Positions 1 to 64,000 of a stretch of DNA of 64,000 nt are shown piece after piece; position 1 is the stretch's first letter, and each line of letters begins with the position of its first letter. The translations under genes and the position numbers were made by a program. Origin of the DNA: a virus; the IMG/VR virus record IMGVR_UViG_3300031539_012188, positions 1 to 64,000 of that record; one strand, given 5' to 3'. Below the pieces are notes generated by a model that was not told the origin of the DNA, searched no databases, and worked only from the letters and a program-made list of their open reading frames with translations.

Positions 1-327
1 CGTCTTCCAGAAGACTACCCTTTTCGGCCCCTGCTCTGGGAGTTGAGGAATTCAGAAGGCACTTGTACTTGCGATGTTCGCGGACACTTACCACCGTGGG
101 AAACCATAATGTGGCCCGACCTTCTCAAGGAGATGAATGAGCCTTGTAGTGGAGAGTCCCCAGACTTCTATTTGACCTGGAGTGCTAACAACTTGAAATG
201 GTTGTGCTCTTCTGCTATCCATCCGTTCCTGCGACAATTCGATAAAGAGAGTTTCGGTGGTGCTGTTTGTGGTGCTTATCTGCGCTTGAAAGGGCACAAG
301 GATTGGGCTGATCGGTTGTGTCGATGA
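1..327 (+). CDS. hypothetical protein, 5'-truncated by window edge
   Basis: The frame is open from base 1 to the TGA at 325-327, and the residues upstream of the first internal start (TTG at 43) read as ordinary protein, so the gene most likely begins outside the window. The visible 108 residues contain four cysteines and many aromatic residues. I recognise no family. Its stop overlaps the next start in an ATGA, which indicates translational coupling with the following gene and membership in the plus-strand replication operon. Confidence 0.6.
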   Translation, partial: RLPEDYPFRPLLWELRNSEGTCTCDVRGHLPPWETIMWPDLLKEMNEPCSGESPDFYLTWSANNLKWLCSSAIHPFLRQFDKESFGGAVCGAYLRLKGHKDWADRLCR

Positions 328-566
328 ATTTTAGTCGAGATTGGAGAAGCGGTGCATCACTCAGAAAGGTTGGATCGATAATTGTCTTAGAGTGTGACTA
401 TGATCCTGAGTTGATCGAGCAAATCAAGGAGAGAATTCCATCTTGGGAGAGAACTTGGAATCCAGCAACTAGGCAATGGGAATTTGCGGAAAAGCATACA
501 AGGTTAGTTCAGCGGCTTGTTAGAGATTACTTGAATGAAATAGTGTCTATTGAGGAGAAACTATGA
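324..566 (+). CDS. small HARP-like single-domain protein
   Basis: About 80 aa. I choose the ATG at 324 because it overlaps the preceding stop (ATGA); a GTG at 318 is also possible. The pattern of a hydrophobic strand, a D-Y-D-P-E-L-I helix, then W-N-P-A-T-R-Q-W-E-F resembles the HARP-type accessory domain found at the N-terminus of SNF2-like annealing helicases in phages and eukaryotes. The phage also encodes an SNF2 helicase at 14.2 kb whose own N-terminus does not clearly carry this domain, so this may be a detached partner. The similarity is by eye only. Confidence 0.55.
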   Translation: MNFSRDWRSGASLRKVGSIIVLECDYDPELIEQIKERIPSWERTWNPATRQWEFAEKHTRLVQRLVRDYLNEIVSIEEKL

Positions 567-799
567 AAAGAATTATGCAGCGAATGATAGGAGTCGATAT
601 TGAAAGTTGGCGTAAGACTGGCGACTTAGTAGATCAGGGAAAAATTGCTTCGCGGGCAGCCTTCGTTAGAGAAGCGCACACGAGGCATTTGCAGGAATAC
701 TTTATCTACGAATCGTTGCCCCTTGAGGATAAAGTCGCCGTGCTTATGAAGAACTTACAAGAATTGCTAGAGCGTTTGGGAAAGTTAAATTGCTCATAG
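563..799 (+). CDS. ribbon-helix-helix-like small protein
   Basis: 78 aa, start overlapping the upstream stop by 4 bases (ATGA). Residues about 9-45 follow the ribbon-helix-helix (CopG/Arc) plan: a short strand containing M-I-G-V-D-I, a helix, a turn with K-I-A-S-R, then a second helix A-F-V-R-E-A-H. Such proteins bind DNA as dimers and usually repress transcription. It lies directly before a larger protein that seems to carry several repeats of the same fold, so the pair may act together. Function is inferred from fold pattern only. Confidence 0.5.
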   Translation: MKRIMQRMIGVDIESWRKTGDLVDQGKIASRAAFVREAHTRHLQEYFIYESLPLEDKVAVLMKNLQELLERLGKLNCS

Positions 800-1476
800 C
801 CACCAAGATTGCAGATACTTTCTTTGCCACCTGTGAAGCGCATGGACTCAATCCAAACTTCGTCGCTTCTCATCTGGTGACGGAGCACTCATTTGTTTTA
901 GATGTAGAACTGGTCAAGCCTTGGAAGAGACTGTATTCGTCGAATTGTCGAGACTTGCGAATCTCCAAGAACGCAACTGAGACTATAAGGGATTTGTCAG
1001 TTCTATATGACTGTTCCAAACAAGCAATCTTGACTGCACTAATCCAACAACACTTACCAGTTCTACAATTCTCATTAGTAGTCTATCCAGTGTTGGAGAA
1101 GTTAGCAGATAAAAAGTTCAGGCCCTGTGTAGGTATCTACATCGACATCTATGAAACTCTTTCAAATCTGGCGAAGCGAGAGGGAGTAAGCCGCACCAAA
1201 TTAGCCAAAGACATTTTTGTCTCGCTTGACAGAGATACCGTTTTAGAGGTTGCTCGATCTGAAAAATTCCAGTCTTATTCCAAGCAATTACACGATAACG
1301 CCACAGTTATGAATCTTCCAGAGTCTTTCTATCTTTCATTGAGGGAGGCCAAGGATCGTTACAAAGCGAATATGGTCACTTTGGCCTCATTCATCCTTCT
1401 TCAAGAGTTTGAAAGCATAGCGTCGATTGATTTGAAATCGGAGTGGCGTGATTTTTTGTGGGATTCATCGTCATAA
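790..1476 (+). CDS. tandem ribbon-helix-helix-like protein
   Basis: 228 aa from a TTG start at 790 overlapping the end of the previous gene; the frame upstream has no better start. The sequence can be read as three or four successive strand-helix-turn-helix units: residues about 1-40 (less clear), 57-95 (R-D-L-R-I-S-K then helices), 110-150 (C-V-G-I-Y-I-D then helices) and 172-212 (T-V-M-N-L-P then helices). Each looks like a ribbon-helix-helix unit. Most family members carry one unit and dimerise; a multi-unit chain could bind several operator repeats alone. No catalytic motif is seen. It might also be a helical structural protein. Confidence 0.45.
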   Translation: MLIATKIADTFFATCEAHGLNPNFVASHLVTEHSFVLDVELVKPWKRLYSSNCRDLRISKNATETIRDLSVLYDCSKQAILTALIQQHLPVLQFSLVVYPVLEKLADKKFRPCVGIYIDIYETLSNLAKREGVSRTKLAKDIFVSLDRDTVLEVARSEKFQSYSKQLHDNATVMNLPESFYLSLREAKDRYKANMVTLASFILLQEFESIASIDLKSEWRDFLWDSSS

Positions 1477-1703
1477 TTATTTTCGCCTGTGTCTTATGGG
1501 GAGTCTTTTTGATCTCCTATGTTTCGTCGAAGCTGAAAAGCGAACCAGTAATCCACGATCAAACAGTTTGGGAACCAGAGTTATTCTTGCCAGACGATGG
1601 GCCTGATTTCTATGAATACGAAGAGGATGGTCGAGTGCGAAGGGCAGAAAAAGGATCAGATACTTACACCATAATCTATGGGAAACTAGGTGGGAGGAGG
1701 TAA
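1458..1703 (+). CDS. single-pass membrane protein, unknown function
   Basis: 81 aa from a GTG at 1458, overlapping the previous gene by 19 bases. Residues about 2-22 form one strongly hydrophobic segment (G-F-I-V-I-I-I-F-A-C-V-L-W then L-I-S-Y-V), followed by a charged, acidic and tyrosine-rich cytoplasmic or external tail. No clear ribosome binding site precedes the GTG, so translation may depend on coupling. No family is recognised. Confidence 0.5.
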   Translation: MGFIVIIIFACVLWGVFLISYVSSKLKSEPVIHDQTVWEPELFLPDDGPDFYEYEEDGRVRRAEKGSDTYTIIYGKLGGRR

Positions 1704-1704
1704 A

Positions 1705-2130
1705 ATGGGTATTCGGGAGGGCATTATCGAGCAACTGTTAAAAGCTCCACAGGAAATCGAGGAGGCTGAAATACGTTGTATCGATGAGCAGGTGCGTTTA
1801 GACAGTATGAAGCGTGAGAACTTGGAGTCAGCACGATTGATTCTTCAACAAGCTGAGTTTGATGCCAGTGCTCTAGCCTATGGTTTGGACGATCCAAAAA
1901 CGTCGGTAGTGAAGGGGCGAAACGCAGAAATTCGTAAGATTGAGTTAGGAAGGTTTCTATCGAGGGAGAAAGGATTGGTGGATGCACAGGAGAGGGTGAA
2001 TGAAATAGCGAGAAGGATGGCGAAGGTAGAGGCGTATTTGGGGATGTTAGAAGCGGCATTACATGGAAGGCAGAATACATTGAGGGCTAATATAGCCCTC
2101 GCACAACTCTTAGGAGGAAGAGATGACTGA
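1705..2130 (+). CDS. coiled-coil phage protein of the recombination operon
   Basis: 141 aa. The ATG at 1705 is chosen over the in-frame GTG at 1690 because GGGAGGAGG (1692-1700) is an ideal ribosome binding site for it. The protein is almost wholly helical and charged, with heptad-like stretches and a central K-G-R-N-A-E-I-R-K-I-E motif, a pattern I know from small phage proteins encoded beside ssDNA-binding or annealing proteins. It overlaps the next gene by 8 bases. A role in recombination is inferred from position only. Confidence 0.6.
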   Translation: MGIREGIIEQLLKAPQEIEEAEIRCIDEQVRLDSMKRENLESARLILQQAEFDASALAYGLDDPKTSVVKGRNAEIRKIELGRFLSREKGLVDAQERVNEIARRMAKVEAYLGMLEAALHGRQNTLRANIALAQLLGGRDD

Positions 2131-2878
2131 CTTGATCAAGAAGGAAGAGTTTTTGCCAACGGCAGTTCCAGAAATCCCCGACGACCTAGTAGGGGAAGGT
2201 ATGGAAGCCTTTGGGAGAGCAGATTTAATAATCCCTCGCTATATCAAGAGGGAAGCTCTCTCAAAGATCACAGAAGGTGAACTTGGTTGGTACATTAACA
2301 ACGTAACTAGAAACGCGAAACCACTAATTAAGGCTGTTCTCTTGCGGTTTACCCACGGCAGGGCGATGTTCGATCAAAAGGCAAATCTGTTATGCTCCAG
2401 CAATGATGCACATACTCCGATGGAACGATTTCGTGGTGAATACGCCAAGGTATGTTCTGATTGTATAAATGCCAATTGGGGAAAGGATCGAACCAGACCT
2501 CAGTGCCCCATTATGTACAACTTTCTTTGCTGGGACTTACAAGAGAACAGTCCCTTCATGCTGTCGATGCGTGGTATGAGCGTCAGACATGCAAAGAGAA
2601 TCTTGAGTGAGTTCAAGATTCGTTTTAAATCGGTTCTCTTTGCAAGACCTGTGGTGATATCTTCCATCGGCCCAATCACAGGAGACATCGGAACTTGGTA
2701 TGAAACGGTGATAAATGTTGACGAAGAGGCGTCGAAGACCTACGATTGGCGTCCCTTCCGCGATAAGTTCCTCGAACTCCGCGAGTTCCAAGTCACCACC
2801 GAGGTCGAGACAACCGTAGAGACTGAAGAAGAAACTGGCGTGGTCGAAGAAGAGGAGGGTGGGGATATTCCAGTATGA
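2123..2878 (+). CDS. probable phage ssDNA-binding protein with Cys cluster and acidic tail
   Basis: 251 aa with a strong site GGAGGAAGAG before the ATG. The middle has D-Q-K-A-N-L-L-C-S-S-N-D then C-S-D-C (about residues 112-115) and C-P-I, a potential zinc site, followed by a segment P-F-M-L-S-M-R-G-M-S typical of phage single-stranded-DNA-binding relatives. The last 30 residues are extremely acidic and Glu-rich and end in D-I-P-V, like the partner-binding tail of SSB proteins. I infer that it coats ssDNA at the replication fork and recruits the polymerase or primase. The family was not confirmed by search. Confidence 0.55.
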   Translation: MTDLIKKEEFLPTAVPEIPDDLVGEGMEAFGRADLIIPRYIKREALSKITEGELGWYINNVTRNAKPLIKAVLLRFTHGRAMFDQKANLLCSSNDAHTPMERFRGEYAKVCSDCINANWGKDRTRPQCPIMYNFLCWDLQENSPFMLSMRGMSVRHAKRILSEFKIRFKSVLFARPVVISSIGPITGDIGTWYETVINVDEEASKTYDWRPFRDKFLELREFQVTTEVETTVETEEETGVVEEEEGGDIPV

Positions 2879-2902
2879 TTAAATTGAGGAGAGTAAAGTG
2901 AA

Positions 2903-3310
2903 ATGAAAGTATATCTAGCTGGCAACGTGCATACCAATTGGCGTCAGGAAATCATACGATGCTTTCCTACTATCGAATTCCTTCAACCCTACAAAGACGA
3001 TAAAGGTAACTTTGTAGCCACTGAAGAGGGCGTCAGTTTGCTGCCTCCAGCACATTTCACGCTGCGAGATTTGCTTTTCATTGACAATAGCGATGTGATC
3101 TTTGGGTACATCGCTCCATATGGAAAACACAATAGGCATCACGGCTTGATGATCGAGTTGGGTTATGCAAAGGCTCTACGCATTCCCATCGTTCTCGTGT
3201 GCGAAATGTCAGAATTCGATATGGCTATAGAGATTGCTGACGTTGTGTTTTCCACTCTAGTAGATGGTGTGAAGTTCTTGAATTTCCTGATCCGAAAGAA
3301 TCCAATATAA
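2903..3310 (+). CDS. nucleoside 2-deoxyribosyltransferase-like protein
   Basis: 135 aa. The N-terminal M-K-V-Y-L-A-G-N, the D-N-S-D-V-I-F-G-Y segment and M-I-E-L-G-Y-A-K-A (about residues 82-90) match the nucleoside deoxyribosyltransferase fold, where the Glu of the ELGYA motif is the usual nucleophile. Family members swap bases on deoxynucleosides or hydrolyse the glycosidic bond of nucleotides. In a phage this could serve nucleotide salvage or production of a modified base. Good ribosome binding site (AGGAG) upstream. The exact substrate cannot be told. Confidence 0.65.
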   Translation: MKVYLAGNVHTNWRQEIIRCFPTIEFLQPYKDDKGNFVATEEGVSLLPPAHFTLRDLLFIDNSDVIFGYIAPYGKHNRHHGLMIELGYAKALRIPIVLVCEMSEFDMAIEIADVVFSTLVDGVKFLNFLIRKNPI

Positions 3311-3317
3311 ACTTTCT

Positions 3318-3346
3318 TTGACAAATAAAGGCTTCTGTGCTATCCT
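3318..3346 (+). promoter_or_regulatory. sigma70-type promoter
   Basis: TTGACA at 3318-3323, 17-base spacer, TATCCT at 3341-3346. It lies just after the stop of the deoxyribosyltransferase-like gene and directly before a structured RNA, so transcription should start near 3353, at the first base of that fold. It would also drive the 62-aa ORF, the tRNA-like element and the primase operon. Confidence 0.75.
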
Positions 3347-3353
3347 AGTTTGT

Positions 3354-3461
3354 GCAACCCTCGTTGACGAGGCAGGTTGGCCTCTGCCCCTCGTGGTGAA
3401 TGCGGCGTAACCACCACGTTGAGGTTCGCCGAAATTATACACTAAGCAACGAGGGGTTTGC
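3354..3461 (+). ncRNA. structured RNA, three-stem junction, family unknown
   Basis: A 9-bp perfect closing stem pairs CCCTCGTTG (3358-3366) with CAACGAGGG (3447-3455), extended by GCAA against TTTGC with bulges. Inside lie a hairpin CGAGG+CAG / CTG+CCTCG (3368-3393) and a hairpin GTGGTG / CACCAC (3393-3417) with a 13-base loop. The expected transcription start from the 3318 promoter coincides with the first paired base. No U-run terminator follows, so it may be a 5' leader (riboswitch-like or stabilising) of the next ORF rather than a free RNA. I match it to no known class. Confidence 0.5.
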
Positions 3462-3491
3462 CTTCTCTATGGAAGAAAAAGAAAAATAACT

Positions 3492-3680
3492 ATGAAGAAG
3501 GTACGTACTGTATATCTAGTCATATATGGTAACTACTGGCCTTCGGAAGTTGAATCCGTATGGTCTAACAGTAAAAAAGCACAACAGCGGATTGATGCAC
3601 TCGGAGGCGAAAAGGGAGGCTGGAGAATATATGAAATTCCCCTAGACGATGCAGAAAAGGATTTTTGTGTCGCTTTATAG
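3492..3680 (+). CDS. hypothetical protein (62 aa)
   Basis: 62 aa, ATG after a purine-rich leader containing GGAAGA. It starts M-K-K-V-R-T-V-Y-L-V-I-Y-G and ends with an acidic D-D-A-E-K-D stretch; strand-helix-strand predicted by eye. It is the first ORF after the structured RNA at 3354-3461 and so is the natural candidate for control by that leader. No family is recognised. Confidence 0.5.
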   Translation: MKKVRTVYLVIYGNYWPSEVESVWSNSKKAQQRIDALGGEKGGWRIYEIPLDDAEKDFCVAL

Positions 3681-3720
3681 CTAAGTATATCCTTTGGGGT
3701 GAGCGGGATGAATGAGTATG

Positions 3721-3835
3721 GCGCGGGCGGCGTGGTGGGAACATGCGGCTAGTGAGACAAGGGACACGAACCGTTGAGTCGTGTAGTTGATGGGCTGGGC
3801 AATCCATCTAGCAGGTTCGAATCCTGCCCTGCGCC
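3721..3835 (+). tRNA. tRNA-like element, atypically long (about 115 nt)
   Basis: A perfect T-arm is present: GCAGG (3811-3815), loop TTCGAAT, CCTGC (3823-3827). The next seven bases CCTGCGC (3828-3834) pair with GCGCGGG (3721-3727) with one G-U, giving a full acceptor stem. A D-like arm GCG/TGC (3730-3732, 3744-3746) has a GG-containing loop, as in Leu/Ser tRNAs. The middle does not give one canonical anticodon arm: hairpins ACACGA/TCGTGT (3764-3784) and GATGG/CCATC (3789-3808) occur instead, the second with CTGGG in its loop. No CCA is encoded. It may be an unusual or decayed tRNA, or a tRNA mimic. Confidence 0.4.
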
Positions 3836-3876
3836 TTGAGAGAAAGATAAAACCATTCCTTCTAATGAGATAAAAC

Positions 3877-6393
3877 TTGCTCCTAGAAAACATCTTCTCC
3901 GACATAAATCCCAGTGAACAAATCTTAGTCACTCATCGACCTCACGCAGGGGTTGGTCTTCTGCCTGGTGAATTGGTCGATGGTGTCGTGGATGCTCTTG
4001 CTTACCGAGATAAGTTCAAGGATCACGACTGCTTCTTCGGAGTAGCTCCTAGAATCAGGGGCCTAAAAGAGACAGTCAGCAGAGTGACCTGTGTTTGGGC
4101 AGACATCGACTCTAAGGACTTTGGTTCTTCAGAGAAGGCTAAAGCGTCTATCCAAGCGATCCCCGCATCTCCTACCTGCCTAGTCTTCAGTGGTCACGGA
4201 TTCCATTCCTATTGGAAGTTGCAAAGTCCAGTAACACCTGAGAAGGCGCAGGAGATAATGCGGTCTTTTTGCAACACGATAGGATCAGATCCAACCCATC
4301 ATGCTGGCTGGAGATTAAGAATCCCAGGGAGTACCAACTTCAAGGAACCTGACCATCCTGTGCCAGTGAAGGTAATAGAGTTCTATGAGAATCTCGCTTA
4401 TGATCCCAACGATCTATTGAGATTCTGTAAAGTTTCACAGAAAATCAAGGATATGATGTGGTCAGGGGCAATTAGCAATAAAAAGCTCTGGGATTATCGT
4501 TCTCGCAGTGAGCGCGATCTAGTCGTAATAATGGAGTTAGTAAAGTGTAAAGTCTCTGATGCTGGGATAGAGCAACTGTGTCTCTCCTTACCATTCGGTG
4601 AGCGAATCCAAGAGGATGGTGGCCTTCGACTTCTGCACAATTACGACCTTCCCAGGGCGAAAGAGCGTGCAAATAGAACGCTATCGACTAATTTTCAGGA
4701 AGATAAGAATAGTTGTTACTGGTACATCACCGAAACTAAACGTAAAAGAGTCAGTACGTTCGTAATAGACCCCAAGAAACTCTTGAGGTCAGTAGAAAAT
4801 AACGAGGATATAATTTTTGGAACGGTGCGATCACTCGATAAGGAAGTCCCCAATCAAGCCTTTCCGCGTTCGTCGTTCAATTCAACGATGAACTTCTTGA
4901 AGTCTATAAAGGACGCTGCATGGCAATGGTTGGGGACAGATTTCGAGATACGCAGTCTCCTTCCAGCCCTCACAGAACGACTTCGAGAAGATGATGCACC
5001 AATAGCTTACGGAACACAAGTTTTGGGAAGGCAAAAGAATTACTGGATAGCGCAAGGGATTACTTTCGATGCCCATAAAGTATACGACAATCACGATGCT
5101 CCTTACGTGCATATTCATACAGGGCGTAATCCACCAAAGTTGAGCTACCAATTCCCCGATCCTAAACAATATAAAAAGTTAGTTCAGGATATTTGTACTT
5201 ACTTACCAAAGATCAATCACTCTGATGTTATGACTACGATAATAGGTTGGTTCTTTGCAGCTCCACTATCGACGATTTTCAGGGAGGCAAAGATTCACTT
5301 TCCCCATTTGAATATCGTGGGTACTACAGGGAGCGGTAAGACCACCACTGTAGAGGATATTTTCTTACCTTTATTTGGATACGACCCTCCGACGGCGTAC
5401 TCTTATCACACCACGAGATTCAGTCTGCTCGCCCTCTTTGGTTCGACCAACGCGATTCCAATCTCTTTCGGCGATTATAGAGCTGTGGCTCGTTCTCAAC
5501 GTCACGCTGATTTCCTCGACATAATGCGTACCGCCTACGATTGGCAGCACGATATGCGGGGTAAGCAAGACCAGACCACGGTCGATTATCCCCTGCTTGC
5601 CCCTGTGTGTGTCGATGGCGAGGATGCACTAGAAGATAATACAGGGGCTATCAAGGAGCGAGCTTTAATCGTGAACTTGCACCCAGAGACCATTAAAGAA
5701 GGAAGCGCTCGCTATGAAGCCCTAAAGACCCTAATCGAATATCCGCTGAATCTCTTCGCTGGTAGGTATATCCAATTTACTTTGGAATATGGTTGTAAGG
5801 AGATTACTACTCTATTCGATGATTCAATGACTGAATTATTTGCTGCAATTCCAGATGTAATCCCAGATAGGCTGCGAAGGAATATCGCCGTGGCGATAGT
5901 GGGAATCAAATTATACAACGAATTCGCCAGGAGATACGAAGCTCCTCCTATAGTCTGGGATCGCGTCGATTTTATGACTACTCTGGACAATACTATGTTG
6001 AAGACGGTAACAGGAGGCACAAGGATAGCTGTGGATAGTTTCGTCGAAGACGTAGTAAACTATGTTTCCCTGCGTAGTGGACTAGAACGTTTCCGTTGGA
6101 AGTATGACGCTGCCGATAATGTCCTTTGGATACCGATGTACGCAGCCTACGGCTGGTGGCGGGCGGAACGGGGCAGACAGGGAAGAGACCCTATAGAGTA
6201 TAAAGCCGTCATAATTCAATTAAAGGAACGGGAAAACAAGTACGTAATTGGGACTAAGCCAATACCCATCTCTGGTGAAACCTACAGATGCACAGGGATT
6301 CACCTCGGTCGAGCTTTCAAGTGTGGTTTGGAGACACCCGACTGCCTTTCATTACATGCCGAAATCAGCGATGTCAAGGAAGACTATGCTTAA
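3877..6393 (+). CDS. primase-helicase (AEP-type primase plus ATPase domain)
   Basis: 838 aa, TTG start (a stop lies two codons upstream in frame). The N-terminal third is an archaeo-eukaryotic-type primase: D76-x-D78 in V-W-A-D-I-D, S-G-H-G-F-H-S-Y-W at 105-113, and R-I-P-G-S-T-N at 148-154. The C-terminal half has a Walker A (G-T-T-G-S-G-K-T, about residue 483) and an S-F-G-D-Y-R segment expected of a phage helicase/ATPase. It should synthesise primers and unwind DNA at the fork, serving the family A polymerase encoded next to it. An RBS for the following gene (AAAGGAG) directly follows its stop. Confidence 0.8.
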   Translation: MLLENIFSDINPSEQILVTHRPHAGVGLLPGELVDGVVDALAYRDKFKDHDCFFGVAPRIRGLKETVSRVTCVWADIDSKDFGSSEKAKASIQAIPASPTCLVFSGHGFHSYWKLQSPVTPEKAQEIMRSFCNTIGSDPTHHAGWRLRIPGSTNFKEPDHPVPVKVIEFYENLAYDPNDLLRFCKVSQKIKDMMWSGAISNKKLWDYRSRSERDLVVIMELVKCKVSDAGIEQLCLSLPFGERIQEDGGLRLLHNYDLPRAKERANRTLSTNFQEDKNSCYWYITETKRKRVSTFVIDPKKLLRSVENNEDIIFGTVRSLDKEVPNQAFPRSSFNSTMNFLKSIKDAAWQWLGTDFEIRSLLPALTERLREDDAPIAYGTQVLGRQKNYWIAQGITFDAHKVYDNHDAPYVHIHTGRNPPKLSYQFPDPKQYKKLVQDICTYLPKINHSDVMTTIIGWFFAAPLSTIFREAKIHFPHLNIVGTTGSGKTTTVEDIFLPLFGYDPPTAYSYHTTRFSLLALFGSTNAIPISFGDYRAVARSQRHADFLDIMRTAYDWQHDMRGKQDQTTVDYPLLAPVCVDGEDALEDNTGAIKERALIVNLHPETIKEGSARYEALKTLIEYPLNLFAGRYIQFTLEYGCKEITTLFDDSMTELFAAIPDVIPDRLRRNIAVAIVGIKLYNEFARRYEAPPIVWDRVDFMTTLDNTMLKTVTGGTRIAVDSFVEDVVNYVSLRSGLERFRWKYDAADNVLWIPMYAAYGWWRAERGRQGRDPIEYKAVIIQLKERENKYVIGTKPIPISGETYRCTGIHLGRAFKCGLETPDCLSLHAEISDVKEDYA

Positions 6394-6402
6394 AGGAGAA
6401 AA

Positions 6403-6660
6403 ATGAGTAAACGTACAGAGATTCTTCAAAAGTTGGCTGCTTTGTATGAACGTCATTCTTCGGGTATTCAAGTTGAAATATGGCAAGAGCGACCCTATAC
6501 TGCAGCTAAAGTGCTTTATATGTGGACAAAGAAGCCTTGTTTTGGATTCTCTAAAGTTTGCTATCCTGATAAATGGGATGCAGACTATGGCGTTCGCATT
6601 GCTGTCTATAAAGCTTTAGGTAGGATCGCACGAGTGTTGGCTGAAAACAATGTTGACTAA
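6403..6660 (+). CDS. hypothetical protein (85 aa)
   Basis: 85 aa with a strong ribosome binding site (AAAGGAGAAAA). It mixes helices with a tryptophan-rich centre (E-I-W-Q-E-R-P-Y and Y-M-W-T-K-K-P). It overlaps the start of the polymerase gene by 11 bases, so it is translated together with the replication core. No family is recognised; a small polymerase or primase accessory is possible only from position. Confidence 0.6.
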   Translation: MSKRTEILQKLAALYERHSSGIQVEIWQERPYTAAKVLYMWTKKPCFGFSKVCYPDKWDADYGVRIAVYKALGRIARVLAENNVD

Positions 6661-8905
6661 CTGTGCCTCATGCCCTCTTCAAGGCCAGAAATTAGTCTAC
6701 GGCCACGGACCTGACAAACCTCGCTATGTCATTGTTGGAGAGGGGCCTGGTCGTGATGAAGATCGTCAGGGAAAGGTCTTCGTCGGACCAAGTGGTCAAC
6801 TTCTCCACGGGGCGATAAAACTTGTAGGTTTTGATGACATCTTCTTCACCAATACGACACTTTGCCTTCCCACTGATGTGAAATACAAAGTTCCAGCCGC
6901 CTATTATTGTCGGAATCGACTCATCCAAGAAATCAAAGAGCACGAACCTGAACTAGTCATCGCCCTCGGAGCGATTGCTACAGATATTCTTTTGGGAAAG
7001 GGAGCAGGGATTACTTTACGTAGAGGTCGCGTATCTTATTCTGAAGAATTGCAGACTGAGGTGCTTCCCACGATTCATCCAGCAGCGGTTCTTCGCTTCT
7101 TAGATTACTATAGAGATGTTTTATTTGACTTGAAGAAGGCCAAGTTTTGGTTCATTCCATCCTATCGTAGTGAATATGATCTGAGCGATCCAAAAGTCGA
7201 TTGGTCGATTGTCGATGATCCAAAGCAGGTGTTCAATGCTTTAACGAATTCGCCGATGGCAGTCTTTGACATCGAAACCTCAAGCCTCAATCCGTTGAAT
7301 TGCGAGATCCTCTGTGGCGTCGTTGCAACGAAGGATAAAGTCTTGGTGCTCTCCAAAGAACTAGCTAACAACATTTCCTTTATGACCGCTATAGCTGAGT
7401 ACGATACGTGCTGGATCGGCCATAACTTCAAGTTCGACAGAAAGGTACTCAAAAGATGTCTCGGCGTTGATTTTGAGTTCGACTTCGATACTATGCTCGC
7501 TCATTATGTCCTCGATGAACGCAATGCCAAACATAAGGGCAACCACGGCTTGAAGCATCTTGCCAGAATTTACTTGAACGCTCACGATTGGGATGTGAAA
7601 CTCCCCAAGAGCAGGAGTTACGCCGATCTTCCCCAAGACGTGCTCTACAAATACACAATGTGGGATGGATTCTACACCTACAAGTTGACAGAGTATCTTC
7701 AGAAAGCCCTTGAGAGGTATCCCAAGCAGAGGGCAGTTCTTGACAGAATCTTGATTCCTCTGGCCAACGTCTTGGCGGATGTAGAACTTTTCGGTACTAG
7801 AATCGATTTAACAGAGGTACATCGAGTCGATGAGCAACTGAAGGAAGAACTTGGACAACTACGAATCGATCTTCGAGAACTCGTCAAACACGACTTCAAT
7901 CCTAATAGCACACAGCAATTAGCCAAGATTTTATTCGACGAGTTCAGATTGCCACAGATCAAGAAACGCTCGACTGATAAAGAAGTCTTAGACAGGCTCA
8001 AAGGCCATCCTTTCGTCGATGAGTTGCTAAAGTATCGTAAGTTGATGAAACTGCACTCTACATATGTCGTGTCTCTAGCAAAGAGCGTTCAAGATGATAG
8101 GATACATACCCAATTCCTTCTGCACGGTACGGTTACTGGACGGTTGAGTTCTCAAGATCCGAATCTACAAAATCAACCAGCGGATACCCCGCTTATCCGT
8201 AATTTCTTCATCGCCGATGAAGGAATGAAGTTGATCTATGCCGACCTATCTCAAGCGGAGTTCAGAGTCATGGCCATCTTGTCTGGAGATCCCTTCCTAA
8301 TAAATACTTATAAAAAAGCAGGTGATCTCCACGATGAGATGGCCAGAACCCTTTTTGGCCCAGATTTCAATCCTGTGGAGCGAGGAGTAGCCAAGTCCTG
8401 TAACTTTGGTTTGGCTTATGGTATGGGTATAAAACGGATGGTTACTAACGTCAATGTTCCTGGTGTTGACTATCATCAAGCTGAACGAATCGTTAGAGAC
8501 TATTTCACCAGGATTCCTCGTTTCGTACAATGGCGTGGAGAGATTCAAGATAAAATACTCAGAGAACGATACTTAGAAACATCCCTGGGTAGAAGAAGGA
8601 GATTTCCATATATTCCCAAGAGATTCAGGGAAGACATCTTTCGCCAGGGAATAAACTTTCTTCCCCAATCAATCGCCAGCGACATTACTTTGCTCTCCTT
8701 GATAAAGATAGCCAAAAAAGGTTGGCAGGTGCTCCTTACCGTCCACGACTCAATCTTATGTCAAGTTCCAGAGAATATAGCACAGGGGATAGCCGATGAA
8801 ATCGTGGAGATTATGAAAGAGACAGCGAGAGAAATTTGTGGAGAAAGGATTCCATTTTTAGTCGAAACAGCAATTGGAGATAGGTGGGGGGATTTGGATG
8901 TCTAA
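6650..8905 (+). CDS. fusion: family 4 uracil-DNA glycosylase + DNA polymerase A
   Basis: 751 aa. Residues 1-155 are a family 4 (Fe-S) uracil-DNA glycosylase: cysteines 5, 8, 72 and 87 for the cluster, G-E-G-P-G-R-D-E-D at 30-38, H-P-A-A-V-L-R at 143-149. Residues about 200-345 are a 3'-5' exonuclease (D-I-E-T at 207-210, N259/D263, Y-T-M-W-D at 335-339). The rest is a family A polymerase: motif A D532, O-helix R578/K582/F586/Y590, motif C H-D at 699-700. It is the replicative polymerase, with built-in capacity to find or remove uracil in the template. All key residues are present. Confidence 0.9.
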   Translation: MLTNCASCPLQGQKLVYGHGPDKPRYVIVGEGPGRDEDRQGKVFVGPSGQLLHGAIKLVGFDDIFFTNTTLCLPTDVKYKVPAAYYCRNRLIQEIKEHEPELVIALGAIATDILLGKGAGITLRRGRVSYSEELQTEVLPTIHPAAVLRFLDYYRDVLFDLKKAKFWFIPSYRSEYDLSDPKVDWSIVDDPKQVFNALTNSPMAVFDIETSSLNPLNCEILCGVVATKDKVLVLSKELANNISFMTAIAEYDTCWIGHNFKFDRKVLKRCLGVDFEFDFDTMLAHYVLDERNAKHKGNHGLKHLARIYLNAHDWDVKLPKSRSYADLPQDVLYKYTMWDGFYTYKLTEYLQKALERYPKQRAVLDRILIPLANVLADVELFGTRIDLTEVHRVDEQLKEELGQLRIDLRELVKHDFNPNSTQQLAKILFDEFRLPQIKKRSTDKEVLDRLKGHPFVDELLKYRKLMKLHSTYVVSLAKSVQDDRIHTQFLLHGTVTGRLSSQDPNLQNQPADTPLIRNFFIADEGMKLIYADLSQAEFRVMAILSGDPFLINTYKKAGDLHDEMARTLFGPDFNPVERGVAKSCNFGLAYGMGIKRMVTNVNVPGVDYHQAERIVRDYFTRIPRFVQWRGEIQDKILRERYLETSLGRRRRFPYIPKRFREDIFRQGINFLPQSIASDITLLSLIKIAKKGWQVLLTVHDSILCQVPENIAQGIADEIVEIMKETAREICGERIPFLVETAIGDRWGDLDV

Positions 8906-9098
8906 GACTGTGACAAACCTAATCGAGGCCAACTGTGGTAACTGTACTCATTGCCAACGGCTCTACTACGAAAAGTTTATGGGATTCCTCTTGACTACCC
9001 CTGGTGAGAAGTGACTTGCTTTGGGATGTTGTAAACTAAAAAGTTTATTGGTGACACTGGTGAGTTCTTGCAGGGAATGGACCAATGAAAAAGTATAA
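8898..9098 (+). CDS. Cys-rich small protein interrupted by in-frame TGA
   Basis: ATG at 8898 overlaps the polymerase stop by 8 bases. The frame reads 38 residues with C-G-N-C-T-H-C to a TGA at 9012-9014. It then runs on for 27 more sense codons (L-A-L-G-C-C-K-L-K ... C-R-E-W) to TAA at 9096-9098. Both halves look like one zinc-binding mini-protein with paired cysteines on each side of the TGA, at a place where Cys or Trp would fit. TGA is an ordinary stop in many other genes here. So this is a nonsense mutation, readthrough, or a 38-aa product. Confidence 0.45.
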
Positions 9099-9645
9099 TA
9101 TTATTCTAGCTGATCCGCCTTGGTCTTACAATGACAAGATGTTAGGCCATATGGGAGCAGAGACTCATTATCGAACACGAAATAAGAATTGGATATGGTC
9201 ATTACCTATTCAAGATATTGCTGAGAAAGATTGCACTCTATTTTTATGGGTAGTTAGTCCAATGCTTCCAGAAGGAATAGAAACTTTGGCGCGATGGGGA
9301 TTTAAATTCAAGACTATTGCCTTTGTATGGATAAAGCAAACTGTGCATGGCAAATGGGTTAGTAATCTTGGTAGATGGACAATGGGAGGATCAGAAATAT
9401 GCTTACTTGGAGTAAAAGGAAAACCTAAAAGAATAATACGAAATATCAAACAGTTGGTTTTTGCTAAACGAAGAAGACATAGTGAAAAACCTGATGAGGT
9501 AAGAAATCGAATCGTCGAACTTATGGGCGATCTTCCTCGGATAGAACTCTTTGCTAGAGAAACCGCAGAGGGCTGGGATGCAATTGGTTTTGATATTGAT
9601 GGAAAAAGTATTGAACAGGCGATAATTGAAAGGATAGGGAAATGA
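9085..9645 (+). CDS. MT-A70-type adenine N6-methyltransferase
   Basis: 186 aa. The D-P-P-W motif at residues 10-13 and the later W-G-F-K-F-K and H-S-E-K-P-D segments are diagnostic for the MT-A70 family, which transfers a methyl group from SAM to adenine N6. Phage members are typically orphan DNA methyltransferases that protect viral DNA from host restriction. Length is as expected for the phage type. Start overlaps the preceding Cys-rich frame by 14 bases. Confidence 0.85.
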   Translation: MKKYNIILADPPWSYNDKMLGHMGAETHYRTRNKNWIWSLPIQDIAEKDCTLFLWVVSPMLPEGIETLARWGFKFKTIAFVWIKQTVHGKWVSNLGRWTMGGSEICLLGVKGKPKRIIRNIKQLVFAKRRRHSEKPDEVRNRIVELMGDLPRIELFARETAEGWDAIGFDIDGKSIEQAIIERIGK

Positions 9646-9833
9646 TACCAACTAATCTAAAAGAGGAAATCGAAGAAATTCTTTGGAGCTTATGTGATAC
9701 TGAGGAACTCCTTGAATTCTATGTAGACAAGATATTGACCGCTATGAGAGAGGCTTTTGATCGAGATCTAAACCGCCTTGAGTACGCTCTATCATCATAT
9801 CATCTCTGCCAAGGGGATGACATTACTAAATAA
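9642..9833 (+). CDS. hypothetical protein (63 aa)
   Basis: 63 aa, start overlapping the methyltransferase stop (ATGA), so translationally coupled. Acidic at the N-terminus, mostly helical, with one histidine-cysteine pair near the end. No family recognised. Confidence 0.5.
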   Translation: MIPTNLKEEIEEILWSLCDTEELLEFYVDKILTAMREAFDRDLNRLEYALSSYHLCQGDDITK

Positions 9834-9849
9834 TTATGGAGCAAACAAT

Positions 9850-11916
9850 ATGCTAACAAAAGTCAAAAAACGCGATAATAGAGTAGTAGCATTCGATCAA
9901 CAAAAGATTACCAACGCAATCTTCAAGGCTGCACAATCAGTCGGTGGCGATGATATGTCGTTGGCGATACACAATTCTAACGATGTCTTAAAAGTTCTTG
10001 AGAAGCGTTTCAACACACCCTCCGTAGAGGAAATCCAGGATGTAGTCGAAGAAGTGCTCATAAGAAATGGCCATGCCAAGACTGCTAAAGCGTATATTCT
10101 GTATCGAGACCTTCACCGAAAGTTGCGCGATGTTCGCGCTCTGATAGATGCCAATGAACTTATCAATGGTTACTTGGATAGAACTGATTGGAGAGTTCAA
10201 GAGAATGCTAATATGGGCTATTCCTTGCAGGGTCTTAACAATCATATATTCACTGAAGTAAACCGCGCTTACTGGCTGAATTCGTTATATCCAAGAGAAG
10301 CCAGGGATGCACATATCAGCGGTGATTTGCACATTCACGATCTCTATCTCCTTGCGCCGTATTGCTGTGGGTGGGATTTGGAAGACCTATTGATTATGGG
10401 CTTTGGTGGTGCTCCTGGAAAGTTGGAGTGCGCTCCAGCCAAGCACTTTTCATCTGCTCTTGGGCAGATAGTGAACTTTCTTTACACAGTCCAGGGGGAG
10501 GTCGCAGGGGCAGTCGCCTTCTCCAATTTCGATACTCTCCTTGCACCTTTTATTTCTTTTGACAATCTTAGTAAGAAAGATATAAAACAATATCTTCAAG
10601 AATTTATTTTCAATATGAATGTGCCAACACGAGTGGGGCATCAATCACCATTCACAAATATAACACTGGACTTTATAGTACCAGAACATCTAAGAGAGCA
10701 GAATATCATAATCGGAGGTGAAAAATACGACGAATTCTATGCAGACTTTCAAACAGAGATGGATTTGCTCAACGAATGCCTGCTCGAAGTTATGTTGGAG
10801 GGCGACGCTTCTGGAAAGCCATTCACTTTTCCCATACCCACAGTGAACATCACCAAAGACTTTGATTGGGACAATCCTAGATATTTACCCCTGTGGGAAG
10901 TCACCAGAAAGTATGGCATTCCCTACTTCGCTAATTTCGTCAACTCCAATCTATGTCCAGATGATGTAAGAAGTATGTGCTGCAGGTTGTCTATTAAGCT
11001 GACTGATCTTATGCGACGCGCAGGTGGTTTATTCGGCTCCGCACCAAGCACGGGGAGTATTGGCGTAGTAACGCTCAACCTAGCCAGAATCGGTTACTTG
11101 ACCAAGAGCAGAGAAGCATTTTTACAACGAGTCGGCGAATTAATGGATATAGCCAAGGATAGTCTCTTGACTAAACGAAAGATCATAGAGCGATTCACTG
11201 AACAGGGACTTTATCCTTACTCCAAGCATTATTTGACCTACACCAAAGAGCGTTTCGGCGGCTGGTGGAGCGGACATTTTAATACGATTGGCCTGTGTGG
11301 TATGAATGAAGCTACGTTAAACCTGCTGAAAGAAGATTTAACGTCAGCAGAGGCAAGGGAGTTTTCTAAGGAAGTTCTTGAGTTTATGAATGAAAAACTT
11401 CTCGAATATCAAACTGAAACTGGACAACTCTTCAATCTCGAAGCGACGCCTGCAGAGAGCACAGCCTATCGTTTTGCGCTTTTGGATAAAGCGGCATACC
11501 CTGATATAATCACAGCGGGAAAAGATGAGCCATATTATACGAACAGCACCCAACTCCCTGTGAATGCCACTGACGATCTCTTCCAAGCACTCGAATGGCA
11601 GGATGAGACTCTTCCTCTTTACACAGGTGGCTCAGTCTTCCATGCCTTCCTCGGTGAGCAGATGCCTTCTGTGGTAGCAGTCAAGAATCTGGTGAAAAAG
11701 ATAGCCACAAAGTTTAGACTTCCCTACTTTACCATAACACCGACATTTTCGATATGTCCTAACCACGGTTATCTGAATGGCGAACATACTGAGTGCCCTT
11801 ACTGCGATGAGAAGCCTTTGGTGTATAGTAGAGTAGTTGGATATTTACGCCCTGTGAGCGAGTGGAATGCGGGCAAAGCAAGTGAATATAAAGAGAGGAA
11901 GGTATTTGGGGTATGA
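9850..11916 (+). CDS. nrdD: anaerobic ribonucleoside-triphosphate reductase, class III
   Basis: 688 aa from the ATG at 9850 with GGAG at 9838-9841; the longer upstream reading is not protein-like. The N-terminal 90 residues form an ATP-cone regulatory domain. The catalytic glycyl-radical barrel follows, with the zinc-binding C-P-N-H ... C-P-Y-C and the radical motif R-V-V-G-Y-L about 25 residues from the end. The enzyme makes dNTPs from NTPs under anaerobic conditions with formate as reductant. Its activating radical-SAM partner NrdG is not visible in the window, so the host enzyme may be used. Confidence 0.93.
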   Translation: MLTKVKKRDNRVVAFDQQKITNAIFKAAQSVGGDDMSLAIHNSNDVLKVLEKRFNTPSVEEIQDVVEEVLIRNGHAKTAKAYILYRDLHRKLRDVRALIDANELINGYLDRTDWRVQENANMGYSLQGLNNHIFTEVNRAYWLNSLYPREARDAHISGDLHIHDLYLLAPYCCGWDLEDLLIMGFGGAPGKLECAPAKHFSSALGQIVNFLYTVQGEVAGAVAFSNFDTLLAPFISFDNLSKKDIKQYLQEFIFNMNVPTRVGHQSPFTNITLDFIVPEHLREQNIIIGGEKYDEFYADFQTEMDLLNECLLEVMLEGDASGKPFTFPIPTVNITKDFDWDNPRYLPLWEVTRKYGIPYFANFVNSNLCPDDVRSMCCRLSIKLTDLMRRAGGLFGSAPSTGSIGVVTLNLARIGYLTKSREAFLQRVGELMDIAKDSLLTKRKIIERFTEQGLYPYSKHYLTYTKERFGGWWSGHFNTIGLCGMNEATLNLLKEDLTSAEAREFSKEVLEFMNEKLLEYQTETGQLFNLEATPAESTAYRFALLDKAAYPDIITAGKDEPYYTNSTQLPVNATDDLFQALEWQDETLPLYTGGSVFHAFLGEQMPSVVAVKNLVKKIATKFRLPYFTITPTFSICPNHGYLNGEHTECPYCDEKPLVYSRVVGYLRPVSEWNAGKASEYKERKVFGV

Positions 11917-11994
11917 GTCCTATTTATAAAGATGCTAATAAACATCATTCTTATTATCATTTCGTACCCAAAATGCAAATAAGAAAGGAGATCT

Positions 11995-12393
11995 ATGCTG
12001 GTACTTGCTCTTGACCCTGGGGAAACCACAGGTTACGTAATCGCCGAGGTAGATGGAATCAACTATGACATAAAACTCAGTGGGCAGTTCCCCAATTGGC
12101 AACAACTTGAGACATTGGTAGTCAATTGGATTACAAATGCTATAGTCTATGAAGCGTTCCATCTTTCGCCACAAATAGCAAAGTTCAAGGCTTGGAGCAC
12201 TCTTCCTACTGTGGAAACTATTGGGGTGCTCAAATATTTGGCTCAGAAGTATTCAGTTAGACAATTAGTGGCACAACCACCATCATCTAAAGAACTCGTA
12301 TCTTTACCACGTTACATCGCTGGCGTCTCAGGGCCACACGCCAGGGATGCGTTGAAACATTTAATTGCTTATTTAAGGAGGAGAAATGTGTGA
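11995..12393 (+). CDS. RuvC-like Holliday-junction resolvase
   Basis: 132 aa with a strong site AGAAAGGAGAT. The RNase-H-fold metal ligands are visible: D7 in A-L-D-P-G-E-T-T-G, E53 in V-Y-E-A-F and D118 in H-A-R-D-A-L-K-H-L. This small phage type of RuvC cuts branched DNA before packaging or during recombination. It overlaps the next gene. Confidence 0.75.
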   Translation: MLVLALDPGETTGYVIAEVDGINYDIKLSGQFPNWQQLETLVVNWITNAIVYEAFHLSPQIAKFKAWSTLPTVETIGVLKYLAQKYSVRQLVAQPPSSKELVSLPRYIAGVSGPHARDALKHLIAYLRRRNV

Positions 12394-12685
12394 AGGCTCG
12401 CAAAGATGTTGTTCTGTTGAGATTATATCTCCGCTGCGCGTGGCGCACATCAAGTGGTTAGCATATATTGTGTGGGAGGGGATGTTGGGCATAGGACTTG
12501 ATCCTCGTTTCTATATTACTCCACCTCGTGGTGAACAGACAGATAAAATCATTGCTGGATTGTATCGTGAGGGATTGCTTTGCAATTTCAATACGCATGA
12601 ATTAGACGCCCTCAAATGGGCAATATATCCATTTCCAAGTGATAGACCAGATTGGATGCAAACAGCAATCTGGAGCAAAATATAG
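12386..12685 (+). CDS. hypothetical protein downstream of the resolvase
   Basis: 99 aa, ATG after GGAGGAG. The C-terminal half (H-E-L-D-A-L-K-W-A-I-Y) recalls the last acidic motif of RNase-H-fold resolvases, but the first motif (D-P-G-x-T-x-G) is missing, so activity is unlikely unless it acts with its neighbour. It may be a remnant or partner of a RuvC-like protein. Family not established. Confidence 0.5.
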   Translation: MCEGSQRCCSVEIISPLRVAHIKWLAYIVWEGMLGIGLDPRFYITPPRGEQTDKIIAGLYREGLLCNFNTHELDALKWAIYPFPSDRPDWMQTAIWSKI

Positions 12686-12689
12686 CCAT

Positions 12690-12711
12690 GAGAATACGTA
12701 TACTCTTTTTA
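12690..12711 (+). terminator. weak terminator-like hairpin
   Basis: Imperfect palindrome GAGAATACGTATACTC (12690-12705) directly followed by TTTTTAT. The stem is AT-rich with one mismatch, so termination would be partial at most. It sits between the resolvase pair and the nuclease gene. Confidence 0.3.
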
Positions 12712-12732
12712 TAGTTCAACTAAGGAGGGCAA

Positions 12733-13569
12733 ATGAAAATCGTTAGTTACTCACAACTTCGTAGTTTCAGTCGTTGTCAATGGCAATGGGGTGCAAGATA
12801 TTTGAAGACGATCTATCCAAAAAAGCAATCAGATCCCTTGGACATAGGTAAGCTAGTCCATAACGCTTTGGCGCAATTCTACGGTTTGGGAGGCATCGAC
12901 TGGGAGATTCTCCGCTCGGAATTCATGGGAGATTTGAGGCCAGAAATCTTGGCAGAGAGCAAGCGAGTAGTCGATGCTTACCTTAAGAACGGCAAAGTGG
13001 AGTTTCCTGGAAAAATCCTAGCTGTGGAATTTCCTTTTCAAGTCACATTACCATTTGACACGATTTTGGTGGCGTGGATCGACTTGATTGCCAAAATAGA
13101 TGGCAAACTCTGGCTTTGGGATCACAAGACAGCCTCCAGAATGACACAAGGACTCACTTATCCTGAAAGGGAGCAACTCTCACTATACGCGTGGGGTTTG
13201 ATGAGATTGGGAGCACCAATAGACGGTTATGGCGTGAATCGTCTAACCACAGCGAAGACGCCTACCTTTGCTAGATTCTCTGAAGAGGTGAGCGAAACCG
13301 ATTTGATTTCTCGAAACAAGAACTTTATAATCAGTTGCAGAGTCCTACCGCCAGATAGCACCTCGATGGCCGATCTCCCACGAGCATTCCAGAATGACTG
13401 CTCTTGGTGTGACTATAGAGACTTATGTCAACTTGATTTACACGAGAGGGCGAAAGATATGAGTAAAGTGGTTGCTGAGGAATTCAGTTATTCTGAACGA
13501 GGCGATACTGCAACGTACTTGGAGCGGTATAACACCGAAATACCTCAGTGGTGGTTAAATGATGAGTAG
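12733..13569 (+). CDS. PD-(D/E)XK nuclease, RecB/Cas4-like
   Basis: 278 aa, strong site AAGGAGGGC. S-Y-S-Q-L-R-S-F-S-R-C at the start, I-G-K-L-V-H at about 40, the core A-W-I-D ... L-W-L-W-D-H-K-T at about 120-140 and the E-R-E-Q-L-S-L-Y-A box are the motifs of a RecB/Cas4 nuclease. One early Cys plus C-S-W-C ... C near residues 222-230 would hold a 4Fe-4S cluster as in Cas4 and AddB. It probably resects DNA ends to feed recombination. The GIY-YIG gene overlaps its end. Confidence 0.8.
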   Translation: MKIVSYSQLRSFSRCQWQWGARYLKTIYPKKQSDPLDIGKLVHNALAQFYGLGGIDWEILRSEFMGDLRPEILAESKRVVDAYLKNGKVEFPGKILAVEFPFQVTLPFDTILVAWIDLIAKIDGKLWLWDHKTASRMTQGLTYPEREQLSLYAWGLMRLGAPIDGYGVNRLTTAKTPTFARFSEEVSETDLISRNKNFIISCRVLPPDSTSMADLPRAFQNDCSWCDYRDLCQLDLHERAKDMSKVVAEEFSYSERGDTATYLERYNTEIPQWWLNDE

Positions 13570-14245
13570 TGGCATTTATCGGATCAGAAATATTTTGGAT
13601 GACAAAAGATATATCGGTGGTTCTGTAGATATTCAGCAAAGATGGGCAGCGCATCTTTGCACTCTGCGTTGTGGGCAGCATCACAATGGGCATATTCAGA
13701 AGGCTTTCGACAAATATGGCGAGGGAGCGTTCGTATTTGAGGTTTTGGAGTATGTTGCGCCTGAAATGCTGATCGAGCGTGAACAATACTATTTTGATCT
13801 GTTGAAACCAGAATATAATATTGCGCCGACAGCAGGAAGTCAACCTGGAGTTCCGCGCACCGAGGAGACCAAACAACGAATAAGTGCGGCACGGATGGGT
13901 CAGCATCCTAGTGAAGAGGCTCGTAAGAAGATGAGTGAGGCGAAGATGGGCAACCAAAACCACGTTAAGCCTCATAGTGAAAAAACCAAGCAGAAAATAA
14001 GTGATGCGAACAGTGGTGAGCGAAGTTACAATTATGGAAAACATCTCAGTAAAGAAACCAAACAAAAAATTAGTGAAGCAAGGATGGACAAGCATCCTAG
14101 TGAAGAGACTAAGCAGAAACTGAGTGAAGCAAAGACTGGTGAACGACACCCAATGTATGGAAAACATCATAGTGAGGAAACCAAACGCAAAATGAGTGCT
14201 GCACAGAAAAAACGTTGGCGGCGAATTCGTGAGTCCAAGAATTGA
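13559..14245 (+). CDS. GIY-YIG homing endonuclease with NUMOD3 repeats
   Basis: 228 aa. G-I-Y-R-I-R-N and R-Y-I-G-G-S (residues 5-24) form the GIY-YIG core, with R30 in Q-Q-R-W and a later E in L-I-E-R-E-Q-Y-Y as catalytic residues. Residues 95-220 are repeated DNA-contact modules of the NUMOD3 type, each around H-P-S-E-E-T-K-Q-K-x-S-E-A. It is free-standing, squeezed between the nuclease and helicase genes with overlaps on both sides. A selfish mobile gene that cuts homologous sites in related phages. Confidence 0.85.
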   Translation: MMSSGIYRIRNILDDKRYIGGSVDIQQRWAAHLCTLRCGQHHNGHIQKAFDKYGEGAFVFEVLEYVAPEMLIEREQYYFDLLKPEYNIAPTAGSQPGVPRTEETKQRISAARMGQHPSEEARKKMSEAKMGNQNHVKPHSEKTKQKISDANSGERSYNYGKHLSKETKQKISEARMDKHPSEETKQKLSEAKTGERHPMYGKHHSEETKRKMSAAQKKRWRRIRESKN

Positions 14246-15927
14246 TGATAAAACTTTTGCCACGGACGCGAAAATACACCCCTAAACTTTTCATAACTGG
14301 GGCTGCCGCCGAACCAACGTGGGGGATGCTGCAAAAAATCACGGGGGTCAAGAGGACATCCACTGGAGTCATCGTCCCCCTTGATGCAAGACTTTGTGAG
14401 ACCATATATTGGGCGACCAAAAGCCCTTTAGACCCAGGTGCGCAGCAATGGTACAAGGAGACTATCGCCGAAGAGAACACCAGAGTGCAGTTGCTCCTAA
14501 GAGACGATGCCTCTTTGTTCCACCCAAATGCTGCTAGATTGTGGCCTTTTCAGAAAGTATCCGCTGCTTTCATAATCAAATTCAAACGCACCCTCCTCGC
14601 CTCCGACATGGGCACGGGAAAAACAGCCACGGTCATCGTTTCCGTGGAGGAGAGTACACAGAATGACAAAGTGCTCGTAATCTGTCCAAATTCATTAAAA
14701 ACTTGGTGGAGGGATGAAAAGCAATCCTGGACAGCTTTTCCAGAACAGCCCACCACCGTGGTCGAGTCAAAGGATCGAAAAAGCACGCTCTCTACCTATA
14801 CTGAAGGGTGGCTCATCGCCAACTATGAGCAAATCCGTGCTGAGGCAAAGGCGATCAAAAGCATCTCACAGAAGTTCGACATCGGAGCACTCAGAGAACA
14901 ATCACTTTATTTTTCAACCTCATGGGATTGGCTAATCCTCGACGAGGCGTCGAATATCCGAAATCGAAAGACTCAGATTGCACAATTAACGAAGCAGCTA
15001 CAATTTAAGAATTGCTGCCTCCTTACAGGAACACCCTTCGGAAATGATCCCTCCGAACTTTGGTCGCTACTGAACTTCATAGAGCCAGAACGATACACCA
15101 GTTTCTGGCGCTTCTTTGAATTCTACGTTGACTACGAAGAAGATTATTGGGGCACAAGAAAAATTATAGGCGTTAAACGACCAAAACTTCTTAGACGAGA
15201 ACTTGCACCTAGAATGATCCGCAAGACAAAGGCAGAGGTGATGCCCTTCCTACCAGAGAAATTATTCCAGACGATCTCTCTAGAACTATTGCCTAAACAA
15301 GAAAAGCATTACGATGATATGGCAAAACGATTCTACATCGAGCTTTCAGAGATGAAGAAACTTTACGCCGTGAATGTCATCTCCATGATTACTCGCCTTC
15401 GTCAAATCCTAAGCACACCAGCGAACTTTGACCTGCCTGACGAAAGCGCGAAACTCGATGCTGCTATGGATATTGTTCTTGGTACAGATAACATAATTGT
15501 TATATTCACCGCGTTTAGGAAGACTGTAGAAGCCCTGTGCGAACGATTGACTAAAGCAGAAGTTTCTCATACACGAATTTGGGGTGGCATGACCTCAGAA
15601 GAAATAAGTCAGGAAGAGGCCAGACTAAACACAGGCGAGGTAAGAGTCTTAGTCGCTACCCTTCAATCTGGTGGTGTGGGACTAAACTTGATCGGAGCGA
15701 ATACTGCGATCTTTGTAGATAAATGGTTCAATCCTGAAAAGCAAACACAGGCCGAAGATCGACTGCATCGAGGTGGACAGACTCAAAAAGTACACGTAAT
15801 AAGCCTCTATTGCCCAAATACCGTAGATGATTTGGTAGAGGCAATTTTGACGAAGAAAATCACCATGCAAAAAGCTGTTCTAGGACCAGCATTCTTGGAA
15901 GATCTGAAAAAGCGTCTCCAAATATAA
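14242..15927 (+). CDS. SNF2-family DNA helicase/translocase
   Basis: 561 aa. Motif I D-M-G-T-G-K-T at 122-128, motif II L-D-E-A at 233-236, motif III L-T-G-T-P at 261-265, and C-terminal motifs V-A-T-L-Q-S-G-G-V-G-L-N and Q-A-E-D-R-L-H-R-G-G-Q are all intact. SNF2 enzymes translocate on double-stranded DNA; phage members are linked to fork regression, strand annealing or resolving replication-transcription conflicts. Last gene of the plus-strand replication block; its stop lies five bases from the end of the convergent lysis gene. Confidence 0.88.
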   Translation: MMIKLLPRTRKYTPKLFITGAAAEPTWGMLQKITGVKRTSTGVIVPLDARLCETIYWATKSPLDPGAQQWYKETIAEENTRVQLLLRDDASLFHPNAARLWPFQKVSAAFIIKFKRTLLASDMGTGKTATVIVSVEESTQNDKVLVICPNSLKTWWRDEKQSWTAFPEQPTTVVESKDRKSTLSTYTEGWLIANYEQIRAEAKAIKSISQKFDIGALREQSLYFSTSWDWLILDEASNIRNRKTQIAQLTKQLQFKNCCLLTGTPFGNDPSELWSLLNFIEPERYTSFWRFFEFYVDYEEDYWGTRKIIGVKRPKLLRRELAPRMIRKTKAEVMPFLPEKLFQTISLELLPKQEKHYDDMAKRFYIELSEMKKLYAVNVISMITRLRQILSTPANFDLPDESAKLDAAMDIVLGTDNIIVIFTAFRKTVEALCERLTKAEVSHTRIWGGMTSEEISQEEARLNTGEVRVLVATLQSGGVGLNLIGANTAIFVDKWFNPEKQTQAEDRLHRGGQTQKVHVISLYCPNTVDDLVEAILTKKITMQKAVLGPAFLEDLKKRLQI

Positions 15928-15932
15928 ACTCT

Positions 15933-16172
15933 TTACTCTTCTTCGATTTGACTATTCAATCTTTCAGTACGATTTTGGTCTACCGCAAATTGGGTCTTGC
16001 TGCCCATCCAGAAACTTAAAACTATGAATATCAACTTTTCCAAATCTGCTGGCATAGGTCGTCCTGCTATCCAAATGTAACCTCCGACTGATAATACTCC
16101 GATGGTGATAAAAGCCTGTAATATCACCGAACGTTCTAATAAATCTAGTATCCTTAATCCAAAGTCTGTCAT
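15933..16172 (-). CDS. holin candidate (two membrane segments)
   Basis: 79 aa from the ATG at 16172 with AAAGGAGC upstream. Two hydrophobic segments (about residues 16-37 and 43-63) are joined by a short turn with R-P-M-P, and the C-terminus is charged. Size, topology and place as last gene of the virion operon fit a holin, which would open the inner membrane to release the lysin. No holin family signature can be verified by eye, and a scaffold or inhibitor membrane protein is possible. Confidence 0.6.
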   Translation of the reverse strand: MTDFGLRILDLLERSVILQAFITIGVLSVGGYIWIAGRPMPADLEKLIFIVLSFWMGSKTQFAVDQNRTERLNSQIEEE

Positions 16173-16173
16173 A

Positions 16174-16593
16174 TTATTGCTCCTTTTCTTCAATGTCTGC
16201 TCCAGAGATCGCCTCATTCAAAGCTTTCCCTAAAGCAGCGATTCCAAATTGTAATCCCGTTGATATAGCAATCTGTGCTACCCGTCCATCTGGAAGGAAC
16301 ATTTCATTCCATTTATATGCAGCTAATTGATCTCTCAACCATGTGAGATATGTTTCATCTATACGTAATATGATTGGTTCTATATCTGAATGTAAGACCT
16401 CTTTGAAACTCAAGACGCCATTGGCATCACTGTGCTTATCGGCCCATTCAGAAACGAATTCTAGTCCAAACTTTACATAAATCTCCATACCTTTTAGGAT
16501 CGAATCCATTCTGAGATCTGATCGTGGTCTATTCAACCACGCTTGTGTTGCATACCGCGCAGGAAATGATAATGTGATTTTCTTTAGTGCCAT
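16174..16593 (-). CDS. hypothetical protein upstream of holin candidate
   Basis: 139 aa; ATG at 16593 preceded by AAAGGAGGAAGG. Helical, no signal peptide, one mildly hydrophobic segment near residues 110-130 (I-S-T-G-L-Q-F-G-I-A-A-L-G). The stop is one base from the holin candidate start, so the two are co-translated. It might be a lysis regulator or a tail-tip protein; nothing decides. Confidence 0.55.
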   Translation of the reverse strand: MALKKITLSFPARYATQAWLNRPRSDLRMDSILKGMEIYVKFGLEFVSEWADKHSDANGVLSFKEVLHSDIEPIILRIDETYLTWLRDQLAAYKWNEMFLPDGRVAQIAISTGLQFGIAALGKALNEAISGADIEEKEQ

Positions 16594-16603
16594 CCTTCCT
16601 CCT

Positions 16604-18220
16604 TTACTCAGGAGCCTTGAACATTTTGTCAACGGTATAATGGGTATGCCAGTCGAGTACAATTATCTCACCATCTACTTCATCACCTCCTGAAGCTACC
16701 CTACGAAGTCTGGCTGACAAGTCATCGTGTGATACTATCACATCTCCTGCATCTGCATCATAGTCAATCGTGAACTCAAGCATATACGTAGCATATTGAG
16801 TCCCATCAATTACTGTTATTTCATCTGTCACGTCGTGAGATACAATTGGGACTATATCTGTTGTTCCTACCTGATTCCAGGAAAATTGGAACTTGAAAGT
16901 TTCATCCGCAGTTTCCGCTAATTCAAGAGCTACGAGAACATGAAAACTTATATCACTTGCTCCATCCCATCTACCAGGGACATTCTCATTGAAGAATAGT
17001 TCCTCGTTGTCATTGTTGTAGATTGGCATACTGTAACCATGAAATACGCCTATAATTGTTTGGGTTGGCTTTCCCTGTGCAGTGATTGTTGTATAATCCA
17101 AGTCCGCTCTTAGAGTCAAATCCCTCTTGGCTGTGCCGAGTAAGGTAACAACTCCTGTAAGAGATATGTCTAAATAATCCCCAGCCGTTCCAACTCCTAG
17201 AGTCCCATGAACTCTTACCAAGTTATTATCAAATTCTCCATAGATCAGAGGTGTCACAGAGTCCGAATTCTCGATGTAGAGTTTGTTGGCTCCTGTCTCA
17301 TTGTATCCAGCTTGATAGCCGAGGAAAACATTGGCATCTCCCGTCTGTAAAAGATAGCCCGCCTGATAACCGAGCAAAACACAATTGTCATATGTAGTAG
17401 CCGCACCCTTATATCCTGCTCGATAACCAATGACGACATTATTGTGAGAAGTTGCATTATAACTCATAGCTTCTCGGCCTATGGCGATGTTATAATTTCC
17501 AGTTGTTATGCTAATCAAGGCAAAAGAGCCAACAGCTACATTACTGTGTCCTGATGTGATAACCCTCATGCTATCGTAACCAATAGCAATATTATATTCG
17601 CCACTACCAGCCACCGACCTCATAGCCTCTTCGCCAATAGCTACATTGCCGTCACCACTGACAAAACTGAGCATAGCATCCGCGCCGATTGCGACGTTGA
17701 ATTCACCAGTATCTTGTTGCATCATAGCTCGATAGCCAATAGCAACATTCATATCACCCTGATTCGTCGTTCCCGCATCCTCAAGAGCTTGATAACCTAT
17801 GGCTACATTGTAACTTGCTGTAGCCAGACCCATCGAATATGTACCGATAGAAACATTCCGTTCCTCGTCGATACAGGTATAGCCACTTTGATAGCCAATA
17901 AAGACGTTTTCGACGCCTTCAGTGGAACTTGTTCCAGCCTCGAAGCCCAACAGTGTATTGCTGTCTCCTAGAGTCAATGCTGCGCCAGCATCAGCTCCTA
18001 AGAGTACGTTAGACCAGGTATCATCCAAATATAGTGCCGTCTTTCCACCGACATCTACTTGGAAATTATCGGGCTGAAAGTTGATGAACGTATCTGGATC
18101 ATCACAATGCTCGATATATTGTTCGAAGCAGGCAGTTGGAGTGCCAACTTCAGTGTATTCCCTGGTTTCCAGGGCACGGAGTCTTTGGTGTATGCCTCTT
18201 ATGGTTTCTTGTAATATCAC
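16604..18220 (-). CDS. tail fibre with YadA-head-like N-V-A-I-G repeats
   Basis: 538 aa, GTG start overlapping the upstream stop (GTGA). Residues about 80-330 hold about a dozen degenerate repeats built around N-V-A-I-G / N-I-A-I-G followed by A-M or A-L, as in the beta-roll heads of trimeric autotransporter adhesins, a fold also used in phage fibres. A C-terminal globular domain (about 390-520) follows. The protein probably forms a trimeric shaft and receptor-binding tip. It is the last virion gene before the lysis pair. Confidence 0.75.
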   Translation of the reverse strand: MILQETIRGIHQRLRALETREYTEVGTPTACFEQYIEHCDDPDTFINFQPDNFQVDVGGKTALYLDDTWSNVLLGADAGAALTLGDSNTLLGFEAGTSSTEGVENVFIGYQSGYTCIDEERNVSIGTYSMGLATASYNVAIGYQALEDAGTTNQGDMNVAIGYRAMMQQDTGEFNVAIGADAMLSFVSGDGNVAIGEEAMRSVAGSGEYNIAIGYDSMRVITSGHSNVAVGSFALISITTGNYNIAIGREAMSYNATSHNNVVIGYRAGYKGAATTYDNCVLLGYQAGYLLQTGDANVFLGYQAGYNETGANKLYIENSDSVTPLIYGEFDNNLVRVHGTLGVGTAGDYLDISLTGVVTLLGTAKRDLTLRADLDYTTITAQGKPTQTIIGVFHGYSMPIYNNDNEELFFNENVPGRWDGASDISFHVLVALELAETADETFKFQFSWNQVGTTDIVPIVSHDVTDEITVIDGTQYATYMLEFTIDYDADAGDVIVSHDDLSARLRRVASGGDEVDGEIIVLDWHTHYTVDKMFKAPE

Positions 18221-20970
18221 AGCAAATCCTCTGGAATGTATAAGAATGTCGGCCTTACTTCCTCGCCAGCATCTCCAAGTAAGATATGTGCTTCCACTAT
18301 CTTTATATTATAGTCAACTTCTCTATATCGTCCAGTGACCAGATCACCTACGTTCCAGTCTCTTCCATAGAGTGTTCCCACTGTGGGTATCGCCTGAAAT
18401 TCAAAGGTGAACATCTCCTTATTTTCCATAAGAAAGGCATCGCCCATAGCATTGAGTGCTGCTGTGTTGATATTCTGCGACCCCTCAAGGAAAGCCTCGA
18501 TTCGATTCCACGGCGAATCAAACTGGGCATCGTAAAGACTGAAACGCTCTACGATCTCCCTGGCTACTCCGACGCCGTCTCCTGCAACATAAGACATAGT
18601 AATTTCTGCGATTCTATCTGTTACGATGTGGGGATTGACCATATTTCCTCTCTGAAGAGAGAATATAGTCGGCGGATTTCCATCGACGTTTCCAACTCTA
18701 CGATCAAGGCCAACTCTGGGATAATGAACGTGAAAAGTAAGAGTATCTACTGTGCGGTCTACCTCGAAATCTGCGCCGAGTTCAGAAAGAATCTCCAACT
18801 CATCTGAGACATTTACATGGCGCAAAGCTCTGAGCACAGATGCACCTTGATTGGTATCGGCATCTACGACAAAGTTAGCAAATTGCCGTGCCACATCCAA
18901 AGCTGCTAAACCTAACTGATAACGTACCAATTCTCGCATTATATCAGTGAAGGAGTCAGTTCTGGTAAAGAAGGCACTTGCTGCATCTGGTCTAATGATT
19001 CTACGCTTGACGATTGATTTCAGGTCTGGACCTAAAGAGCGGAAGATTTCTTTATCAGCGTCATCGACGAAGAACTCATGTCTCCTGTGGAAGCCCTCGA
19101 AATCGGTGTACCACAGGCCGTCTGGATATTTTCTCCTGATTTGGATGAATCGATCTAACAAAAAATCATCGACGGCAGGATTGATTCCGAGAATCTCTAA
19201 ACGGAAATTGCCATAATTATGATGTCCTTGACCGTTGACGCTTTTAATGTATTCCAGTCTTTCGAAGCCGCCAGCATCATCGAATAGTGCCAATTGTGTA
19301 CCATCGTGATCGAAGAGAATAACTTGGTAACGTCCCATCAATTCTGGTGGTACGATGCAGGGCACAACTGGTGGCAAAGTAGTCGTCGTTGTCGTCGTAC
19401 TGGTTGTCGTCGTACTGGTTGTCGTCGTACTGGTTGTCGTCGTACTGGTTGTCGTCGTACTGGTAGTGGATGTTGTAGTTGTCGTCGTACTGGTAGTTGT
19501 TGTTGTTGTTGTTGTTGTAGTGCTGGTCGTCGTAGTAGTGCTGGTCGTCGTAGTAGTGCTGGTCGTCGTAGTAGTGCTGGTCGTCGTAGTAGTGCTGGTC
19601 GTCGTAGTAGTGCTGGTCGTCGTAGTAGTGCTGGTCGTCGTAGTAGTGCTGGTCGTCGTAGTGGTGCTGGTTGTCGTTGTCGTGGTCGTTGTAGCTTCGG
19701 GTTCGTACAGTATCGTAAGGTAGGGGACGCTGCCTACGTTCTCTTTGGCGTAGATGGAGATATACTCATACCCTGTCGGCTCCGTAGCGTCTTTATCATG
19801 GTCGCTTCGCAAAGAATAGTAAGTATCGCCTAGCGGGTCGGGCCAGGCGGTGCTTAGATTTCCGCTGGTGTAGTTTGTGTCTACGACTATGCCCGTAGTG
19901 TTGCGCCAGATATTGTCATCCAGTGTACCCGCTAGGCAGTTGTCATAGGCGTCCTCTCTATTACCCGCAACGATTGGGTCTTGAGCTGACCAGTCCTGCT
20001 TGACAATCTGTACATCGAATTCTGTACCACTTTGGTCTGTGCCTACAGTCATATTCAGATTAACTTGAGTAATTGTCTGCCCAGCACCAATGCCGCTAGT
20101 ATCGAACTTCAGGAAACTTCGCCAGATATAATAATCACCTCCGGCGAACAACTGACCACAGGTGAAGGTAGTACCAGTCATATTAGACGACTCAGAAGTG
20201 CTGCGGGCAGTATCATAATCGTTACTAAGTCCCCTAACGTGCCCATCCGCCGTGCTGCCCGTGAAGTCAGGGTCTATGGTTATCGGATAGACAGCGTGGG
20301 CCAATTCGGTGACGGGGATGCCAGTGTAGAGCACCCCATCTCGCCAGTACCTACGGCACGTCAGCGGTTCGTTGTTCGCGTCCCAGGCCACGGGCATAGG
20401 CGACCAGTGCTCGGAAATGGCGTATTCGCCCTCAACCCAGCCGTTGGGCAGAGAGACGCCGCCCACCACTGTCTCTAGAACGAGGAAGTCGCCGACTTGT
20501 GCCTGTGGGATGTCGGGTTTGATCTTCAGGGTCAGCAACTCTCGATAGCCCGTAGGGGTGATGCGCCGCTCCACGCGCCACTCGTCGCGTTCCGCAATCA
20601 GCGCGTCGTCCTCTCTTTGTCCCAGGGGCACCTCGCGGGTTGCCAGCAACTCCATCGTGCTGGGCCTGAACAGTCCGATGCGCTTGGTCCATTGGCTGTA
20701 GTCGCCCAGATGCACCACGCCTGTCTCAGTGATGACCACATTCAGTCCAGGGCAGTACCACAGGCCACGCCCTATATCAAACAAGGGCATGGTGTCTAGG
20801 GGCTGCCAAGTTCCCTGCTCATCCTGATAGTGTATAGGGCTACCCGTGAACAGCCCCAGAATCTTTCCATCGGGACGGCGCAGATGCAGAGAGCGACGCG
20901 CCCGCTTCACAACGGGCAACGCCGCCAGTTCAGGATTTGCTTCGAGGATTGCCCTAACCCAGTTAGCCAT
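18217..20970 (-). CDS. baseplate/tail protein: DNRLRE-like + Thr/Ser-rich tract + Gp37-like domain
   Basis: 917 aa. Residues about 230-420 resemble a DNRLRE-type beta-sandwich (Y-I-W-R-S-F-L-K-F-D-T-S-G-I), common in bacterial surface proteins. Residues about 427-531 are only Thr and Ser. From about 540, R-Y-Q-V-I-L-F-D-H-D-G and later parts look like the siphovirus ReqiPepy6 Gp37-like tail-associated domain that forms part of the tail tip. A tail-tip protein with an external adhesive domain on a mucin-like stalk is the best reading. It lies directly downstream of two methyltransferase and three glycosyltransferase genes. Confidence 0.7.
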   Translation of the reverse strand: MANWVRAILEANPELAALPVVKRARRSLHLRRPDGKILGLFTGSPIHYQDEQGTWQPLDTMPLFDIGRGLWYCPGLNVVITETGVVHLGDYSQWTKRIGLFRPSTMELLATREVPLGQREDDALIAERDEWRVERRITPTGYRELLTLKIKPDIPQAQVGDFLVLETVVGGVSLPNGWVEGEYAISEHWSPMPVAWDANNEPLTCRRYWRDGVLYTGIPVTELAHAVYPITIDPDFTGSTADGHVRGLSNDYDTARSTSESSNMTGTTFTCGQLFAGGDYYIWRSFLKFDTSGIGAGQTITQVNLNMTVGTDQSGTEFDVQIVKQDWSAQDPIVAGNREDAYDNCLAGTLDDNIWRNTTGIVVDTNYTSGNLSTAWPDPLGDTYYSLRSDHDKDATEPTGYEYISIYAKENVGSVPYLTILYEPEATTTTTTTTSTTTTTSTTTTTSTTTTTSTTTTTSTTTTTSTTTTTSTTTTTSTTTTTSTTTTTTTTTTSTTTTTTSTTSTTTTSTTTTSTTTTSTTTTSTTTTTTTLPPVVPCIVPPELMGRYQVILFDHDGTQLALFDDAGGFERLEYIKSVNGQGHHNYGNFRLEILGINPAVDDFLLDRFIQIRRKYPDGLWYTDFEGFHRRHEFFVDDADKEIFRSLGPDLKSIVKRRIIRPDAASAFFTRTDSFTDIMRELVRYQLGLAALDVARQFANFVVDADTNQGASVLRALRHVNVSDELEILSELGADFEVDRTVDTLTFHVHYPRVGLDRRVGNVDGNPPTIFSLQRGNMVNPHIVTDRIAEITMSYVAGDGVGVAREIVERFSLYDAQFDSPWNRIEAFLEGSQNINTAALNAMGDAFLMENKEMFTFEFQAIPTVGTLYGRDWNVGDLVTGRYREVDYNIKIVEAHILLGDAGEEVRPTFLYIPEDLL
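19377..19693 (-). repeat. Thr/Ser codon tandem repeat (mucin-like tract)
   Basis: About 105 consecutive Thr/Ser codons, mostly five or four Thr then one Ser. At DNA level it is made of short direct repeats: an 18-base unit is repeated about eight times between 19525 and 19660, and another block repeats at 19395-19465. Such arrays expand and contract by slippage, so stalk length may vary between isolates. Low complexity also makes the assembly here less certain. Confidence 0.9.
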
Positions 20971-21394
20971 CAGTTACGTCCATATCATCAGGCATCAATG
21001 TAACCCATAAATAGTCTGGAGACGACTTCTGAGAAATGATTGTCCACGGCTCGATGCCATAATTGAAATAGGCCAATCGATGCGTAAAATAGTCAAAAGT
21101 TCCGTCTGCGAATGCCCTTACGTGCGTGGGATCGACGAAACAGGTAAAGGATGGATACTTGGGCACTTCGATTTCCATCAATCCATCTGACTTGAGAACC
21201 CGCCTACAGTCGTTCATCAATGGAATGAGATTGCTGATATGTTCCAAGATGTGATGCGCCCTGATCTCATCAATCGAATCGTCGAGGAACGGAAGTGCCC
21301 CATCTTCCAAATCAACCAGTATATGCCCCCCGTGCTTGTCGAGTCCAACATATCCCTGTGGACAATTCAGACCACCACCAAGATCGATTTTCAT
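20963..21394 (-). CDS. SAM-dependent methyltransferase
   Basis: 143 aa from the ATG at 21394, which overlaps the upstream stop (ATGA). M-K-I-D-L-G-G-G at the N-terminus is the SAM-binding glycine loop; A-H-H-I-L-E-H-I follows the acidic strand, and L-K-S-D-G-L-M-E-I-E-V matches the later class I core. This small form is often found in glycan gene clusters, methylating sugars or carrying out related chemistry. Its neighbours are another methyltransferase and three glycosyltransferases, so the substrate is probably a sugar. Confidence 0.75.
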   Translation of the reverse strand: MKIDLGGGLNCPQGYVGLDKHGGHILVDLEDGALPFLDDSIDEIRAHHILEHISNLIPLMNDCRRVLKSDGLMEIEVPKYPSFTCFVDPTHVRAFADGTFDYFTHRLAYFNYGIEPWTIISQKSSPDYLWVTLMPDDMDVTDG

Positions 21395-21948
21395 TTCTTG
21401 ATCCATTTCCAGGCCAGCAAATTACTGCCCCCCCGATTCTTTGGTCCCAGTGCCGCGACCTCATAGCGTAACCGTGCATAGTCCTCATAGTATAAATAAC
21501 TACGGTGGCGATTAGCGTCATTACCGTAGGCTATTCCTCCTGGCGCAATTCCCCACGGTGAACCCATGACTACAAGTTGCGTTGTGATGCTCTCCAATCC
21601 CTGAACAGTATCAGGAAACTCGGAGCAATCTATGTGCTCTGGACCGTGCCACCAGAAAATGTAGTCATACTTCGCATAAGGCAATTCAATCTCGGCAACC
21701 TTACGTACATCGCCACAAATTACGTGCTCGAAATTTCCCCACCATCGCGTTTTTTTCAAACCCTCAACTGCCTCTGGCCATATCTCCAAGACGGTGATTT
21801 TATGCCCAATTTTATACAATTCAGTGCTATAATGACAACGCTGCGGGCAAGCACCCACATATAAAAGAGTCCCAGCATTTTTCGGATCGAAGAGTTCTGG
21901 TATCAATGCCATCAATTGTCTATATCGTCTCAGAAGTACTAGGGACAT
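21391..21948 (-). CDS. methyltransferase-like protein of glycan cluster
   Basis: 185 aa, start in a TAATG overlap with the upstream glycosyltransferase. L-L-Y-V-G-A-C at about 28-34, V-L-E-I-W-P at about 54, V-I-C-G-D-V-R and Y-D-Y-I-F-W-W-H-G-P-E-H match the order of class I methyltransferase motifs, with a shortened glycine loop. It is likely to act on the same glycan as its neighbours. Confidence 0.65.
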   Translation of the reverse strand: MSLVLLRRYRQLMALIPELFDPKNAGTLLYVGACPQRCHYSTELYKIGHKITVLEIWPEAVEGLKKTRWWGNFEHVICGDVRKVAEIELPYAKYDYIFWWHGPEHIDCSEFPDTVQGLESITTQLVVMGSPWGIAPGGIAYGNDANRHRSYLYYEDYARLRYEVAALGPKNRGGSNLLAWKWIKK

Positions 21949-22658
21949 TATTCACGCCACCTTTCAGGAGGCGCAAGGGTCTTGAGATCGACTGGCTCAA
22001 TCACTATCTTGGAGTAGTTTCGCTCGGTGAGGATCGAAGCAACTCCAATGTGCTGGCAGTAAGTTTCCCGAAGGTAGCCGATCTCATATCCCATATTTCG
22101 TGTAGCGAGGCAACGTATCATCGCTGGAGTAGTTCCAAAATCATAACGACGCTTTGGCAACGTTCCTTCTTCGGCCAGTTTTCTACGAACGAAGGCAAAC
22201 GTCCCGCCTACGGCCATACAATATATGACCTCCTTATCCTTGGGATGTTGGAGTTCTGGAAGGGCTACACGCCTGGCTCCTGGATGATTGAGTACCAAGA
22301 GACCCAACCGTGGTCGTGCTTGCATCGCTCGCACCCCGCGTGTCAACCAGTCGGGTTCCACGTCTGGACAGAGTATATCATCATCTGTCACTACGAACGG
22401 GTCAGAGAAACTAATCCAAGTCGCAGCAATTATATTGGGTAACAACCCATGTCTCTCACCACGCAATAACAAACTCTCGATTCGTCCCACACGCCATTTC
22501 TCTAAGAGCCACTCGACGTTGCCTGACTTCGAGGCATCATCTATTACATGCAATTTGTACGGAGATCTGGTACGCTCCCAGATATGTTGAAGAGTCTGTT
22601 TCAGATAGTCAAGTCTATTGTGAGTGGTAACTATGATGTCAGTTATACTTTGCTCCAT
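21948..22658 (-). CDS. family 2 glycosyltransferase (GT-A)
   Basis: 236 aa. D-I-I-V-T-T-H-N-R at the start, V-I-D-D-A-S at about 38-43 and the D-D-D metal motif (F-V-V-T-D-D-D) at about 90 define a GT2 fold that transfers a sugar from a nucleotide-sugar donor. No membrane segment is present, so it is soluble. Overlaps both neighbours by a few bases. Confidence 0.8.
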   Translation of the reverse strand: MEQSITDIIVTTHNRLDYLKQTLQHIWERTRSPYKLHVIDDASKSGNVEWLLEKWRVGRIESLLLRGERHGLLPNIIAATWISFSDPFVVTDDDILCPDVEPDWLTRGVRAMQARPRLGLLVLNHPGARRVALPELQHPKDKEVIYCMAVGGTFAFVRRKLAEEGTLPKRRYDFGTTPAMIRCLATRNMGYEIGYLRETYCQHIGVASILTERNYSKIVIEPVDLKTLAPPERWRE

Positions 22659-23329
22659 TTTGCCTCGAATCGTTCTTTATTGCGTAGATAGATTTCTTTC
22701 TGATTGGGAAGTTTGCCCCAGGTGGCATTGCCAACGTGGGTGCAATGTCCGACCTTCACCATCTCGCGTCCCGTCTGCAAAATGCGTAGTACGAAATCAC
22801 GATCTTCAAACATACCGCGTTCGTAGCCTTCATCTAAGTATCCCACCTCATCTACGATCTCTCGTCTGGTCATCCAAAGAGCACCGAAGAAGTGCCCCCA
22901 AGGAGCTACCATGCGCCCAACTTTGCACTCAGGATCGTGGGCAAGCAGGTGGGAGCAGATAACTCCAGTAGTATCTTCCCACGCCTCTCTTGCCATCGCT
23001 AACCAGTTGTCTATCAATTCTATGTCATCATTCATCACCACGAGCCACTCACCTCGTGCCAGTTTGAGTCCTTGGTTCACCGCTGGAGCGAAACCCAGAT
23101 TGCTCTGATTGCGTACATAAATATCGGCCTCGTCCCTCATATATTCACCACCAATGGGAGAGCCATTGTCTACCAAAATCAGTTCATGGTCTTTAGTGTA
23201 GCAACGGATTGATTCGATGCACCGTTTCAGGAATGTCAACAACTCCGCATCCTTATCGGGCAGGATGTAACACGGGATGATGATGCTAGTCAGTTCGCCT
23301 CTATCGCTGGCCACAGGTGTTTCTCCCAT
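22643..23329 (-). CDS. family 2 glycosyltransferase (rhamnosyltransferase-like)
   Basis: 228 aa. S-I-I-I-P-C-Y, L-V-D-N-G-S at about 51-56, N-L-G-F-A-P-A-V-N-Q-G and V-M-N-D-D-I (D-x-D variant) are typical of GT2 enzymes related to rhamnosyltransferases, and E-D-R-D-F near 175 is the usual catalytic-base region. Start could also be an in-frame GTG a few codons later. The gene overlaps the GT4 gene upstream by about 40 bases. Confidence 0.8.
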   Translation of the reverse strand: MGETPVASDRGELTSIIIPCYILPDKDAELLTFLKRCIESIRCYTKDHELILVDNGSPIGGEYMRDEADIYVRNQSNLGFAPAVNQGLKLARGEWLVVMNDDIELIDNWLAMAREAWEDTTGVICSHLLAHDPECKVGRMVAPWGHFFGALWMTRREIVDEVGYLDEGYERGMFEDRDFVLRILQTGREMVKVGHCTHVGNATWGKLPNQKEIYLRNKERFEAKWSKV

Positions 23330-24525
23330 ACTGCCTTCAGGCTCCTTTCTTTGCGCATTCGAGCATGGTTCAATAGCACGGGGTCATTACCCATCATATA
23401 GGCGATTCCACCAGCTACGTGGCGCATATAGGCGTGTCTATCACCATAGTTAGTCGTCGTATCTCCAGGCATTCCAGTCGCCACATCTACATTGGAGGAG
23501 AACTTGTAGAGCAGTGCTCGATTCTGCCACAGTCGAAACATCGGTAGGTCGAAGTTTAGCACCAAGCCACACCGTGCCCAAGCTGCCTCTGGCACGACGA
23601 GTGGATCGCTCTCCGAACGCGACGGATGCACGAGGATGTCAGCGAAGTCAAATAGGTCTACGACCGCCTCGTGTGGAATGTGATATGCTGCATCTCCTCC
23701 CAAGTCGGAGGTGAACACTATTGGCACGCCAGCCGCACTTGCTTGATTTTTCATCTCCTCACGATACACAGCCTTGTCGCCCGCCGTCGAGTGAAAGTCA
23801 ATAATAACTACCCGTGCATCCCAGCCCATATTCCGCAATCCAACGAATGCTTCGATGATGATGTGCGGTTGCTTGCCACGGTCGAGTCGGGAGGGATAGA
23901 CGGCAATGATGTCTGCATCCCAAAGGCCACCTAACTCGATGGCTTTCAGTGCTACTTGGTGATAATTCTCAGTGAAGTCGATAGGATTTGGGATAATTAC
24001 TGTCTCGTACATCTCGTAGCCAAAGGCTGCACGCTTGCGCATAGCCTCTTCTTCGTGAAACACTACTAAGCGCGAATTAGCAAACTTGCCCCGCAACTCT
24101 CCTTGAAATCTACCTGTCTGGCCAGAGATGTCTCCTGAACTTCCAGAGTGTACCCAGTGGAGCCAGCGAAGATCAGGCCGCTCTTTGGCGATGCGACGTG
24201 CTGCGACGTGAAACTTCCATAAGTTAGATTGACATAACAAGTCGTGAGTGAGAACCACATCTATTCCAACTAGGGCCGAACGCAACTGCTCCGTCAATGA
24301 ATCGATTTCGCTAGCAGATTTACTGGTTATATTGACCACATTACTACCAGTCTCTCCAGGATCGAGAACTTGCATTTCATATGGGGCTTTGAACTCTGCG
24401 CGTGTCAATACCTTAAATTCATATCCTCCCGTATGCAACATTTTCGCTTGATTTGCTACAACTGCACATAGGCTGTACGCTGGATCATGGCTTACGAAAT
24501 CAGTCAGAATTGCTACTCGCCTCAC
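23290..24525 (-). CDS. GT4-type glycosyltransferase (GT-B)
   Basis: 411 aa; GTG at 24525 chosen because AGGAGGG lies seven bases upstream, while the TTG at 24531 is too close to it. Two Rossmann halves are visible: an N-terminal V-A-I-L-T-D-F and a C-terminal donor-binding half with Y-P-S-R-L-D-R-G-K-Q (about 208-217) and H-P-S-R-S-E-S-D-P-L-V-V-P-E-A (about 313-327), the E-x7-E region of GT4. It is the first gene of the first glycan block, immediately after the lysin. Confidence 0.8.
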   Translation of the reverse strand: MRRVAILTDFVSHDPAYSLCAVVANQAKMLHTGGYEFKVLTRAEFKAPYEMQVLDPGETGSNVVNITSKSASEIDSLTEQLRSALVGIDVVLTHDLLCQSNLWKFHVAARRIAKERPDLRWLHWVHSGSSGDISGQTGRFQGELRGKFANSRLVVFHEEEAMRKRAAFGYEMYETVIIPNPIDFTENYHQVALKAIELGGLWDADIIAVYPSRLDRGKQPHIIIEAFVGLRNMGWDARVVIIDFHSTAGDKAVYREEMKNQASAAGVPIVFTSDLGGDAAYHIPHEAVVDLFDFADILVHPSRSESDPLVVPEAAWARCGLVLNFDLPMFRLWQNRALLYKFSSNVDVATGMPGDTTTNYGDRHAYMRHVAGGIAYMMGNDPVLLNHARMRKERSLKAVWEKHLWPAIEAN

Positions 24526-24537
24526 TATCAAACCCTC

Positions 24538-26097
24538 CTATAAGTCAATCGAAGATACGACTTGCCAACGCGAAGTTTCCAATTTCAGAGCCTTGTATCG
24601 CTTCGTTTGGGAATCATATACCAAAGCGAAGGCAAAGGTATCGCCAGCTTTGTATAATTCCTTCAACCAGACATAATTTCTCTCAACCGATGCCTTTATC
24701 GTGGCTGGAACTACGTTCAATTCTGTTCGACATCGAGTTACCTCAAATGCAGTGAATTCCATGCTTCCTCCATCAGGTTTATACGCTCCCTTACTCTTGA
24801 TATGCCATACAGTGCGGGTAGATAGACTCTCTAGTATGGTGAATGATGGCCAATTGAAGTCGTGACAAACAAAAGGTGTCACTATTTGAATGAGTGGATC
24901 GGCAGCATATTCAACATCTCTAAACGCTAGTTGGCGCATATACTCAACTTCATTGCCTCCCAATTTCACTCGCCAGCCATCTGTCGTCGCACCACCTCCA
25001 CGGTCGATGCCGTGTTCTGTAATCCAGATTGGTGGAACACGAAATCCAGCATCTCGCAAAGTCGCTACCCCACGTTTGTAATGGCCGATGTGCCACTCAT
25101 TTTCTGGGGTAGAATTAAGTGTATCCATCCCATACTCGTGAACCACCAAAGCGTCGGCTTCTGCACAGGCTGGGCCAAAGATTTGCCACTTCTTATTGAT
25201 CGTGGGCAGAGGATTAGCCTTTGGGCCTGCTGGTTGAGCTGTACCAAAGACACCAACGCCCATCTTCATATCTCGCTGATGGGCCAATCGCACGAGTTCG
25301 ACATAGAATTCGGCTAACCATCGCATCGGATCGAAGTCGTTGGGATCTTCAGGATTTCCTGTGTATGGCTCATTAGGCCCATGCCAAATCGCTATCCAAG
25401 GGCAAGTCGCCCAACGCGGAGCGCACAGGGCTACATATTCTCGTGCCCCCTGTGCTCCTTTACGAATCAAAGCGTGGTCAGGATCGCCCTTGAACCACAG
25501 TCGCCCCATACACTGCACGCCAGGAAATGGATTAGAATTTCCAAGTACGTCGGGATCGATAAGCATCGCCGCCCATACGCCCGAATCTTTGACGTGGCGT
25601 ACTACGAAGTCATTTGGATCACGCAGAAAAGTACAATTTTGGGCTTGCCAGGATAATTTGCTCGGCATAATGAGATCTTCCTTTATCAAGTAGTCTTTAG
25701 GATCAAGCCAGTTTTTATATCCAGGATTGGATTTACCATTTAGCTTAATCCCCCAATGTAAATGTGGCCCTGTGCTGCTTCCAGTGTTACCTGTTTCTCC
25801 AATGATTTGACCAGCCACTACTGTTTTACCATATACTCCAATAGTTTTACTTAAGTGGGCATGAAGAGTGAAAGAGCCTTCTCCATTATGCACTTGCACG
25901 GAATCACCATATTCACCTCTCCATCGAGGGTCTAACCAGCCATCGTGGGTGGCAAAAGTAGGCGTTCCCACAGGGCAAGGAAAGTCCCAACCTTCATGCC
26001 CGTCCAATTTATGGAGCGCATAATCCGCAGGATTTTCACCGAAATATTGACTGATATAGGCGAATTCAGGCGGCAAAGGCCAGGATTTCAGGATCAA
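24538..26097 (-). CDS. tail lysin: M23 peptidase + GH-A-like glycosidase
   Basis: 519 aa, TTG start with GGAGAG upstream. Residues 30-120 are an M23 (LytM) zinc endopeptidase: H34-x3-D38, H79/H81 and H112-L-H114. From about 155 a TIM-barrel glycosidase of GH clan A type follows, with the acid/base Glu in G-P-N-E244-P and the nucleophile Glu in I-T-E362-H-G. The peptidase cuts peptidoglycan cross-bridges; the second domain should cut a glycan, perhaps capsule or wall polysaccharide. Position among tail genes suggests a virion-bound entry enzyme, though it may double as the endolysin. Confidence 0.8.
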   Translation of the reverse strand: MILKSWPLPPEFAYISQYFGENPADYALHKLDGHEGWDFPCPVGTPTFATHDGWLDPRWRGEYGDSVQVHNGEGSFTLHAHLSKTIGVYGKTVVAGQIIGETGNTGSSTGPHLHWGIKLNGKSNPGYKNWLDPKDYLIKEDLIMPSKLSWQAQNCTFLRDPNDFVVRHVKDSGVWAAMLIDPDVLGNSNPFPGVQCMGRLWFKGDPDHALIRKGAQGAREYVALCAPRWATCPWIAIWHGPNEPYTGNPEDPNDFDPMRWLAEFYVELVRLAHQRDMKMGVGVFGTAQPAGPKANPLPTINKKWQIFGPACAEADALVVHEYGMDTLNSTPENEWHIGHYKRGVATLRDAGFRVPPIWITEHGIDRGGGATTDGWRVKLGGNEVEYMRQLAFRDVEYAADPLIQIVTPFVCHDFNWPSFTILESLSTRTVWHIKSKGAYKPDGGSMEFTAFEVTRCRTELNVVPATIKASVERNYVWLKELYKAGDTFAFALVYDSQTKRYKALKLETSRWQVVSSIDL

Positions 26098-27084
26098 CTA
26101 AACTTCTCTCCAAAACTCTGCAATAGTATAGATTTCCTCGGTAAAGTTACACGCTGAACCGAAGCCACTGCCTGCTATCGTCTCTAAACATCGATGTTGC
26201 ACTTCCAAGGTATGTGCGCCTGCCAAAGTGAATCGTCCAGCAATGATTGAACGAGTGATTGTGTAAGCTGCATCACCACATCCTTCTGTTGTACCTGATA
26301 ATATAGTAGATGCAAGTGTAATATTTTGGAGACGTGTTTGGTGATTACCAACACGGAAGGCTGGTGCGGAGATCATACAACGATACGTTCCAGCAGCGAG
26401 AGTTATTTGATTGGCTGCAAGAGTACAAATTCCTGCCGCATCTGCCTGCTCGTTATTGATTACTCGTGTTCGCCAAGCTCCTAATGTGAAAGTTCCACCA
26501 TTTACACCTTGAGCTTCTAAGTCGCGCACACAAACATAAGCATCATAGAATCCACCAGCACCTGCAGCCTCTAAGAGGAATTCTCTATCATCCGAAAACT
26601 CGGTTACTGCACCAGCAACATTAATTTCAATTACGTAAAGGGGTATTTCCCAAAGAACACCGTCAGTTGTAGTCGGAGCTACTGCATCAACATTATTGTT
26701 GGGATTAATGAGGCGAATCAATACAATCGTCTGTGCAGTTTGAATAGCTGGATCTCTCGCTGCACTATTTATATCATTCCAAGAACAGGATAAGACGATT
26801 CTATCTTTACGTGTACCAGCAGTTGCGACGGCTGGTGCAAAATCTACATTAGCATTATTGTTATACCACCTACCTCTAACTAAGGCTGCTCCAGAAGCCA
26901 TCCTGAATTGAGTGACGCCAAGAACTGCGCCTGCTAGTTCTCCTCCACGATCTCGCAAAACGCCTCTCTCCTCGTCTGAGTCAAACATATCCCGAAACAT
27001 TTCAGCCCACTCATCGGCTGAATAAGGTGCTCGTGAGGCATCTCCGATTGCAACTCCCAACCAAGGCTGTGAAGTTTGTGCCAT
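26098..27084 (-). CDS. tail fibre / receptor-binding protein candidate
   Basis: 328 aa, good site AGGAGAG. The N-terminal half (Y-S-A-D-E-W-A-E-M-F-R-D-M-F then G-V-T-Q-F-R-M-A-S-G-A-A-L-V-R-G-R-W-Y) is a known arrangement of phage baseplate-anchored fibres; the C-terminal 130 residues are beta-rich with T-L-A-A-G-T-Y-R-C and H-T-L-E-V-Q-H-R-C, resembling a C1q/TNF-like jelly-roll tip. It probably binds the host surface. Four Cys in the tip domain could form disulfides or bind metal. Confidence 0.65.
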   Translation of the reverse strand: MAQTSQPWLGVAIGDASRAPYSADEWAEMFRDMFDSDEERGVLRDRGGELAGAVLGVTQFRMASGAALVRGRWYNNNANVDFAPAVATAGTRKDRIVLSCSWNDINSAARDPAIQTAQTIVLIRLINPNNNVDAVAPTTTDGVLWEIPLYVIEINVAGAVTEFSDDREFLLEAAGAGGFYDAYVCVRDLEAQGVNGGTFTLGAWRTRVINNEQADAAGICTLAANQITLAAGTYRCMISAPAFRVGNHQTRLQNITLASTILSGTTEGCGDAAYTITRSIIAGRFTLAGAHTLEVQHRCLETIAGSGFGSACNFTEEIYTIAEFWREV

Positions 27085-27095
27085 ATATTACTCTC

Positions 27096-28001
27096 CTATA
27101 TTCCTAAGTATCTATTATACCATTCTATTCTAGCCTGTCCCACCCCACCCAAGTTTATTCCAGAGAAATAGATTTCATTCACTCCCAAAGGTGCTAATGG
27201 AGAAGGGTCTAGATGAAACGTTCCTAAATCTGAATCGCTGCTCAAATAGCCAAGTAAATTATCTCCTGAACTATTAGTTACAGTCTTTACTCCTGGAGTT
27301 GTGTTTATTGTGACTATCTCCCCTGCTGGTATGGCGTATTTTAGTTCCAGCTTTTCTTCTGTAGTAAGATTTTCTACGATAGGGCCTTCCATCGGTCCCT
27401 GGAAGATAATGATAGGATGAGATACCCAATTCCCAGAATTCAGTACATCTACTATCTCAGATAATTCATCTGCTACACCAAACATGATTGGAAATGCCAT
27501 AGGAAAGACCAACCAGGGTTCTAATTCTCCACCAGATATTTCCATTATCTGCTGTGGACTATACCATACAGGATCATAGGCAATCAGACGAAGAGAAATC
27601 CTTTGTGTTTCTGGCTGAATTTGATCGATGGTTCCCGCATCAAAACCAGCATCGAAGACTACGTTCCACAGCTCATAGATATTTCCATCGTCGAAGAGCA
27701 CCTGAAACTTGAATTGTCCCAGCAAGGGATTTAGTAACTCGATTACCTGAGTACGCAACGCCCACATCTGCGGCCTATCACAGCCCCGCAAGTGCATACT
27801 TATTTGCACTACCCTTGGCCTTAGCACCGTGCCCAACAGGGTCTCTCCATGTTGAAATGGAGAACGAGAAGTCCTGTGTTCCAGAGGAGGCATAGCCAAG
27901 CCGCTAATCTCCGTAAGAGCCATAGGCCAATCTAACCAAGTTTTTCCGTCACAGGCTGTTACGATGCGAAAAGTTTCGCCCTTCTGGTGTCTAACTCGCA
28001 T
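27096..28001 (-). CDS. distal tail protein (Dit-like)
   Basis: 301 aa directly after the tape measure. The N-terminal half reads as the tail-family beta-barrel (R-V-V-Q-I-S-M-H-L-R-G, then L-L-N-P-L-L-G-Q-F-K-F, then Q-R-I-S-L-R-L-I-A-Y-D-P-V-W-Y), as in Dit proteins that form the hexameric ring joining tube and tip. The C-terminal half ends with a galectin/CBM-like strand set. Overlaps the tape-measure stop by 11 bases. Confidence 0.75.
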   Translation of the reverse strand: MRVRHQKGETFRIVTACDGKTWLDWPMALTEISGLAMPPLEHRTSRSPFQHGETLLGTVLRPRVVQISMHLRGCDRPQMWALRTQVIELLNPLLGQFKFQVLFDDGNIYELWNVVFDAGFDAGTIDQIQPETQRISLRLIAYDPVWYSPQQIMEISGGELEPWLVFPMAFPIMFGVADELSEIVDVLNSGNWVSHPIIIFQGPMEGPIVENLTTEEKLELKYAIPAGEIVTINTTPGVKTVTNSSGDNLLGYLSSDSDLGTFHLDPSPLAPLGVNEIYFSGINLGGVGQARIEWYNRYLGI

Positions 28002-31000
28002 ATGATAACATTAACTCCACGTCGTCCTTTATAGTCGCTATAGACTGCACTTTACCATAATGCGCCACTAATTGAATCGTCGGTCCAACTACACTAGATT
28101 GACTTGTTATTGATGGTGTGGGCACAGGTAATGGCATTGGCACAGTGGGAATCGTAGCAGCAGAGGGAGTTGCAGTTGCACCACCAGTTGCACCATTTTT
28201 CATAATAAGCGGAAGTTCTTGGATCTCCTTCAATATTGATAAATATTTCTTTCTTGTTTCAAGTTGATCCTTTTCCAGCTTCAGGGTAGCGTCTACCGCA
28301 TCTCTTATTAAACTAATTATCTTGAGTTCATCTTCTCTTGCGGTTATGAGAAATCCCACAGCGTCCAACTCATTTTTTAAACCTTCGAGTATAGTATCAT
28401 AAGTTTCCTTAATTATATCAAAGTGTATTTGAGCTGTGTCTCGTATATCTTCCCACAGAAGGACTGCATTTTCGAGTGCTATTCTGGTTTCGGTTTGCCG
28501 CATACGCGCTAATTCTAGTTCATCACGCGCTTGTTGTATTCTTTCCTCCTCACGGGTGATTACATCTCCTATAAGTATAAGTTCATCTCTTAGTGCTTGA
28601 GTTCGTGCTATAGCTAATTCATCAAAGTCTTCGAGTCTACGTCGCGCTTGCTCTACTTCTTCCTCGGCCAATCGTCTTTGCTGCTCTAAAGTTATTCTGG
28701 ATGCCGCCTGCCTCGCCTCCTCCAAGCGAAGTTCTTCTTGAGCGAAGAGCACTCTTTCTTCTTCAGGAGCGATGGCATCAAGGATTAGCTGCAGACGCTT
28801 TTTGAGAGGTTCAAGTTGTTCCTCAAGAGTATCTTTTACATCTTGTAGTCTCTCGCGTTCGTCTTTGGTCTGCTCATTCAGGGCCTTCATCTGTTCTTGC
28901 CGAAGATCGAGTTGATCTTGTAAGACTGCTGATTGAGATTGCATAGTAAGGAGTCCAGCAGAAGTAACTCGTTGAAGAATTCTATTACGTAACTGCTCCA
29001 TGAAGATTTCGTGATTGATTAACTCAAGACGATCTCTGTCAACGTCGATGATCTCTTGTAAAGCGTCTCTCTGCTTCTCCAGAGCACGAAGGTGTCTCTC
29101 GATCCGTTCTTGTTCTATCTCGGATAGACGAGTCATAGAATCTATCTGCCGCTCGATGGCCCTTTGCTGCCTGCGGAGCGGAATCAACACCAAATCGGCA
29201 TCGGCACGAATCTGAGTAAAGGCGTCCTGCAAAGGCCACAGGGCCTTATCGAGGGCATAGACTTGATCCTCGATTCCACGCAGGGACAATTCTGCTGCTC
29301 TAAGAGCATTTTCCAAAGACCTTCGTTCGAGAGCGATTCTCCGTTCCAGCAAATCAAGTTGTCGTTGCAGAGACCTTTCCTGTGCTCGTAAAGGAATGAG
29401 TATTTCAGCAGCAGCGGCTTCTGTTCGTTTCAGAGCATGTTCATAAGGTAGTAGTGCTCTATCCAAATCTTTGGAGATGTCACCAAGCAATTTAAGTTGG
29501 GCTTGCGCATTCTTTAGCGGGCCTTCGGCTAGTTCTTCTGCTGCATCAGCTAATCGTTGCGTTTTGTCAATATTTCTTTGAATCTGTAATTCTTGCAATC
29601 GCAAAGGAACGAGAACTATTGTTGCCTTTGCTTGTTCGAGTTCAAATGCTTCTGCTAAACGAGTTGCCTCGATGTCGATTTTACGAAGTTGTGCATCTAT
29701 TTCTTCGACCATAGCATCTATGAAGGCTCGTCCTACATCCCGTCCCGCTTTTTCGGCTTCGTCTGTAACTATATCAAAAAGTTCCCTAAGTTTGCGTACT
29801 ATCCATTCAGCAATTGGACGAGGAACAAGAGGTATTTTTAGAATTCCAGAAAAGATTCTTTCCATAGATTGGATGGCATCCTCCAAAGGAGCTGTTTTCA
29901 AGTCTTTGATCGCTTTAGTGACTCGACTAATCCCTATGGTAAGAGCACCCAAAACCAAAACAGCTATACCAACTGCAGGAGTAATTGCAGTAGCAATAGT
30001 TCCTATTTTAGCAAGGAGAGCGTCAAGTCCAGCTATTCTAAGAAGACCTACAAGCATAAGGGTGCTCGTTGTTACACCAGCAAGCGCCCCAGCGAGAAGT
30101 GCTAATATAGCTATGGCATCTGTAGCAGCTTTAGGAAGTTTATTTAACCATTCTAGAAAATCATTCGCAACTTTCAATACATCGATGAGAGAAGGAAGCA
30201 AGCCTTTTCCAAGAGTCGCCTGCAAATCTTTGACTTGGGTGTGATAAATCTGAAGTAACCCTCCACCAGATTCCCATAGTTCATTTGTCACGCCCATTAA
30301 AACATTAGTTCGTTCCAAAATCGCATTAAAAATTGCCTCCATCTGCTCGCTTTTCGACATATCCTTGATGCGTATTTCTAAATTTTCAGCAAAGTCTTCA
30401 AATGTCTCATTAGTGCGCATATACAAATCTAAGTCTCTCAATCCTCTAGTAGTCCTGTTTACAATGGCATCAGTCATGCGCTCAATGACTTCTATAGCCT
30501 CCAAATCAGTAAGTATAGATTGATGTGTACCCATCTCTGCAACATCAGAGGCTTTAGTAAGATCGAATCGGGCAGCCATAAATCTGGCGACCATCTGAGT
30601 GGCATCACCTTGAGTCATATTGAGATTTTGAAGTTCCACTATTTCGGCTGCAACAGCTTCTCTATGAGCATTCGTATTTTCGGTGAGTATCTCTAAAGCG
30701 ATAGCAGGTTTCTCAACGGATAGGGCCGTTTTCAAATTAACCTGGCTGAATTTCAAAAGGGCTGCACTCGCTACTCCTGCTGCAAAACTAATCGTATAAA
30801 GATTACGCGCGAATTTTCCAGCTTCAGCAGTAGTTGCAACCATATCAGCACGGCCAGTACGCATTTCTGCATAAAGTAGTTTTAGTGCTCTTTTCTCCTT
30901 CTCGATGGCTACTAAAATGGCGGGGTGAACTACCAAATTTTTATCTTGTGCTTCTTTTACTTTATTAATTGCTATAGCGAGGGATTGTTGTCGCTGAGCA

Positions 31001-31131
31001 TAACTCAACGATGTTTTCGCAGCATCAACAAATCCCTGACTTCCCTTTTTTATAGCGGATTCAGCAGTGGTCAACACCCGCATAAAACGGGAAATACCTA
31101 CTGCGACGAATTCTATACCAATTGCAGCCAT
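27991..31131 (-). CDS. tail tape measure protein
   Basis: 1046 aa, the longest gene of the tail module. There are two hydrophobic stretches around residues 110-125 and 335-400, then about 500 residues of long helical coiled coil rich in E, R, L and Q, with repeated blocks of the type A-x-I-x-L-I-P-L-R. It sets tail length and is injected ahead of DNA. Starts in a TAATG overlap with the frameshifted chaperone extension, as is usual. Confidence 0.88.
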   Translation of the reverse strand: MAAIGIEFVAVGISRFMRVLTTAESAIKKGSQGFVDAAKTSLSYAQRQQSLAIAINKVKEAQDKNLVVHPAILVAIEKEKRALKLLYAEMRTGRADMVATTAEAGKFARNLYTISFAAGVASAALLKFSQVNLKTALSVEKPAIALEILTENTNAHREAVAAEIVELQNLNMTQGDATQMVARFMAARFDLTKASDVAEMGTHQSILTDLEAIEVIERMTDAIVNRTTRGLRDLDLYMRTNETFEDFAENLEIRIKDMSKSEQMEAIFNAILERTNVLMGVTNELWESGGGLLQIYHTQVKDLQATLGKGLLPSLIDVLKVANDFLEWLNKLPKAATDAIAILALLAGALAGVTTSTLMLVGLLRIAGLDALLAKIGTIATAITPAVGIAVLVLGALTIGISRVTKAIKDLKTAPLEDAIQSMERIFSGILKIPLVPRPIAEWIVRKLRELFDIVTDEAEKAGRDVGRAFIDAMVEEIDAQLRKIDIEATRLAEAFELEQAKATIVLVPLRLQELQIQRNIDKTQRLADAAEELAEGPLKNAQAQLKLLGDISKDLDRALLPYEHALKRTEAAAAEILIPLRAQERSLQRQLDLLERRIALERRSLENALRAAELSLRGIEDQVYALDKALWPLQDAFTQIRADADLVLIPLRRQQRAIERQIDSMTRLSEIEQERIERHLRALEKQRDALQEIIDVDRDRLELINHEIFMEQLRNRILQRVTSAGLLTMQSQSAVLQDQLDLRQEQMKALNEQTKDERERLQDVKDTLEEQLEPLKKRLQLILDAIAPEEERVLFAQEELRLEEARQAASRITLEQQRRLAEEEVEQARRRLEDFDELAIARTQALRDELILIGDVITREEERIQQARDELELARMRQTETRIALENAVLLWEDIRDTAQIHFDIIKETYDTILEGLKNELDAVGFLITAREDELKIISLIRDAVDATLKLEKDQLETRKKYLSILKEIQELPLIMKNGATGGATATPSAATIPTVPMPLPVPTPSITSQSSVVGPTIQLVAHYGKVQSIATIKDDVELMLSYAS

Positions 31132-31298
31132 TATTTCCTACTCATAATTGTTGCGTCTATCATATGTTTTAACCTGAAATGCGCCAAAGTCTGCGCTTTC
31201 TCCACTTGCGAAAGTCGCTGAAACTCACGCCAAGAGGCGTGGGCAAATCTAGCAGCTTCTCTACATTCGTAATCTCTGCTATACCTGATCTCCGATCC
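31131..31298 (-). CDS. tail chaperone frameshift extension (T-part)
   Basis: The frame lies +1 (or -2) to the upstream chaperone and has no credible start or ribosome binding site of its own. It reads G-S-E-I-R-Y-S then W-R-E-F-Q-R-L-S-Q-V-E-K-A-Q-T-L-A-H-F-R-L, a helical pattern typical of the T-part of G/GT chaperones, and ends exactly at the tape-measure start. The shift most likely occurs at GAA-GGG-ATC (31302-31294), where the P-site Gly tRNA could slip to GGA. The product is the usual minor long chaperone. Confidence 0.65.
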   Translation of the reverse strand, partial: GSEIRYSRDYECREAARFAHASWREFQRLSQVEKAQTLAHFRLKHMIDATIMSRK

Positions 31299-31881
31299 CT
31301 TCTGAGTCGTCTGCTGAAGGTGCTGTATCGGCATCCCGTCCACGGTCACGCTGAAACCGCTGCATGGCGACTTGGATCTCCTCCTCAGAGGTTCCAGCAA
31401 GCCTCATGCTCTCCTGTTGAAGTTTTACCAAGTCGCCTGTAGAAACGGCTACATAGTATCGCATCCAAAGAAGTTTTCGAAGCGTTTTCTTCTCTGGAAT
31501 CTCTATACCCAGATCAGAAAGCTCTTCTACCCACGAATCATCTTCGCCATACTCAGGCAAATCTGGCGGCAACTGTAAAATCTTCAAACCTCTGAGAAGA
31601 GTCAGATTGAGCACAGCATCACTGAGCACCCCATTTCTCTTTGCTACCGCCGCGAGATAATCGGGATCGCTCATATTCGCCTCTCGGATCATTTTTCCAC
31701 GTACTTCCGTCTCCAAGATAGGCGGTTGTGGTTCTGGATATTGTAAGAATAGTGATTGAAGCACCATATCGGGCACAGGCCGTGCTTCTACAACTGCGCC
31801 GCTTGCAAGAGTGATCACAGATTTTTGTGCTCCCTCTTTTTCGAGGGCCTTTCCAGCCAATTCATCAGCAGTCAGACTCAT
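31279..31881 (-). CDS. tail assembly chaperone (G-part)
   Basis: 200 aa, acidic and helical, with A-R-P-V-P-D-M-V-L-Q and W-M-R-Y-Y-V-A-V-S-T-G. It stands between the major tail protein region and the tape measure, the fixed place of tail chaperones in siphoviruses. It should bind the tape measure during tail assembly, and part of ribosomes should shift to make the extended form. Separated from the tail-tube gene by an inserted HNH gene. Confidence 0.75.
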   Translation of the reverse strand: MSLTADELAGKALEKEGAQKSVITLASGAVVEARPVPDMVLQSLFLQYPEPQPPILETEVRGKMIREANMSDPDYLAAVAKRNGVLSDAVLNLTLLRGLKILQLPPDLPEYGEDDSWVEELSDLGIEIPEKKTLRKLLWMRYYVAVSTGDLVKLQQESMRLAGTSEEEIQVAMQRFQRDRGRDADTAPSADDSEGIGDQV

Positions 31882-31888
31882 TCTGTTT

Positions 31889-32647
31889 TCATCCTTTCTT
31901 TTGGGAAATCAGGAATATAGGCCATTTGGAAAAATCAGGAACGTAAACCATCTCGAAGAGATTCGTCCAGTATTCACGATCACTGCCAGTTTTGCTGTGA
32001 CAAGATTTACAAAGAGTAACCAAATTTTCGGGGCGCAGATCCTCTTTATCGTAGTTGATGTGATGAACCGCAAATCTCTTTTCCCCCTGCACCTTACTAC
32101 ATAATGCACAGGTGTGGTTGTCGCGCTTTCGTATTGCCTTCCGAAAATGGGCAGTCCAAGTCGTTGGATATGGCTCAAACGAGATACCACCACGCCAAGA
32201 AGGATTTTGTTCACCAGTCATCGCTGCACTTGTTTTCGCACGTGTCTCATCACTAGGATGTTTACCAATCTTTATTGCACTCATTTTTGCAAGGGTCTCT
32301 GTACTAGGATGTTTCCCATACATGGGGTGTCGCTCACCGCGTTGTTTGCCAATCTCTGCTGCACTCATTTTCGCAAGCGTCACCACGCTGTGATGTTTTC
32401 CATACATAGGATTTTGTTCACCACACTGTTTGCCAATCCTTGTTGCACTCATCTTTGCAAGTGTAGCCGCGCTATGATGTTTACCATAAAAGGGATTTCG
32501 CTCACCAATCTTCGCTTCACTTATCTTCTGCTTGGTTTCTTCAGACATCCTTTTACCAGTCATTGCTACAGAGATTCGCTTACGCCATAAATCATATTTA
32601 GGCGTGTCTCTCCACAAATCATATTCAGGTGTCCCCCTTTTATACAA
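31889..32647 (-). CDS. HNH homing endonuclease with NUMOD3 repeats
   Basis: 252 aa, TTG start after GGAGGAAG. Residues 30-150 are five to six DNA-binding repeats of the form N-P-M-Y-G-K-H-H-S-x-x-T-L-A-K-M-S. From about 175, C-A-L-C ... H-H-I-N-Y-D ... N-L-V-T-L-C-K-S-C-H forms an HNH nuclease with four zinc cysteines. It is a free-standing mobile gene placed between tail-tube and chaperone genes. The repeats resemble those in the GIY-YIG enzyme at 13.6 kb. Confidence 0.88.
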   Translation of the reverse strand: MYKRGTPEYDLWRDTPKYDLWRKRISVAMTGKRMSEETKQKISEAKIGERNPFYGKHHSAATLAKMSATRIGKQCGEQNPMYGKHHSVVTLAKMSAAEIGKQRGERHPMYGKHPSTETLAKMSAIKIGKHPSDETRAKTSAAMTGEQNPSWRGGISFEPYPTTWTAHFRKAIRKRDNHTCALCSKVQGEKRFAVHHINYDKEDLRPENLVTLCKSCHSKTGSDREYWTNLFEMVYVPDFSKWPIFLISQKKG

Positions 32648-32664
32648 ATTCTTCCTCCTTATTT

Positions 32665-32693
32665 AGAGGGTGAGGTTGAAAGCCTCACCCTCT
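32665..32693 (-). terminator. strong hairpin after tail-tube gene
   Basis: Perfect 11-bp stem AGAGGGTGAGG / CCTCACCCTCT with a 7-base loop, starting 7 bases after the stop of the tail-tube candidate. No U-run follows on the minus strand, so it may protect the mRNA 3' end or cause partial termination rather than act as a standard terminator. A matching hairpin follows the capsid gene. Confidence 0.6.
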
Positions 32694-32699
32694 CTAAAC

Positions 32700-34208
32700 T
32701 CAGCCTTCTCCGACAACAACCACACCATCCAAAAGTGTGCGATAGCCACCTGCCAAAACGAAGTTTGGATCTCGGCAAACAGCGAGTTCTGTCAAGGCAA
32801 GATTGTCAGGAACAGATGACGCCTCTTCCTCTGGCACGATGTACCAACTGTTACCTGAGTCCAAAGTCCTTAAGATCCGTCCATCACTCGTCGCACTCGG
32901 TGGCGTCCCTGTAGGATCGTAAGCATAGGCTAGGAATCCTACCGAGGAATTTGTGTAGCCATAAAAAACGATGTCCTCCACGATACCACTTCCGTCATCG
33001 GGGAATTCCTTCTGTACCCAAGCCACAGCCGCATTTAGTGTGTAGTAGAGATTCCCATCTGCACCACCGACCAACCAATGATATGGTGTCCTCGTCCACA
33101 CGCAGTAGAGATCAGAGGCAGTAGGCGATGAAGCTGCCGCAGCCCAGGTGAGTCCCCCATTCGTTGTTACAACTACTGTACCGAGTTCGCCGACCGCCAC
33201 CACGTTTCGACTGGTCGCAGCGTGAACGTCCAAAAGGTCATCCCCAGCAGCAGCCGCGCCAGCATCCTGAACTTCGTAAGCCGCAGCAGAGGTGATGTCG
33301 TCTGTGAAGTATACGTAGCCATTCTGTCCGACAATCCAGACTTGTGTTGGAGAGAATGCGAAGATTGCCAAAGGCAGTGCGCCAACTTGGAACACATTCG
33401 AGACTTCCGTCCACGAGTCCAAGTCAGACAAACTTGCATAGTGCAGTCCTGTAGAACCAGCAGAGACTACAGCTACGCGACTTCCAACACAGGCGATCCC
33501 TGAGACATCTGCATCATGGAGCGTATCGATGTCCCACTCGTTCCAGTTTAAGCCTTTATCCAAAGATTCGAGTAGCTCAGGAAGATCGTAAGGAGATCCC
33601 GCAACTGCCGCTGTAGCAGCCAACAGCCGTCGGCAACCTCCAGACTCCCAACCACACTCACCACAGGATAAATCGTCGCAGATAGCGACCGCCAAAACTG
33701 GAGTATCGGTCTCACTAGCGGCTCGTTCGGCATAGGTCATTCTTTCGATAAAAATCCGTGTCCAAGAAGTAATGCTTGCAGTGAGCATAATCAAAGCTTC
33801 ATCGGTAGGTTCCAAAGAGGAAAGTTCGTCTGAAGATTCCTCTGTGATTCCAGACCGCTCAAACTTTATGATTTTCTCCCAACCCCTATTGAAATCTGTG
33901 GGATCAGCACACCTTCCATAATGCACATCCAGATCGAAATCGCATTCTTGTTCGAGAATTTCATTGACCAAACCAAATCGAGCATCGACCGATGTAGTCG
34001 GAAGTCCACCTTCACCTCTGATGACATCTACCACTTCATATTGTCCATACCTTTCAGGAGATGGACAATACACTGGTGTGAGATCACCGTGAGATTTGGT
34101 GTAACCTCCAACTCTAGCACAGCCGAGATAAACATTATTGTGGGAAGGATTTCGATAAGGCTGTATGAAAGCCCTTCCTTGCCCACGTTTCCAAAAAATG
34201 TCAGTCAT
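32700..34208 (-). CDS. major tail protein candidate fused to beta-propeller
   Basis: 502 aa, strong site AGGAGG. Position between the connector and the tail chaperone is that of the major tail (tube) protein. Residues about 1-175 would be the tube domain. From about 190, repeated blades such as G-Q-N-G-Y-V-Y-F-T-D-D, G-E-L-G-T-V-V-V-T-T-N-G-G-L-T-W and D-G-R-I-L-R-T-L-D-S-G-N-S-W follow the BNR/Ycf48-like propeller pattern. A C-G-E-C-G-W segment lies near the junction. A tube decorated with propellers is inferred. Confidence 0.6.
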   Translation of the reverse strand: MTDIFWKRGQGRAFIQPYRNPSHNNVYLGCARVGGYTKSHGDLTPVYCPSPERYGQYEVVDVIRGEGGLPTTSVDARFGLVNEILEQECDFDLDVHYGRCADPTDFNRGWEKIIKFERSGITEESSDELSSLEPTDEALIMLTASITSWTRIFIERMTYAERAASETDTPVLAVAICDDLSCGECGWESGGCRRLLAATAAVAGSPYDLPELLESLDKGLNWNEWDIDTLHDADVSGIACVGSRVAVVSAGSTGLHYASLSDLDSWTEVSNVFQVGALPLAIFAFSPTQVWIVGQNGYVYFTDDITSAAAYEVQDAGAAAAGDDLLDVHAATSRNVVAVGELGTVVVTTNGGLTWAAAASSPTASDLYCVWTRTPYHWLVGGADGNLYYTLNAAVAWVQKEFPDDGSGIVEDIVFYGYTNSSVGFLAYAYDPTGTPPSATSDGRILRTLDSGNSWYIVPEEEASSVPDNLALTELAVCRDPNFVLAGGYRTLLDGVVVVGEG

Positions 34209-34217
34209 TTTAACCTC

Positions 34218-35408
34218 CTAAGTCAAGGCGTATCCAACGCCCAAGTATTGCGAAACTATCAACCACGCTTCCCAAGCCCCATTTTTAGGTCCAAATGGAG
34301 CTGTCAACTGCTCAAAAGCTACAGGACTTGTTGGCCTAGATTGCCATTCCTGTGCCAACTTCTCAGACCCACCACAACCACAGATTGGCTCAGTGAGCAG
34401 AGAAGTTGCGAGAGCTGCCACGGCTCTATCAAAGGGCGCAGCCATTCTTCCCTGATAATTCACAGGAAATCCAGCCCTATAATAGAGATTGGCGTAGTAC
34501 GGTTCATCTGTGATATTGAAATATGCAGCTAACCATGTTGATGTAGCACTATCCCAAACCGCTGGAACTAATGTTACGATTCCAAGATTAGGATTTCGTG
34601 CCCGCAGTACTCCAGATGCTGTTACGAAGTTTATTTCAGTGCTTCTTTCCCACTCGAAGACTACGGGAGCGAAACTCGTTCCTTGTTCAGATGTGTGAAT
34701 ATAATAAACGAATACTTCATCCAAGAAAACAGTAGCATCGTCACCATTTATAGCAGCATCTATTTGCCAATTGATGGGATGCACAAACTGTGAACTTTGT
34801 CCTTCAATTATTACTTGAGTATTCGTAAGTCCTATCTTAAGTCCACGAATACGCTTGATTTCATCTGTATCAGTCGAGGGAAAAACACCAATTCCCTCTT
34901 TAGTCAAAGATGTATTTGCATTGATATAAGGTACGGTTACTCTGGCGATTTCCTTGAAGCCATCGCCATCTAAATCGATATACTGAACTGGTCGATTGCT
35001 TCCAATCGCATCGATCTTTTTTCTGCCACCCTCTATGAAATAACCATATCGTGTAGTAACCGTTTTTCGTCTATCCTGATTTTGTGCTGGATAATAGATT
35101 GTTCCATAATTAGTCAACACTCGATCTTGCCTTGGATAAGTGTGCTTCTCAGCCTCGAACCATCTTGGAGCTGGTGAGAACTCTAACTCATTCATTATCA
35201 TCTGCTCGGCTTGAGCGATGGCCCGCGCTAACCCCTCCCGTGAAGCCTTGCCCTTATCCATCCAGTCATATTGATACCAGATAGATTCACAGGTCGATAC
35301 CACAGGGAAAGCATTACACTTCATTTGATTGAAATGTCGAGGATCGAGTCCGAGAATCTCTGAATAATGATCCAAGCTTAACAACGTGGGAGTATCTGCT
35401 CTAGACAT
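34218..35408 (-). CDS. putative head-tail connector/adaptor
   Basis: 396 aa, site GGAGGG. The first 90 residues (D-H-Y-S-E-I-L-G-L ... R-A-I-A-Q-A-E-Q-M-I-M-N-E-L) resemble the helical gp6-like adaptor that docks on the portal. The long beta-rich remainder is not in the short form and may extend outward. A C-G-C-G-G motif lies near residue 342. Neighbour to the tail-tube gene. Function inferred mainly from position. Confidence 0.5.
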   Translation of the reverse strand: MSRADTPTLLSLDHYSEILGLDPRHFNQMKCNAFPVVSTCESIWYQYDWMDKGKASREGLARAIAQAEQMIMNELEFSPAPRWFEAEKHTYPRQDRVLTNYGTIYYPAQNQDRRKTVTTRYGYFIEGGRKKIDAIGSNRPVQYIDLDGDGFKEIARVTVPYINANTSLTKEGIGVFPSTDTDEIKRIRGLKIGLTNTQVIIEGQSSQFVHPINWQIDAAINGDDATVFLDEVFVYYIHTSEQGTSFAPVVFEWERSTEINFVTASGVLRARNPNLGIVTLVPAVWDSATSTWLAAYFNITDEPYYANLYYRAGFPVNYQGRMAAPFDRAVAALATSLLTEPICGCGGSEKLAQEWQSRPTSPVAFEQLTAPFGPKNGAWEAWLIVSQYLGVGYALT

Positions 35409-35633
35409 TTATCCCTCCACAATCGCAAAGTCAGGTAAAGCACTAAAATAATCTTTATCGCGCATATTGACTAATTTGGTTGAATTTGCTCCAGTACCAA
35501 ATCGATAGACGCTCCCTGTGGGAGTCTTGAAGTTCCTCGAACCCTGATAAATTCCCAGATACGTAACAGTTATCAATCCATCGAGATTCCTAGATTTTAA
35601 TGAGTCTAATTTTTTCCTGCACCTGCAACCCAT
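35409..35633 (-). CDS. small paralogous virion-module protein 3
   Basis: 74 aa. Starts M-G-C-R-C-R-K-K and contains Y-Q-G-S-R-N-F-K-T-P-T-G-S-V-Y-R-F-G, the same core as the next upstream gene and as the C-terminus of the 860-aa glycosyltransferase. Probably a compact beta domain; such small proteins are often found in the head-tail region of phages. Its stop abuts the connector start (TAA-ATG). Confidence 0.6.
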   Translation of the reverse strand: MGCRCRKKLDSLKSRNLDGLITVTYLGIYQGSRNFKTPTGSVYRFGTGANSTKLVNMRDKDYFSALPDFAIVEG

Positions 35634-35866
35634 TATATCACCTTGAATTGTTCTAGTTGTTGCGTAAAGAAGAATACATCGCCACTCAAAACAGTGAACC
35701 TCTTATGATCTACCCCATCAAATTTGTATAGACTTCCAAGGGGAGTATTCACTGTCCTCGACCCTTTGTTGTCTCCAGTATATTCAAGAATCACAGTAGG
35801 ATGTCCCCTCAAATCTGGTGGACGGCTCTTTATATTAACGACGTTCCTGCTACAACCACAGCCCAT
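35633..35866 (-). CDS. small paralogous virion-module protein 2
   Basis: 77 aa. M-G-C-G-C-S-R-N at the start and Y-T-G-D-N-K-G-S-R-T-V-N-T-P-L-G-S-L-Y-K-F-D-G match the paralogues on each side. The conserved N-terminal C-x-C is shared with paralogue 3. Three related copies in a row suggest gene duplication. Role unknown. Confidence 0.6.
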   Translation of the reverse strand: MGCGCSRNVVNIKSRPPDLRGHPTVILEYTGDNKGSRTVNTPLGSLYKFDGVDHKRFTVLSGDVFFFTQQLEQFKVI

Positions 35867-36046
35867 CTATTGTGTCTCAACAACTTGAAAGTCGAGCATC
35901 CGCTCGAAAAAGTGTACGTCTTTTATCGGAACCCAAGACTGCCGTTGACTGCGACCATCAAATCTATAGCGGTTTCCTAAAGGAGTCCTAAAAGTCCTCG
36001 CTCCCATATTATCACCTGTGTATTTGATTAGTGCTTTCGTTGCCAT
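35867..36046 (-). CDS. possible internal-start product: paralogue 1 of the small domain
   Basis: Within the glycosyltransferase frame, ATG at 36046 is preceded by AAGGATG at a good distance. Translation from it would give a 59-aa protein (M-A-T-K-A-L-I-K-Y-T-G-D-N-M-G) colinear with the free-standing paralogues at 35409-35866. So this domain may be made both as a fusion tail and as a separate protein; alternatively the fusion arose by loss of a stop codon. Confidence 0.4.
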   Translation of the reverse strand: MATKALIKYTGDNMGARTFRTPLGNRYRFDGRSQRQSWVPIKDVHFFERMLDFQVVETQ

Positions 36047-38449
36047 CGCTTCATCCTTTTTGATTGGCTTCTTAATTAATGGATCTTCAGGTAATATTAC
36101 TAATCCCAATTCTTTAGGAGGCAAGGCTTCCAAAGTTAAATATCTCTGCCTGAATTCCTTCATTAGTTCTTCGGCGTTATCGAGACACTCTTCCCTTCTC
36201 TTGCCACTCTCGTAATGATATGAGAATAGTGGTTCGGGAACCCTTATACCATGATAACCTTTATGCGCTAGTTGTACAGTATAGTCCCAATCCTCCCAAA
36301 CAGGAATCTCTTCATTGAATCCGCCGACCTCATCGAAAGCTTCTTTTGGATGTAGAAAGGTGATGACGAAGAGAGCCTGCTTCTTCAGTCGCTCAAAGTT
36401 CCACTCCTCAGCGTGATGAATTTTCCCTTCTGGCAGCGAAATCCAATCAGTATAGATGATCGATTTTGGCCTGATAGCCGCAACTTTCAAGGTCTGCCTA
36501 AGAAAGTGCTTGTCTAGTTCATCATCTGCATCCAAGAAGAGCAGAAATCTTCCCTTCGCAGAATTCGCCCCTAGATTTCTAGCAGCACTGACGTTGCCGT
36601 ACTTTCTCTTCCTCTTCCAGTTTACGAATGGATAACGCTCTACATAAGGTATTATACCACAATTTTTGATTTTGCCTAATACTGTGTCATCGACTACAAT
36701 TAATTCCCATCTTGTGTCAGTCTGCGTTTTCACTGATTCTATTGCATTCTCTAAGACTGCTTCGTGACCATCGCCGACAGGAATGATGATGGAAACAAGA
36801 GGCTGATCGTAGCTGAACACAGGGTGAGAATAGTTTTCTGGAGTTGCAATGCTGGCAAACGGCTGTGGGCCACCGTTAGCGGCGGGAATAAAGTCTAACC
36901 AATTAGGTTCTTTCGTTTTTTCCTTCCTCGCCTTATTGGTTACGCTCTCCCCGTGGATTCGGTAGATCATCACAGGGGTTTGAGTTGTATGAATCGCACT
37001 GAAACCCGCTAAACCAATGTTAGTCCACAATTCGGCGTCCTCGCCAAGTGCGAAATGATTCTTATACCCACCAGCACGGAAGAAGGCATCTCTGCGGAGC
37101 AGATTACAGGAGGGCACTTGGTTCTGCTTCTTCAACTGAGCATCAAAATTGAAACCGTTTGGCCAACTTCCAGAGACAGGGCCACGGGGGGTGTGAAGCT
37201 CAAGACTGCCAAAGGAAATGCCAATGGAACGATCCTCAAGTAAAGGCGGGAGTAGGGTCGCAAGAAATTTTTCCTTCAAGGTGTCATCTGCATCGAGGAA
37301 GCATAGAAACTCTCCTTTGGCCTCCATCGCTCCCCTGTTCCTTGCACTTGCCACACCACGGTTGGATTGTACCAAGACCTTGAATTTTGGATCGTTTCCT
37401 ATAACTTTGTTGATTTCCATTAACGAGTCGTCCGTCGAGCCATCATCGACGATGATACATTCCCAATTCTCGAAGGTTTGCGCTTGCACAGAGCGAATGG
37501 CGTCGGCAATGAAAGCAGCGTAATTATAACATGGGATTACTACTGTAACCTGTGGCCCTTTGTGCTTTTCTAGGGCTGATTCATAGACTTCGACGTATTT
37601 TGGGATAATTTCTTTCCAGTCGTGTTTTAGGGCTTCTTGTCGAGCGGCTTGTGAAAGTTTGTCGAAATTGTCGATGCAATACCTTAGTCCTGCTACAGTA
37701 TCGTCGTAGTCGCCTGGTTTGGCTAGGTATCCAGTCTTTTTATGAGCGACTAATTCGACGGCGTTGCCCCATGACCAAGCCAATACAGGCATCCCTGCGG
37801 CGAAGGCTTCGAGAATTCCAATCCCGAACGTCTCTTTCGTTGGCGCGAAATAAATACCATTTTTGTAGAGGATTTCCTTCATGGTCTCGTAGGGTTGGAG
37901 GCCAATAACATTTAAATTCTTAGTTGGCGAGCCAAAAGTGGAAAGGAACTTTATACCAGGACACAATGCGGCCAAGCGTTGCGCAGGTTCTGGAGTGCAG
38001 ACAGCATCGACTCGATTCTTATTGAAAACTACATTCATTTCCCTTGCTGTAAGAGGTTCTTGCCATTCTTCAAGACGAATGCCATGCGAGATGATAGTTG
38101 GACAGAAGCCCATGTCTCTGATGAAGATCTCAGCGACCCACGGGGATGGAACTGTAATCTTTTTGGCTCGACGAATTGCACTTACAACATTTTTATTTCC
38201 TCGCCACATCCATACGGGCAGGGCAAATTCCCCTGTGGGATAAAGTCCGTGGTTGTGAAGTACATCTGGAACTGTATCAGCGTAGGGAACAACATGCGCC
38301 GCGATGACATCTGCCTCTAGTGGAGAATCAACGAATTTCAGATAATCTGTCAAGTAACGTCGTTGTTCAAGGATGACTCGTTCAACCCCTGTGATGGACT
38401 TCTGCGAGATATTTATATCGGGTGCGTTAGGACTAAGAAATAATTTCAT
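35867..38449 (-). CDS. multi-domain glycosyltransferase: GT4 + GT2 + GT2 + small C-terminal domain
   Basis: 860 aa, site GGGGAAAA. Residues 1-290 are a GT-B enzyme (P-T-K-E-T-F-G-I-G-I-L-E-A at about 203). Residues about 300-500 form a GT2 (V-V-I-P-C-Y-N-Y, V-D-D-G-S-T-D-D, L-D-A-D-D). A second GT2 occupies about 550-770 (S-I-I-I-P-V-G-D, L-D-A-D-D-E-L). The last 59 residues are unrelated to sugar transfer and match the two small paralogues encoded next. One chain could add several sugars in sequence. Confidence 0.8.
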   Translation of the reverse strand: MKLFLSPNAPDINISQKSITGVERVILEQRRYLTDYLKFVDSPLEADVIAAHVVPYADTVPDVLHNHGLYPTGEFALPVWMWRGNKNVVSAIRRAKKITVPSPWVAEIFIRDMGFCPTIISHGIRLEEWQEPLTAREMNVVFNKNRVDAVCTPEPAQRLAALCPGIKFLSTFGSPTKNLNVIGLQPYETMKEILYKNGIYFAPTKETFGIGILEAFAAGMPVLAWSWGNAVELVAHKKTGYLAKPGDYDDTVAGLRYCIDNFDKLSQAARQEALKHDWKEIIPKYVEVYESALEKHKGPQVTVVIPCYNYAAFIADAIRSVQAQTFENWECIIVDDGSTDDSLMEINKVIGNDPKFKVLVQSNRGVASARNRGAMEAKGEFLCFLDADDTLKEKFLATLLPPLLEDRSIGISFGSLELHTPRGPVSGSWPNGFNFDAQLKKQNQVPSCNLLRRDAFFRAGGYKNHFALGEDAELWTNIGLAGFSAIHTTQTPVMIYRIHGESVTNKARKEKTKEPNWLDFIPAANGGPQPFASIATPENYSHPVFSYDQPLVSIIIPVGDGHEAVLENAIESVKTQTDTRWELIVVDDTVLGKIKNCGIIPYVERYPFVNWKRKRKYGNVSAARNLGANSAKGRFLLFLDADDELDKHFLRQTLKVAAIRPKSIIYTDWISLPEGKIHHAEEWNFERLKKQALFVITFLHPKEAFDEVGGFNEEIPVWEDWDYTVQLAHKGYHGIRVPEPLFSYHYESGKRREECLDNAEELMKEFRQRYLTLEALPPKELGLVILPEDPLIKKPIKKDEAMATKALIKYTGDNMGARTFRTPLGNRYRFDGRSQRQSWVPIKDVHFFERMLDFQVVETQ

Positions 38450-38461
38450 TTTTCCCCATTA

Positions 38462-39709
38462 TTAGATAGGATAGTGTTCGTCCGCTCTCCACGTTTTTGC
38501 TCTCATAGTTGAACCAGGCTTCCAATGCCCTCCGAATCTCCGTCTCGTACCTGCGATCAAATGCTTTACATAACTCTGGACAGGGAAATCCTTCAATTGA
38601 TAGCCTCTTTCCAACGCAGCCCGCATATTTGCGGTGCATGGCGCTCCGCTGTTTTCCATCGGTGTCAATTGAAGAAATTTTTCCCTATCAATCATTGCTG
38701 CGTGTGGGTGAACATAATCCATTCCTCCTTTACCCCCTGTAGGCACGCCTGAAAATTTATCTACCTTTCTGAGCCAACCAATTGCATAGAGATTTGGATT
38801 CTTCGCAAACTCTGCCAACATCATTTCTAAGAGATCTGAGCATTTTAATGAGGCGTCTGAATCGTAAAGAAATACGAATGGAGTCTTAGCTAAATTGATA
38901 CCCTGATTCATTGCAGGGCCATGTCCAATATTCTGCTCATTCAAGATAGTTGTTATATTCTCGTGCATCTCTCCGACCACTTTGATATACTCTGTGGACC
39001 CATCTTTAGATCCATTATCTATCATTATAATAGATATTTTTGGATAATACAGCATCATCGTTCGTCTCGCCTCGTTCGTTAATTCTTTCGTGCAGTAATT
39101 TACTAATACTACTGTTACTTGTGGATAAACCTTTTCTACATCTGGTGATACCACAACCTTGATGGGTAAGCCTTTTCCACCTCCTATTTTATCCACCGTA
39201 ATCATCGTTCGATTCACCCAGTAATGACTACATCCTGCATTAAATAAAGCCTTGATAAAATGATAATCTCCATATCTTGGCTGTCCAAACTCATGGATAT
39301 AGCGTCTCCAAATTGCATACTTTACCACGAAGCAACAAGAGCCGATTTCTCCCAATACGGGTGGTTTCCCCCAAGTTCTCTTAGAAGGTAACGTTTCGCT
39401 AAACTGTTTACGGTAAACTTTGAAAAGAATGATGTCAACAGGATGTTGTGCGACGACATTCTTTAAATGCTTGATGAAACTTCGGTCGCTAATATAGTCA
39501 TCATCATCTAAGATAAGAACATACTTTCCTTTCACCCTGTGCTTATTTTTACTCAGACTTTTATTGGCTTCGTGCAGTCCTTTATGCTCATTATCAGTAA
39601 TTATGATATGTTCATAGTCTGGATCAATTTGAGTAGCAAGCGATTTTCTATTTCTTGCGAGAAGTCTAGTTCTTCCACAAGACCGAGTTACCACAGATAA
39701 GAAAGTCAC
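38462..39709 (-). CDS. double family 2 glycosyltransferase
   Basis: 415 aa, GTG start overlapping the upstream stop. The first half has V-V-T-R-S-C-G-R-T and L-I-L-D-D-D-D-Y; the second (from about 195) has V-T-V-V-L-V-N-Y, I-D-N-G-S-K-D-G-S, N-I-G-H-G-P-A-M-N-Q-G and L-Y-D-S-D-A. Two complete GT-A domains in one soluble chain. Part of the second glycan block. Confidence 0.78.
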   Translation of the reverse strand: MTFLSVVTRSCGRTRLLARNRKSLATQIDPDYEHIIITDNEHKGLHEANKSLSKNKHRVKGKYVLILDDDDYISDRSFIKHLKNVVAQHPVDIILFKVYRKQFSETLPSKRTWGKPPVLGEIGSCCFVVKYAIWRRYIHEFGQPRYGDYHFIKALFNAGCSHYWVNRTMITVDKIGGGKGLPIKVVVSPDVEKVYPQVTVVLVNYCTKELTNEARRTMMLYYPKISIIMIDNGSKDGSTEYIKVVGEMHENITTILNEQNIGHGPAMNQGINLAKTPFVFLYDSDASLKCSDLLEMMLAEFAKNPNLYAIGWLRKVDKFSGVPTGGKGGMDYVHPHAAMIDREKFLQLTPMENSGAPCTANMRAALERGYQLKDFPVQSYVKHLIAGTRRRFGGHWKPGSTMRAKTWRADEHYPI

Positions 39710-40194
39710 TTTATAGCCTCACAGAGTATGTCGCCATCTGGCATATGTCCTGACCTAGTTGGATAAACAGTACATCTCCTTATCTTGAAACCAGAATCTT
39801 TAACAATCTGGTGCATCCTATCCGCCGTGAAAAAGTTCCTATTGATATGCCCTTTTCCTCTTGAGACCGATCCCAAAAGCCAGGTCAAACCTTCGCCCCA
39901 GCGCAATTTGTAATCGCCTGCCAACCATCTCCTTAGATAAGCCTCAATATTTGGGCAACGAATCATCAATACTCCACCAAACCTTAGAACTCTCCTCCAT
40001 TCTCTCAGCATCTTCTGGAACTCAGGAAGGGTTACATGCTCAACCATATGAGACGTATAAATCTTATCTACTGTATCATTAGCATAAGGAAGTTCAGAAG
40101 CGTCTACATTCAGATCCGCCTCCTTCGCGTATTTGTCGATGTTTTTAAATCCGGCCATCCGCGAAGTTCCACTACCTAGATTGAGTTGCAACAT
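39706..40194 (-). CDS. SAM-dependent methyltransferase
   Basis: 162 aa. L-N-L-G-S-G-T at residues 4-10, I-D-K-Y, V-D-A-S-E-L-P-Y and S-H-M-V-E-H-V followed by L-R-F-G-G-V-L-M-I-R-C-P give a complete class I methyltransferase of the kind seen in polysaccharide clusters. Similar in plan to the one at 20963. Probably methylates a sugar hydroxyl. Confidence 0.75.
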   Translation of the reverse strand: MLQLNLGSGTSRMAGFKNIDKYAKEADLNVDASELPYANDTVDKIYTSHMVEHVTLPEFQKMLREWRRVLRFGGVLMIRCPNIEAYLRRWLAGDYKLRWGEGLTWLLGSVSRGKGHINRNFFTADRMHQIVKDSGFKIRRCTVYPTRSGHMPDGDILCEAIK

Positions 40195-41104
40195 GACACT
40201 CTTTTATCATCTTTTTTGTGTGTTGAGTGAATGTATAGCGTGCTAAAACTTCTTCCTGTCCACTATTAGCAATTTCTGTACGCTCTTTTGGGTGTTTCAA
40301 ATAATAATCAAGCATAGCAAAGAGTTCCTGATCTGATTTGTACCATACCAGATGCTTGTGATTGGTGAATAAATCCTCGATTCCTTCAGAATAAGTCTGA
40401 ATAAGGAAGCAACGAGAACCTAAAACATTGGGCAAGCGATTTGAGAAGTATCCTTCTAAATGTCGCCATTCGTCTCCGATCAGACTGAGCATAATCTTCG
40501 TTTGTCCACACAATTTAGCAAAGTCCTCACCGAAAGCGGGGCTGAGAGACTTAAATTGTGTTCCTGCCCAATTCGGGCCAGCCACATAGAGATTGAATCT
40601 CTTGTGCAACTCATTCAAAGTTCTACGTCTGGAGGGATCGTTATTCCAACCAGGAAAAACGACATCGTAAATCTGCTCCGATGGACAATACTTGAATATA
40701 CTTGGCTCGGTAGGACAGGGAAGGTATGCACAGTTGAAAACACACTTTTCAATATTCTGTTTTACGTGTGTTTTATTTGAGATGTAAACATAATCTGCTG
40801 CAACTCTAGCAAGTCGCAAATGATACTCAGAGTAAGGTCGGTCGCCATAGAAAGCAGAGACACCACAATTTAATTCATCTTTGACTCTTCGTAACATTCG
40901 AGCATCGACGCTTCTCCCAGGCTTTACACTACCGCCAAGATGAATATGTGTCGGCGCAAAATCGAGGATGATGCTTTCGAGACGTTCCTTTTTACTCCGA
41001 ATGTCGAAGTGTTGAACTACACCAAGTTTTCGGAAAGCATTGAGCCAATAAAAGTTAGAGTTGGTCTTCTCAAATAAATCTACATAAAAGATTCGTTCAG
41101 CCAC
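40172..41104 (-). CDS. CgeB-like glycosyltransferase
   Basis: 310 aa, GTG start overlapping the upstream stop. A GT-B type protein with Y-D-V-V-F-P-G-W-N-N-D and R-R-R-T-L-N-E-L in the middle and R-L-P-N-V-L-G-S-R-C-F-L-I near the donor site, as in CgeB-like (spore-coat maturation) glycosyltransferases. Paralogous in plan to the next upstream gene. Soluble. Confidence 0.7.
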   Translation of the reverse strand: MAERIFYVDLFEKTNSNFYWLNAFRKLGVVQHFDIRSKKERLESIILDFAPTHIHLGGSVKPGRSVDARMLRRVKDELNCGVSAFYGDRPYSEYHLRLARVAADYVYISNKTHVKQNIEKCVFNCAYLPCPTEPSIFKYCPSEQIYDVVFPGWNNDPSRRRTLNELHKRFNLYVAGPNWAGTQFKSLSPAFGEDFAKLCGQTKIMLSLIGDEWRHLEGYFSNRLPNVLGSRCFLIQTYSEGIEDLFTNHKHLVWYKSDQELFAMLDYYLKHPKERTEIANSGQEEVLARYTFTQHTKKMIKECHVATQSR

Positions 41105-42053
41105 GGAGTTCCTCCACGAATAAGGCTGCCCTTTTCTCCCAGGTGCAGGCGAAGGCGGTTTTTTGACCTAACTTGATTAAACGTTCTCTTTCTTGTGGAT
41201 TATTGATATAGTGATCTAATAGTTGTTTCAAATGCTGTGCAGATTCATACTGTGGCACAGCGCCTTTGAAGATGGGATCGATGCCTTTGTTGGCATCACT
41301 GATGGCAAGACTACCAGATGCAAGAATGTCAAAGAGTTTTACGGAAACAAAACCCTCATTGACCATCTCTGTCCTGTGATCTTGGAGGCAAATCTTCGAG
41401 GAGGCATAGAGTTTATTCAACTCCTCATACGGCCAATAGCGACCACCATACCATGACTTGGGGACTTGATTGTTCTCCCAATTGCTGCCCCAGATACCGA
41501 TTCTATAAGGAAGGTTTCCAAGGGATTTAATATGGTTAATGATCGCTCGACCATCCATCCCGTGTGGGCCTCTATTATTTCCTACGAAGACGACATCATA
41601 TTTATTAGGCATACTTATAGGTCTCTTAGAAGTCGCACCTAACATTACTCGCGCTTCTGTGTAACCCATCTCCCACAATTTCTTGATGAAGAATGTAGAA
41701 CAACAATAGATCCTATCGTATCCACGCAAATTTGTTGTAGAGACCTTTTCAGGGTGTGAATAAATCCACGCGATTTTGTAGATACTATTTGGAAACTGCT
41801 CTATTCTCTTTTTATACACGTACTCTATTTCACCACCAGAGAGGTGAATCAACACATCTGGTGGATGCACATCTGGTCTACTAATTGAAATACGATAACC
41901 TAGTTTCTTCAAAGCCTTGGACAATTCCTCCTTTACCCAATTATCTCCCCACAAACTTCGGGCGTATTTTGAAGGACTAATATCTGAGGGAGCGATGATA
42001 TGCACCGTTAAAGTTTTCTTTTGCTGTAAGCGTGATATCTTCTCACTTTTCAT
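41097..42053 (-). CDS. CgeB-like glycosyltransferase
   Basis: 318 aa. V-V-F-V-G-N-N-R-G, R-I-G-I-W-G-S-N-W, then S-V-K-L-F-D-I-L-A-S-G-S-L-A-I-S (about 243-258) mark the C-terminal donor half of a CgeB-like glycosyltransferase. Overlaps genes on both sides, so it belongs to one co-translated chain of glycan enzymes. Confidence 0.75.
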   Translation of the reverse strand: MKSEKISRLQQKKTLTVHIIAPSDISPSKYARSLWGDNWVKEELSKALKKLGYRISISRPDVHPPDVLIHLSGGEIEYVYKKRIEQFPNSIYKIAWIYSHPEKVSTTNLRGYDRIYCCSTFFIKKLWEMGYTEARVMLGATSKRPISMPNKYDVVFVGNNRGPHGMDGRAIINHIKSLGNLPYRIGIWGSNWENNQVPKSWYGGRYWPYEELNKLYASSKICLQDHRTEMVNEGFVSVKLFDILASGSLAISDANKGIDPIFKGAVPQYESAQHLKQLLDHYINNPQERERLIKLGQKTAFACTWEKRAALFVEELRG

Positions 42054-42621
42054 AGAGAATCACTGCATTGGGATTGAACTTCACAGCGACTAAACCAACT
42101 TTTCTTGGCAACCTACGATATACGATATATCGAACATTCTCCTTCCTATCAAAGCAACTTAATATCTTTTTCACACCCGCAATCGTATAACTATGCTTTT
42201 CAAATGGATTACCATAAGATTCGCCTTGCTTCTCAATACCAATTGGAAACGAGAGAATCAACCACTTACTTGTTAGCCTCTTCAGCTTCTTAATAGTTTT
42301 TTGTATCTCCGCAAAATTGTTCAGGTGCTCTAAGCCATGAATCCAACAAACTATATCGAAACTTTCTGGTAGAAAGTATCTCTGTACCTCTCGTACATCT
42401 CCCTGCACCACAGGGTAGCCGCGTTCTCCTAATTCTCTTACATTATCTTCAAAGATTTCCAGTATTGTGTAGTCCTCAACACCAAATCGCTGTAGACCCT
42501 CAAATAAACCTGCGCCATATTCTAGATTATATCTAGCTCCAATGTCGAGAGCGGACTTCCCAGAGATTCCACATTCTTGTAAAAATTGAACTGTACGTTT
42601 CTCGAAGTCCCTACTCTCCAA
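42043..42621 (-). CDS. SAM-dependent methyltransferase
   Basis: 192 aa, TTG start overlapping the upstream stop. A-L-D-I-G-A-R at about 25, I-L-E-I-F-E-D, V-V-Q-G-D-V-R-E and F-D-I-V-C-W-I-H-G-L-E-H-L are the ordered class I motifs. Related in layout to the protein at 21391 (D-V-R, then W-x-H-G-x-E-H). Likely sugar methylation. Confidence 0.75.
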   Translation of the reverse strand: MESRDFEKRTVQFLQECGISGKSALDIGARYNLEYGAGLFEGLQRFGVEDYTILEIFEDNVRELGERGYPVVQGDVREVQRYFLPESFDIVCWIHGLEHLNNFAEIQKTIKKLKRLTSKWLILSFPIGIEKQGESYGNPFEKHSYTIAGVKKILSCFDRKENVRYIVYRRLPRKVGLVAVKFNPNAVILYEK

Positions 42622-43198
42622 TAAGGTTCTCCTTCTTCAGATCGTTGAAGTCCTCTCGCAGCAAGCCGTAAATGTGGACATCTATATATTGACCATTCTT
42701 AAATTTCTGTTCTCTTAAAACGCCCTCTTCCTGAAAACCCATCTTTTGATAAACCGCCCTAGCACCCTCATTTAGAGCCATTGTATACAGCCCGATTTTG
42801 TTAAGGTTAAGGTGATTGAAAGCATAATCAAGGAGTAAGAATACAGCCTCCGTGCCATAGCCCCAACTGCGATATTTTACTTCACCAATGAGAAACCAAC
42901 TCAATTCTGCTGTGTGACTTCGCCAATCGATGTGATTCAGTCCTATCGTGCCGATATCTCCGTCTTTTTGAACTCCAAAAGCTGGATCGGCTTCGTTTAC
43001 AAGTTGAATCATGTAATATTTAGCATTTAGATTATGCGTAATTTTCTCAACCCACTCAAAATGTGCATCCAGAGAAAGTGGCTCCTCCTCGAAGAAGAAG
43101 GGCTTTACTTGCGGATTATTCCGCCATTTCACGACATCCCAGCCATCGTCTACAGAGTTATCGTAAGCCCTAAGCAGCACTTTCTTACCAGCTAACAT
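42611..43198 (-). CDS. GNAT-family N-acetyltransferase
   Basis: 195 aa from the ATG at 43198 (GGAAGGG just upstream); a TTG at 43210 is possible. W-R-N-N-P-Q-V-K, I-G-L-N-H-I-D-W, then Y-R-S-W-G-Y-G-T-E-A-V (acetyl-CoA loop) and K-I-G-L-Y-T-M-A-L-N-E-G-A-R-A-V-Y-Q-K-M-G-F show a RimJ/RimL-like GNAT. Next to a sugar aminotransferase such enzymes acetylate the new amino group of a nucleotide sugar. Confidence 0.85.
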   Translation of the reverse strand: MLAGKKVLLRAYDNSVDDGWDVVKWRNNPQVKPFFFEEEPLSLDAHFEWVEKITHNLNAKYYMIQLVNEADPAFGVQKDGDIGTIGLNHIDWRSHTAELSWFLIGEVKYRSWGYGTEAVFLLLDYAFNHLNLNKIGLYTMALNEGARAVYQKMGFQEEGVLREQKFKNGQYIDVHIYGLLREDFNDLKKENLIGE

Positions 43199-44354
43199 TT
43201 GCCCTTCCAAACTCTAGGATAGAGTATATAATGTAAGAGATTTCCTCGTCTGTAAGACTAGGATACATAGGCAAGGTCAACAACTTCGGCCACACACGTT
43301 CTGCGACAGGCAAAACCACAGAACCCAACTTTCGACGGTAGTAAGGTTGCAGATGAATCGGATAATAATGCACCCCTGTGGCAATTCCCTTTTCCTTAAG
43401 GAAGGCATTCAAAGCATCCCTAGAGGAAGTCTTTATCACGTAATTATGCCAAGAGCTTTTTGCGTAAGATTTTTCCACAGGGGTTTCTATCCAAGGAGCC
43501 TTTTCTTGAAAAGCTGCAGTGTAGGCGTTTGCGATATCACGACGCCTGGCATTGCCTTTATCCAATTTTTCTAGTTGACATAAACCAATGACTGCTGCGA
43601 TGTCATTCATGTGATATTTATAACCCAATTCGTTCACTTCATAGTACCAAGAATACTTTTTATATTCAGCCTCTTCTGTGCGATCCCAAGTGCTCTTATC
43701 TATGCCGCACCAACGAAGACGCCGAAGCCTCTCAACCAATTCAAGGTGATTGGTAGTAATCATTCCTCCATCTCCGCAGGGGAGATTTTTAACGGCGTGG
43801 AAACTGAAACAAGTAGCCCAGCTACGCTCTAAACCGCCGATTTTCTGACCCTTGTACTCACTGCCACAGGCGTGTGCAGCGTCTTCTATAACGCGAAGAC
43901 CATATTTGTCTGCGATATTCCAGATAGCATCCATCTGACAAGCGTGGCCTCCATAATGCACGGGGATTATAGCCTTTATTCTAGGATGACCTAATTTAGC
44001 TGCTATTCTTAATCGATGAGCGAGATCTTTAATTTGGATATTCAGGGTATCTGTTTCGATGTCCACGAATAGGGGAAATGCTCCGCAATAAGTAGGAGCA
44101 TGAGCTGTGGAAACGAAAGTCATCGTAGGAATCATCACCACATCCCACTCATCGAGATCCAATGCTATGCAACACAAGTGAAGAGCTGCCGTAGCACTAT
44201 TAGTGGCAATGGCATACTTTGCTCCAACGTATTCAGCGAACTTTTCTTCAAATTCCGCTGTCTTCGGTCCTAAACCTATCCAACCAGTAGCAAAGATTTC
44301 TCGTAGAGCATCGAGTTCTTCTTCACCAAGAGAAGGCTTGAAAACTTGGATCAT
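43185..44354 (-). CDS. DegT/DnrJ/EryC1-type PLP sugar aminotransferase
   Basis: 389 aa, intact. T-N-S-A-T-A-A-L-H-L at 51-60, V-I-E-D-A-A-H-A at about 155-162 (Asp binds the PLP ring nitrogen) and F-S-F-H-A-V-K-N with catalytic Lys189 are diagnostic. These enzymes aminate keto-deoxy nucleotide sugars using glutamate. With the adjacent GNAT it would make an N-acetylated amino-deoxy sugar. No dehydratase is present here, so the keto sugar must come from the host or elsewhere in the genome. Confidence 0.9.
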   Translation of the reverse strand: MIQVFKPSLGEEELDALREIFATGWIGLGPKTAEFEEKFAEYVGAKYAIATNSATAALHLCCIALDLDEWDVVMIPTMTFVSTAHAPTYCGAFPLFVDIETDTLNIQIKDLAHRLRIAAKLGHPRIKAIIPVHYGGHACQMDAIWNIADKYGLRVIEDAAHACGSEYKGQKIGGLERSWATCFSFHAVKNLPCGDGGMITTNHLELVERLRRLRWCGIDKSTWDRTEEAEYKKYSWYYEVNELGYKYHMNDIAAVIGLCQLEKLDKGNARRRDIANAYTAAFQEKAPWIETPVEKSYAKSSWHNYVIKTSSRDALNAFLKEKGIATGVHYYPIHLQPYYRRKLGSVVLPVAERVWPKLLTLPMYPSLTDEEISYIIYSILEFGRANVSW

Positions 44355-44917
44355 TCAGCGACTCCATCTGATTTTTCGATGAGATGTTTATAGAGCCGCG
44401 TAGTCCATTCTCGAAATTGGTCGACAGTCATAGAATTTTTTGCTACATTACAAATTCCACAGCAAGGCACGACATTTTCGATGCTGTAACCTTTGGAACT
44501 ATCTACGCGGTCTAGGCCATTATAATTATAAGAACCATAACAACTCCTCATAAATATCTTTTGTTGTGGTTTAATCCCACAATAATAGCAACTTTGTTCA
44601 AAAAGGGTGCGTACTTGATCTACTGTCAAAGACCATTCGAAATTACGTTTATCCGCACGAAATTTCATCTTTCCAACCAGAGCATTAAAAGATGCTTCCC
44701 CAATGGATAGCCTGTGCGCCTCGCGCTGTCTTTCTTTCTGAAAACAGCCACAACTTTTTGTTCTACCTCTACGTAAATTCACTCCAGCGATGACTTTTTC
44801 ATTGCCACAGTCGCATCTGCAAAGCCATTCAGCACAGTTAAATTTATTATTTCCACTCCTTTCAATAATGACCAATCGACCATAGCGATTTCCCATCTCA
44901 TCGATAAGTTTGCCCAT
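44351..44917 (-). CDS. HNH homing endonuclease with N-terminal zinc domain
   Basis: 188 aa. G-N-R-Y-G-R-L-V-I-I-E-R, C-R-C-D-C-G-N and R-T-K-S-C-G-C form a DNA-binding zinc module common in phage homing enzymes. The C-terminal C-Y-Y-C-G ... N-G-L-D-R-V-D-S-S-K-G-Y then N-V-V-P-C-C-G-I-C-N-V-A-K-N is an HNH variant. It overlaps the aminotransferase by ATGA, inserted within the glycan block. Confidence 0.85.
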   Translation of the reverse strand: MGKLIDEMGNRYGRLVIIERSGNNKFNCAEWLCRCDCGNEKVIAGVNLRRGRTKSCGCFQKERQREAHRLSIGEASFNALVGKMKFRADKRNFEWSLTVDQVRTLFEQSCYYCGIKPQQKIFMRSCYGSYNYNGLDRVDSSKGYSIENVVPCCGICNVAKNSMTVDQFREWTTRLYKHLIEKSDGVAE

Positions 44918-44919
44918 TC

Positions 44920-45627
44920 TTATCCTTTTGTTTTCAGTTGATCGAATTCTGTACCTTGCCTAGACTTGCCGATATGATTGAATGCACGGACAATTCCGTT
45001 TTCGAGGGTAATGATCTTCGGCCCCTTCTCAAGCGCATCTTTCACCCTGTGTGCGAAGGCACTCTCTGTCTCACCAAGAGACTTATTCATTGGATACTCC
45101 CCATAAGCGCGATGAAATTTTTTGTGCTTCAAATGAGGACGATTGCTATAAACATTGAGGCCGCGACTGCTCTTTAGGATTTCCAGATATTGCAAGACAC
45201 CCAGAGGAGTACTAACTTCCTCGATTGCCAGATTTAGTCTATGTCCAGCCAAACCGTCATATCGCACCAGTCCAATATTCGCTGTGGAATTGAGAAGGGC
45301 AACACCTTTATTTATGTCAAGCTGCTGTAAGGCGACATAATCATCCTCGCATAGTAAAATATACTTCTCGCCGATCATTTGCATACATCTCGTGACATTT
45401 GCTCCCCATCCAAGCCTCTTCGTAACAGACACTCTAAAATTTATTTTAGGAAAATCTCGCTGGATCTCTAGCACATAATTGCCCTTACTGCCATCATCGG
45501 CTAAGTACCATACAAGTTTCCCATCGTACTGTAAGTATTTAGTTAATGCCACTATGACGCGACGAATCTCACCTGGTCGTTCGTAGGTGATTATTTGCAC
45601 CGCCACATCAGGCCAAGTGAAACTCAT
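44920..45627 (-). CDS. family 2-like glycosyltransferase
   Basis: 235 aa; ATG at 45627 preferred, since AAGAAGGA lies six bases before it. V-Q-I-I-T-Y-E-R-P-G-E, Y-L-A-D-D-G-S-K-G and L-L-C-E-D-D-Y follow a GT2 plan with a conserved D-D pair at the metal site. It is the first gene of the second glycan block, directly behind the capsid gene hairpin. Confidence 0.7.
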   Translation of the reverse strand: MSFTWPDVAVQIITYERPGEIRRVIVALTKYLQYDGKLVWYLADDGSKGNYVLEIQRDFPKINFRVSVTKRLGWGANVTRCMQMIGEKYILLCEDDYVALQQLDINKGVALLNSTANIGLVRYDGLAGHRLNLAIEEVSTPLGVLQYLEILKSSRGLNVYSNRPHLKHKKFHRAYGEYPMNKSLGETESAFAHRVKDALEKGPKIITLENGIVRAFNHIGKSRQGTEFDQLKTKG

Positions 45628-45643
45628 AAACATTCCTTCTTTG

Positions 45644-45673
45644 AATGGGTCGAGATTTTACCCTCGACCCATT
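45644..45673 (-). terminator. strong hairpin after capsid gene
   Basis: Perfect 11-bp stem AATGGGTCGAG / CTCGACCCATT with an 8-base loop, 13 bases after the capsid stop. On the minus strand no U-run follows; on the plus strand a T5 run follows, so it could terminate any antisense transcription. On the sense mRNA it may guard the capsid message from 3' decay or lower expression of the glycan genes. Confidence 0.6.
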
Positions 45674-45686
45674 TTTCTACTTATTA

Positions 45687-47135
45687 CTATCTAGTTTCCC
45701 AGCCTTTGTACCAGTTCTCGTCGATCAGCGGCATTTCATCGATGCCACCCTTCAACCTATAAGGACTGTCAGGATTCCAATCTCTCAAGTGCTGCAGAGG
45801 CTCGTAAGATACATTCTCGATTCGGCCAGACAGATGCGGAGTCCGCAAGATAAGCCGAGGCTCGATCTTTGCGCGGAACAAAAAGCAGTAACTCTGATCC
45901 TCCATCGTCCACATGTACCTGCCTCCGTCCGTCACCCAGTATCTGTGCTTGTTCTTGAGCACTTCGAGTTCTGGAGCAGTAAGTGTATAGTCCATAAACT
46001 CAAAGTAAGACACTCGCATTCCGCGTGCGCGGAGAGGGATGTAGTAAATATCAGAGGCGAACTCGCCTGGTTGCAGATTAGCATTGTTGACTACATTAGC
46101 CTCAAAAATACCGTCATCCGTCACCACGGGGACTTTGCGACCATTGACCCAGAGGAACATCCCATTACGCATTTCGTCGCGCATTCGGACATTTCCTTCA
46201 TCATTGATCACCAAAGTCGGGTTGACCTGACCAGGCATTACGCTAGTCTGACAACGATTGGTCAGATACCGGCACGGCCAGCAAGCTGTAAGTTCGATCC
46301 ACAGTTCTGGTCGCATAGCGATAACCCAATCCACAGGGGCAAGTCCAGCACGATCTGCTACGTGGCGCAGATAGATGTCCAGGTAGGAGATATACTGTAC
46401 GATGTCCCTATCACCAGCCGCCGTTCCGCAGACGTTATCATAGTTGAAGTCTTTGATGTCTGGCTCTATGGCTTGGCAGCGAACGTTAGTGAACAGGTCT
46501 ACCTTTGGTTGAGAAATGAGAATATCGAATCCAGGGAATTCCATATACCCACCACCAGCGGTATTATTCACGGGGTTTCCTTGCCAGACCATAGGATAAA
46601 ACGCGGATTGCAGTTGCGTGCCAACGATGACCATCTGAGCCTTTGTGACCAAGTTCAACCAGTCACGAACGCTCGTCACGTCTTGTGGCATCATCGGGGC
46701 GGGTCCAAGCACGTCACCAAGTACACGAAGATCGGTGGTTTCTCCTCGATTCACCTTTCGGATCAGTTCATTGATTTCCATCTCCTGACTTTCACGGCAG
46801 ATTCTACCAAATTGGGCCGTCTGATGACATACCTCGATGATTCCACCAGGGCAGTCCTCGCAGACACCCACTGGCTCTGCGCTTCCATCAGGATCGAAAC
46901 CAGTGATGAAAGGATAAATCGGATTACGAAAAGTTGTGCCGAATGCGGGAAGTATCGAAGCAATGCCACGAGGAGTCGTTGCAGCATTTACGACGGTATC
47001 CTCCAAACCAAGAGCACTGAAAATTCCACCAGGAGCATAAATCGGTTGTGCATTAGGTGTTCCAGTAATATTCTTGGTCTCTAGCGTCTTCTCAGAGAGA
47101 AGAGCCTGCGCAAGTTTCCTATAATCAATGTCCAT
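45687..47135 (-). CDS. major capsid protein
   Basis: 482 aa, very strong site AGGAGG. It follows the protease/scaffold gene directly, which is the standard order. The sequence has few charged repeats, P-G-G-I-F-S-A-L-G-L-E-D near the start, then a helix region (residues 120-180) and beta-rich C-terminus, compatible with an HK97-like fold. Cys-rich patches (C-E-D-C at about 93-96, C-W-P-C at about 284) are unusual for a capsid protein. Assigned mainly by position and size. Confidence 0.75.
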   Translation of the reverse strand: MDIDYRKLAQALLSEKTLETKNITGTPNAQPIYAPGGIFSALGLEDTVVNAATTPRGIASILPAFGTTFRNPIYPFITGFDPDGSAEPVGVCEDCPGGIIEVCHQTAQFGRICRESQEMEINELIRKVNRGETTDLRVLGDVLGPAPMMPQDVTSVRDWLNLVTKAQMVIVGTQLQSAFYPMVWQGNPVNNTAGGGYMEFPGFDILISQPKVDLFTNVRCQAIEPDIKDFNYDNVCGTAAGDRDIVQYISYLDIYLRHVADRAGLAPVDWVIAMRPELWIELTACWPCRYLTNRCQTSVMPGQVNPTLVINDEGNVRMRDEMRNGMFLWVNGRKVPVVTDDGIFEANVVNNANLQPGEFASDIYYIPLRARGMRVSYFEFMDYTLTAPELEVLKNKHRYWVTDGGRYMWTMEDQSYCFLFRAKIEPRLILRTPHLSGRIENVSYEPLQHLRDWNPDSPYRLKGGIDEMPLIDENWYKGWETR

Positions 47136-47147
47136 TTTATAAACCTC

Positions 47148-48515
47148 CTAAATATTTCCAAGCATGGTATCGACGATTTCTTCGATAGCCTTAAGCTCCG
47201 TTGGGCCTACCAGCTTCTCAGCCTCAGCAGCAGATACAGAAGTACCTACATCATCAGAGGCCCTCAAAACCGTCGCCTTTGGAGCCACGTCATCCTTCAG
47301 TTTTTGCAAATCCTCTTCGAGCTTCTTGAACTTATCGGGCAAAGATTGAATCTCCTTTAGAATTGCTACTAAATCCTCTTTGGTGATCACTTCCTCTGGC
47401 GCAGGTGCTGGCGCAACTACAGGTTCGGGGGTAGGTTCCTCCTGTCCCTTTACCACAGCGTCGTCTTCCAAAGCCTTTTTATTGAGTTCATCTACGTTGC
47501 TGATCACCTGAGTAGCGAGATCAATGCCCAAAAGTTCTTGAAGAACTTTTTCCTTCTTCTTATCCACGATAGTACCTCCTTCAGTTACTATACAAGCGAA
47601 TTTGTTGGCTGCATATTTCTTCGGTAACACAGACCGCTCTTTGATTTGTATGGCATCCCATACTTTCTTAACCGTTGTGCTCTTGATAAGCACATTCTTT
47701 GATGCTTCTTGCAAAGGAACGAATCCTATACTCACTTTCCAATCCTTCGGATTCTCATCGATGGCCTTTCGAATAGGATTGGCGACTTCACTATCATCCC
47801 ATAGGCCAGACTCTACTAAGCAAACGCCATCAGGCATTTGGAAATCACAATTTCCAAGTTTGATTGGCGGTACGTGCCAGAAACGAAGTTCTCCATAGTC
47901 TTTTTCGGCTAGTGGTTGATTATCGGCCAACGCCTTAGTAGATACGATCTCTTCCTCACCGTCCAAGAAAGCGGTCGAAGAAATCGTCACCCATCTAAAT
48001 CTACCATCCTCCTGTTGCTTTGTGATGAAGAGTGGTATTGGCTCTGAAGGGAAGACCTTCTCCCAAAGTTGCTTTACTTTATCGACGAGACCCTGTGCTT
48101 CTTCTTTCTTTTCCATAGGTGGAGCTTCTTTTTCAACATACTCCACCTCGACCTTTACCCAAGCATCTTTTTCAGCGAATTCGTAGCCATCACCACTTTC
48201 GGTATAAGTGACCTTATAGAGTGCGTAGTCTGAATAATCTTCCACGATTAGATAGCCCTCAAAGACCTCAGTTACCCAATAGGAATCTCCAAAATATCCG
48301 CTGCCCCCAAAATTCTTTTGGAAGGCTTTTGCGATTCGTCTCGCTTGATTACCTAAACCAACATCTTTGAGTTCGAGCCACTCCTCTTTCTTAGTAATAG
48401 AGAACTCACCATCTTCAGTGATAGAATAGGGTGCTCTGTATTGCATTCCTTCAACATCTTCAATGATTAGATGTTTTGCTGTAGCTTTTTGTATTGCAAA
48501 TGTCTTATTTGCCAT
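47148..48515 (-). CDS. prohead protease with C-terminal scaffold region
   Basis: 455 aa from the ATG at 48515; AGGAGGG lies 11 bases upstream, and the longer start at 48536 would place that site inside the gene. Central residues contain F-W-H-V-P-P and W-K-V-S-I-G-F-V-P-L, the His and Ser motifs of HK97-type prohead proteases. The C-terminal 120 residues have a Pro/Ala/Glu linker and a coiled coil (V-A-I-L-K-E-I-Q-S-L-P-D-K-F-K-K-L), like a fused scaffold. It should shape the procapsid and then cleave itself away. Confidence 0.75.
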   Translation of the reverse strand: MANKTFAIQKATAKHLIIEDVEGMQYRAPYSITEDGEFSITKKEEWLELKDVGLGNQARRIAKAFQKNFGGSGYFGDSYWVTEVFEGYLIVEDYSDYALYKVTYTESGDGYEFAEKDAWVKVEVEYVEKEAPPMEKKEEAQGLVDKVKQLWEKVFPSEPIPLFITKQQEDGRFRWVTISSTAFLDGEEEIVSTKALADNQPLAEKDYGELRFWHVPPIKLGNCDFQMPDGVCLVESGLWDDSEVANPIRKAIDENPKDWKVSIGFVPLQEASKNVLIKSTTVKKVWDAIQIKERSVLPKKYAANKFACIVTEGGTIVDKKKEKVLQELLGIDLATQVISNVDELNKKALEDDAVVKGQEEPTPEPVVAPAPAPEEVITKEDLVAILKEIQSLPDKFKKLEEDLQKLKDDVAPKATVLRASDDVGTSVSAAEAEKLVGPTELKAIEEIVDTMLGNI

Positions 48516-48663
48516 TCTTCTTGCCCTCCTCGACATACAGCTTGGCCATGAACTTCTTGGCCATCTCTTCTGTCACTGAGCAACCCTTCTTTGCTCCAGT
48601 GACCTTGTTGAAAACACACCATTGCTTACTTTTGGGTCCAGTTTTTCTTATTTCGTAAGGCAT
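48505..48663 (-). CDS. small conserved phage protein (52 aa)
   Basis: 52 aa; ATG at 48663 with TTAGGAGGT upstream. M-P-Y-E-I-R-K-T-G-P-K-S-K-Q-W-C-V-F-N-K-V-T-G-A-K-K-G-C-S is a basic one-domain protein type often found near head genes. Overlaps the protease start by 11 bases. Function unknown. Confidence 0.65.
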   Translation of the reverse strand: MPYEIRKTGPKSKQWCVFNKVTGAKKGCSVTEEMAKKFMAKLYVEEGKKNGK

Positions 48664-48673
48664 GATAAACCTC

Positions 48674-49228
48674 CTAACACCCGTGGCCTGGTCTGAAACA
48701 AGCTGACTCTGGTGGTTTTGCTGGACGACCAGCAATTTCAAGTTGTTTTGTGAATTTATTCAAAGCCACTGTGAACATCTGTGGCGCAACTTTTTCAAGA
48801 TTTGCTTGAATGGTTCCACTAAAGTTTCTGGCTGTAATCCCTGGATGAGTTACCTCACGCGCCACAACCCAATATGGTTCTCTCATTATTGGACCAGAGA
48901 CTAAACTTCCAGGACTGGTTCTAGCCTGCTTGGTAGGTTGAAAGTGTAACAAGCCATCTTTAGATGATCGAGCACCATAGGTATGCTCTTTAGTTCCTGC
49001 ATCTACCCAGTGCCAAATCACATTATCCGTCCCTACAGATATAACCCAATCATCTCCACGCTTCTTTGGGCCATCTATCTTGAAGTCAACTGGTTCAACC
49101 CAGTTCTCAGTAGTTAACTTGAAATCATCTAATGCTCGCTTCGCCAAATCCTTAAGAGTCTTTTTTAGCGAAGCAGCTAATTTAGTAGTATCAAATTGCT
49201 TAGGAACGATAGCCTTGAAACTAATCAT
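48674..49228 (-). CDS. HK97 gp10-like neck/tail-completion protein
   Basis: 184 aa, ATGA overlap with the portal stop. The N-terminal helix rich in Lys, the I-W-H-W-V-D-A-G-T-K-E-H-T-Y-G strand turn, and H-P-G-I-T-A-R-N-F-S-G-T-I-Q near residue 128 fit the HK97 gp10-like family of neck/head-closure proteins. Found beside the portal rather than after the capsid, which is less common. Confidence 0.6.
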   Translation of the reverse strand: MISFKAIVPKQFDTTKLAASLKKTLKDLAKRALDDFKLTTENWVEPVDFKIDGPKKRGDDWVISVGTDNVIWHWVDAGTKEHTYGARSSKDGLLHFQPTKQARTSPGSLVSGPIMREPYWVVAREVTHPGITARNFSGTIQANLEKVAPQMFTVALNKFTKQLEIAGRPAKPPESACFRPGHGC

Positions 49229-51699
49229 CTTAAACGGCCTAATATTCTTTCCACTTTATTATACGCGTTTTTTATATCTTGCAAACTCTTTACGAGCATA
49301 TCCACACGGTCTTCAGCAGCTTCTTCACCGCCTGATATGAAATCTTCTGGTGCATCCCCTTCTTGGATGGCGATACGCAATGCTTGCTCTCCAGTAATTT
49401 CACCAGACTTTACCATTTCACCGCGTCTTCGAGCACGCCAGACGCCGAGTTCCACTCGTTCACGCTCTGCCGTAGGATCTGTGCTGGCGAACTGAAACTC
49501 CACAGTGGAGGGAAGAACATACCAATTAAAGCCAAATTCAAATTGCTGAAGGATAAGTCCTGGTCCTTTTCCACGAGACCGCGAAGACATCTCTGTAGTT
49601 TGCTGGGCAGATCCAAGGTTGCCTCCAGGCATAGGAAAGAATTCAATATAGTCAGTGCCCATTCCAAGGGCTAGAACGCCGATGTACCACTTCATCAATT
49701 CGTCATATTTGAAGCCATCTGGAAGACCTGCTAATTCGACTAATTGTACCCGCAAGGGCCTTTGTGAGTCGTGGGAAGAAATGACAATAGGAGTTATGTA
49801 AAGACTTCTTCCTGAAGCTCTCGTCTCTTCTCTAGCCTTCTCGATGGCATCGGCAATGGCGTTACTGCGCATTCCTTGAACGAAGAGAAGTGCAGGTATT
49901 CTCTGTCCACTCAATTTCTGCGACTGATAGGTCTGCACAGCCCTGAGTAGTTTTGCAAACTCCAAGACACGACTTACGGCGCAATAACCACGTCCCTTGT
50001 CTTCCTCTCTCGGACTGGGTTGGTCGGTAAGGGCAAGGACTTGATACCATCGAAGACGATGCCAAGCACTATCTTTATTTGAATAATATAAGTAAGGTAT
50101 TTCGGGATTTCCCGTTCGTTGAATTCTCTGTGAATCTAAATGAGCTATCCCACGCACAGGTGATTGTGGAGATGCGCCTTTTGGACGGAGAAGTTCAACG
50201 AAAGCTCCATTGTCCTGAGTATTGTGTACAACCACGTTGGCCGCTACGAAATTTCCTGTCTCCTCTACGCCAATATGAAAAGTCGTCTTAGCCTTTTTGT
50301 AACCAGCCTTGTAGTCCCTTTCCATAGAGGCTACAACGGTGTCATAATATACCGTAGCTCTTCCAAGCTCCCACAGGCTGGCGTCGTATTCTGGAGCGCC
50401 CTTGGGGAGCTTGTACCGTAGCTCTGGAGGTACGTAGGAGCCTATATCGGCCACGAGGCGCTGCAACCCCTTTGGTGTAATGTAAATTATAGGATAGTCA
50501 TCCCTTTCGTCGTCTGAACCTCTATAAGGCTGAAAACGCAGTCGGCAGGAATATCCCTTACAGTTCAGTAAATCCACAAGCCACCGAACATCATCCTCCA
50601 AGAAACCGCAGGTATACAGCACAGCGTGAGGCGCGATGCTTTCACCAGTAGTTCTGTGTCTAGGTCCACAGAGGCTCCCGTCGTCGCAATACCATGCGGC
50701 TAGAAGCCTTGGAGAAAAGAGGCTCTCAACGAGAGCACGAGGTACTACCTTCTTCCCCTGTGGATACCAAAGCTGTCGCCATCTTTCCAGTTCCAGCGAT
50801 CCCAGAGATGCTACCTGGACACTCTCACTAGAGTACCCTTGATAGGAACTGGTATAAGTAGCCCGTCCCGTCCATCCAAATCCAGCTAAGGCACTCAGTT
50901 TCAAGTCCAACCACGCCTCTTGCGCAACACTGTGGCAAAGACGCAGCGTAGCTCGCTTCCTAATAGGCTGAATGCAAAGATCCCCCAGTAGACTGCCAGC
51001 TAGTAGTTCAGCCTGCTTCTGGTTAGGGACGGGATCGCCTGTGGCTACTCGATCTCCCAACTCAATGTCTCTTGCCAGCTTCCAACCATCGCTAGTAAGT
51101 ACGGGGTGGTCCTCCGTCATGAATATCCCACCAGCTTTTTCCCGACTGTGCCCAGACGCTTCTTTTAAGGAGATCCACCACCACCTACGAGGCCCCAAGG
51201 GAGTCTTGTGCCACTCCACAACATGACGCTCTATGAGGTTGCCATCAATATCTACAGACAACACGGGGCCAGGATCTCGGTCCTTAACGATGTCACGAAT
51301 CTCCTTCGTCTGGCCTCGGCGATCCCCACCTAATTGAACTCTCGTCGTGGCTGCTAGGCACAAAATGTCTTGAACGACCCGTTGAATAAAATTTACCCAA
51401 CCTGCGCCAAAGTCAGCGGCTTGGAAGACGTTGGCATATCTAGCAACGGCTTTGGTGCGACCCTTGAGCCTAAAATCGAGTGCGGCGACTTTGGCGCACA
51501 TAGAATAAATTGCGCCCGCAAGCACAGATTCGGTGGGCCAAAATTTGTCCAACGCCTTATCACGAGAAAGTCCACGTTTTATAGGAATCTCGTCGGCAAG
51601 TTGGGCGAGATAAAAAATAAGTGGAGACTCCTCTTCTATCTTTAAATCCGCCCTATCCTGAATCGATAGGATAGCCTGTTCCTTTGGATTATCAGTCAT
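49225..51699 (-). CDS. portal protein interrupted by an intein
   Basis: 824 aa precursor. Residues 1-113 and 494-824 join to a 444-aa portal, with the insertion at a conserved place (Q-D-I-L then T-Q-D-N-G-A-F-V-E-L). The portal C-terminal part has P-A-L-L-F-V-Q-G, G-M-G-T-D-Y-I-E-F-F-P and a coiled end. Twelve copies would form the DNA channel of the head vertex. Splicing must occur before the protein can assemble. Confidence 0.9.
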   Translation of the reverse strand: MTDNPKEQAILSIQDRADLKIEEESPLIFYLAQLADEIPIKRGLSRDKALDKFWPTESVLAGAIYSMCAKVAALDFRLKGRTKAVARYANVFQAADFGAGWVNFIQRVVQDILCLAATTRVQLGGDRRGQTKEIRDIVKDRDPGPVLSVDIDGNLIERHVVEWHKTPLGPRRWWWISLKEASGHSREKAGGIFMTEDHPVLTSDGWKLARDIELGDRVATGDPVPNQKQAELLAGSLLGDLCIQPIRKRATLRLCHSVAQEAWLDLKLSALAGFGWTGRATYTSSYQGYSSESVQVASLGSLELERWRQLWYPQGKKVVPRALVESLFSPRLLAAWYCDDGSLCGPRHRTTGESIAPHAVLYTCGFLEDDVRWLVDLLNCKGYSCRLRFQPYRGSDDERDDYPIIYITPKGLQRLVADIGSYVPPELRYKLPKGAPEYDASLWELGRATVYYDTVVASMERDYKAGYKKAKTTFHIGVEETGNFVAANVVVHNTQDNGAFVELLRPKGASPQSPVRGIAHLDSQRIQRTGNPEIPYLYYSNKDSAWHRLRWYQVLALTDQPSPREEDKGRGYCAVSRVLEFAKLLRAVQTYQSQKLSGQRIPALLFVQGMRSNAIADAIEKAREETRASGRSLYITPIVISSHDSQRPLRVQLVELAGLPDGFKYDELMKWYIGVLALGMGTDYIEFFPMPGGNLGSAQQTTEMSSRSRGKGPGLILQQFEFGFNWYVLPSTVEFQFASTDPTAERERVELGVWRARRRGEMVKSGEITGEQALRIAIQEGDAPEDFISGGEEAAEDRVDMLVKSLQDIKNAYNKVERILGRLR
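50221..51360 (-). mobile_element. intein with LAGLIDADG-type homing domain
   Basis: 380 aa, precursor residues 114-493. First residue Cys (C-L-A-A-T-T), block B with T-E-D-H, two endonuclease motifs (L-L-A-G-S-L-L-G-D and L-L-A-A-W-Y-C-D-D-G), block F region ending V-V-V-H-N, then Thr as +1 extein residue. All residues needed for class 1 splicing appear present. Both acidic residues of the endonuclease motifs are kept (D and D-D), so homing may still be active. Confidence 0.92.
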
Positions 51700-51871
51700 A
51701 ATCTGTCCACCAGTTTTCCATATATCTAACGCGATGTGAGTTCCTTAGTGCTTCTCTCCACTTCCTTCTAGTTCTCTGGTTAATTATTCGTTTATCCGTA
51801 AATCTCAGTCGTCTTGGTTCGAGCAAATCCATGTCATTTCGCCCGATTTCCAATTCTCTATCCTTCCCCAT
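51692..51871 (-). CDS. small basic protein upstream of portal
   Basis: 59 aa from the ATG at 51871, just after the phosphoesterase stop. Highly charged, Arg-rich (R-R-L-R-F-T-D-K-R, then R-T-R-R-K-W-R-E-A-L). Ends inside the portal start. No clear ribosome binding site; translation may be re-initiation. It could bind DNA or protein; not recognised. Confidence 0.45.
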   Translation of the reverse strand: MGKDRELEIGRNDMDLLEPRRLRFTDKRIINQRTRRKWREALRNSHRVRYMENWWTDYD

Positions 51872-51872
51872 T

Positions 51873-52724
51873 TTACCAAATGCCTTCGACTCTTCCCCAA
51901 GCCGCAACGTCGCTTAACGCTCTTCCAGCGGCTTCCATATTTCGATAGTGCAACGCAATATTTTTATTCTCCGATAAAAGCAAGTCTTGATTGGCCTCAA
52001 TTGCTTTGATAGTCAGTGGTGGTTGCGCACCTGCATTATGTAGATATAGTAGGACTCCCGTGGTCTGCACGGAGAATTCCAGGGAAAGGCGTTCTTGTTT
52101 GTGCCAGCCTCCCGACGTATCAATTTGGCAATTGAGGCCAATCTCTTGACCAACATTAAGTTTGTGTACGTGCGCTCTGATGAAACGATCTATGTGAATT
52201 CCATCAATCTGTGCTATTTCAATAAACTTTTTCCAGGCAGCCCTGATTTCAGAATACGAATTAGCATAATAACTACTATATCCAAAGCCGTGCGCTATAT
52301 GAAAAGCGGATTCTTTATCTCCAAAATATCCAATGAATTCTCTATCTACATATCTAGCATTGATACCTAATAAGCGTAAGAATAAAACTAACTGCCTAGC
52401 CAAGTTTTCCCTGTTAGAGTGATCGTGATTACCAAGTATTATATACCATTCTGCTTTATTGTCAAGTCGTCTATCCCACTGTCTGATTTCCCAGCCTGCC
52501 CAATAAATCTGCTCTGGACCCAACTGAACGATGTTCTGTGCCTCTTGTAATCGAAAGATCCCCCTTCCCGCTGCTGCATCGCCATTGAGTGCTATTTGAG
52601 TTACGTCTGGTTTGAAGTTATTGATTTCTATTATAGCCCTGTCCATACATTCCATCAAAGACCGATAAAATTGCCCCGCGTCGCCAAAGTGCAGGTCACT
52701 CAGTACGAGGGTAGCTTTTCGCAT
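51873..52724 (-). CDS. calcineurin-like metallophosphoesterase
   Basis: 283 aa. D10-L-H12 in L-S-D-L-H-F-G-D, N-G-D at 47-49, G-N-H-D-H at 98-102 and A-H-V-H near 190 are the metal ligands of the family. Substrates can be DNA ends, cyclic nucleotides or nucleotides. Position between terminase and portal is unusual: it might process packaged DNA ends, or break down signalling nucleotides of host defence. The site cannot be decided. Confidence 0.8.
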   Translation of the reverse strand: MRKATLVLSDLHFGDAGQFYRSLMECMDRAIIEINNFKPDVTQIALNGDAAAGRGIFRLQEAQNIVQLGPEQIYWAGWEIRQWDRRLDNKAEWYIILGNHDHSNRENLARQLVLFLRLLGINARYVDREFIGYFGDKESAFHIAHGFGYSSYYANSYSEIRAAWKKFIEIAQIDGIHIDRFIRAHVHKLNVGQEIGLNCQIDTSGGWHKQERLSLEFSVQTTGVLLYLHNAGAQPPLTIKAIEANQDLLLSENKNIALHYRNMEAAGRALSDVAAWGRVEGIW

Positions 52725-52725
52725 A

Positions 52726-53130
52726 TTATTTTATACTCTCTATCCAATGGGTAAGAACGTTCAATTTACCGTTTACTCCAGCACCTCCCGCTGCCAAGAG
52801 GATGGTCATCGTCGCATTCAATGAACTCCTCTTAGGCACAGGGAAAGTAATTAATCCAAGTCCAGAATTGATGATGTCTATATCAAAAGTAACCCCCAAA
52901 TATTCATCGACTATTTGGAGATTTCCACCAGCAATTTGCCCATCATAAGACCAAGCCACGCCACTGATAGCGTGATAAGAATATATTCCTGGCCTTGGAT
53001 ATGCTATCTCTGCTATGGTATTCGCCGCAGGCGTAGAAACATCACCTGCTGCACCAGCAGGCGGAACATCATAACCTACAATATCAACTGCAGTCGCTGG
53101 ACCACCTTCTACTTGTCTAGTTCTGGTCAT
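52726..53130 (-). CDS. hypothetical virion-module protein (134 aa)
   Basis: 134 aa, strong site AAGGAGAAAG. Beta-rich, starting with a flexible Gly/Pro/Ala-rich stretch and ending L-N-V-L-T-H-W-I-E-S-I-K. Compatible with a small beta-sandwich head decoration protein, but no family is recognised. Lies directly after the large terminase. Confidence 0.55.
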   Translation of the reverse strand: MTRTRQVEGGPATAVDIVGYDVPPAGAAGDVSTPAANTIAEIAYPRPGIYSYHAISGVAWSYDGQIAGGNLQIVDEYLGVTFDIDIINSGLGLITFPVPKRSSLNATMTILLAAGGAGVNGKLNVLTHWIESIK

Positions 53131-53140
53131 AACTTTCTCC

Positions 53141-54463
53141 TTAGAAGAATTGGCTCATATATGGTTGCGCCTCAACAGCCTGTGCTTTTCGTTCCTCTAA
53201 CTTCTTTTGATATTTTGCCTCTTCGAGAAGATCGAGCAAGTCCCTTCCCCAAAGTCCATAACGAACCGTATCTGGCACATCATCTCCCAACTGCTGTGGC
53301 TTGTTCGTATTGATGTCTCTATTATATGAAGCCATACTCGTGGGCGCATAAGTGCATCGTGGATGAAATCGCAAATGTCGCACTCCCTCGCCACTCAGAA
53401 TGAAAGGAGCGACATGTTTGATGCCTTCCTCGATAGGATGAGTCGCCCCTACGGTATCTACATCTTGTTCCTCCAAACGGCCCCGAAGCTCCGCCGCAGA
53501 TGAGTCAATATAAGCGACTTTCGCCTTCGGCCAACCTTTGTCCAGGACATTAGCTATTGAAACCTCAGCCTTTACATAAATTTCTATAAGTTCATCGAAG
53601 ACATTCACAAAAGGTGGAATTTCTTGTGCAAGTAAGATTACGCGGGGGTGTGCCCTAGTGTAGCCATCATCCACCCACCACTCTACTGGAACCCCCGAAA
53701 CATAGTCAGCTTCCTCAGTGACATTGAGTTCCTCAGAGAAATCTTCCCATACTAGACCCTCAAGGCTGACGAACATACCGCCAACTTCTTGTTCTCTAAA
53801 TTTTCCTTGATAAGTAGTCAACAAGCTGGCATAATAAAGAGCATCGTTGTGGATATTCTCTGAAGTATCACAATGAAAGCGTTCCACCAATTTTCCACCG
53901 TAGATGTCTGCTTGCTTCTTGAATTCCTCCAGAAACTTCTTATCGAAATCTTGTTTGACGAAAACATCGTACAGCCAGTGATTTACTCCAGACGGAGTGG
54001 TAGTCACCCATCCCTGTGGCCGAAAACCAGTACGAATTCTACCACAAAGGACATCGAAAGCATCCCTGCTATTACGCATCGCACCTTCGTCGAACCAGAA
54101 AAAATTCACGGTGGGGCCACGCCAGGACTTTGGCTCGTCTATACCGCCATAGAGTATTCTAACCTCTTTTCCATTTATGTCAAGGAGTAACTCTTTTCTC
54201 TGGGTATATGGGTGTTCTAGGTGAGCATTCTTTACCCTGCTCCACGGCAACCACTTAGAAAACTCTGGCCATGTTGAACGAACGAAGTGTGGAAAGTTGG
54301 GCGCAACGATAATGCCACTCTCTCCCTGACCGACCTTTTCGATAGCCTTTACAGCCCCAATAGCTGTTTTCCCTGCACCAAGTCCAGCTCCGAATAAGAT
54401 GAGTCTGGCTTTACTGCGTAAGAATTCCGCTTGTGTTTCGCTGGCTACGAATTCGACGGGCAT
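53141..54463 (-). CDS. terL: terminase large subunit
   Basis: 440 aa, TAATG overlap with terS. Walker A G-A-G-L-G-A-G-K-T at 25-33, Walker B F-F-W-F-D-E at 121-126, motif III T-T-T-P-S-G. The RNase-H-like nuclease has acidic residues in W-W-V-D-D-G, A-Y-I-D-S-S and G-D-D-V-P-D. It pumps DNA into the prohead and cuts it. Confidence 0.92.
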   Translation of the reverse strand: MPVEFVASETQAEFLRSKARLILFGAGLGAGKTAIGAVKAIEKVGQGESGIIVAPNFPHFVRSTWPEFSKWLPWSRVKNAHLEHPYTQRKELLLDINGKEVRILYGGIDEPKSWRGPTVNFFWFDEGAMRNSRDAFDVLCGRIRTGFRPQGWVTTTPSGVNHWLYDVFVKQDFDKKFLEEFKKQADIYGGKLVERFHCDTSENIHNDALYYASLLTTYQGKFREQEVGGMFVSLEGLVWEDFSEELNVTEEADYVSGVPVEWWVDDGYTRAHPRVILLAQEIPPFVNVFDELIEIYVKAEVSIANVLDKGWPKAKVAYIDSSAAELRGRLEEQDVDTVGATHPIEEGIKHVAPFILSGEGVRHLRFHPRCTYAPTSMASYNRDINTNKPQQLGDDVPDTVRYGLWGRDLLDLLEEAKYQKKLEERKAQAVEAQPYMSQFF

Positions 54464-54933
54464 TATAATACGATCACCAATTCGTCATCCACAGGTTTAG
54501 ATTCCAGGACTTTTCCCTCTATGGTATCCTCAAGAGCGGGGGCCTCCAACAGAGGGCGAATAATTGGAGGCCCCTTTTCAGCAGGGAGGAAGACGACGAG
54601 ACGATCATCTTCGTAGTGTTTGACATTGAGAGTGAGTTCTCGATTTGTCAAGCCGAGCACGTCTAAGCAAAACTTGGCAGCTTGTACGGAGCCAGTCAAC
54701 GCTTGCTTGACCATTGCCTCATATATCTCGGCGAGACGCTCACCGATGTAAGCACTTGCAATATCGGAGACGGATTCCCACCAACCAGGCTCTAACTTCC
54801 AACCTTTGAGTGTGCTGAGGGCTACTCCCAGAGTCTTGGCTATTCCAGAGTCAGTATCGCAGTCTTCTGGTCTTTCTGACTCTGGCACGGTGAGCAGTTC
54901 TTGGTATCTGCGCTGTCTATATGTCCATCGCAT
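54463..54933 (-). CDS. terS: terminase small subunit
   Basis: 156 aa. S-G-I-A-K-T-L-G-V-A-L-S-T-L-K-G-W (about 29-45) is a helix-turn-helix, followed by helices and Q-A-A-K-F-C-L-D-V-L-G-L, as in phBC6A51-like small terminases; an acidic C-terminal tail follows. It recognises the packaging site. There is no Shine-Dalgarno site, and the predicted transcript start lies about three bases before the ATG, so the mRNA may be leaderless. Confidence 0.82.
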   Translation of the reverse strand: MRWTYRQRRYQELLTVPESERPEDCDTDSGIAKTLGVALSTLKGWKLEPGWWESVSDIASAYIGERLAEIYEAMVKQALTGSVQAAKFCLDVLGLTNRELTLNVKHYEDDRLVVFLPAEKGPPIIRPLLEAPALEDTIEGKVLESKPVDDELVIVL

Positions 54934-54942
54934 AGTGTAGTT

Positions 54943-54971
54943 ATTATACTACAAAGCTTTATAAAATGCAA
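54943..54971 (-). promoter_or_regulatory. promoter of the virion operon
   Basis: On the minus strand: TTGCAT (54971-54966), 17-base spacer, perfect TATAAT (54948-54943). It should start RNA near 54936. It drives terS and very likely the whole 39-kb virion operon, as no other such promoter was seen inside. Confidence 0.75.
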
Positions 54972-54995
54972 ACAAAGAAACCACCGAATGGTGGT
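54966..54995 (-). terminator. Rho-independent terminator of the small-gene module
   Basis: On the minus strand ACCACC-ATTC-GGTGGT followed by TTCTTTGTTTG. It would stop transcripts coming from the 55-59 kb module just before the virion promoter; its T-run overlaps the -35 box. This separates early small genes from late genes. Confidence 0.7.
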
Positions 54996-55053
54996 CTCAA
55001 GCGAGGAGGACAGGGGAAGTTATACAATGGAGCGTGGAAATTGTCAAGTAGTT

Positions 55054-55167
55054 TTAGTCGCGGTTTTGAACCACCAGCAGAACCATCAATGCCAGCAGAA
55101 TCATATCTACCACGATGCCGAACCTTACTAGAATTTCTAATGTCTGTATGAAATCTTGCGTCATCAT
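55054..55167 (-). CDS. 37-aa membrane peptide
   Basis: A tiny ORF with GAGGAG seven bases before its ATG-ATG start. M-M-T-Q-D-F-I-Q-T-L-E then a 22-residue hydrophobic helix (I-L-L-A-L-M-V-L-L-V-V) and a charged end Q-N-R-D. The strong site and clean topology support a real membrane peptide, perhaps a small holin/antiholin or a toxin-like protein. Last gene before the terminator. Confidence 0.6.
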   Translation of the reverse strand: MMTQDFIQTLEILVRFGIVVDMILLALMVLLVVQNRD

Positions 55168-55219
55168 CTTGTTCTCCTCGCATCGCCCCTGGTGTATGGC
55201 CCCGCGATATAAACCTTTT

Positions 55220-55393
55220 TCATTCTACATTTATCTTTTCTGAGTTGTCAGCCAAAAAATCTAAGAGCCTTGAAATGCTCGGCTTGCCTACTTTTTGGCT
55301 CCTCTGTGAAAGCAGGTGCAATCTTTCTGCTAGTCTCTCTAATTTTTCAGGAGTCTCTGAGTTCACACGCAGGGTAATTGATTTTCGGCTCAT
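55220..55393 (-). CDS. 57-aa ribbon-helix-helix-like regulator candidate
   Basis: 57 aa; site GAAGAGGAAACT. M-S-R-K-S-I-T-L-R-V-N then helix P-E-K-L-E-R-L-A-E-R-L, a turn, S-I-S-R-L-L-D-F-L, matching the strand-helix-helix plan of Arc/CopG proteins. A basic small DNA binder here could control the repeated promoters upstream in the same module. Confidence 0.6.
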   Translation of the reverse strand: MSRKSITLRVNSETPEKLERLAERLHLLSQRSQKVGKPSISRLLDFLADNSEKINVE

Positions 55394-55404
55394 AGTTTCC
55401 TCTT

Positions 55405-55590
55405 CTACTTAAAGAAATTATCTGGCTCGCCAATCGGGATTAAATGAATAGGCGTTTCTTGAACCCCTCGTATAAGTATGTCCTTAGCTATATCTGGGTA
55501 ATCATCCCTGTAATCTTCGATGCTATTCTTTATAATGAGTCGTAGGCGTATGATTTCTTCTTTTAATTCTAGGATTTCTTTTTCAGTCAT
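55405..55590 (-). CDS. hypothetical protein (61 aa)
   Basis: 61 aa; ATG at 55590 with AAAGGAGATT. N-terminal coiled helix (E-K-E-I-L-E-L-K-E-E-I-I-R-L-R-L), then a proline-containing tail ending D-N-F-F-K. Overlaps the upstream stop by ATGA. Not recognised. Confidence 0.6.
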   Translation of the reverse strand: MTEKEILELKEEIIRLRLIIKNSIEDYRDDYPDIAKDILIRGVQETPIHLIPIGEPDNFFK

Positions 55591-55895
55591 AAGTCTATAA
55601 TCTCCTTTCTTGCCATCCCCCATTCCTTGCGATAACCAGCTAATACAACTCTGGAGGTTTCGTGAATATCGAGCATTGGTCGCACCTTTGCCCAAGGCAT
55701 ATCGCTGGCCCAGGCGATCAAATCTTCTGGATTATGTAGGTAGTAATTCAATTCGGCGTCGAAAACCTCATCATAGGTTCTTTCGCTAGGAAAGTATTTG
55801 GGATTAGCAAAGAACTTAGCGATGTCCTCTGCCAAGGCAAGCACAGGAATTGTATATTTCTTGCCATCTGAAAAGGTTATGAGTAGGTGATTCAT
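55587..55895 (-). CDS. hypothetical protein (102 aa)
   Basis: 102 aa; ATG at 55895 overlaps the upstream stop (ATGA). L-L-I-T-F-S-D-G-K-K-Y-T-I-P, then a helical acidic body with D-L-I-A-W-A-S-D-M-P-W. Soluble accessory protein, no family recognised. Confidence 0.6.
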   Translation of the reverse strand: MNHLLITFSDGKKYTIPVLALAEDIAKFFANPKYFPSERTYDEVFDAELNYYLHNPEDLIAWASDMPWAKVRPMLDIHETSRVVLAGYRKEWGMARKEIIDL

Positions 55896-56086
55896 TTGGC
55901 TTTTAATCTTTCCTGCATACATGAACACGACCATACAGCCCATCCCCAGCCGCAAATTGGACAACTATAGTTCTCACCGCAGTCACACAAATAGATCATC
56001 TCTGCTGGCTCTGGCTTGGGTTCATTCCAATTCCATTCAGGATGATTGCACATCCTTCTCGGTTTAGTCCACGCTTTACCTATCAT
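55892..56086 (-). CDS. Cys-rich zinc-finger-like protein (64 aa)
   Basis: 64 aa; ATG at 56086 with GAGGAGGAG. Cysteines in C-N-H, C-D-C-G, C-P-I-C-G and C-S-C spaced for two zinc sites. Such mini zinc proteins are common in phage early regions, where they may bind host polymerase or nucleases; role here unknown. Confidence 0.6.
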   Translation of the reverse strand: MIGKAWTKPRRMCNHPEWNWNEPKPEPAEMIYLCDCGENYSCPICGWGWAVWSCSCMQERLKAK

Positions 56087-56324
56087 TAATCTCCTCCTCA
56101 GGGAATATGGAATCAAGTATAGTCTTAAATTCTTCTGGCGTCATAGGAGTTGGTTCTTTATTGTATGCTTCAGCCCATTGCGCAATTTGGAGCAAATAAT
56201 TGGCTCGCTTGCGAGCATTACTCATAGATTCATAAACTTCAATACTGTGAGCAGCTCGTTCTTCTGGCGTTCCTCTTTCAGAGAAATCTAATCGATGCAC
56301 TTGGCTCTGTCTTTCTTCGTTCAT
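56076..56324 (-). CDS. hypothetical helical protein (82 aa)
   Basis: 82 aa; AAGGA before the ATG. Polar, fully helical, with A-R-K-R-A-N-Y-L-L-Q-I-A and a C-terminal P-E-E-E-I. Overlaps the zinc protein start by 11 bases. Not recognised. Confidence 0.6.
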   Translation of the reverse strand: MNEERQSQVHRLDFSERGTPEERAAHSIEVYESMSNARKRANYLLQIAQWAEAYNKEPTPMTPEEFKTILDSIFPEEEINDR

Positions 56325-56338
56325 TTATGTCCTTCCAC

Positions 56339-56408
56339 GGCCTCACTTAGTCTCGTGTTCGTGAGGCCATACCCAGCCTGCTATCCTTGGGCCAGATTCG
56401 AGCCTGGG
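56339..56408 (-). other. intergenic hairpin pair
   Basis: In the 84-base gap, GGCCTCAC (56339-56346) pairs perfectly with GTGAGGCC (56361-56368), and CCCAG (56372-56376) with CTGGG (56404-56408). No U-run. Possible RNA processing or stability element between two small genes. Confidence 0.5.
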
Positions 56409-56630
56409 TTATTCCTTGACGAGCCAGCTATCACCTATAGTGACAATTACCGCTCCTCGTGGAGCATCCTTTACACACAGGGTGTAAAGAAGATGGCGAT
56501 ATTGGTTCTCACCAAGCGTTGTGGTTTGCACTTCCGCCGTGAGTTCAAACGGTAAATTAAGGGCTGCCACGCTCTTCACTTTCTCTATAATCTTACCAAG
56601 GTCGGTACTCTCGATTTCCTGCACCATCAT
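56409..56630 (-). CDS. hypothetical protein (73 aa)
   Basis: 73 aa; strong site AAAGGAGG before ATG-ATG. Helix then beta strands (F-E-L-T-A-E-V-Q-T-T-T-L, G-A-V-I-V-T-I-G-D-S-W-L-V). Not recognised. Confidence 0.6.
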   Translation of the reverse strand: MMVQEIESTDLGKIIEKVKSVAALNLPFELTAEVQTTTLGENQYRHLLYTLCVKDAPRGAVIVTIGDSWLVKE

Positions 56631-56660
56631 CGAATCCTCCTTTTTGTTTGCCGATTATTT

Positions 56661-56882
56661 TCAGTCATTTTTCCTATATGGAGTTACGAATACGGCGAGT
56701 GTCTCAACTGCACGGTGCATCGCTTCGACGTGCCATGTATAAGGAGTCACATTAGTTTGACTGCAGGAAATCAATACCTGCTCCCGATGATGCTGAATCT
56801 TATTCAATAGTGCTTCGATCACATCATTCCACAGTGCCAGTGCTTCCGCTTCCGTGGCCTCTAGGTCTTTCCATTTAGTCAT
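56661..56882 (-). CDS. hypothetical protein (73 aa)
   Basis: 73 aa; site AAAAGGAGG. Helical, with E-A-E-A-L-A-L-W-N-D-V-I-E-A-L-L-N-K-I and a histidine pair. Not recognised; it follows the membrane protein gene of the first promoter cassette. Confidence 0.6.
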   Translation of the reverse strand: MTKWKDLEATEAEALALWNDVIEALLNKIQHHREQVLISCSQTNVTPYTWHVEAMHRAVETLAVFVTPYRKND

Positions 56883-56900
56883 TGTTCCTCCTTTTGTTGT

Positions 56901-57155
56901 TTATTCACCACACCTGGATACATCACTCCATTGACCATCCTGCCATATCTGAATAGTGTAGCGGCCATCGCCGGCGAGCTTCGATAGATCTCTTGAAATA
57001 TTGTAGCCATCCTTAAGAAGGTCGTCTTCAAATTCACCGCGTCCGAGGCTGTAAAACCCAAAGATGCCAAGTAGAAGAAGCGATATCAAAACAATAGTAC
57101 CCAACTCTACCTCATGTTTAGATTCCCATCGTTGCCACCGAGTCTTTAATCTCAT
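56901..57155 (-). CDS. single-pass membrane protein (84 aa)
   Basis: 84 aa; ATG at 57155 with AAAAGGAGG. Basic N-terminus (R-L-K-T-R-W-Q-R-W), membrane helix at about 21-38 (T-I-V-L-I-S-L-L-L-L-G-I-F-G), then a soluble domain ending W-Q-D-G-Q-W-S-D-V-S-R-C. Likely inner-membrane, N-in. It has its own consensus promoter. Might be a superinfection-exclusion or host-takeover protein; unproven. Confidence 0.65.
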   Translation of the reverse strand: MRLKTRWQRWESKHEVELGTIVLISLLLLGIFGFYSLGRGEFEDDLLKDGYNISRDLSKLAGDGRYTIQIWQDGQWSDVSRCGE

Positions 57156-57172
57156 TATCAACCTCCTTTTAG

Positions 57173-57201
57173 ATTATACCACAAGGGCGTGCTTTTGTCA
57201 A
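57173..57201 (-). promoter_or_regulatory. promoter cassette copy 1
   Basis: TTGACA, 17-base spacer, TATAAT: a full sigma70 consensus, 18 bases before the start of the membrane-protein gene. The spacer shares AAAAGCACG with the other four copies; the rest has diverged, and it lacks the upstream GCACGTC half-site. Confidence 0.85.
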
Positions 57202-57204
57202 ATT

Positions 57205-57501
57205 CTAGCCCTTGATCTGAAGGTCAATTCCATCACTCGATCTGAAGGACAACAAAAAATCAAAACGACTGGGAAAACATCCAGTCTGTTTCCAAGTAAG
57301 ATATAAATCATCAAGCGCATCCCTCGTTCCCTCATCAAATGCTCGTAGTTTAGTTGTCAATTGACCAATAGTAGTCCAAGATCCCATTCCAGGAATACGC
57401 CAACTTTGCAGTAATCCGCATCGACGGCAAAATCGAGCAGGTAAGACTTTGCCCCACAGCCATTTATGCAATCCTAACCAACATAAGACTCCCCCCATCA
57501 T
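57205..57501 (-). CDS. zinc-ribbon-like small protein (98 aa)
   Basis: 98 aa; ATG-ATG at 57501 with AAAGGAGGAG. W-L-G-L-H-K-W-L-W-G-K then F-C-R-R-C-G with an earlier C-W may bind zinc; the remainder is helical. Promoter copy 2 drives it. Not recognised. Confidence 0.6.
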   Translation of the reverse strand: MMGGVLCWLGLHKWLWGKVLPARFCRRCGLLQSWRIPGMGSWTTIGQLTTKLRAFDEGTRDALDDLYLTWKQTGCFPSRFDFLLSFRSSDGIDLQIKG

Positions 57502-57529
57502 GTTCTCCTCCTTTTTGTCTTCGTTGGAG

Positions 57530-57558
57530 AGTATAGCATAAAGACGTGCTTTTGTCAA
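57530..57558 (-). promoter_or_regulatory. promoter cassette copy 2
   Basis: TTGACA, 17 bases, TATACT. Spacer contains the shared AAAAGCACGTCTTTATG. Upstream a related half-site CACGTCCAAAACAG begins just beyond the -35 box. Confidence 0.85.
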
Positions 57559-57586
57559 ATTGCTGTTTTGGACGTGTAATGAAATG

Positions 57587-57811
57587 TTAAGTTTCTCTAA
57601 TTAACTCTTGCAATTCAGATTTTGTCCACATGCGCAGTTCCTCCTTGGCTCTTCGTAGGATGCAGGCCCCACCAAAATGTGGGGGTGGGAATGGCGCACG
57701 AATATATTCCTTCCATCCTGCACCAATATAGCCACATTTGTCATCCTGAAAGAACCTATCCGCCTCTGCGTCGAGTGCTCTCCACGTCAACGCCACATAT
57801 TCGTACTCCAT
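57587..57811 (-). CDS. hypothetical protein (74 aa)
   Basis: 74 aa; site AGAAGGAG. M-E-Y-E-Y-V-A-L-T-W-R-A-L-D-A-E-A then a central proline cluster P-F-P-P-P-H and a charged C-terminal helix. Under promoter copy 3. Not recognised. Confidence 0.6.
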   Translation of the reverse strand: MEYEYVALTWRALDAEADRFFQDDKCGYIGAGWKEYIRAPFPPPHFGGACILRRAKEELRMWTKSELQELIRET

Positions 57812-57842
57812 TATTTATTTTCTCCTTCTTATGAGTGAATCC

Positions 57843-57871
57843 ATTGTAACATAAAGACGTGCTTTTGTCAA
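57843..57871 (-). promoter_or_regulatory. promoter cassette copy 3
   Basis: TTGACA, 17 bases, TACAAT. Spacer shared with copies 2, 4 and 5. Two upstream half-sites follow, at 57876-57896 and 57911-57942, the second ending at the stop of the methyltransferase gene. Confidence 0.85.
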
Positions 57872-57942
57872 ATTTCTGTTTTGGACGTGCAATGAATACT
57901 TTTTGATTTGCTGTTTTGCGCGTGCAATAAATCATCTAGCGG

Positions 57943-59124
57943 CTACTTGAATTGCATAATCCGTCGTCCAAGCCACTCTATAACAGGAACACAAACTGCA
58001 TTTCCCAGTTGCTTGTATCTCTTGGTATCACTTTGTCCCGCCGTCCAATTATCTGGAAAGCCTTGCAATCGTTCGCACTCCGCAGGTGTGAGGCGACGGA
58101 CGCCAAAACCTGCTGAATGTACTGCCCCTACATATTCTTCAATTCCAGGATGTCCGCCAGCCTGTCGCCCTATATCTGCACCGATTGTTGGAGCTAGTAC
58201 ATGCTGATTATCTGTTTTGGTATTATTCTGTATTAGCATTTGATGCTCAGGTATGCGACCAGCTCTTAGACTTCCAGCCTCGTTGTATTTCTTGATTCCA
58301 TACTGAGATTCTTGATAGATTATGTGCTGATTATTTGTTCTGCTGGCATCAAAATCGTTCTGCTGATAAGCTATGCCTTGATAACTATGACTCGCCCCGC
58401 TTCGGAGAGCCTTCATATGGTCTGAGGGAGTAAGTTCACCAGATTTATTTTCATGCCAAGCCACTAGTCCTTGACTATCATTCCCCCCACCAACTCGCAA
58501 GGTAGTTAATCCTTCCTTATACTCTCCAAAGCCGCCTGGAGCAAAGGGGGTAACTCTCGCCCCCGTTTCTCTGCTCGGCGGAGTATTCCTTGGGCCGCAC
58601 GTCGGCTCAAAGAGTACTTCGGCAGCACATCCGTCTCCAAGATGTCCGACAATGAACACACGGCGGCGTCGCTGGGCCACTCCGAAGTATTGAGCGTCCA
58701 AGATTCTCCAGGCCGACAGATACCTGAGTTTCGCCAACCCTTGAAGGATGGTGGCAAAGTCCCGTCCTTTGTTAGATGATAACAAGCCTGGAACATTTTC
58801 GATGACAACCCATCCTGGTCTAAGCTCTTCAAGAATTCGATAGAACTCAAACCAGAGTCCTGACTTGCTTCCAGCCAATCCCTCGCGGCGTCCGGCCACC
58901 GATACGTCTTGGCAGGGGAATCCTCCACAGATGAGATCAACTTGTTCGAGATTGTGTTTTCCGCATTCTTTGACATCACCATACCTCTTTACATTAGGCC
59001 AATGTTTTTCAAGTATATTATTACAAGCTCCATCTATTTCCACTTGCCCTTCACAGGTCATTCCTGTACTCTCAAATCCTAAATCAAATCCACCTATTCC
59101 CGCAAAAAGGCTGATAAAGTTCAT
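57943..59124 (-). CDS. C5-cytosine DNA methyltransferase
   Basis: 393 aa. F-A-G-I-G-G-F at 7-13 binds SAM, G-G-F-P-C71-Q-D holds the catalytic Cys, E-N-V at 109-111, then Q-R-R-R-R-V-F at about 151. A variable target-recognition region follows, and L-T-P-A-E-C-E-R-L-Q-G-F-P and G-N-A-V-C-V-P-V close the fold. Full-length orphan enzyme without a nuclease partner, so probably protects phage DNA from restriction. Has its own early-type promoter. Confidence 0.92.
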   Translation of the reverse strand: MNFISLFAGIGGFDLGFESTGMTCEGQVEIDGACNNILEKHWPNVKRYGDVKECGKHNLEQVDLICGGFPCQDVSVAGRREGLAGSKSGLWFEFYRILEELRPGWVVIENVPGLLSSNKGRDFATILQGLAKLRYLSAWRILDAQYFGVAQRRRRVFIVGHLGDGCAAEVLFEPTCGPRNTPPSRETGARVTPFAPGGFGEYKEGLTTLRVGGGNDSQGLVAWHENKSGELTPSDHMKALRSGASHSYQGIAYQQNDFDASRTNNQHIIYQESQYGIKKYNEAGSLRAGRIPEHQMLIQNNTKTDNQHVLAPTIGADIGRQAGGHPGIEEYVGAVHSAGFGVRRLTPAECERLQGFPDNWTAGQSDTKRYKQLGNAVCVPVIEWLGRRIMQFK

Positions 59125-59150
59125 CTTTGTATTCTCCTTTCCGAATCATC

Positions 59151-59179
59151 ATTGTAGCATAAAGACGTGCTTTTGTCAA
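59151..59179 (-). promoter_or_regulatory. promoter cassette copy 4
   Basis: TTGACA, 17 bases, TACAAT, 27 bases before the methyltransferase start. An upstream half-site at 59194-59222 contains GCACGCGCAAA. Confidence 0.85.
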
Positions 59180-59227
59180 ATTTGGATTTCGTAGATTTGC
59201 GCGTGCAATAAATCATCGAGCGATGTC

Positions 59228-59509
59228 TCATACGTGAGTGCTATTTTTATGGCTGCAAAACATCTCTTTCAACCTTCTTAATTCTGTGCCCACTACTTTT
59301 GATAGTTGCTGGGCTTCCTTTGCTAACGCTTTACAATATCGCGGATAAGCCTGGATCGCCCACGGTTCGGGGTCGTCGTAGGAAGGCATATCAATCTCCA
59401 AATTCGGATCCCCTTGTGCTTGCCATAATACCTCGGTTATTATGCGTAGACCACTAACTTCGCGCTGTAATTCTTGGATATTCTTGCGAAGCGAAATTTT
59501 ACTTATCAT
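59228..59509 (-). CDS. hypothetical helical protein (93 aa)
   Basis: 93 aa; GAGAGGA upstream. Helical at both ends with an acidic proline-containing middle (E-I-D-M-P-S-Y-D-D-P-E-P-W-A-I). Promoter copy 5. First gene of the minus-strand module. Not recognised. Confidence 0.6.
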   Translation of the reverse strand: MISKISLRKNIQELQREVSGLRIITEVLWQAQGDPNLEIDMPSYDDPEPWAIQAYPRYCKALAKEAQQLSKVVGTELRRLKEMFCSHKNSTHV

Positions 59510-59559
59510 TATCCTAAATCCTCTCTATAGTTGGTTGGTTTTCTTTTAATACGCAGAAG

Positions 59560-59588
59560 AGTTTAGCACAAAGACGTGCTTTTGTCAA
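59560..59588 (-). promoter_or_regulatory. promoter cassette copy 5
   Basis: TTGACA, 17 bases, TAAACT. Upstream half-site at 59593-59624 with GCACGCGCAAAACAG. It borders the non-coding divergence region. Confidence 0.82.
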
Positions 59589-59696
59589 ATTTCTGTTTTG
59601 CGCGTGCAATAAATCATTGAGCGGTGAAAACGACACTATTTTAGTGGTCTGGGCGACCTTCGAGCAGAGAGGACCCATAATGTGTCAAGTCCCGCA

Positions 59697-59858
59697 CCAG
59701 CCACCACCGGCACCACCAGCACCACCAGCCACCACCGGCACCAGCCACCACCAGCACCACCGGCACCAGCCACCACCAGCACCACCGGCACCAGCCACCA
59801 CCAGCACCACCGGCACCACCGGCACCAGCCACCACCAGCCACCACCAGCACCACCAGC
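59697..59858. repeat. 25-bp tandem repeats, C-rich plus strand
   Basis: Three perfect 25-bp copies at 59741-59765, 59766-59790 and 59791-59815, with shorter degenerate copies on both sides. The period is not a multiple of three, so the apparent Pro/His/Thr and Gly/Val/Trp frames across it shift identity at each copy and are unlikely to be genes. The minus strand is rich in GG pairs. Confidence 0.85.
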
Positions 59859-59892
59859 AACGAATGCAACGAATGCAACGAATGCAACGAAT
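59859..59892. repeat. 9-bp iterons AACGAATGC
   Basis: Three perfect copies of AACGAATGC in a row plus a partial fourth (AACGAAT), directly after the 25-bp repeats. The short head-to-tail array looks like protein-binding iterons. Confidence 0.8.
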
Positions 59893-60300
59893 CTTGCATC
59901 ATCATATACATAACCACATCGAATCGCCCCTACAATCCCCTCCATGCTAGAATTGTCGATGAATCCTGCACGAGCAAACGATACAATGCTATAATATACC
60001 ATAGTCAACGATAACCCATAGAGTATCATAGCCCCTCGCCTACTGTAGTGCAGCCTCGTCCACTTGACATAATTTTCTATCATCGTTTGCTGTATTCTAT
60101 GATATACTACACTCCCCTGCACCGCCACGTTGACATAACGAAGCATCGATCCCACGTCTGCGAGTATAGTCGTTTGCTGTATATTGCATTATACTCTATG
60201 AGAAACTGACACGGGTTTGACACAAAAATTGAACAGGATTTGCACAACTATGTGGTATCATAGTCATAGTGATACAACAGACCACCAGGAGGCTGACAGA
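59893..60300. other. non-coding divergence region, candidate replication origin
   Basis: AT-rich DNA between the minus- and plus-strand modules with many TATA-like steps. CGTTTGCTGTAT occurs at 60084-60095 and 60171-60182, and its core CGTTTGC in reverse at 59974-59980. TTGACA occurs at 60064, 60130 and 60217, without good -10 boxes at 17 bases. An extended -10 (TGGTATCAT, 60253-60261) may start the plus-strand small-gene transcript. Together with the adjacent iterons this resembles an origin or control region. Confidence 0.4.
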
Positions 60301-60579
60301 ATGACCAAACCAGATAGAGTAACCAGATTGATCCGCATCATCGGAATCCAGGCTGAGATAGCTGGATGCAGAAGCCATGAGAATCCAGAAGCCAAACGCC
60401 TCGACGCCCTACACTTGCTCTTGGCTGAAGCCAGTAAAGATTTGACCAACAGTGATCATACTAGAATCTTCTCCGCTGGCTGCCGGGCACTTCTGTACTC
60501 AACGAAGATTATGCATGAATGGGATGCACGAGATGCCGAAAATGACGAATTTGACCGTCAACGGAGGCTGACAGAATGA
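60301..60579 (+). CDS. hypothetical helical protein (92 aa)
   Basis: 92 aa; ATG at 60301 after AGGAGGCTGACAGA. Helical, charged, with two Cys. First gene of the plus-strand mini-gene operon. Its leader GGAGGCTGACAGAATGA is repeated exactly before the next gene. Not recognised. Confidence 0.65.
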   Translation: MTKPDRVTRLIRIIGIQAEIAGCRSHENPEAKRLDALHLLLAEASKDLTNSDHTRIFSAGCRALLYSTKIMHEWDARDAENDEFDRQRRLTE

Positions 60580-60761
60580 GACAACAGCGACTAGGCTACA
60601 TAACAGCACATGGCACAATGGCATGGTGGAGTGAGATTATGCGCCTCCCACGACAACGGCGCATTAATCACATCGGTTGGGCACTTCGATGGAATTATAT
60701 CAGCGCAACAGCCGCACGAGAACTCAACGCATTATTGGACAGGAGAATGACAGAATGCTAA
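60576..60761 (+). CDS. hypothetical basic protein (61 aa)
   Basis: 61 aa; ATGA overlap and the same leader as the previous gene. Arg-rich (R-L-P-R-Q-R-R-I-N-H) with W-W and W-A-L-R-W; possibly nucleic-acid binding. Not recognised. Confidence 0.6.
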   Translation: MRQQRLGYITAHGTMAWWSEIMRLPRQRRINHIGWALRWNYISATAARELNALLDRRMTEC

Positions 60762-60940
60762 CATCAACGATCAGACTACAAGAAGAACGCGCAAGGAAGG
60801 ACGTCATCAAATCCTGCTTTGACAGCTTCCGGCCCTACACTTGTCCAGGCTGCGAAGACTACCCTCGATGCCAAATGGCAAAGCAAGATCGGGAGGCTTT
60901 GCGGAACTTGGCGATGATTCTGAAATTGGGGGGAAAATGA
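60755..60940 (+). CDS. small Cys-rich protein (61 aa)
   Basis: 61 aa; ATG at 60755 after AGGAGAATGACAGA. C-P-G-C-E-D-Y-P-R-C with an upstream Cys suggests one zinc site between two helices. Overlaps both neighbours. Not recognised. Confidence 0.6.
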   Translation: MLTSTIRLQEERARKDVIKSCFDSFRPYTCPGCEDYPRCQMAKQDREALRNLAMILKLGGK

Positions 60941-61296
60941 CCACAAGACTAGCGAACACCATCAAAATCAGTATCCCAGATATTCGGGCAGAGATCAAAA
61001 AGCTGCCGAATACACGAGATTCTGATCCCATGTGTCGAGATCAATTCCTGCAGTGTTTCCGGCGCGAGTTGAGTTGGTGCGTTGCCGAAGCGTTGCGGGC
61101 AACCGAAGGCGAAGTGCTCTTCTCAGATCTGCAAGTGCCAAGTCAGGCGAACGGTCAATACAGCATGAATTTCGAAGTATTTGATCGGTCAAGAGCACAA
61201 CGCAACGCCTTCAACTTCCACGGTCAGAATACCAGCCAGTGGTTGTATGCTGGCTGCATTCTCTATCAGGAAGGAGAAGTATCGACACATCATTAA
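60937..61296 (+). CDS. hypothetical protein (119 aa)
   Basis: 119 aa; ATG at 60937 in an ATGA overlap, GGGGGG a few bases upstream. Helical N-terminal half, then beta strands (Y-S-M-N-F-E-V-F, N-A-F-N-F-H-G). Not recognised. Confidence 0.6.
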   Translation: MTTRLANTIKISIPDIRAEIKKLPNTRDSDPMCRDQFLQCFRRELSWCVAEALRATEGEVLFSDLQVPSQANGQYSMNFEVFDRSRAQRNAFNFHGQNTSQWLYAGCILYQEGEVSTHH

Positions 61297-61317
61297 CAGG
61301 ATACCACAACCGAATAT

Positions 61318-61335
61318 CCGAGGCGCCAGCCTCGG
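61318..61335 (+). other. intergenic hairpin
   Basis: Perfect 7-bp stem CCGAGGC / GCCTCGG with tetraloop GCCA in the 108-base gap between two small genes. No U-run, so probably not a terminator; an RNA stability or processing element is likelier. Confidence 0.6.
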
Positions 61336-61404
61336 AGTCAGCCTAGAAAATCGTTTCTGGACTGACGCGGAGACTGGAGAATCAACGAAAACAGGGAGGG
61401 CAAA

Positions 61405-61623
61405 GTGAAGAAATGGTATATCGGGCATAGAGGGGGAATCAAAGAAATCTTCCAGGCGGGGAGCGCACCAACTGAGGAAAGTCATGGCCACCTCTATGTA
61501 GCAGCTATTGGCCCCTTCCGCACGAAACGGGCAGCTATTTGGGGCTGTCAGTATGATGCCCACTGGGCCACTATAGCTGAGGCTGAGAGAGCAGCCAAGA
61601 GAGACGCGGAATTGTCGGCATAG
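61405..61623 (+). CDS. hypothetical protein (72 aa)
   Basis: 72 aa; GTG start after GGGAGGGC. K-K-W-Y-I-G-H-R-G-G-I-K-E-I-F and G-P-F-R-T-K-R-A-A-I-W-G. Reads like a small SH3-like or strand-rich protein. Not recognised. Confidence 0.6.
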   Translation: MKKWYIGHRGGIKEIFQAGSAPTEESHGHLYVAAIGPFRTKRAAIWGCQYDAHWATIAEAERAAKRDAELSA

Positions 61624-61630
61624 CAGGGAA

Positions 61631-61657
61631 GGCCAGTCAGTGAGGAGCTGGCTGGCC
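61631..61657 (+). other. intergenic hairpin
   Basis: A 10-bp stem GGCCAGTCAG / CTGGCTGGCC (one G-U) with a 7-base loop, 7 bases after the stop of the previous gene, in a 109-base gap. No U-run follows. Confidence 0.6.
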
Positions 61658-61732
61658 AAACCATCATAATCGGTAAAGTGGGGGCAGGGGCCAGGCAGGG
61701 GCCACGAAAACGGCGAAACAGGGAGGCGCAAA

Positions 61733-62026
61733 GTGAACGCACAAGACGCCAAGAGCTTTACTGGTTATAGTATGGCAAACGCCCTGAGAGTGGCCGCAGC
61801 AGCCGTCAAACGGGGTTGTCAATGCCAGCCATATGAAGACTGGTACACGTACAAACGCTGGTTGGCCCAGGGATATCAGGTCAAACGTGGAGAGTATGGA
61901 GTGAGATTATCCACGTTCGTTGAGATGACAAAGACCGATGATGACGGAAACAAAGTCACCGTCGGCAAACGGCCTTGGACTAGTATTGTATTCTGCCGAT
62001 GCCAAGTAGAGGAGAGCACAAAGTGA
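61733..62026 (+). CDS. ArdC-like N-terminal-domain protein (putative antirestriction)
   Basis: 97 aa; GTG after GGGAGGCGC. D-W-Y-T-Y-K-R-W-L-A-Q-G-Y-Q-V-K-R-G-E-Y-G then, after a loop, S-I-V-F-C-R-C-Q-V matches the ssDNA-binding N-terminal domain of ArdC-type antirestriction proteins (T-Y-K-Q-W ... G-x-x-V-x-K-G-E ... V-F-x-x-x-Q). The ArdC protease part is absent. It might shield entering DNA. Similarity judged by eye. Confidence 0.5.
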   Translation: MNAQDAKSFTGYSMANALRVAAAAVKRGCQCQPYEDWYTYKRWLAQGYQVKRGEYGVRLSTFVEMTKTDDDGNKVTVGKRPWTSIVFCRCQVEESTK

Positions 62027-62289
62027 GCAAGCAAGAGGAGATCAATCGGACGGGCCAAAAGTATATCGAAGGATTGCGGGCCGTAGTCGCGCAGTTGTGG
62101 AAGCAAGCTTGTGGCCACGACGACATACCATCAGGGAGCAAATTCGTGGTATTCTCTGAAGACAACCCCTACGTGGTATTCTACAACAACGTCATGAAGG
62201 AATTCATGGAGGCCAGGAAACAGTACTGCGCTGGGGGATATGTCGGATTGAAAATCTATCAGGGGAGGGCAAAATGCCGCGCAACGTAA
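62023..62289 (+). CDS. hypothetical protein (88 aa)
   Basis: 88 aa; GTG at 62023 overlapping the upstream stop (GTGA), GGAGAG upstream. Helical N-terminal half, then F-V-V-F-S-E-D-N-P-Y-V-V-F-Y-N-N-V. Not recognised. Confidence 0.6.
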   Translation: MSKQEEINRTGQKYIEGLRAVVAQLWKQACGHDDIPSGSKFVVFSEDNPYVVFYNNVMKEFMEARKQYCAGGYVGLKIYQGRAKCRAT

Positions 62290-62507
62290 GGAACTTCTGG
62301 GTCGAGGCCGAAGTAGAAGGGCGAAAATCAAAAATCGCCTTTGGGCCACAGGGCAAAGAGGACGGCTTCCGTTTGACCGTCTTTATGCGCAACAAGGGCG
62401 AAGTCGAAGATGTCGCTCATGTAGAAGGCGCGAGCATCGAGGGCAGGACTTTGATGCTTTGGGTGGACTGCGCCGGCGAAGAGGTCAAGATCAGCCGCGA
62501 ACGGTGA
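62274..62507 (+). CDS. hypothetical beta-rich protein (77 aa)
   Basis: 77 aa; ATG after GGGAGGGC. F-W-V-E-A-E-V-E-G-R-K-S-K-I-A-F-G-P and L-M-L-W-V-D-C-A-G-E-E-V-K-I suggest a small beta-barrel. Overlaps the upstream gene by 16 bases. Not recognised. Confidence 0.6.
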   Translation: MPRNVRNFWVEAEVEGRKSKIAFGPQGKEDGFRLTVFMRNKGEVEDVAHVEGASIEGRTLMLWVDCAGEEVKISRER

Positions 62508-62517
62508 AATCATGCCA

Positions 62518-62538
62518 GCCGGAGGCATCGTATCCGGC
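62518..62538 (+). other. intergenic hairpin
   Basis: GCCGGA (62518-62523) pairs with TCCGGC (62533-62538), 9-base loop, in the 55-base gap. No U-run. Third of a series of hairpins in gaps of this operon. Confidence 0.5.
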
Positions 62539-62562
62539 AAGTCAAAACACAGGGGGTGAAAA

Positions 62563-62823
62563 GTGGAAGACTACAAAGCTCGCGTGGTAGGCTACATTTG
62601 GTGGCCGAACGGCATGGAGTGCAGCCAGGAGTACCGATTCCTCGCCGAAAATGACGAAGACGCGCTCGAAAGGATCGAACGGGTGGCAGGGGACTTTTCA
62701 GAGGTAAAAGACTTTGAACTTTTCAGGCGCGAGAACTGCCTGCATTGTGGCCACGTCGTCTGGGAATGTGTCAGGGAATTCACCAAAGAGGGGGCGTCGA
62801 TTTACCTTGAGTGTATGGCGTGA
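62563..62823 (+). CDS. hypothetical protein with CxxC (86 aa)
   Basis: 86 aa; GTG after AGGGGG. N-terminal strands (A-R-V-V-G-Y-I-W-W-P), a helix D-E-D-A-L-E-R-I-E-R and C-L-H-C-G-H-V-V-W-E-C. Possible zinc site. Not recognised. Confidence 0.6.
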   Translation: MEDYKARVVGYIWWPNGMECSQEYRFLAENDEDALERIERVAGDFSEVKDFELFRRENCLHCGHVVWECVREFTKEGASIYLECMA

Positions 62824-62834
62824 GGAGGGCAACG

Positions 62835-62996
62835 ATGAAGGGGCGATGCGAAATCTGCGGACGTTGGATCAGGGAAAACACCGACGGCAACAATCGCTAT
62901 TGCCAGGGGCATTCGTACTTTTCCGTACAAGTATTCATCAAACAACACCCAAAGTCGAAGCTGGCCAGGATGCAGAGAACGTATGGACGAAGTTGA
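62835..62996 (+). CDS. 53-aa zinc-finger-like protein
   Basis: 53 aa; ATG at 62835 after GAGGAGGGC. C-E-I-C-G-R-W-I-R ... Y-C-Q-G-H forms one likely zinc finger, with a basic tail. Not recognised. Confidence 0.55.
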   Translation: MKGRCEICGRWIRENTDGNNRYCQGHSYFSVQVFIKQHPKSKLARMQRTYGRS

Positions 62997-63017
62997 GTCC
63001 ACAGGAAGAGGGAGAGA

Positions 63018-63254
63018 GTGAAAACCATCAGACGTAACACCAAACGCGCCAAACGAATCTTTGAGTTGGCTACCAGTTGTAGGGTATGCGACCTTGATAA
63101 TTGCTTTCATCCAGAGTCGTTGCCTTTACCGATTGACTGGTTATGGGAGAATTACCAAACATTCAACTATGCTCGGCTGCGTGAGAACTCTGCCGGACAT
63201 TTTACGCTCCGCGTTCACAGCAATCTGTGGTACTACATCGAAAGCACTGGATAA
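63018..63254 (+). CDS. hypothetical protein (78 aa)
   Basis: 78 aa; GTG after GAGGGAGAGA. Basic N-terminus (R-R-N-T-K-R-A-K-R), C-R-V-C-D-L-D-N-C, and a C-terminal F-T-L-R-V-H-S-N-L-W-Y-Y-I. Last gene of the operon. Not recognised. Confidence 0.6.
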   Translation: MKTIRRNTKRAKRIFELATSCRVCDLDNCFHPESLPLPIDWLWENYQTFNYARLRENSAGHFTLRVHSNLWYYIESTG

Positions 63255-63259
63255 CACAG

Positions 63260-63319
63260 GGGTGGGATAGAGCACCTGCTTGTAAAGAAACTTGAGTCCC
63301 ACCCACTCAACTCTCAAGT
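63260..63319 (+). ncRNA. predicted H-type RNA pseudoknot
   Basis: Stem 1: GGGTGGGA (63260-63267) with TCCCACCC (63297-63304), 8 bp. Stem 2: ACTTGAG (63290-63296) with CTCAAGT (63313-63319), 7 bp. Order is A-B-A'-B' with no base between B and A', so the stems can stack. It starts five bases after the last stop of the small-gene operon and might be a 3' stabiliser or decay-resistant element. Confidence 0.5.
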
Positions 63320-64000
63320 AGTATAGGGGTGTAAAGACAGCGAAAAAAGCACAATAGGACGAAAAAAGCGGTGAAAAGAGTAGATTATGCTACGAAACAC
63401 ATAAAAAGGCGTCGAAATGTAGGCTCTAAAAGACCAATGAACAAAGAAAAAACTGGAATTGAGCGTAGAAGGTAGTGAACAACTGCACAAGGAAGCAAGG
63501 AAAACAGGGAATCGGGGCCTCCTTGCAAAAAAGAAAACAGGGAAAAACAGGCAACGAACGTAGTGACTATTGTTTATTGCTGTCTTTGAGGCAGAGGCAT
63601 AAAGACAGTAGATAATGATGAAAGAACACAAAGAAACGATACGTTATGGTCAAGTAAACATACACAAAATGCACTATTGCTAAAGTTGATAGGGAGGGAC
63701 TCAAGGTAAGAGACCAATGAACAAAGAGAAAACTACAGAAAACTGCGCGTGGCGTAAATGAACGTAATTGAGTACCTTGAGGCACTAAGACAGCACAGGG
63801 TGATAATAGAACACAGAAGAATCATACGTTATGGTAAAGTAAAGATACATAAAATGCACTATTGCATCAAATATTCAACTATACAAGACCCTGTGACCAT
63901 TATGATTAAACCCAGTTTGACATAATAATAGATGAATCATACGCGATTTAAAGTGACCAATGGGGTACAACTCCTGTGCGAAAACCATGCAATAGTGCAT
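63320..64000. repeat. non-coding region with degenerate repeats
   Basis: No convincing gene in 680 bases. A 16-base word AGACCAATGAACAAAG recurs at 63431 and 63711. A 42-base segment recurs with few changes at 63639-63680 and 63824-63865, each ending ATGCACTATTGC; the same 12-mer is inverted at 63989-64000 at the window edge. The plus strand is purine-rich. Possible regulatory, RNA-coding or recombination region. Confidence 0.6.

Follow-up and report, generated by a model that had tools for sequence, protein, structure and literature searches.

A putative virion-glycosylation locus in the capsid region of a large uncultured siphovirus lineage

Glycosylation of phage virions has been documented for a few mycobacteriophages, in which it has been read as a shield against animal antibodies. 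In the cluster O mycobacteriophages Corndog, Firecracker and Catdawg, an O-methyltransferase and three glycosyltransferase-type genes are located between the portal and the capsid protease (PMC4351075). Corndog, Che8 and Myrna are reported to have glycosylated virions (PMC12363180), and in Che8 and Myrna the capsid and tail-tube proteins are said to be glycosylated by the phages' own glycosyltransferases (GTs) (PMC12619734; PMC12363180). In Maravista, described as close to Che8, the GTs lie near the 3' end of the genome (PMC11256854). Chlorovirus PBCV-1 encodes its own glycan-synthesis enzymes and has a glycosylated major capsid protein (PMC4691112); being a eukaryotic giant virus, it serves here as an analogy only, and no kinship is claimed. 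For Chloroflexota phages, no paper on point linking GTs and the capsid was found, as judged by title and abstract.

The locus described here lies in a stretch of 64,000 nucleotides, hereafter the window (positions 1-64,000 of IMG/VR record IMGVR_UViG_3300031539_012188). The original prediction had proposed about nine GT genes, some of them multi-domain, together with four methyltransferases, a DegT aminotransferase and a GNAT, in two blocks sharing overlaps with head and tail genes. The GT genes number eight rather than nine, and their multi-domain character was borne out, with 11 GT domains detected by Pfam; the four methyltransferases, the DegT and the GNAT were all recovered by Pfam and the gene map, one methyltransferase of 185 aa by alignment. 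Both blocks are embedded in a co-directional string of head and tail genes, including the terminase, a portal with an intein-like insert, Dit and the tape measure, and genes within the blocks overlap by 1-40 bp or are separated by gaps of at most 12 bp. Block 2 (35867-45633) comprises five GT genes, two methyltransferases, the GNAT, the DegT and an HNH-like ORF of 188 aa, and is separated by 53 bp from the capsid gene directly upstream; block 1 (20963-24531) comprises two methyltransferases (147 and 185 aa), two GT2 enzymes and one GT4-type enzyme, and shares an 8 bp overlap with the gene of a 917-aa tail protein. Both blocks, the capsid and tail genes and the small genes beside block 2 are all on the minus strand. 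Flanked by the capsid gene and a conserved gene at 34218-35408, block 2 forms one tightly packed co-directional string, and a chance layout is excluded because this arrangement recurs across dozens of records.

The nearest precedent is cluster O, exemplified by Corndog, with genes that are unrelated. The likeness consists in GT and methyltransferase genes standing within the virion gene string, as they do in the window. The places differ: the cluster O enzymes lie between portal and protease, whereas those of block 2 lie between capsid and putative connector. Our annotation of 11.5-kb stretches of cluster O genomes confirmed four enzymes at the portal-protease position and found no sugar-nucleotide gene there, whereas the islands of the present group contain such genes. 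When ten Firecracker proteins were compared with nine window-derived models, only gp35 gave a match (to the core enzyme described below, GTx3, E 1e-6), at a level general to GT2 enzymes, and the Firecracker portal, capsid and major tail proteins matched none of the nine, so that homologous enzymes in the same position were not found. The Che8 type differs in another respect, since the GTs of Maravista are not capsid-adjacent, whereas block 2 is.

The major capsid protein (482 aa; 45687-47135) was identified by fold comparison. Its AlphaFold model (pLDDT 82), built from an alignment of the window protein and 50 of 62 full-length frames (51 sequences in all), matches HK97-fold capsids with a best E of 1.7e-9 and query TM-scores of 0.29-0.46 among the best 50 matches listed; the protein itself had no match at E 0.01 in 50,697 phage records. 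Block 2 opens with a 237-aa GT2 glycosyltransferase (44920-45633; PF00535 above cut-off), 77 and 81% identical in the related records G004 and G002. It is followed by a probable HNH-type mobile endonuclease inserted in the block (188 aa; 44351-44917; Pfam HNH_5 only at E 0.77), relatives of which sit elsewhere in G002, G003 and G004. The next two genes encode a DegT/PseC-like nucleotide-sugar aminotransferase (389 aa; 43185-44354; PF01041 E 7.7e-110), whose best match of solved structure is ArnB (1mdo), and a PseH-like GNAT acetyltransferase (199 aa; 42611-43210; PF13302 E 2.3e-21). Then come a methyltransferase of 192 aa (42043-42621; PF08241 23.6 bits, cut-off 21.2), two GT-B type glycosyltransferases of 318 aa (41097-42053; PF13524 E 1.6e-19) and 310 aa (40172-41104; PF13524 E 3.7e-22), a second methyltransferase of 162 aa (39706-40194; PF08241 E 4e-9) and a double GT2 enzyme of 415 aa (38462-39709; PF00535 E 4.2e-25, in two stretches), which is 75% identical in G004 and found no match among phage records.

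The DegT and GNAT pair resembles the pseudaminic acid (Pse) pathway in that its best NCBIfam matches are PseC (TIGR03588, 367.4 bits) and PseH (TIGR03585, 85.0 bits). It differs in that both scores stay under the curated cut-offs (423.5 and 93.1 bits) and in that an NCBIfam scan of ten window proteins showed no other Pse step, PseB included, so the likeness is limited to the amino-sugar part at most. A complete pseudaminic-acid pathway is thus not seen among these ten proteins, and amino-sugar chemistry by the putative pair is plausible.

The core enzyme, GTx3 (860 aa; 35867-38449), consists by Pfam of a GT4 domain, two GT2 domains and a small C-terminal domain. The residues E206/E214, D386/D388, D640/D642 and E719-D720-x-D722, conserved in at least 93% of 23 sequences, are of predicted catalytic type. 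Among phage records GTx3 has 103 matches, and of the 30 listed none covers more than 80% of its length and all are below 60% identity. Two separate proteins of the family of its C-terminal domain are encoded immediately beside it, one of 77 aa with an MGCGC start (35633-35866) and one of 74 aa with an MGCRC start (35409-35633). The model of the 77-aa protein has a pLDDT of 76.5, and a fold search with the small domain gave no PDB match at E 0.001. This domain terminates 19 of 26 long GT frames and forms the next ORF in 3 more, duplicates included. Adjacent to these genes is a conserved protein of 396 aa (34218-35408), called a head-tail connector only by position. Twenty loci cover both the capsid gene and a homologue of this protein, and GTx3 lies between them in 19 (15 of 16 when loci of matching coordinates are counted once). 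Position is the sole basis for assigning the small domain and the 396-aa protein to the head module, and the place of a gene identifies its neighbours but not its target.

The relatives used for comparison are 50 records retrieved by the capsid protein and not by a GT; these counts cover 50 of 66 capsid loci, the other 16 being 15 loci of the smallest contigs (4.1-12.4 kb) and L143, which shares its record with another locus. A long GT frame with two GT2 matches is found downstream of the capsid gene and on its strand in 40 of the 50 records (3 of these count only on the assumption of a circular record); of the remaining ten, nine have less than 9 kb downstream of the capsid gene, and one is without a long GT. 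The number of independent cases is smaller than 40, because several of the 50 records are near-duplicates. A GT2 match of any kind occurs in 43. The core enzyme is not always needed, as indicated by record G048, in which homologues of the capsid, 396-aa and 502-aa proteins can all be seen but no core GT. Judging from these records, block 2 is an old, conserved part of the capsid region in the whole phage group, and this conservation adds weight to a virion-directed reading.

Between the capsid gene and the core GT, the content is exchangeable. The capsid is 93% identical between the window and G004, but six of ten block 2 genes have no counterpart at that place. A Pfam scan of islands with both ends in sequence covered 106 plus-strand ORFs of at least 120 aa from 19 islands, leaving aside six loci without such an ORF, the near-duplicate L132, L181 (no GT) and two minus-strand ORFs. 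Among these ORFs, 16 matched Epimerase and 12 Polysacc_synt_2 (overlapping sets), five GHMP kinase N, two sulfotransferase and two CTP_transf_like. As the aligned loci and predicted families indicate, close relatives have swapped the genes from the capsid to GTx3, nucleotide-sugar enzymes among them. Some members of the group do without a rich island: the loci L135, L136, L138, L140, L143 and L163, several of them near-duplicates, have no island ORF of at least 120 aa between capsid and long GT.

We consider block 2 to be, with a probability of roughly 0.7, a virion-glycosylation locus in the capsid region of a large uncultured siphovirus lineage, most likely serving the head or neck. Soluble enzymes would synthesise or acquire activated sugars; in the window the PseC-like and PseH-like pair may yield an N-acetylated 4-amino-4,6-dideoxy sugar. 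In the cytosol, the GTs would extend a short glycan one residue at a time on a protein of the head or neck, the C-terminal domain would recruit the core enzyme to the particle, and the methyltransferases would cap the glycan. Variation in the exchangeable centre would change a particle's surface type in the way that an O-antigen locus changes that of a cell. More tentatively, the lineage, probably infecting Anaerolineae, could possess a true particle serotype locus, with a conserved tri-domain GT docked through a C-terminal domain that it shares with neighbours in the head region, and with the sugars of its glycans set by the exchangeable cassette next to the capsid gene. The original prediction had inferred a virion glycosylation system making a methylated, N-acetylated amino-sugar glycan on the tail; its virion-directed part gains from the conservation of block 2 at the capsid and its amino-sugar part is plausible at scores below cut-off, while the tail tract loses its place at the centre.

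Among other possible targets, the host surface has to be weighed, the enzymes altering cell wall, S-layer or capsule and, for example, blocking superinfection or the adsorption of progeny to debris. GTx3 matches phrog_22739 and phrog_841, annotated as "GtrB-like O-antigen conversion", and the NCBIfam models that it matches, each at a score under the cut-off, include GTs for teichuronic acid and exopolysaccharide. However, O-antigen conversion of the Gtr type uses membrane proteins, that is, a membrane flippase and membrane-anchored GTs, whereas a hydropathy scan found no membrane-type hydrophobic 19-mer in the window GTs (highest mean KD 1.45), none at KD 1.8 in 99 of the 106 island ORFs and several in just one of them. 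Flippases, polymerases and oligosaccharyltransferases are likewise missing from the best 25 of 41 island families listed, and throughout the group the locus stays next to the capsid gene, as a movable moron gene would not. Host-surface modification is therefore regarded as improbable.

Less probable still is DNA hypermodification, in which the GTs and methyltransferases would decorate modified phage bases before packaging. Late co-expression had been taken to argue against it; this argument is weak alone, because polymer-level DNA modification can likewise be late, and it is other evidence that disfavours DNA as the target. The window does encode a C5 cytosine DNA methylase (57943-59124; PF00145 E 3.3e-73), three of the 106 island ORFs are N6_N4 DNA methylases, and phage GTs able to decorate DNA have been described (PMC12619734). 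Yet the C5 methylase occurs in 8 of the 50 records, many of them fragments, against 40 for the core GT, and Tet_JBP in none, in a search that is weak for want of a positive control; moreover, in many copies the core GT carries a fused domain that is also encoded on its own next to the capsid genes. Glycosylation of the virion remains the preferred reading: a large uncultured tailed-phage group keeps variable genes for making and attaching sugars next to its capsid gene, probably as a means of coating its own particles.

A scan of a species-genome collection with a capsid pattern gave three matches, in an Altiarchaeales MAG, an Anaerolineae MAG and an Ardenticatenales MAG. Sampling the class to which the Anaerolineae-named MAG belongs gave 7 matches in 396, both seeds included, and sampling the Altiarchaeales MAG's phylum gave 1 in 29, which was the seed. 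Two contigs of the Anaerolineae class look phage-like by profile models and inspection by eye. Because these two contigs look phage-like, Anaerolineae as host is a weak assignment that depends on binning. If virion glycosylation is confirmed, particle glycans in environmental phages, on which no antibodies act, would suggest a wider role in adsorption, protection or evasion of host factors; the core GT fused to a capsid-neighbour domain would be a sequence marker for glycosylated phages as well as a testable enzyme that may assemble a capsid glycan in the cytosol. Should the serotype-locus reading hold, a bacterial virus would show glycan surface variation built around a capsid-docking core GT.

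Block 1 has a different character. It encodes a GT4-type glycosyltransferase of 413 aa (23290-24531; PF00534 E 7e-8), with matches only in G001 and G002 among eight close records, two GT2 glycosyltransferases of 228 aa (22643-23329; PF00535 E 2.8e-18) and 236 aa (21948-22658; PF00535 E 5e-9), a methyltransferase-like protein of 185 aa (21391-21948) and a small methyltransferase of 147 aa (20963-21406; PF08241 E 5.9e-7). For the 185-aa protein, which lacks a Pfam match, the assignment as a methyltransferase rests on 33% identity over 97 residues to the copy of the 42043-42621 methyltransferase in G001, a record near-identical to the window. Directly after block 1 comes the 917-aa minor tail protein (18217-20970; PF14594 E 2.7e-19; phrog_538), composed of an N-terminal module, a Thr/Ser tract and a Sipho_Gp37 domain (residues 635-893). 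The tract had been predicted at about 105 consecutive residues, and exactly 105 were counted (residues 427-531; 89 Thr and 16 Ser; 19378-19692), a dense Thr/Ser run of the mucin-like acceptor kind in a virion protein; its length is uncertain, because the four sister contigs G001, G002, G005 and G006 start or stop inside it.

The tract and block 1 are present together in the window, G001 and G002, all three records in which both sites are readable, and both are missing from G004 and G008, which shows that blocks 1 and 2 have separate histories. A single origin of the two blocks is ruled out by G004, which keeps the flanks of block 2 and is without block 1. In relatives whose tail domains are 84-94% identical, the linker is made of proline and block 1 is absent; a proline run occupies the same joint in G004, G007 and G008. 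Block 1 is a separate GT/methyltransferase cassette paired with a different tail-tip module, and it may glycosylate this module or its Thr/Ser linker.

The tract had also been proposed as the acceptor at the centre of the system, which was rejected: most relatives have a long GT without a Thr run in the tail gene, and among the 23 records in which Gp37 was matched, a run of at least 6 Thr in that gene, the shortest that the pattern detects, occurs in G001 alone, as against GT2 matches in 43 of 50 records. G002 shows the start of the tract at its contig end, the backward control pattern matched in 10 of 50 records, and by coordinates the Thr pattern also matches outside Gp37 frames in G020, G022, G028, G032 and G049. 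The tract is thus a rare local addition and not the core of the system. The expected association of related GT clusters with Thr-rich genes did not emerge among viral contigs either: among the matches listed, a GT lay within 5 kb of a Thr run at 4 of 86 usable loci (out of 120) versus 0 of 16 (out of 119) for a Pro-run control (Fisher p = 1), a test weak in both directions, since the home-made GT models matched at most 16 ORFs in the whole set.

Whether the tract is glycosylated at all is evenly balanced against its being a mere flexible linker between the N-terminal module and Gp37, varying in length through repeat slippage. The composition of the tract, largely 18-bp and 15-bp tandem repeats, the approximately 35 pure ACA codons within that of G001, the proline run at the same joint and the scarcity of GTs near Thr runs in that weak test are all consistent with a linker. 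Against this stand the joint presence and joint absence of tract and block 1 GTs, although among few close relatives, and the mixed Thr codons of the main repeat, which is therefore not only a simple triplet run.

The window belongs to a 68,926-base IMG/VR virus record, and from ~54.9 kb down to 16.6 kb most of its genes lie on the minus strand and form a head-tail string, in which small and large terminase subunits, a portal with a LAGLIDADG match, Dit and a tape measure are recognized by their PHROGs names. The 482-aa product of 45687-47135, for which Pfam and PHROG searches gave no match, is taken as the major capsid protein from its AlphaFold model (51 sequences, pLDDT 82.2), which resembles HK97-fold capsids: 280 matches reach E 0.001, the strongest with E 1.7e-9, and the best 50 of these are all capsid or prohead entries, with query TM-scores of 0.29-0.46. 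Sugar enzymes had been predicted in two blocks, and Pfam domains bear this out: block 1 (20963-24531, minus) lies beside a 917-aa tail protein (18217-20970), and block 2 (35867-45633, minus) directly downstream of the capsid gene. The tally of four methyltransferases, one DegT aminotransferase and one GNAT also stands, but the "about nine" glycosyltransferase (GT) genes are eight, with 11 GT domains; the tail protein's tract, foreseen as about 105 successive Thr/Ser, has 105 (residues 427-531). The block-2 DegT and GNAT are best matched by the PseC and PseH models, with scores below cut-off, and ArnB is the best solved relative of the DegT.

Block 2 ends in a long GT of 860 aa (35867-38449), composed of GT4, two GT2 and a small C-terminal domain. 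The order capsid gene, GT island, long GT, 396-aa protein (34218-35408) and 502-aa protein (32700-34208) is kept in the relatives G001, G002, G004, G009 and G010. G001 (82 kb) is 100% identical over the compared genes, except that identity falls to 95-97% in the tail-tip part beyond the tract; the close relatives further include G002 (capsid 99% identical), G004 (capsid 93%) and the fragments G003 and G005-G008, and the distant ones are G009 (capsid 53%) and G010 (capsid 38%). Identity to the window's long GT is 80-100% among the close relatives and drops to 44% for G009 and 37% for G010. The centre of the block is variable: G004 keeps the first GT2, the double GT2 and the long GT, and six genes (two methyltransferases, two PF13524 GTs, GNAT and DegT) have no counterpart there, other ORFs being found instead. 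G002 shares 99% capsid identity with the window, but only 63% in the methyltransferase at 42043, 68% in the PseH-like protein and 76% in one PF13524 GT. By eye, the G009 island presumably encodes an epimerase-like protein, and that of G010 what we take to be two dehydratase/reductase-like, one formyltransferase-like and one PIG-L-like protein. G004 also carries a third run of ten glycan-type ORFs (42721-51542, mostly assigned by eye) downstream of its tail genes, two with GT2 matches and one a second DegT, 30% identical.

Searching viral contigs with an alignment of four capsid proteins yielded 66 loci, and because the records were picked by capsid protein, the presence of GTs was not selected for. 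The GT2 search covered 50 records, for 50 of the 66 loci and with near-duplicates such as G014/G015 and G017/G018/G022 included, and found a match in 43. In 40 of the 50, a frame of 529-1,087 aa contains two GT2 matches and always lies on the capsid strand; 37 of these long frames follow the capsid gene in linear order, at 944 bases to 23.5 kb (median 6.8 kb), and three lie downstream only if the record is circular. Wherever a 396-aa homologue is also present, the long GT lies between it and the capsid gene in 19 of 20 loci, or 15 of 16 once loci with matching coordinates are collapsed. In nine of the ten records lacking the frame, the sequence downstream of the capsid gene is shorter than 9 kb, and G048 has no GT2 match anywhere in the record despite 16.8 kb downstream. 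This locus (L181, 11407-12315 of G048) stands out as the relative that does without the long GT, a natural knock-out with which particles could be compared; an ORF after its capsid gene weakly matches the small domain (E 8e-4). In two contigs from an Anaerolineae class genome sample (capsid identity 22-25%), GT genes follow the capsid gene closely; one of these contigs encodes a long GT of 871 aa that includes the small domain. The 143-kb record G022 has two capsid genes separated by ~75 kb, each accompanied by a long GT of its own and a Gp37 match, and apparently combines the genomes of two related phages. Among named genomes, the nearest capsid relative (55% identity) comes from a 4-kb contig assigned to Candidatus Altiarchaeales by binning; none of the 28 other genomes of that phylum has a capsid match, so misbinning is possible.

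With its last ~55 residues, the long GT falls into a small family to which two stand-alone ORFs next to it (35409-35633 and 35633-35866) also belong. Across 26 long GT loci, near-duplicates counted, 19 frames end in this domain, three are followed by an ORF that encodes it (weak matches, E 4e-4 to 4e-5), and four give no match to the family model; L139, L151, L186 and L189 bear other C-terminal extensions, some helix-hairpin-helix-looking by eye. A Cys-rich motif, frequently including a Met, precedes the domain in many of the fused copies and by eye resembles the start of the separate proteins, which is what a gene fusion would be expected to leave. The domain model (pLDDT 76.5, strands plus one helix) had no PDB match at E 0.001, and from gene position we infer a head-region protein. 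Conserved at 93% or more in 23 long GTs, the window's included, are E206/E214 of the GT4 domain and D386/D388, D640/D642 and E719-D720-x-D722 of the GT2 domains, which we take to be of catalytic type, the two aspartate pairs as DxD. Among 106 ORFs from 19 islands (25 of 41 families listed), overlapping sets match Epimerase (16), GDP_Man_Dehyd (14), RmlD (14) and Polysacc_synt_2 (12), together with GT2 (11), GHMP kinase N (5), Methyltransf_11 (4), N6_N4 DNA methylase (3), sulfotransferase (2), CTP_transf_like (2) and DegT (2); in six other loci no ORF of the island reaches 120 aa.

The window, G001 and G002 carry the tract together with block 1 and the N-terminal tail module. In G004 and G008 the tail protein's Gp37 domain is 84% and 94% identical and is preceded by RITQ-type repeats and a proline run, while two other ORFs occupy the place of block 1; G007 shares this tail protein, and the start of its contig lies within the first of these ORFs. 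Since tract and block 1 occur jointly in the first three and are replaced in G004 and G008, they look, in this small sample, like a single tail cassette, exchangeable and not tied to block 2. The G005 and G006 contigs start inside the tract, leaving block 1 unreadable, and the Gp37 of G002 falls beyond the contig end; of the 23 records in which Gp37 was matched, G001 alone has a run of six or more Thr in that gene. The tract DNA is largely made of 18-bp and 15-bp repeats, with ~35 ACA codons in the G001 copy. G001 begins and ends inside the tract, which suggests a complete genome cut at this repeat.

Judged from sequence, virion glycosylation would be the best account of position, solubility, fusion and cassette exchange. 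Modification of the host surface by these enzymes would be expected to need membrane components, and none are seen here: a hydropathy scan found no membrane-type segment in the window GTs, and a hydrophobic 19-mer at KD 1.8 occurs in seven of the 106 island ORFs, one of which has several, so that this role is unlikely. DNA modification, for which no consistent DNA-side partner was found, is more improbable still. Virion glycosylation has precedents: it has been reported for Corndog, Che8 and Myrna (PMC12363180), mycobacteriophage glycans have been placed at the C-terminal ends of the capsid and tail-tube proteins (PMC12619734), and cluster O mycobacteriophages carry an O-methyltransferase and three GT-type genes between portal and protease (PMC4351075, and genome annotation). 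The cluster O proteins tested share no homology with those described here beyond the general GT2 domain. No capsid relatives were found among 50,697 phage records, and the papers searched on virion glycosylation with GTs and on Chloroflexota phages with GTs, judged mostly from their listings, gave no recognized description of this locus. A bolder and less likely reading would make it a serotype locus for the phage particle.

Other genes of the window also deserve mention. A large insert in the portal gene (49225-51699) matches LAGLIDADG (phrog_11023, residues 227-362), and because the portals of G002, G003 and G004 align without it, the insert is apparently an intein found in some strains only. 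The conserved 502-aa protein has YCF48/BNR-type repeats (PF14870, E 3.4e-9) and may belong to the tail tube or neck, with a beta-propeller at the surface. The product of 24538-26097, an M23 peptidase followed by a long second part, is perhaps a swapped tail lysin, the G004 protein in its place having a different N-terminal and, by eye, a similar-looking C-terminal part. Finally, 6650-8905 encodes a DNA polymerase A with an N-terminal uracil-DNA glycosylase superfamily domain (PF03167, E 1.3e-21; PF00476, E 1.1e-84).
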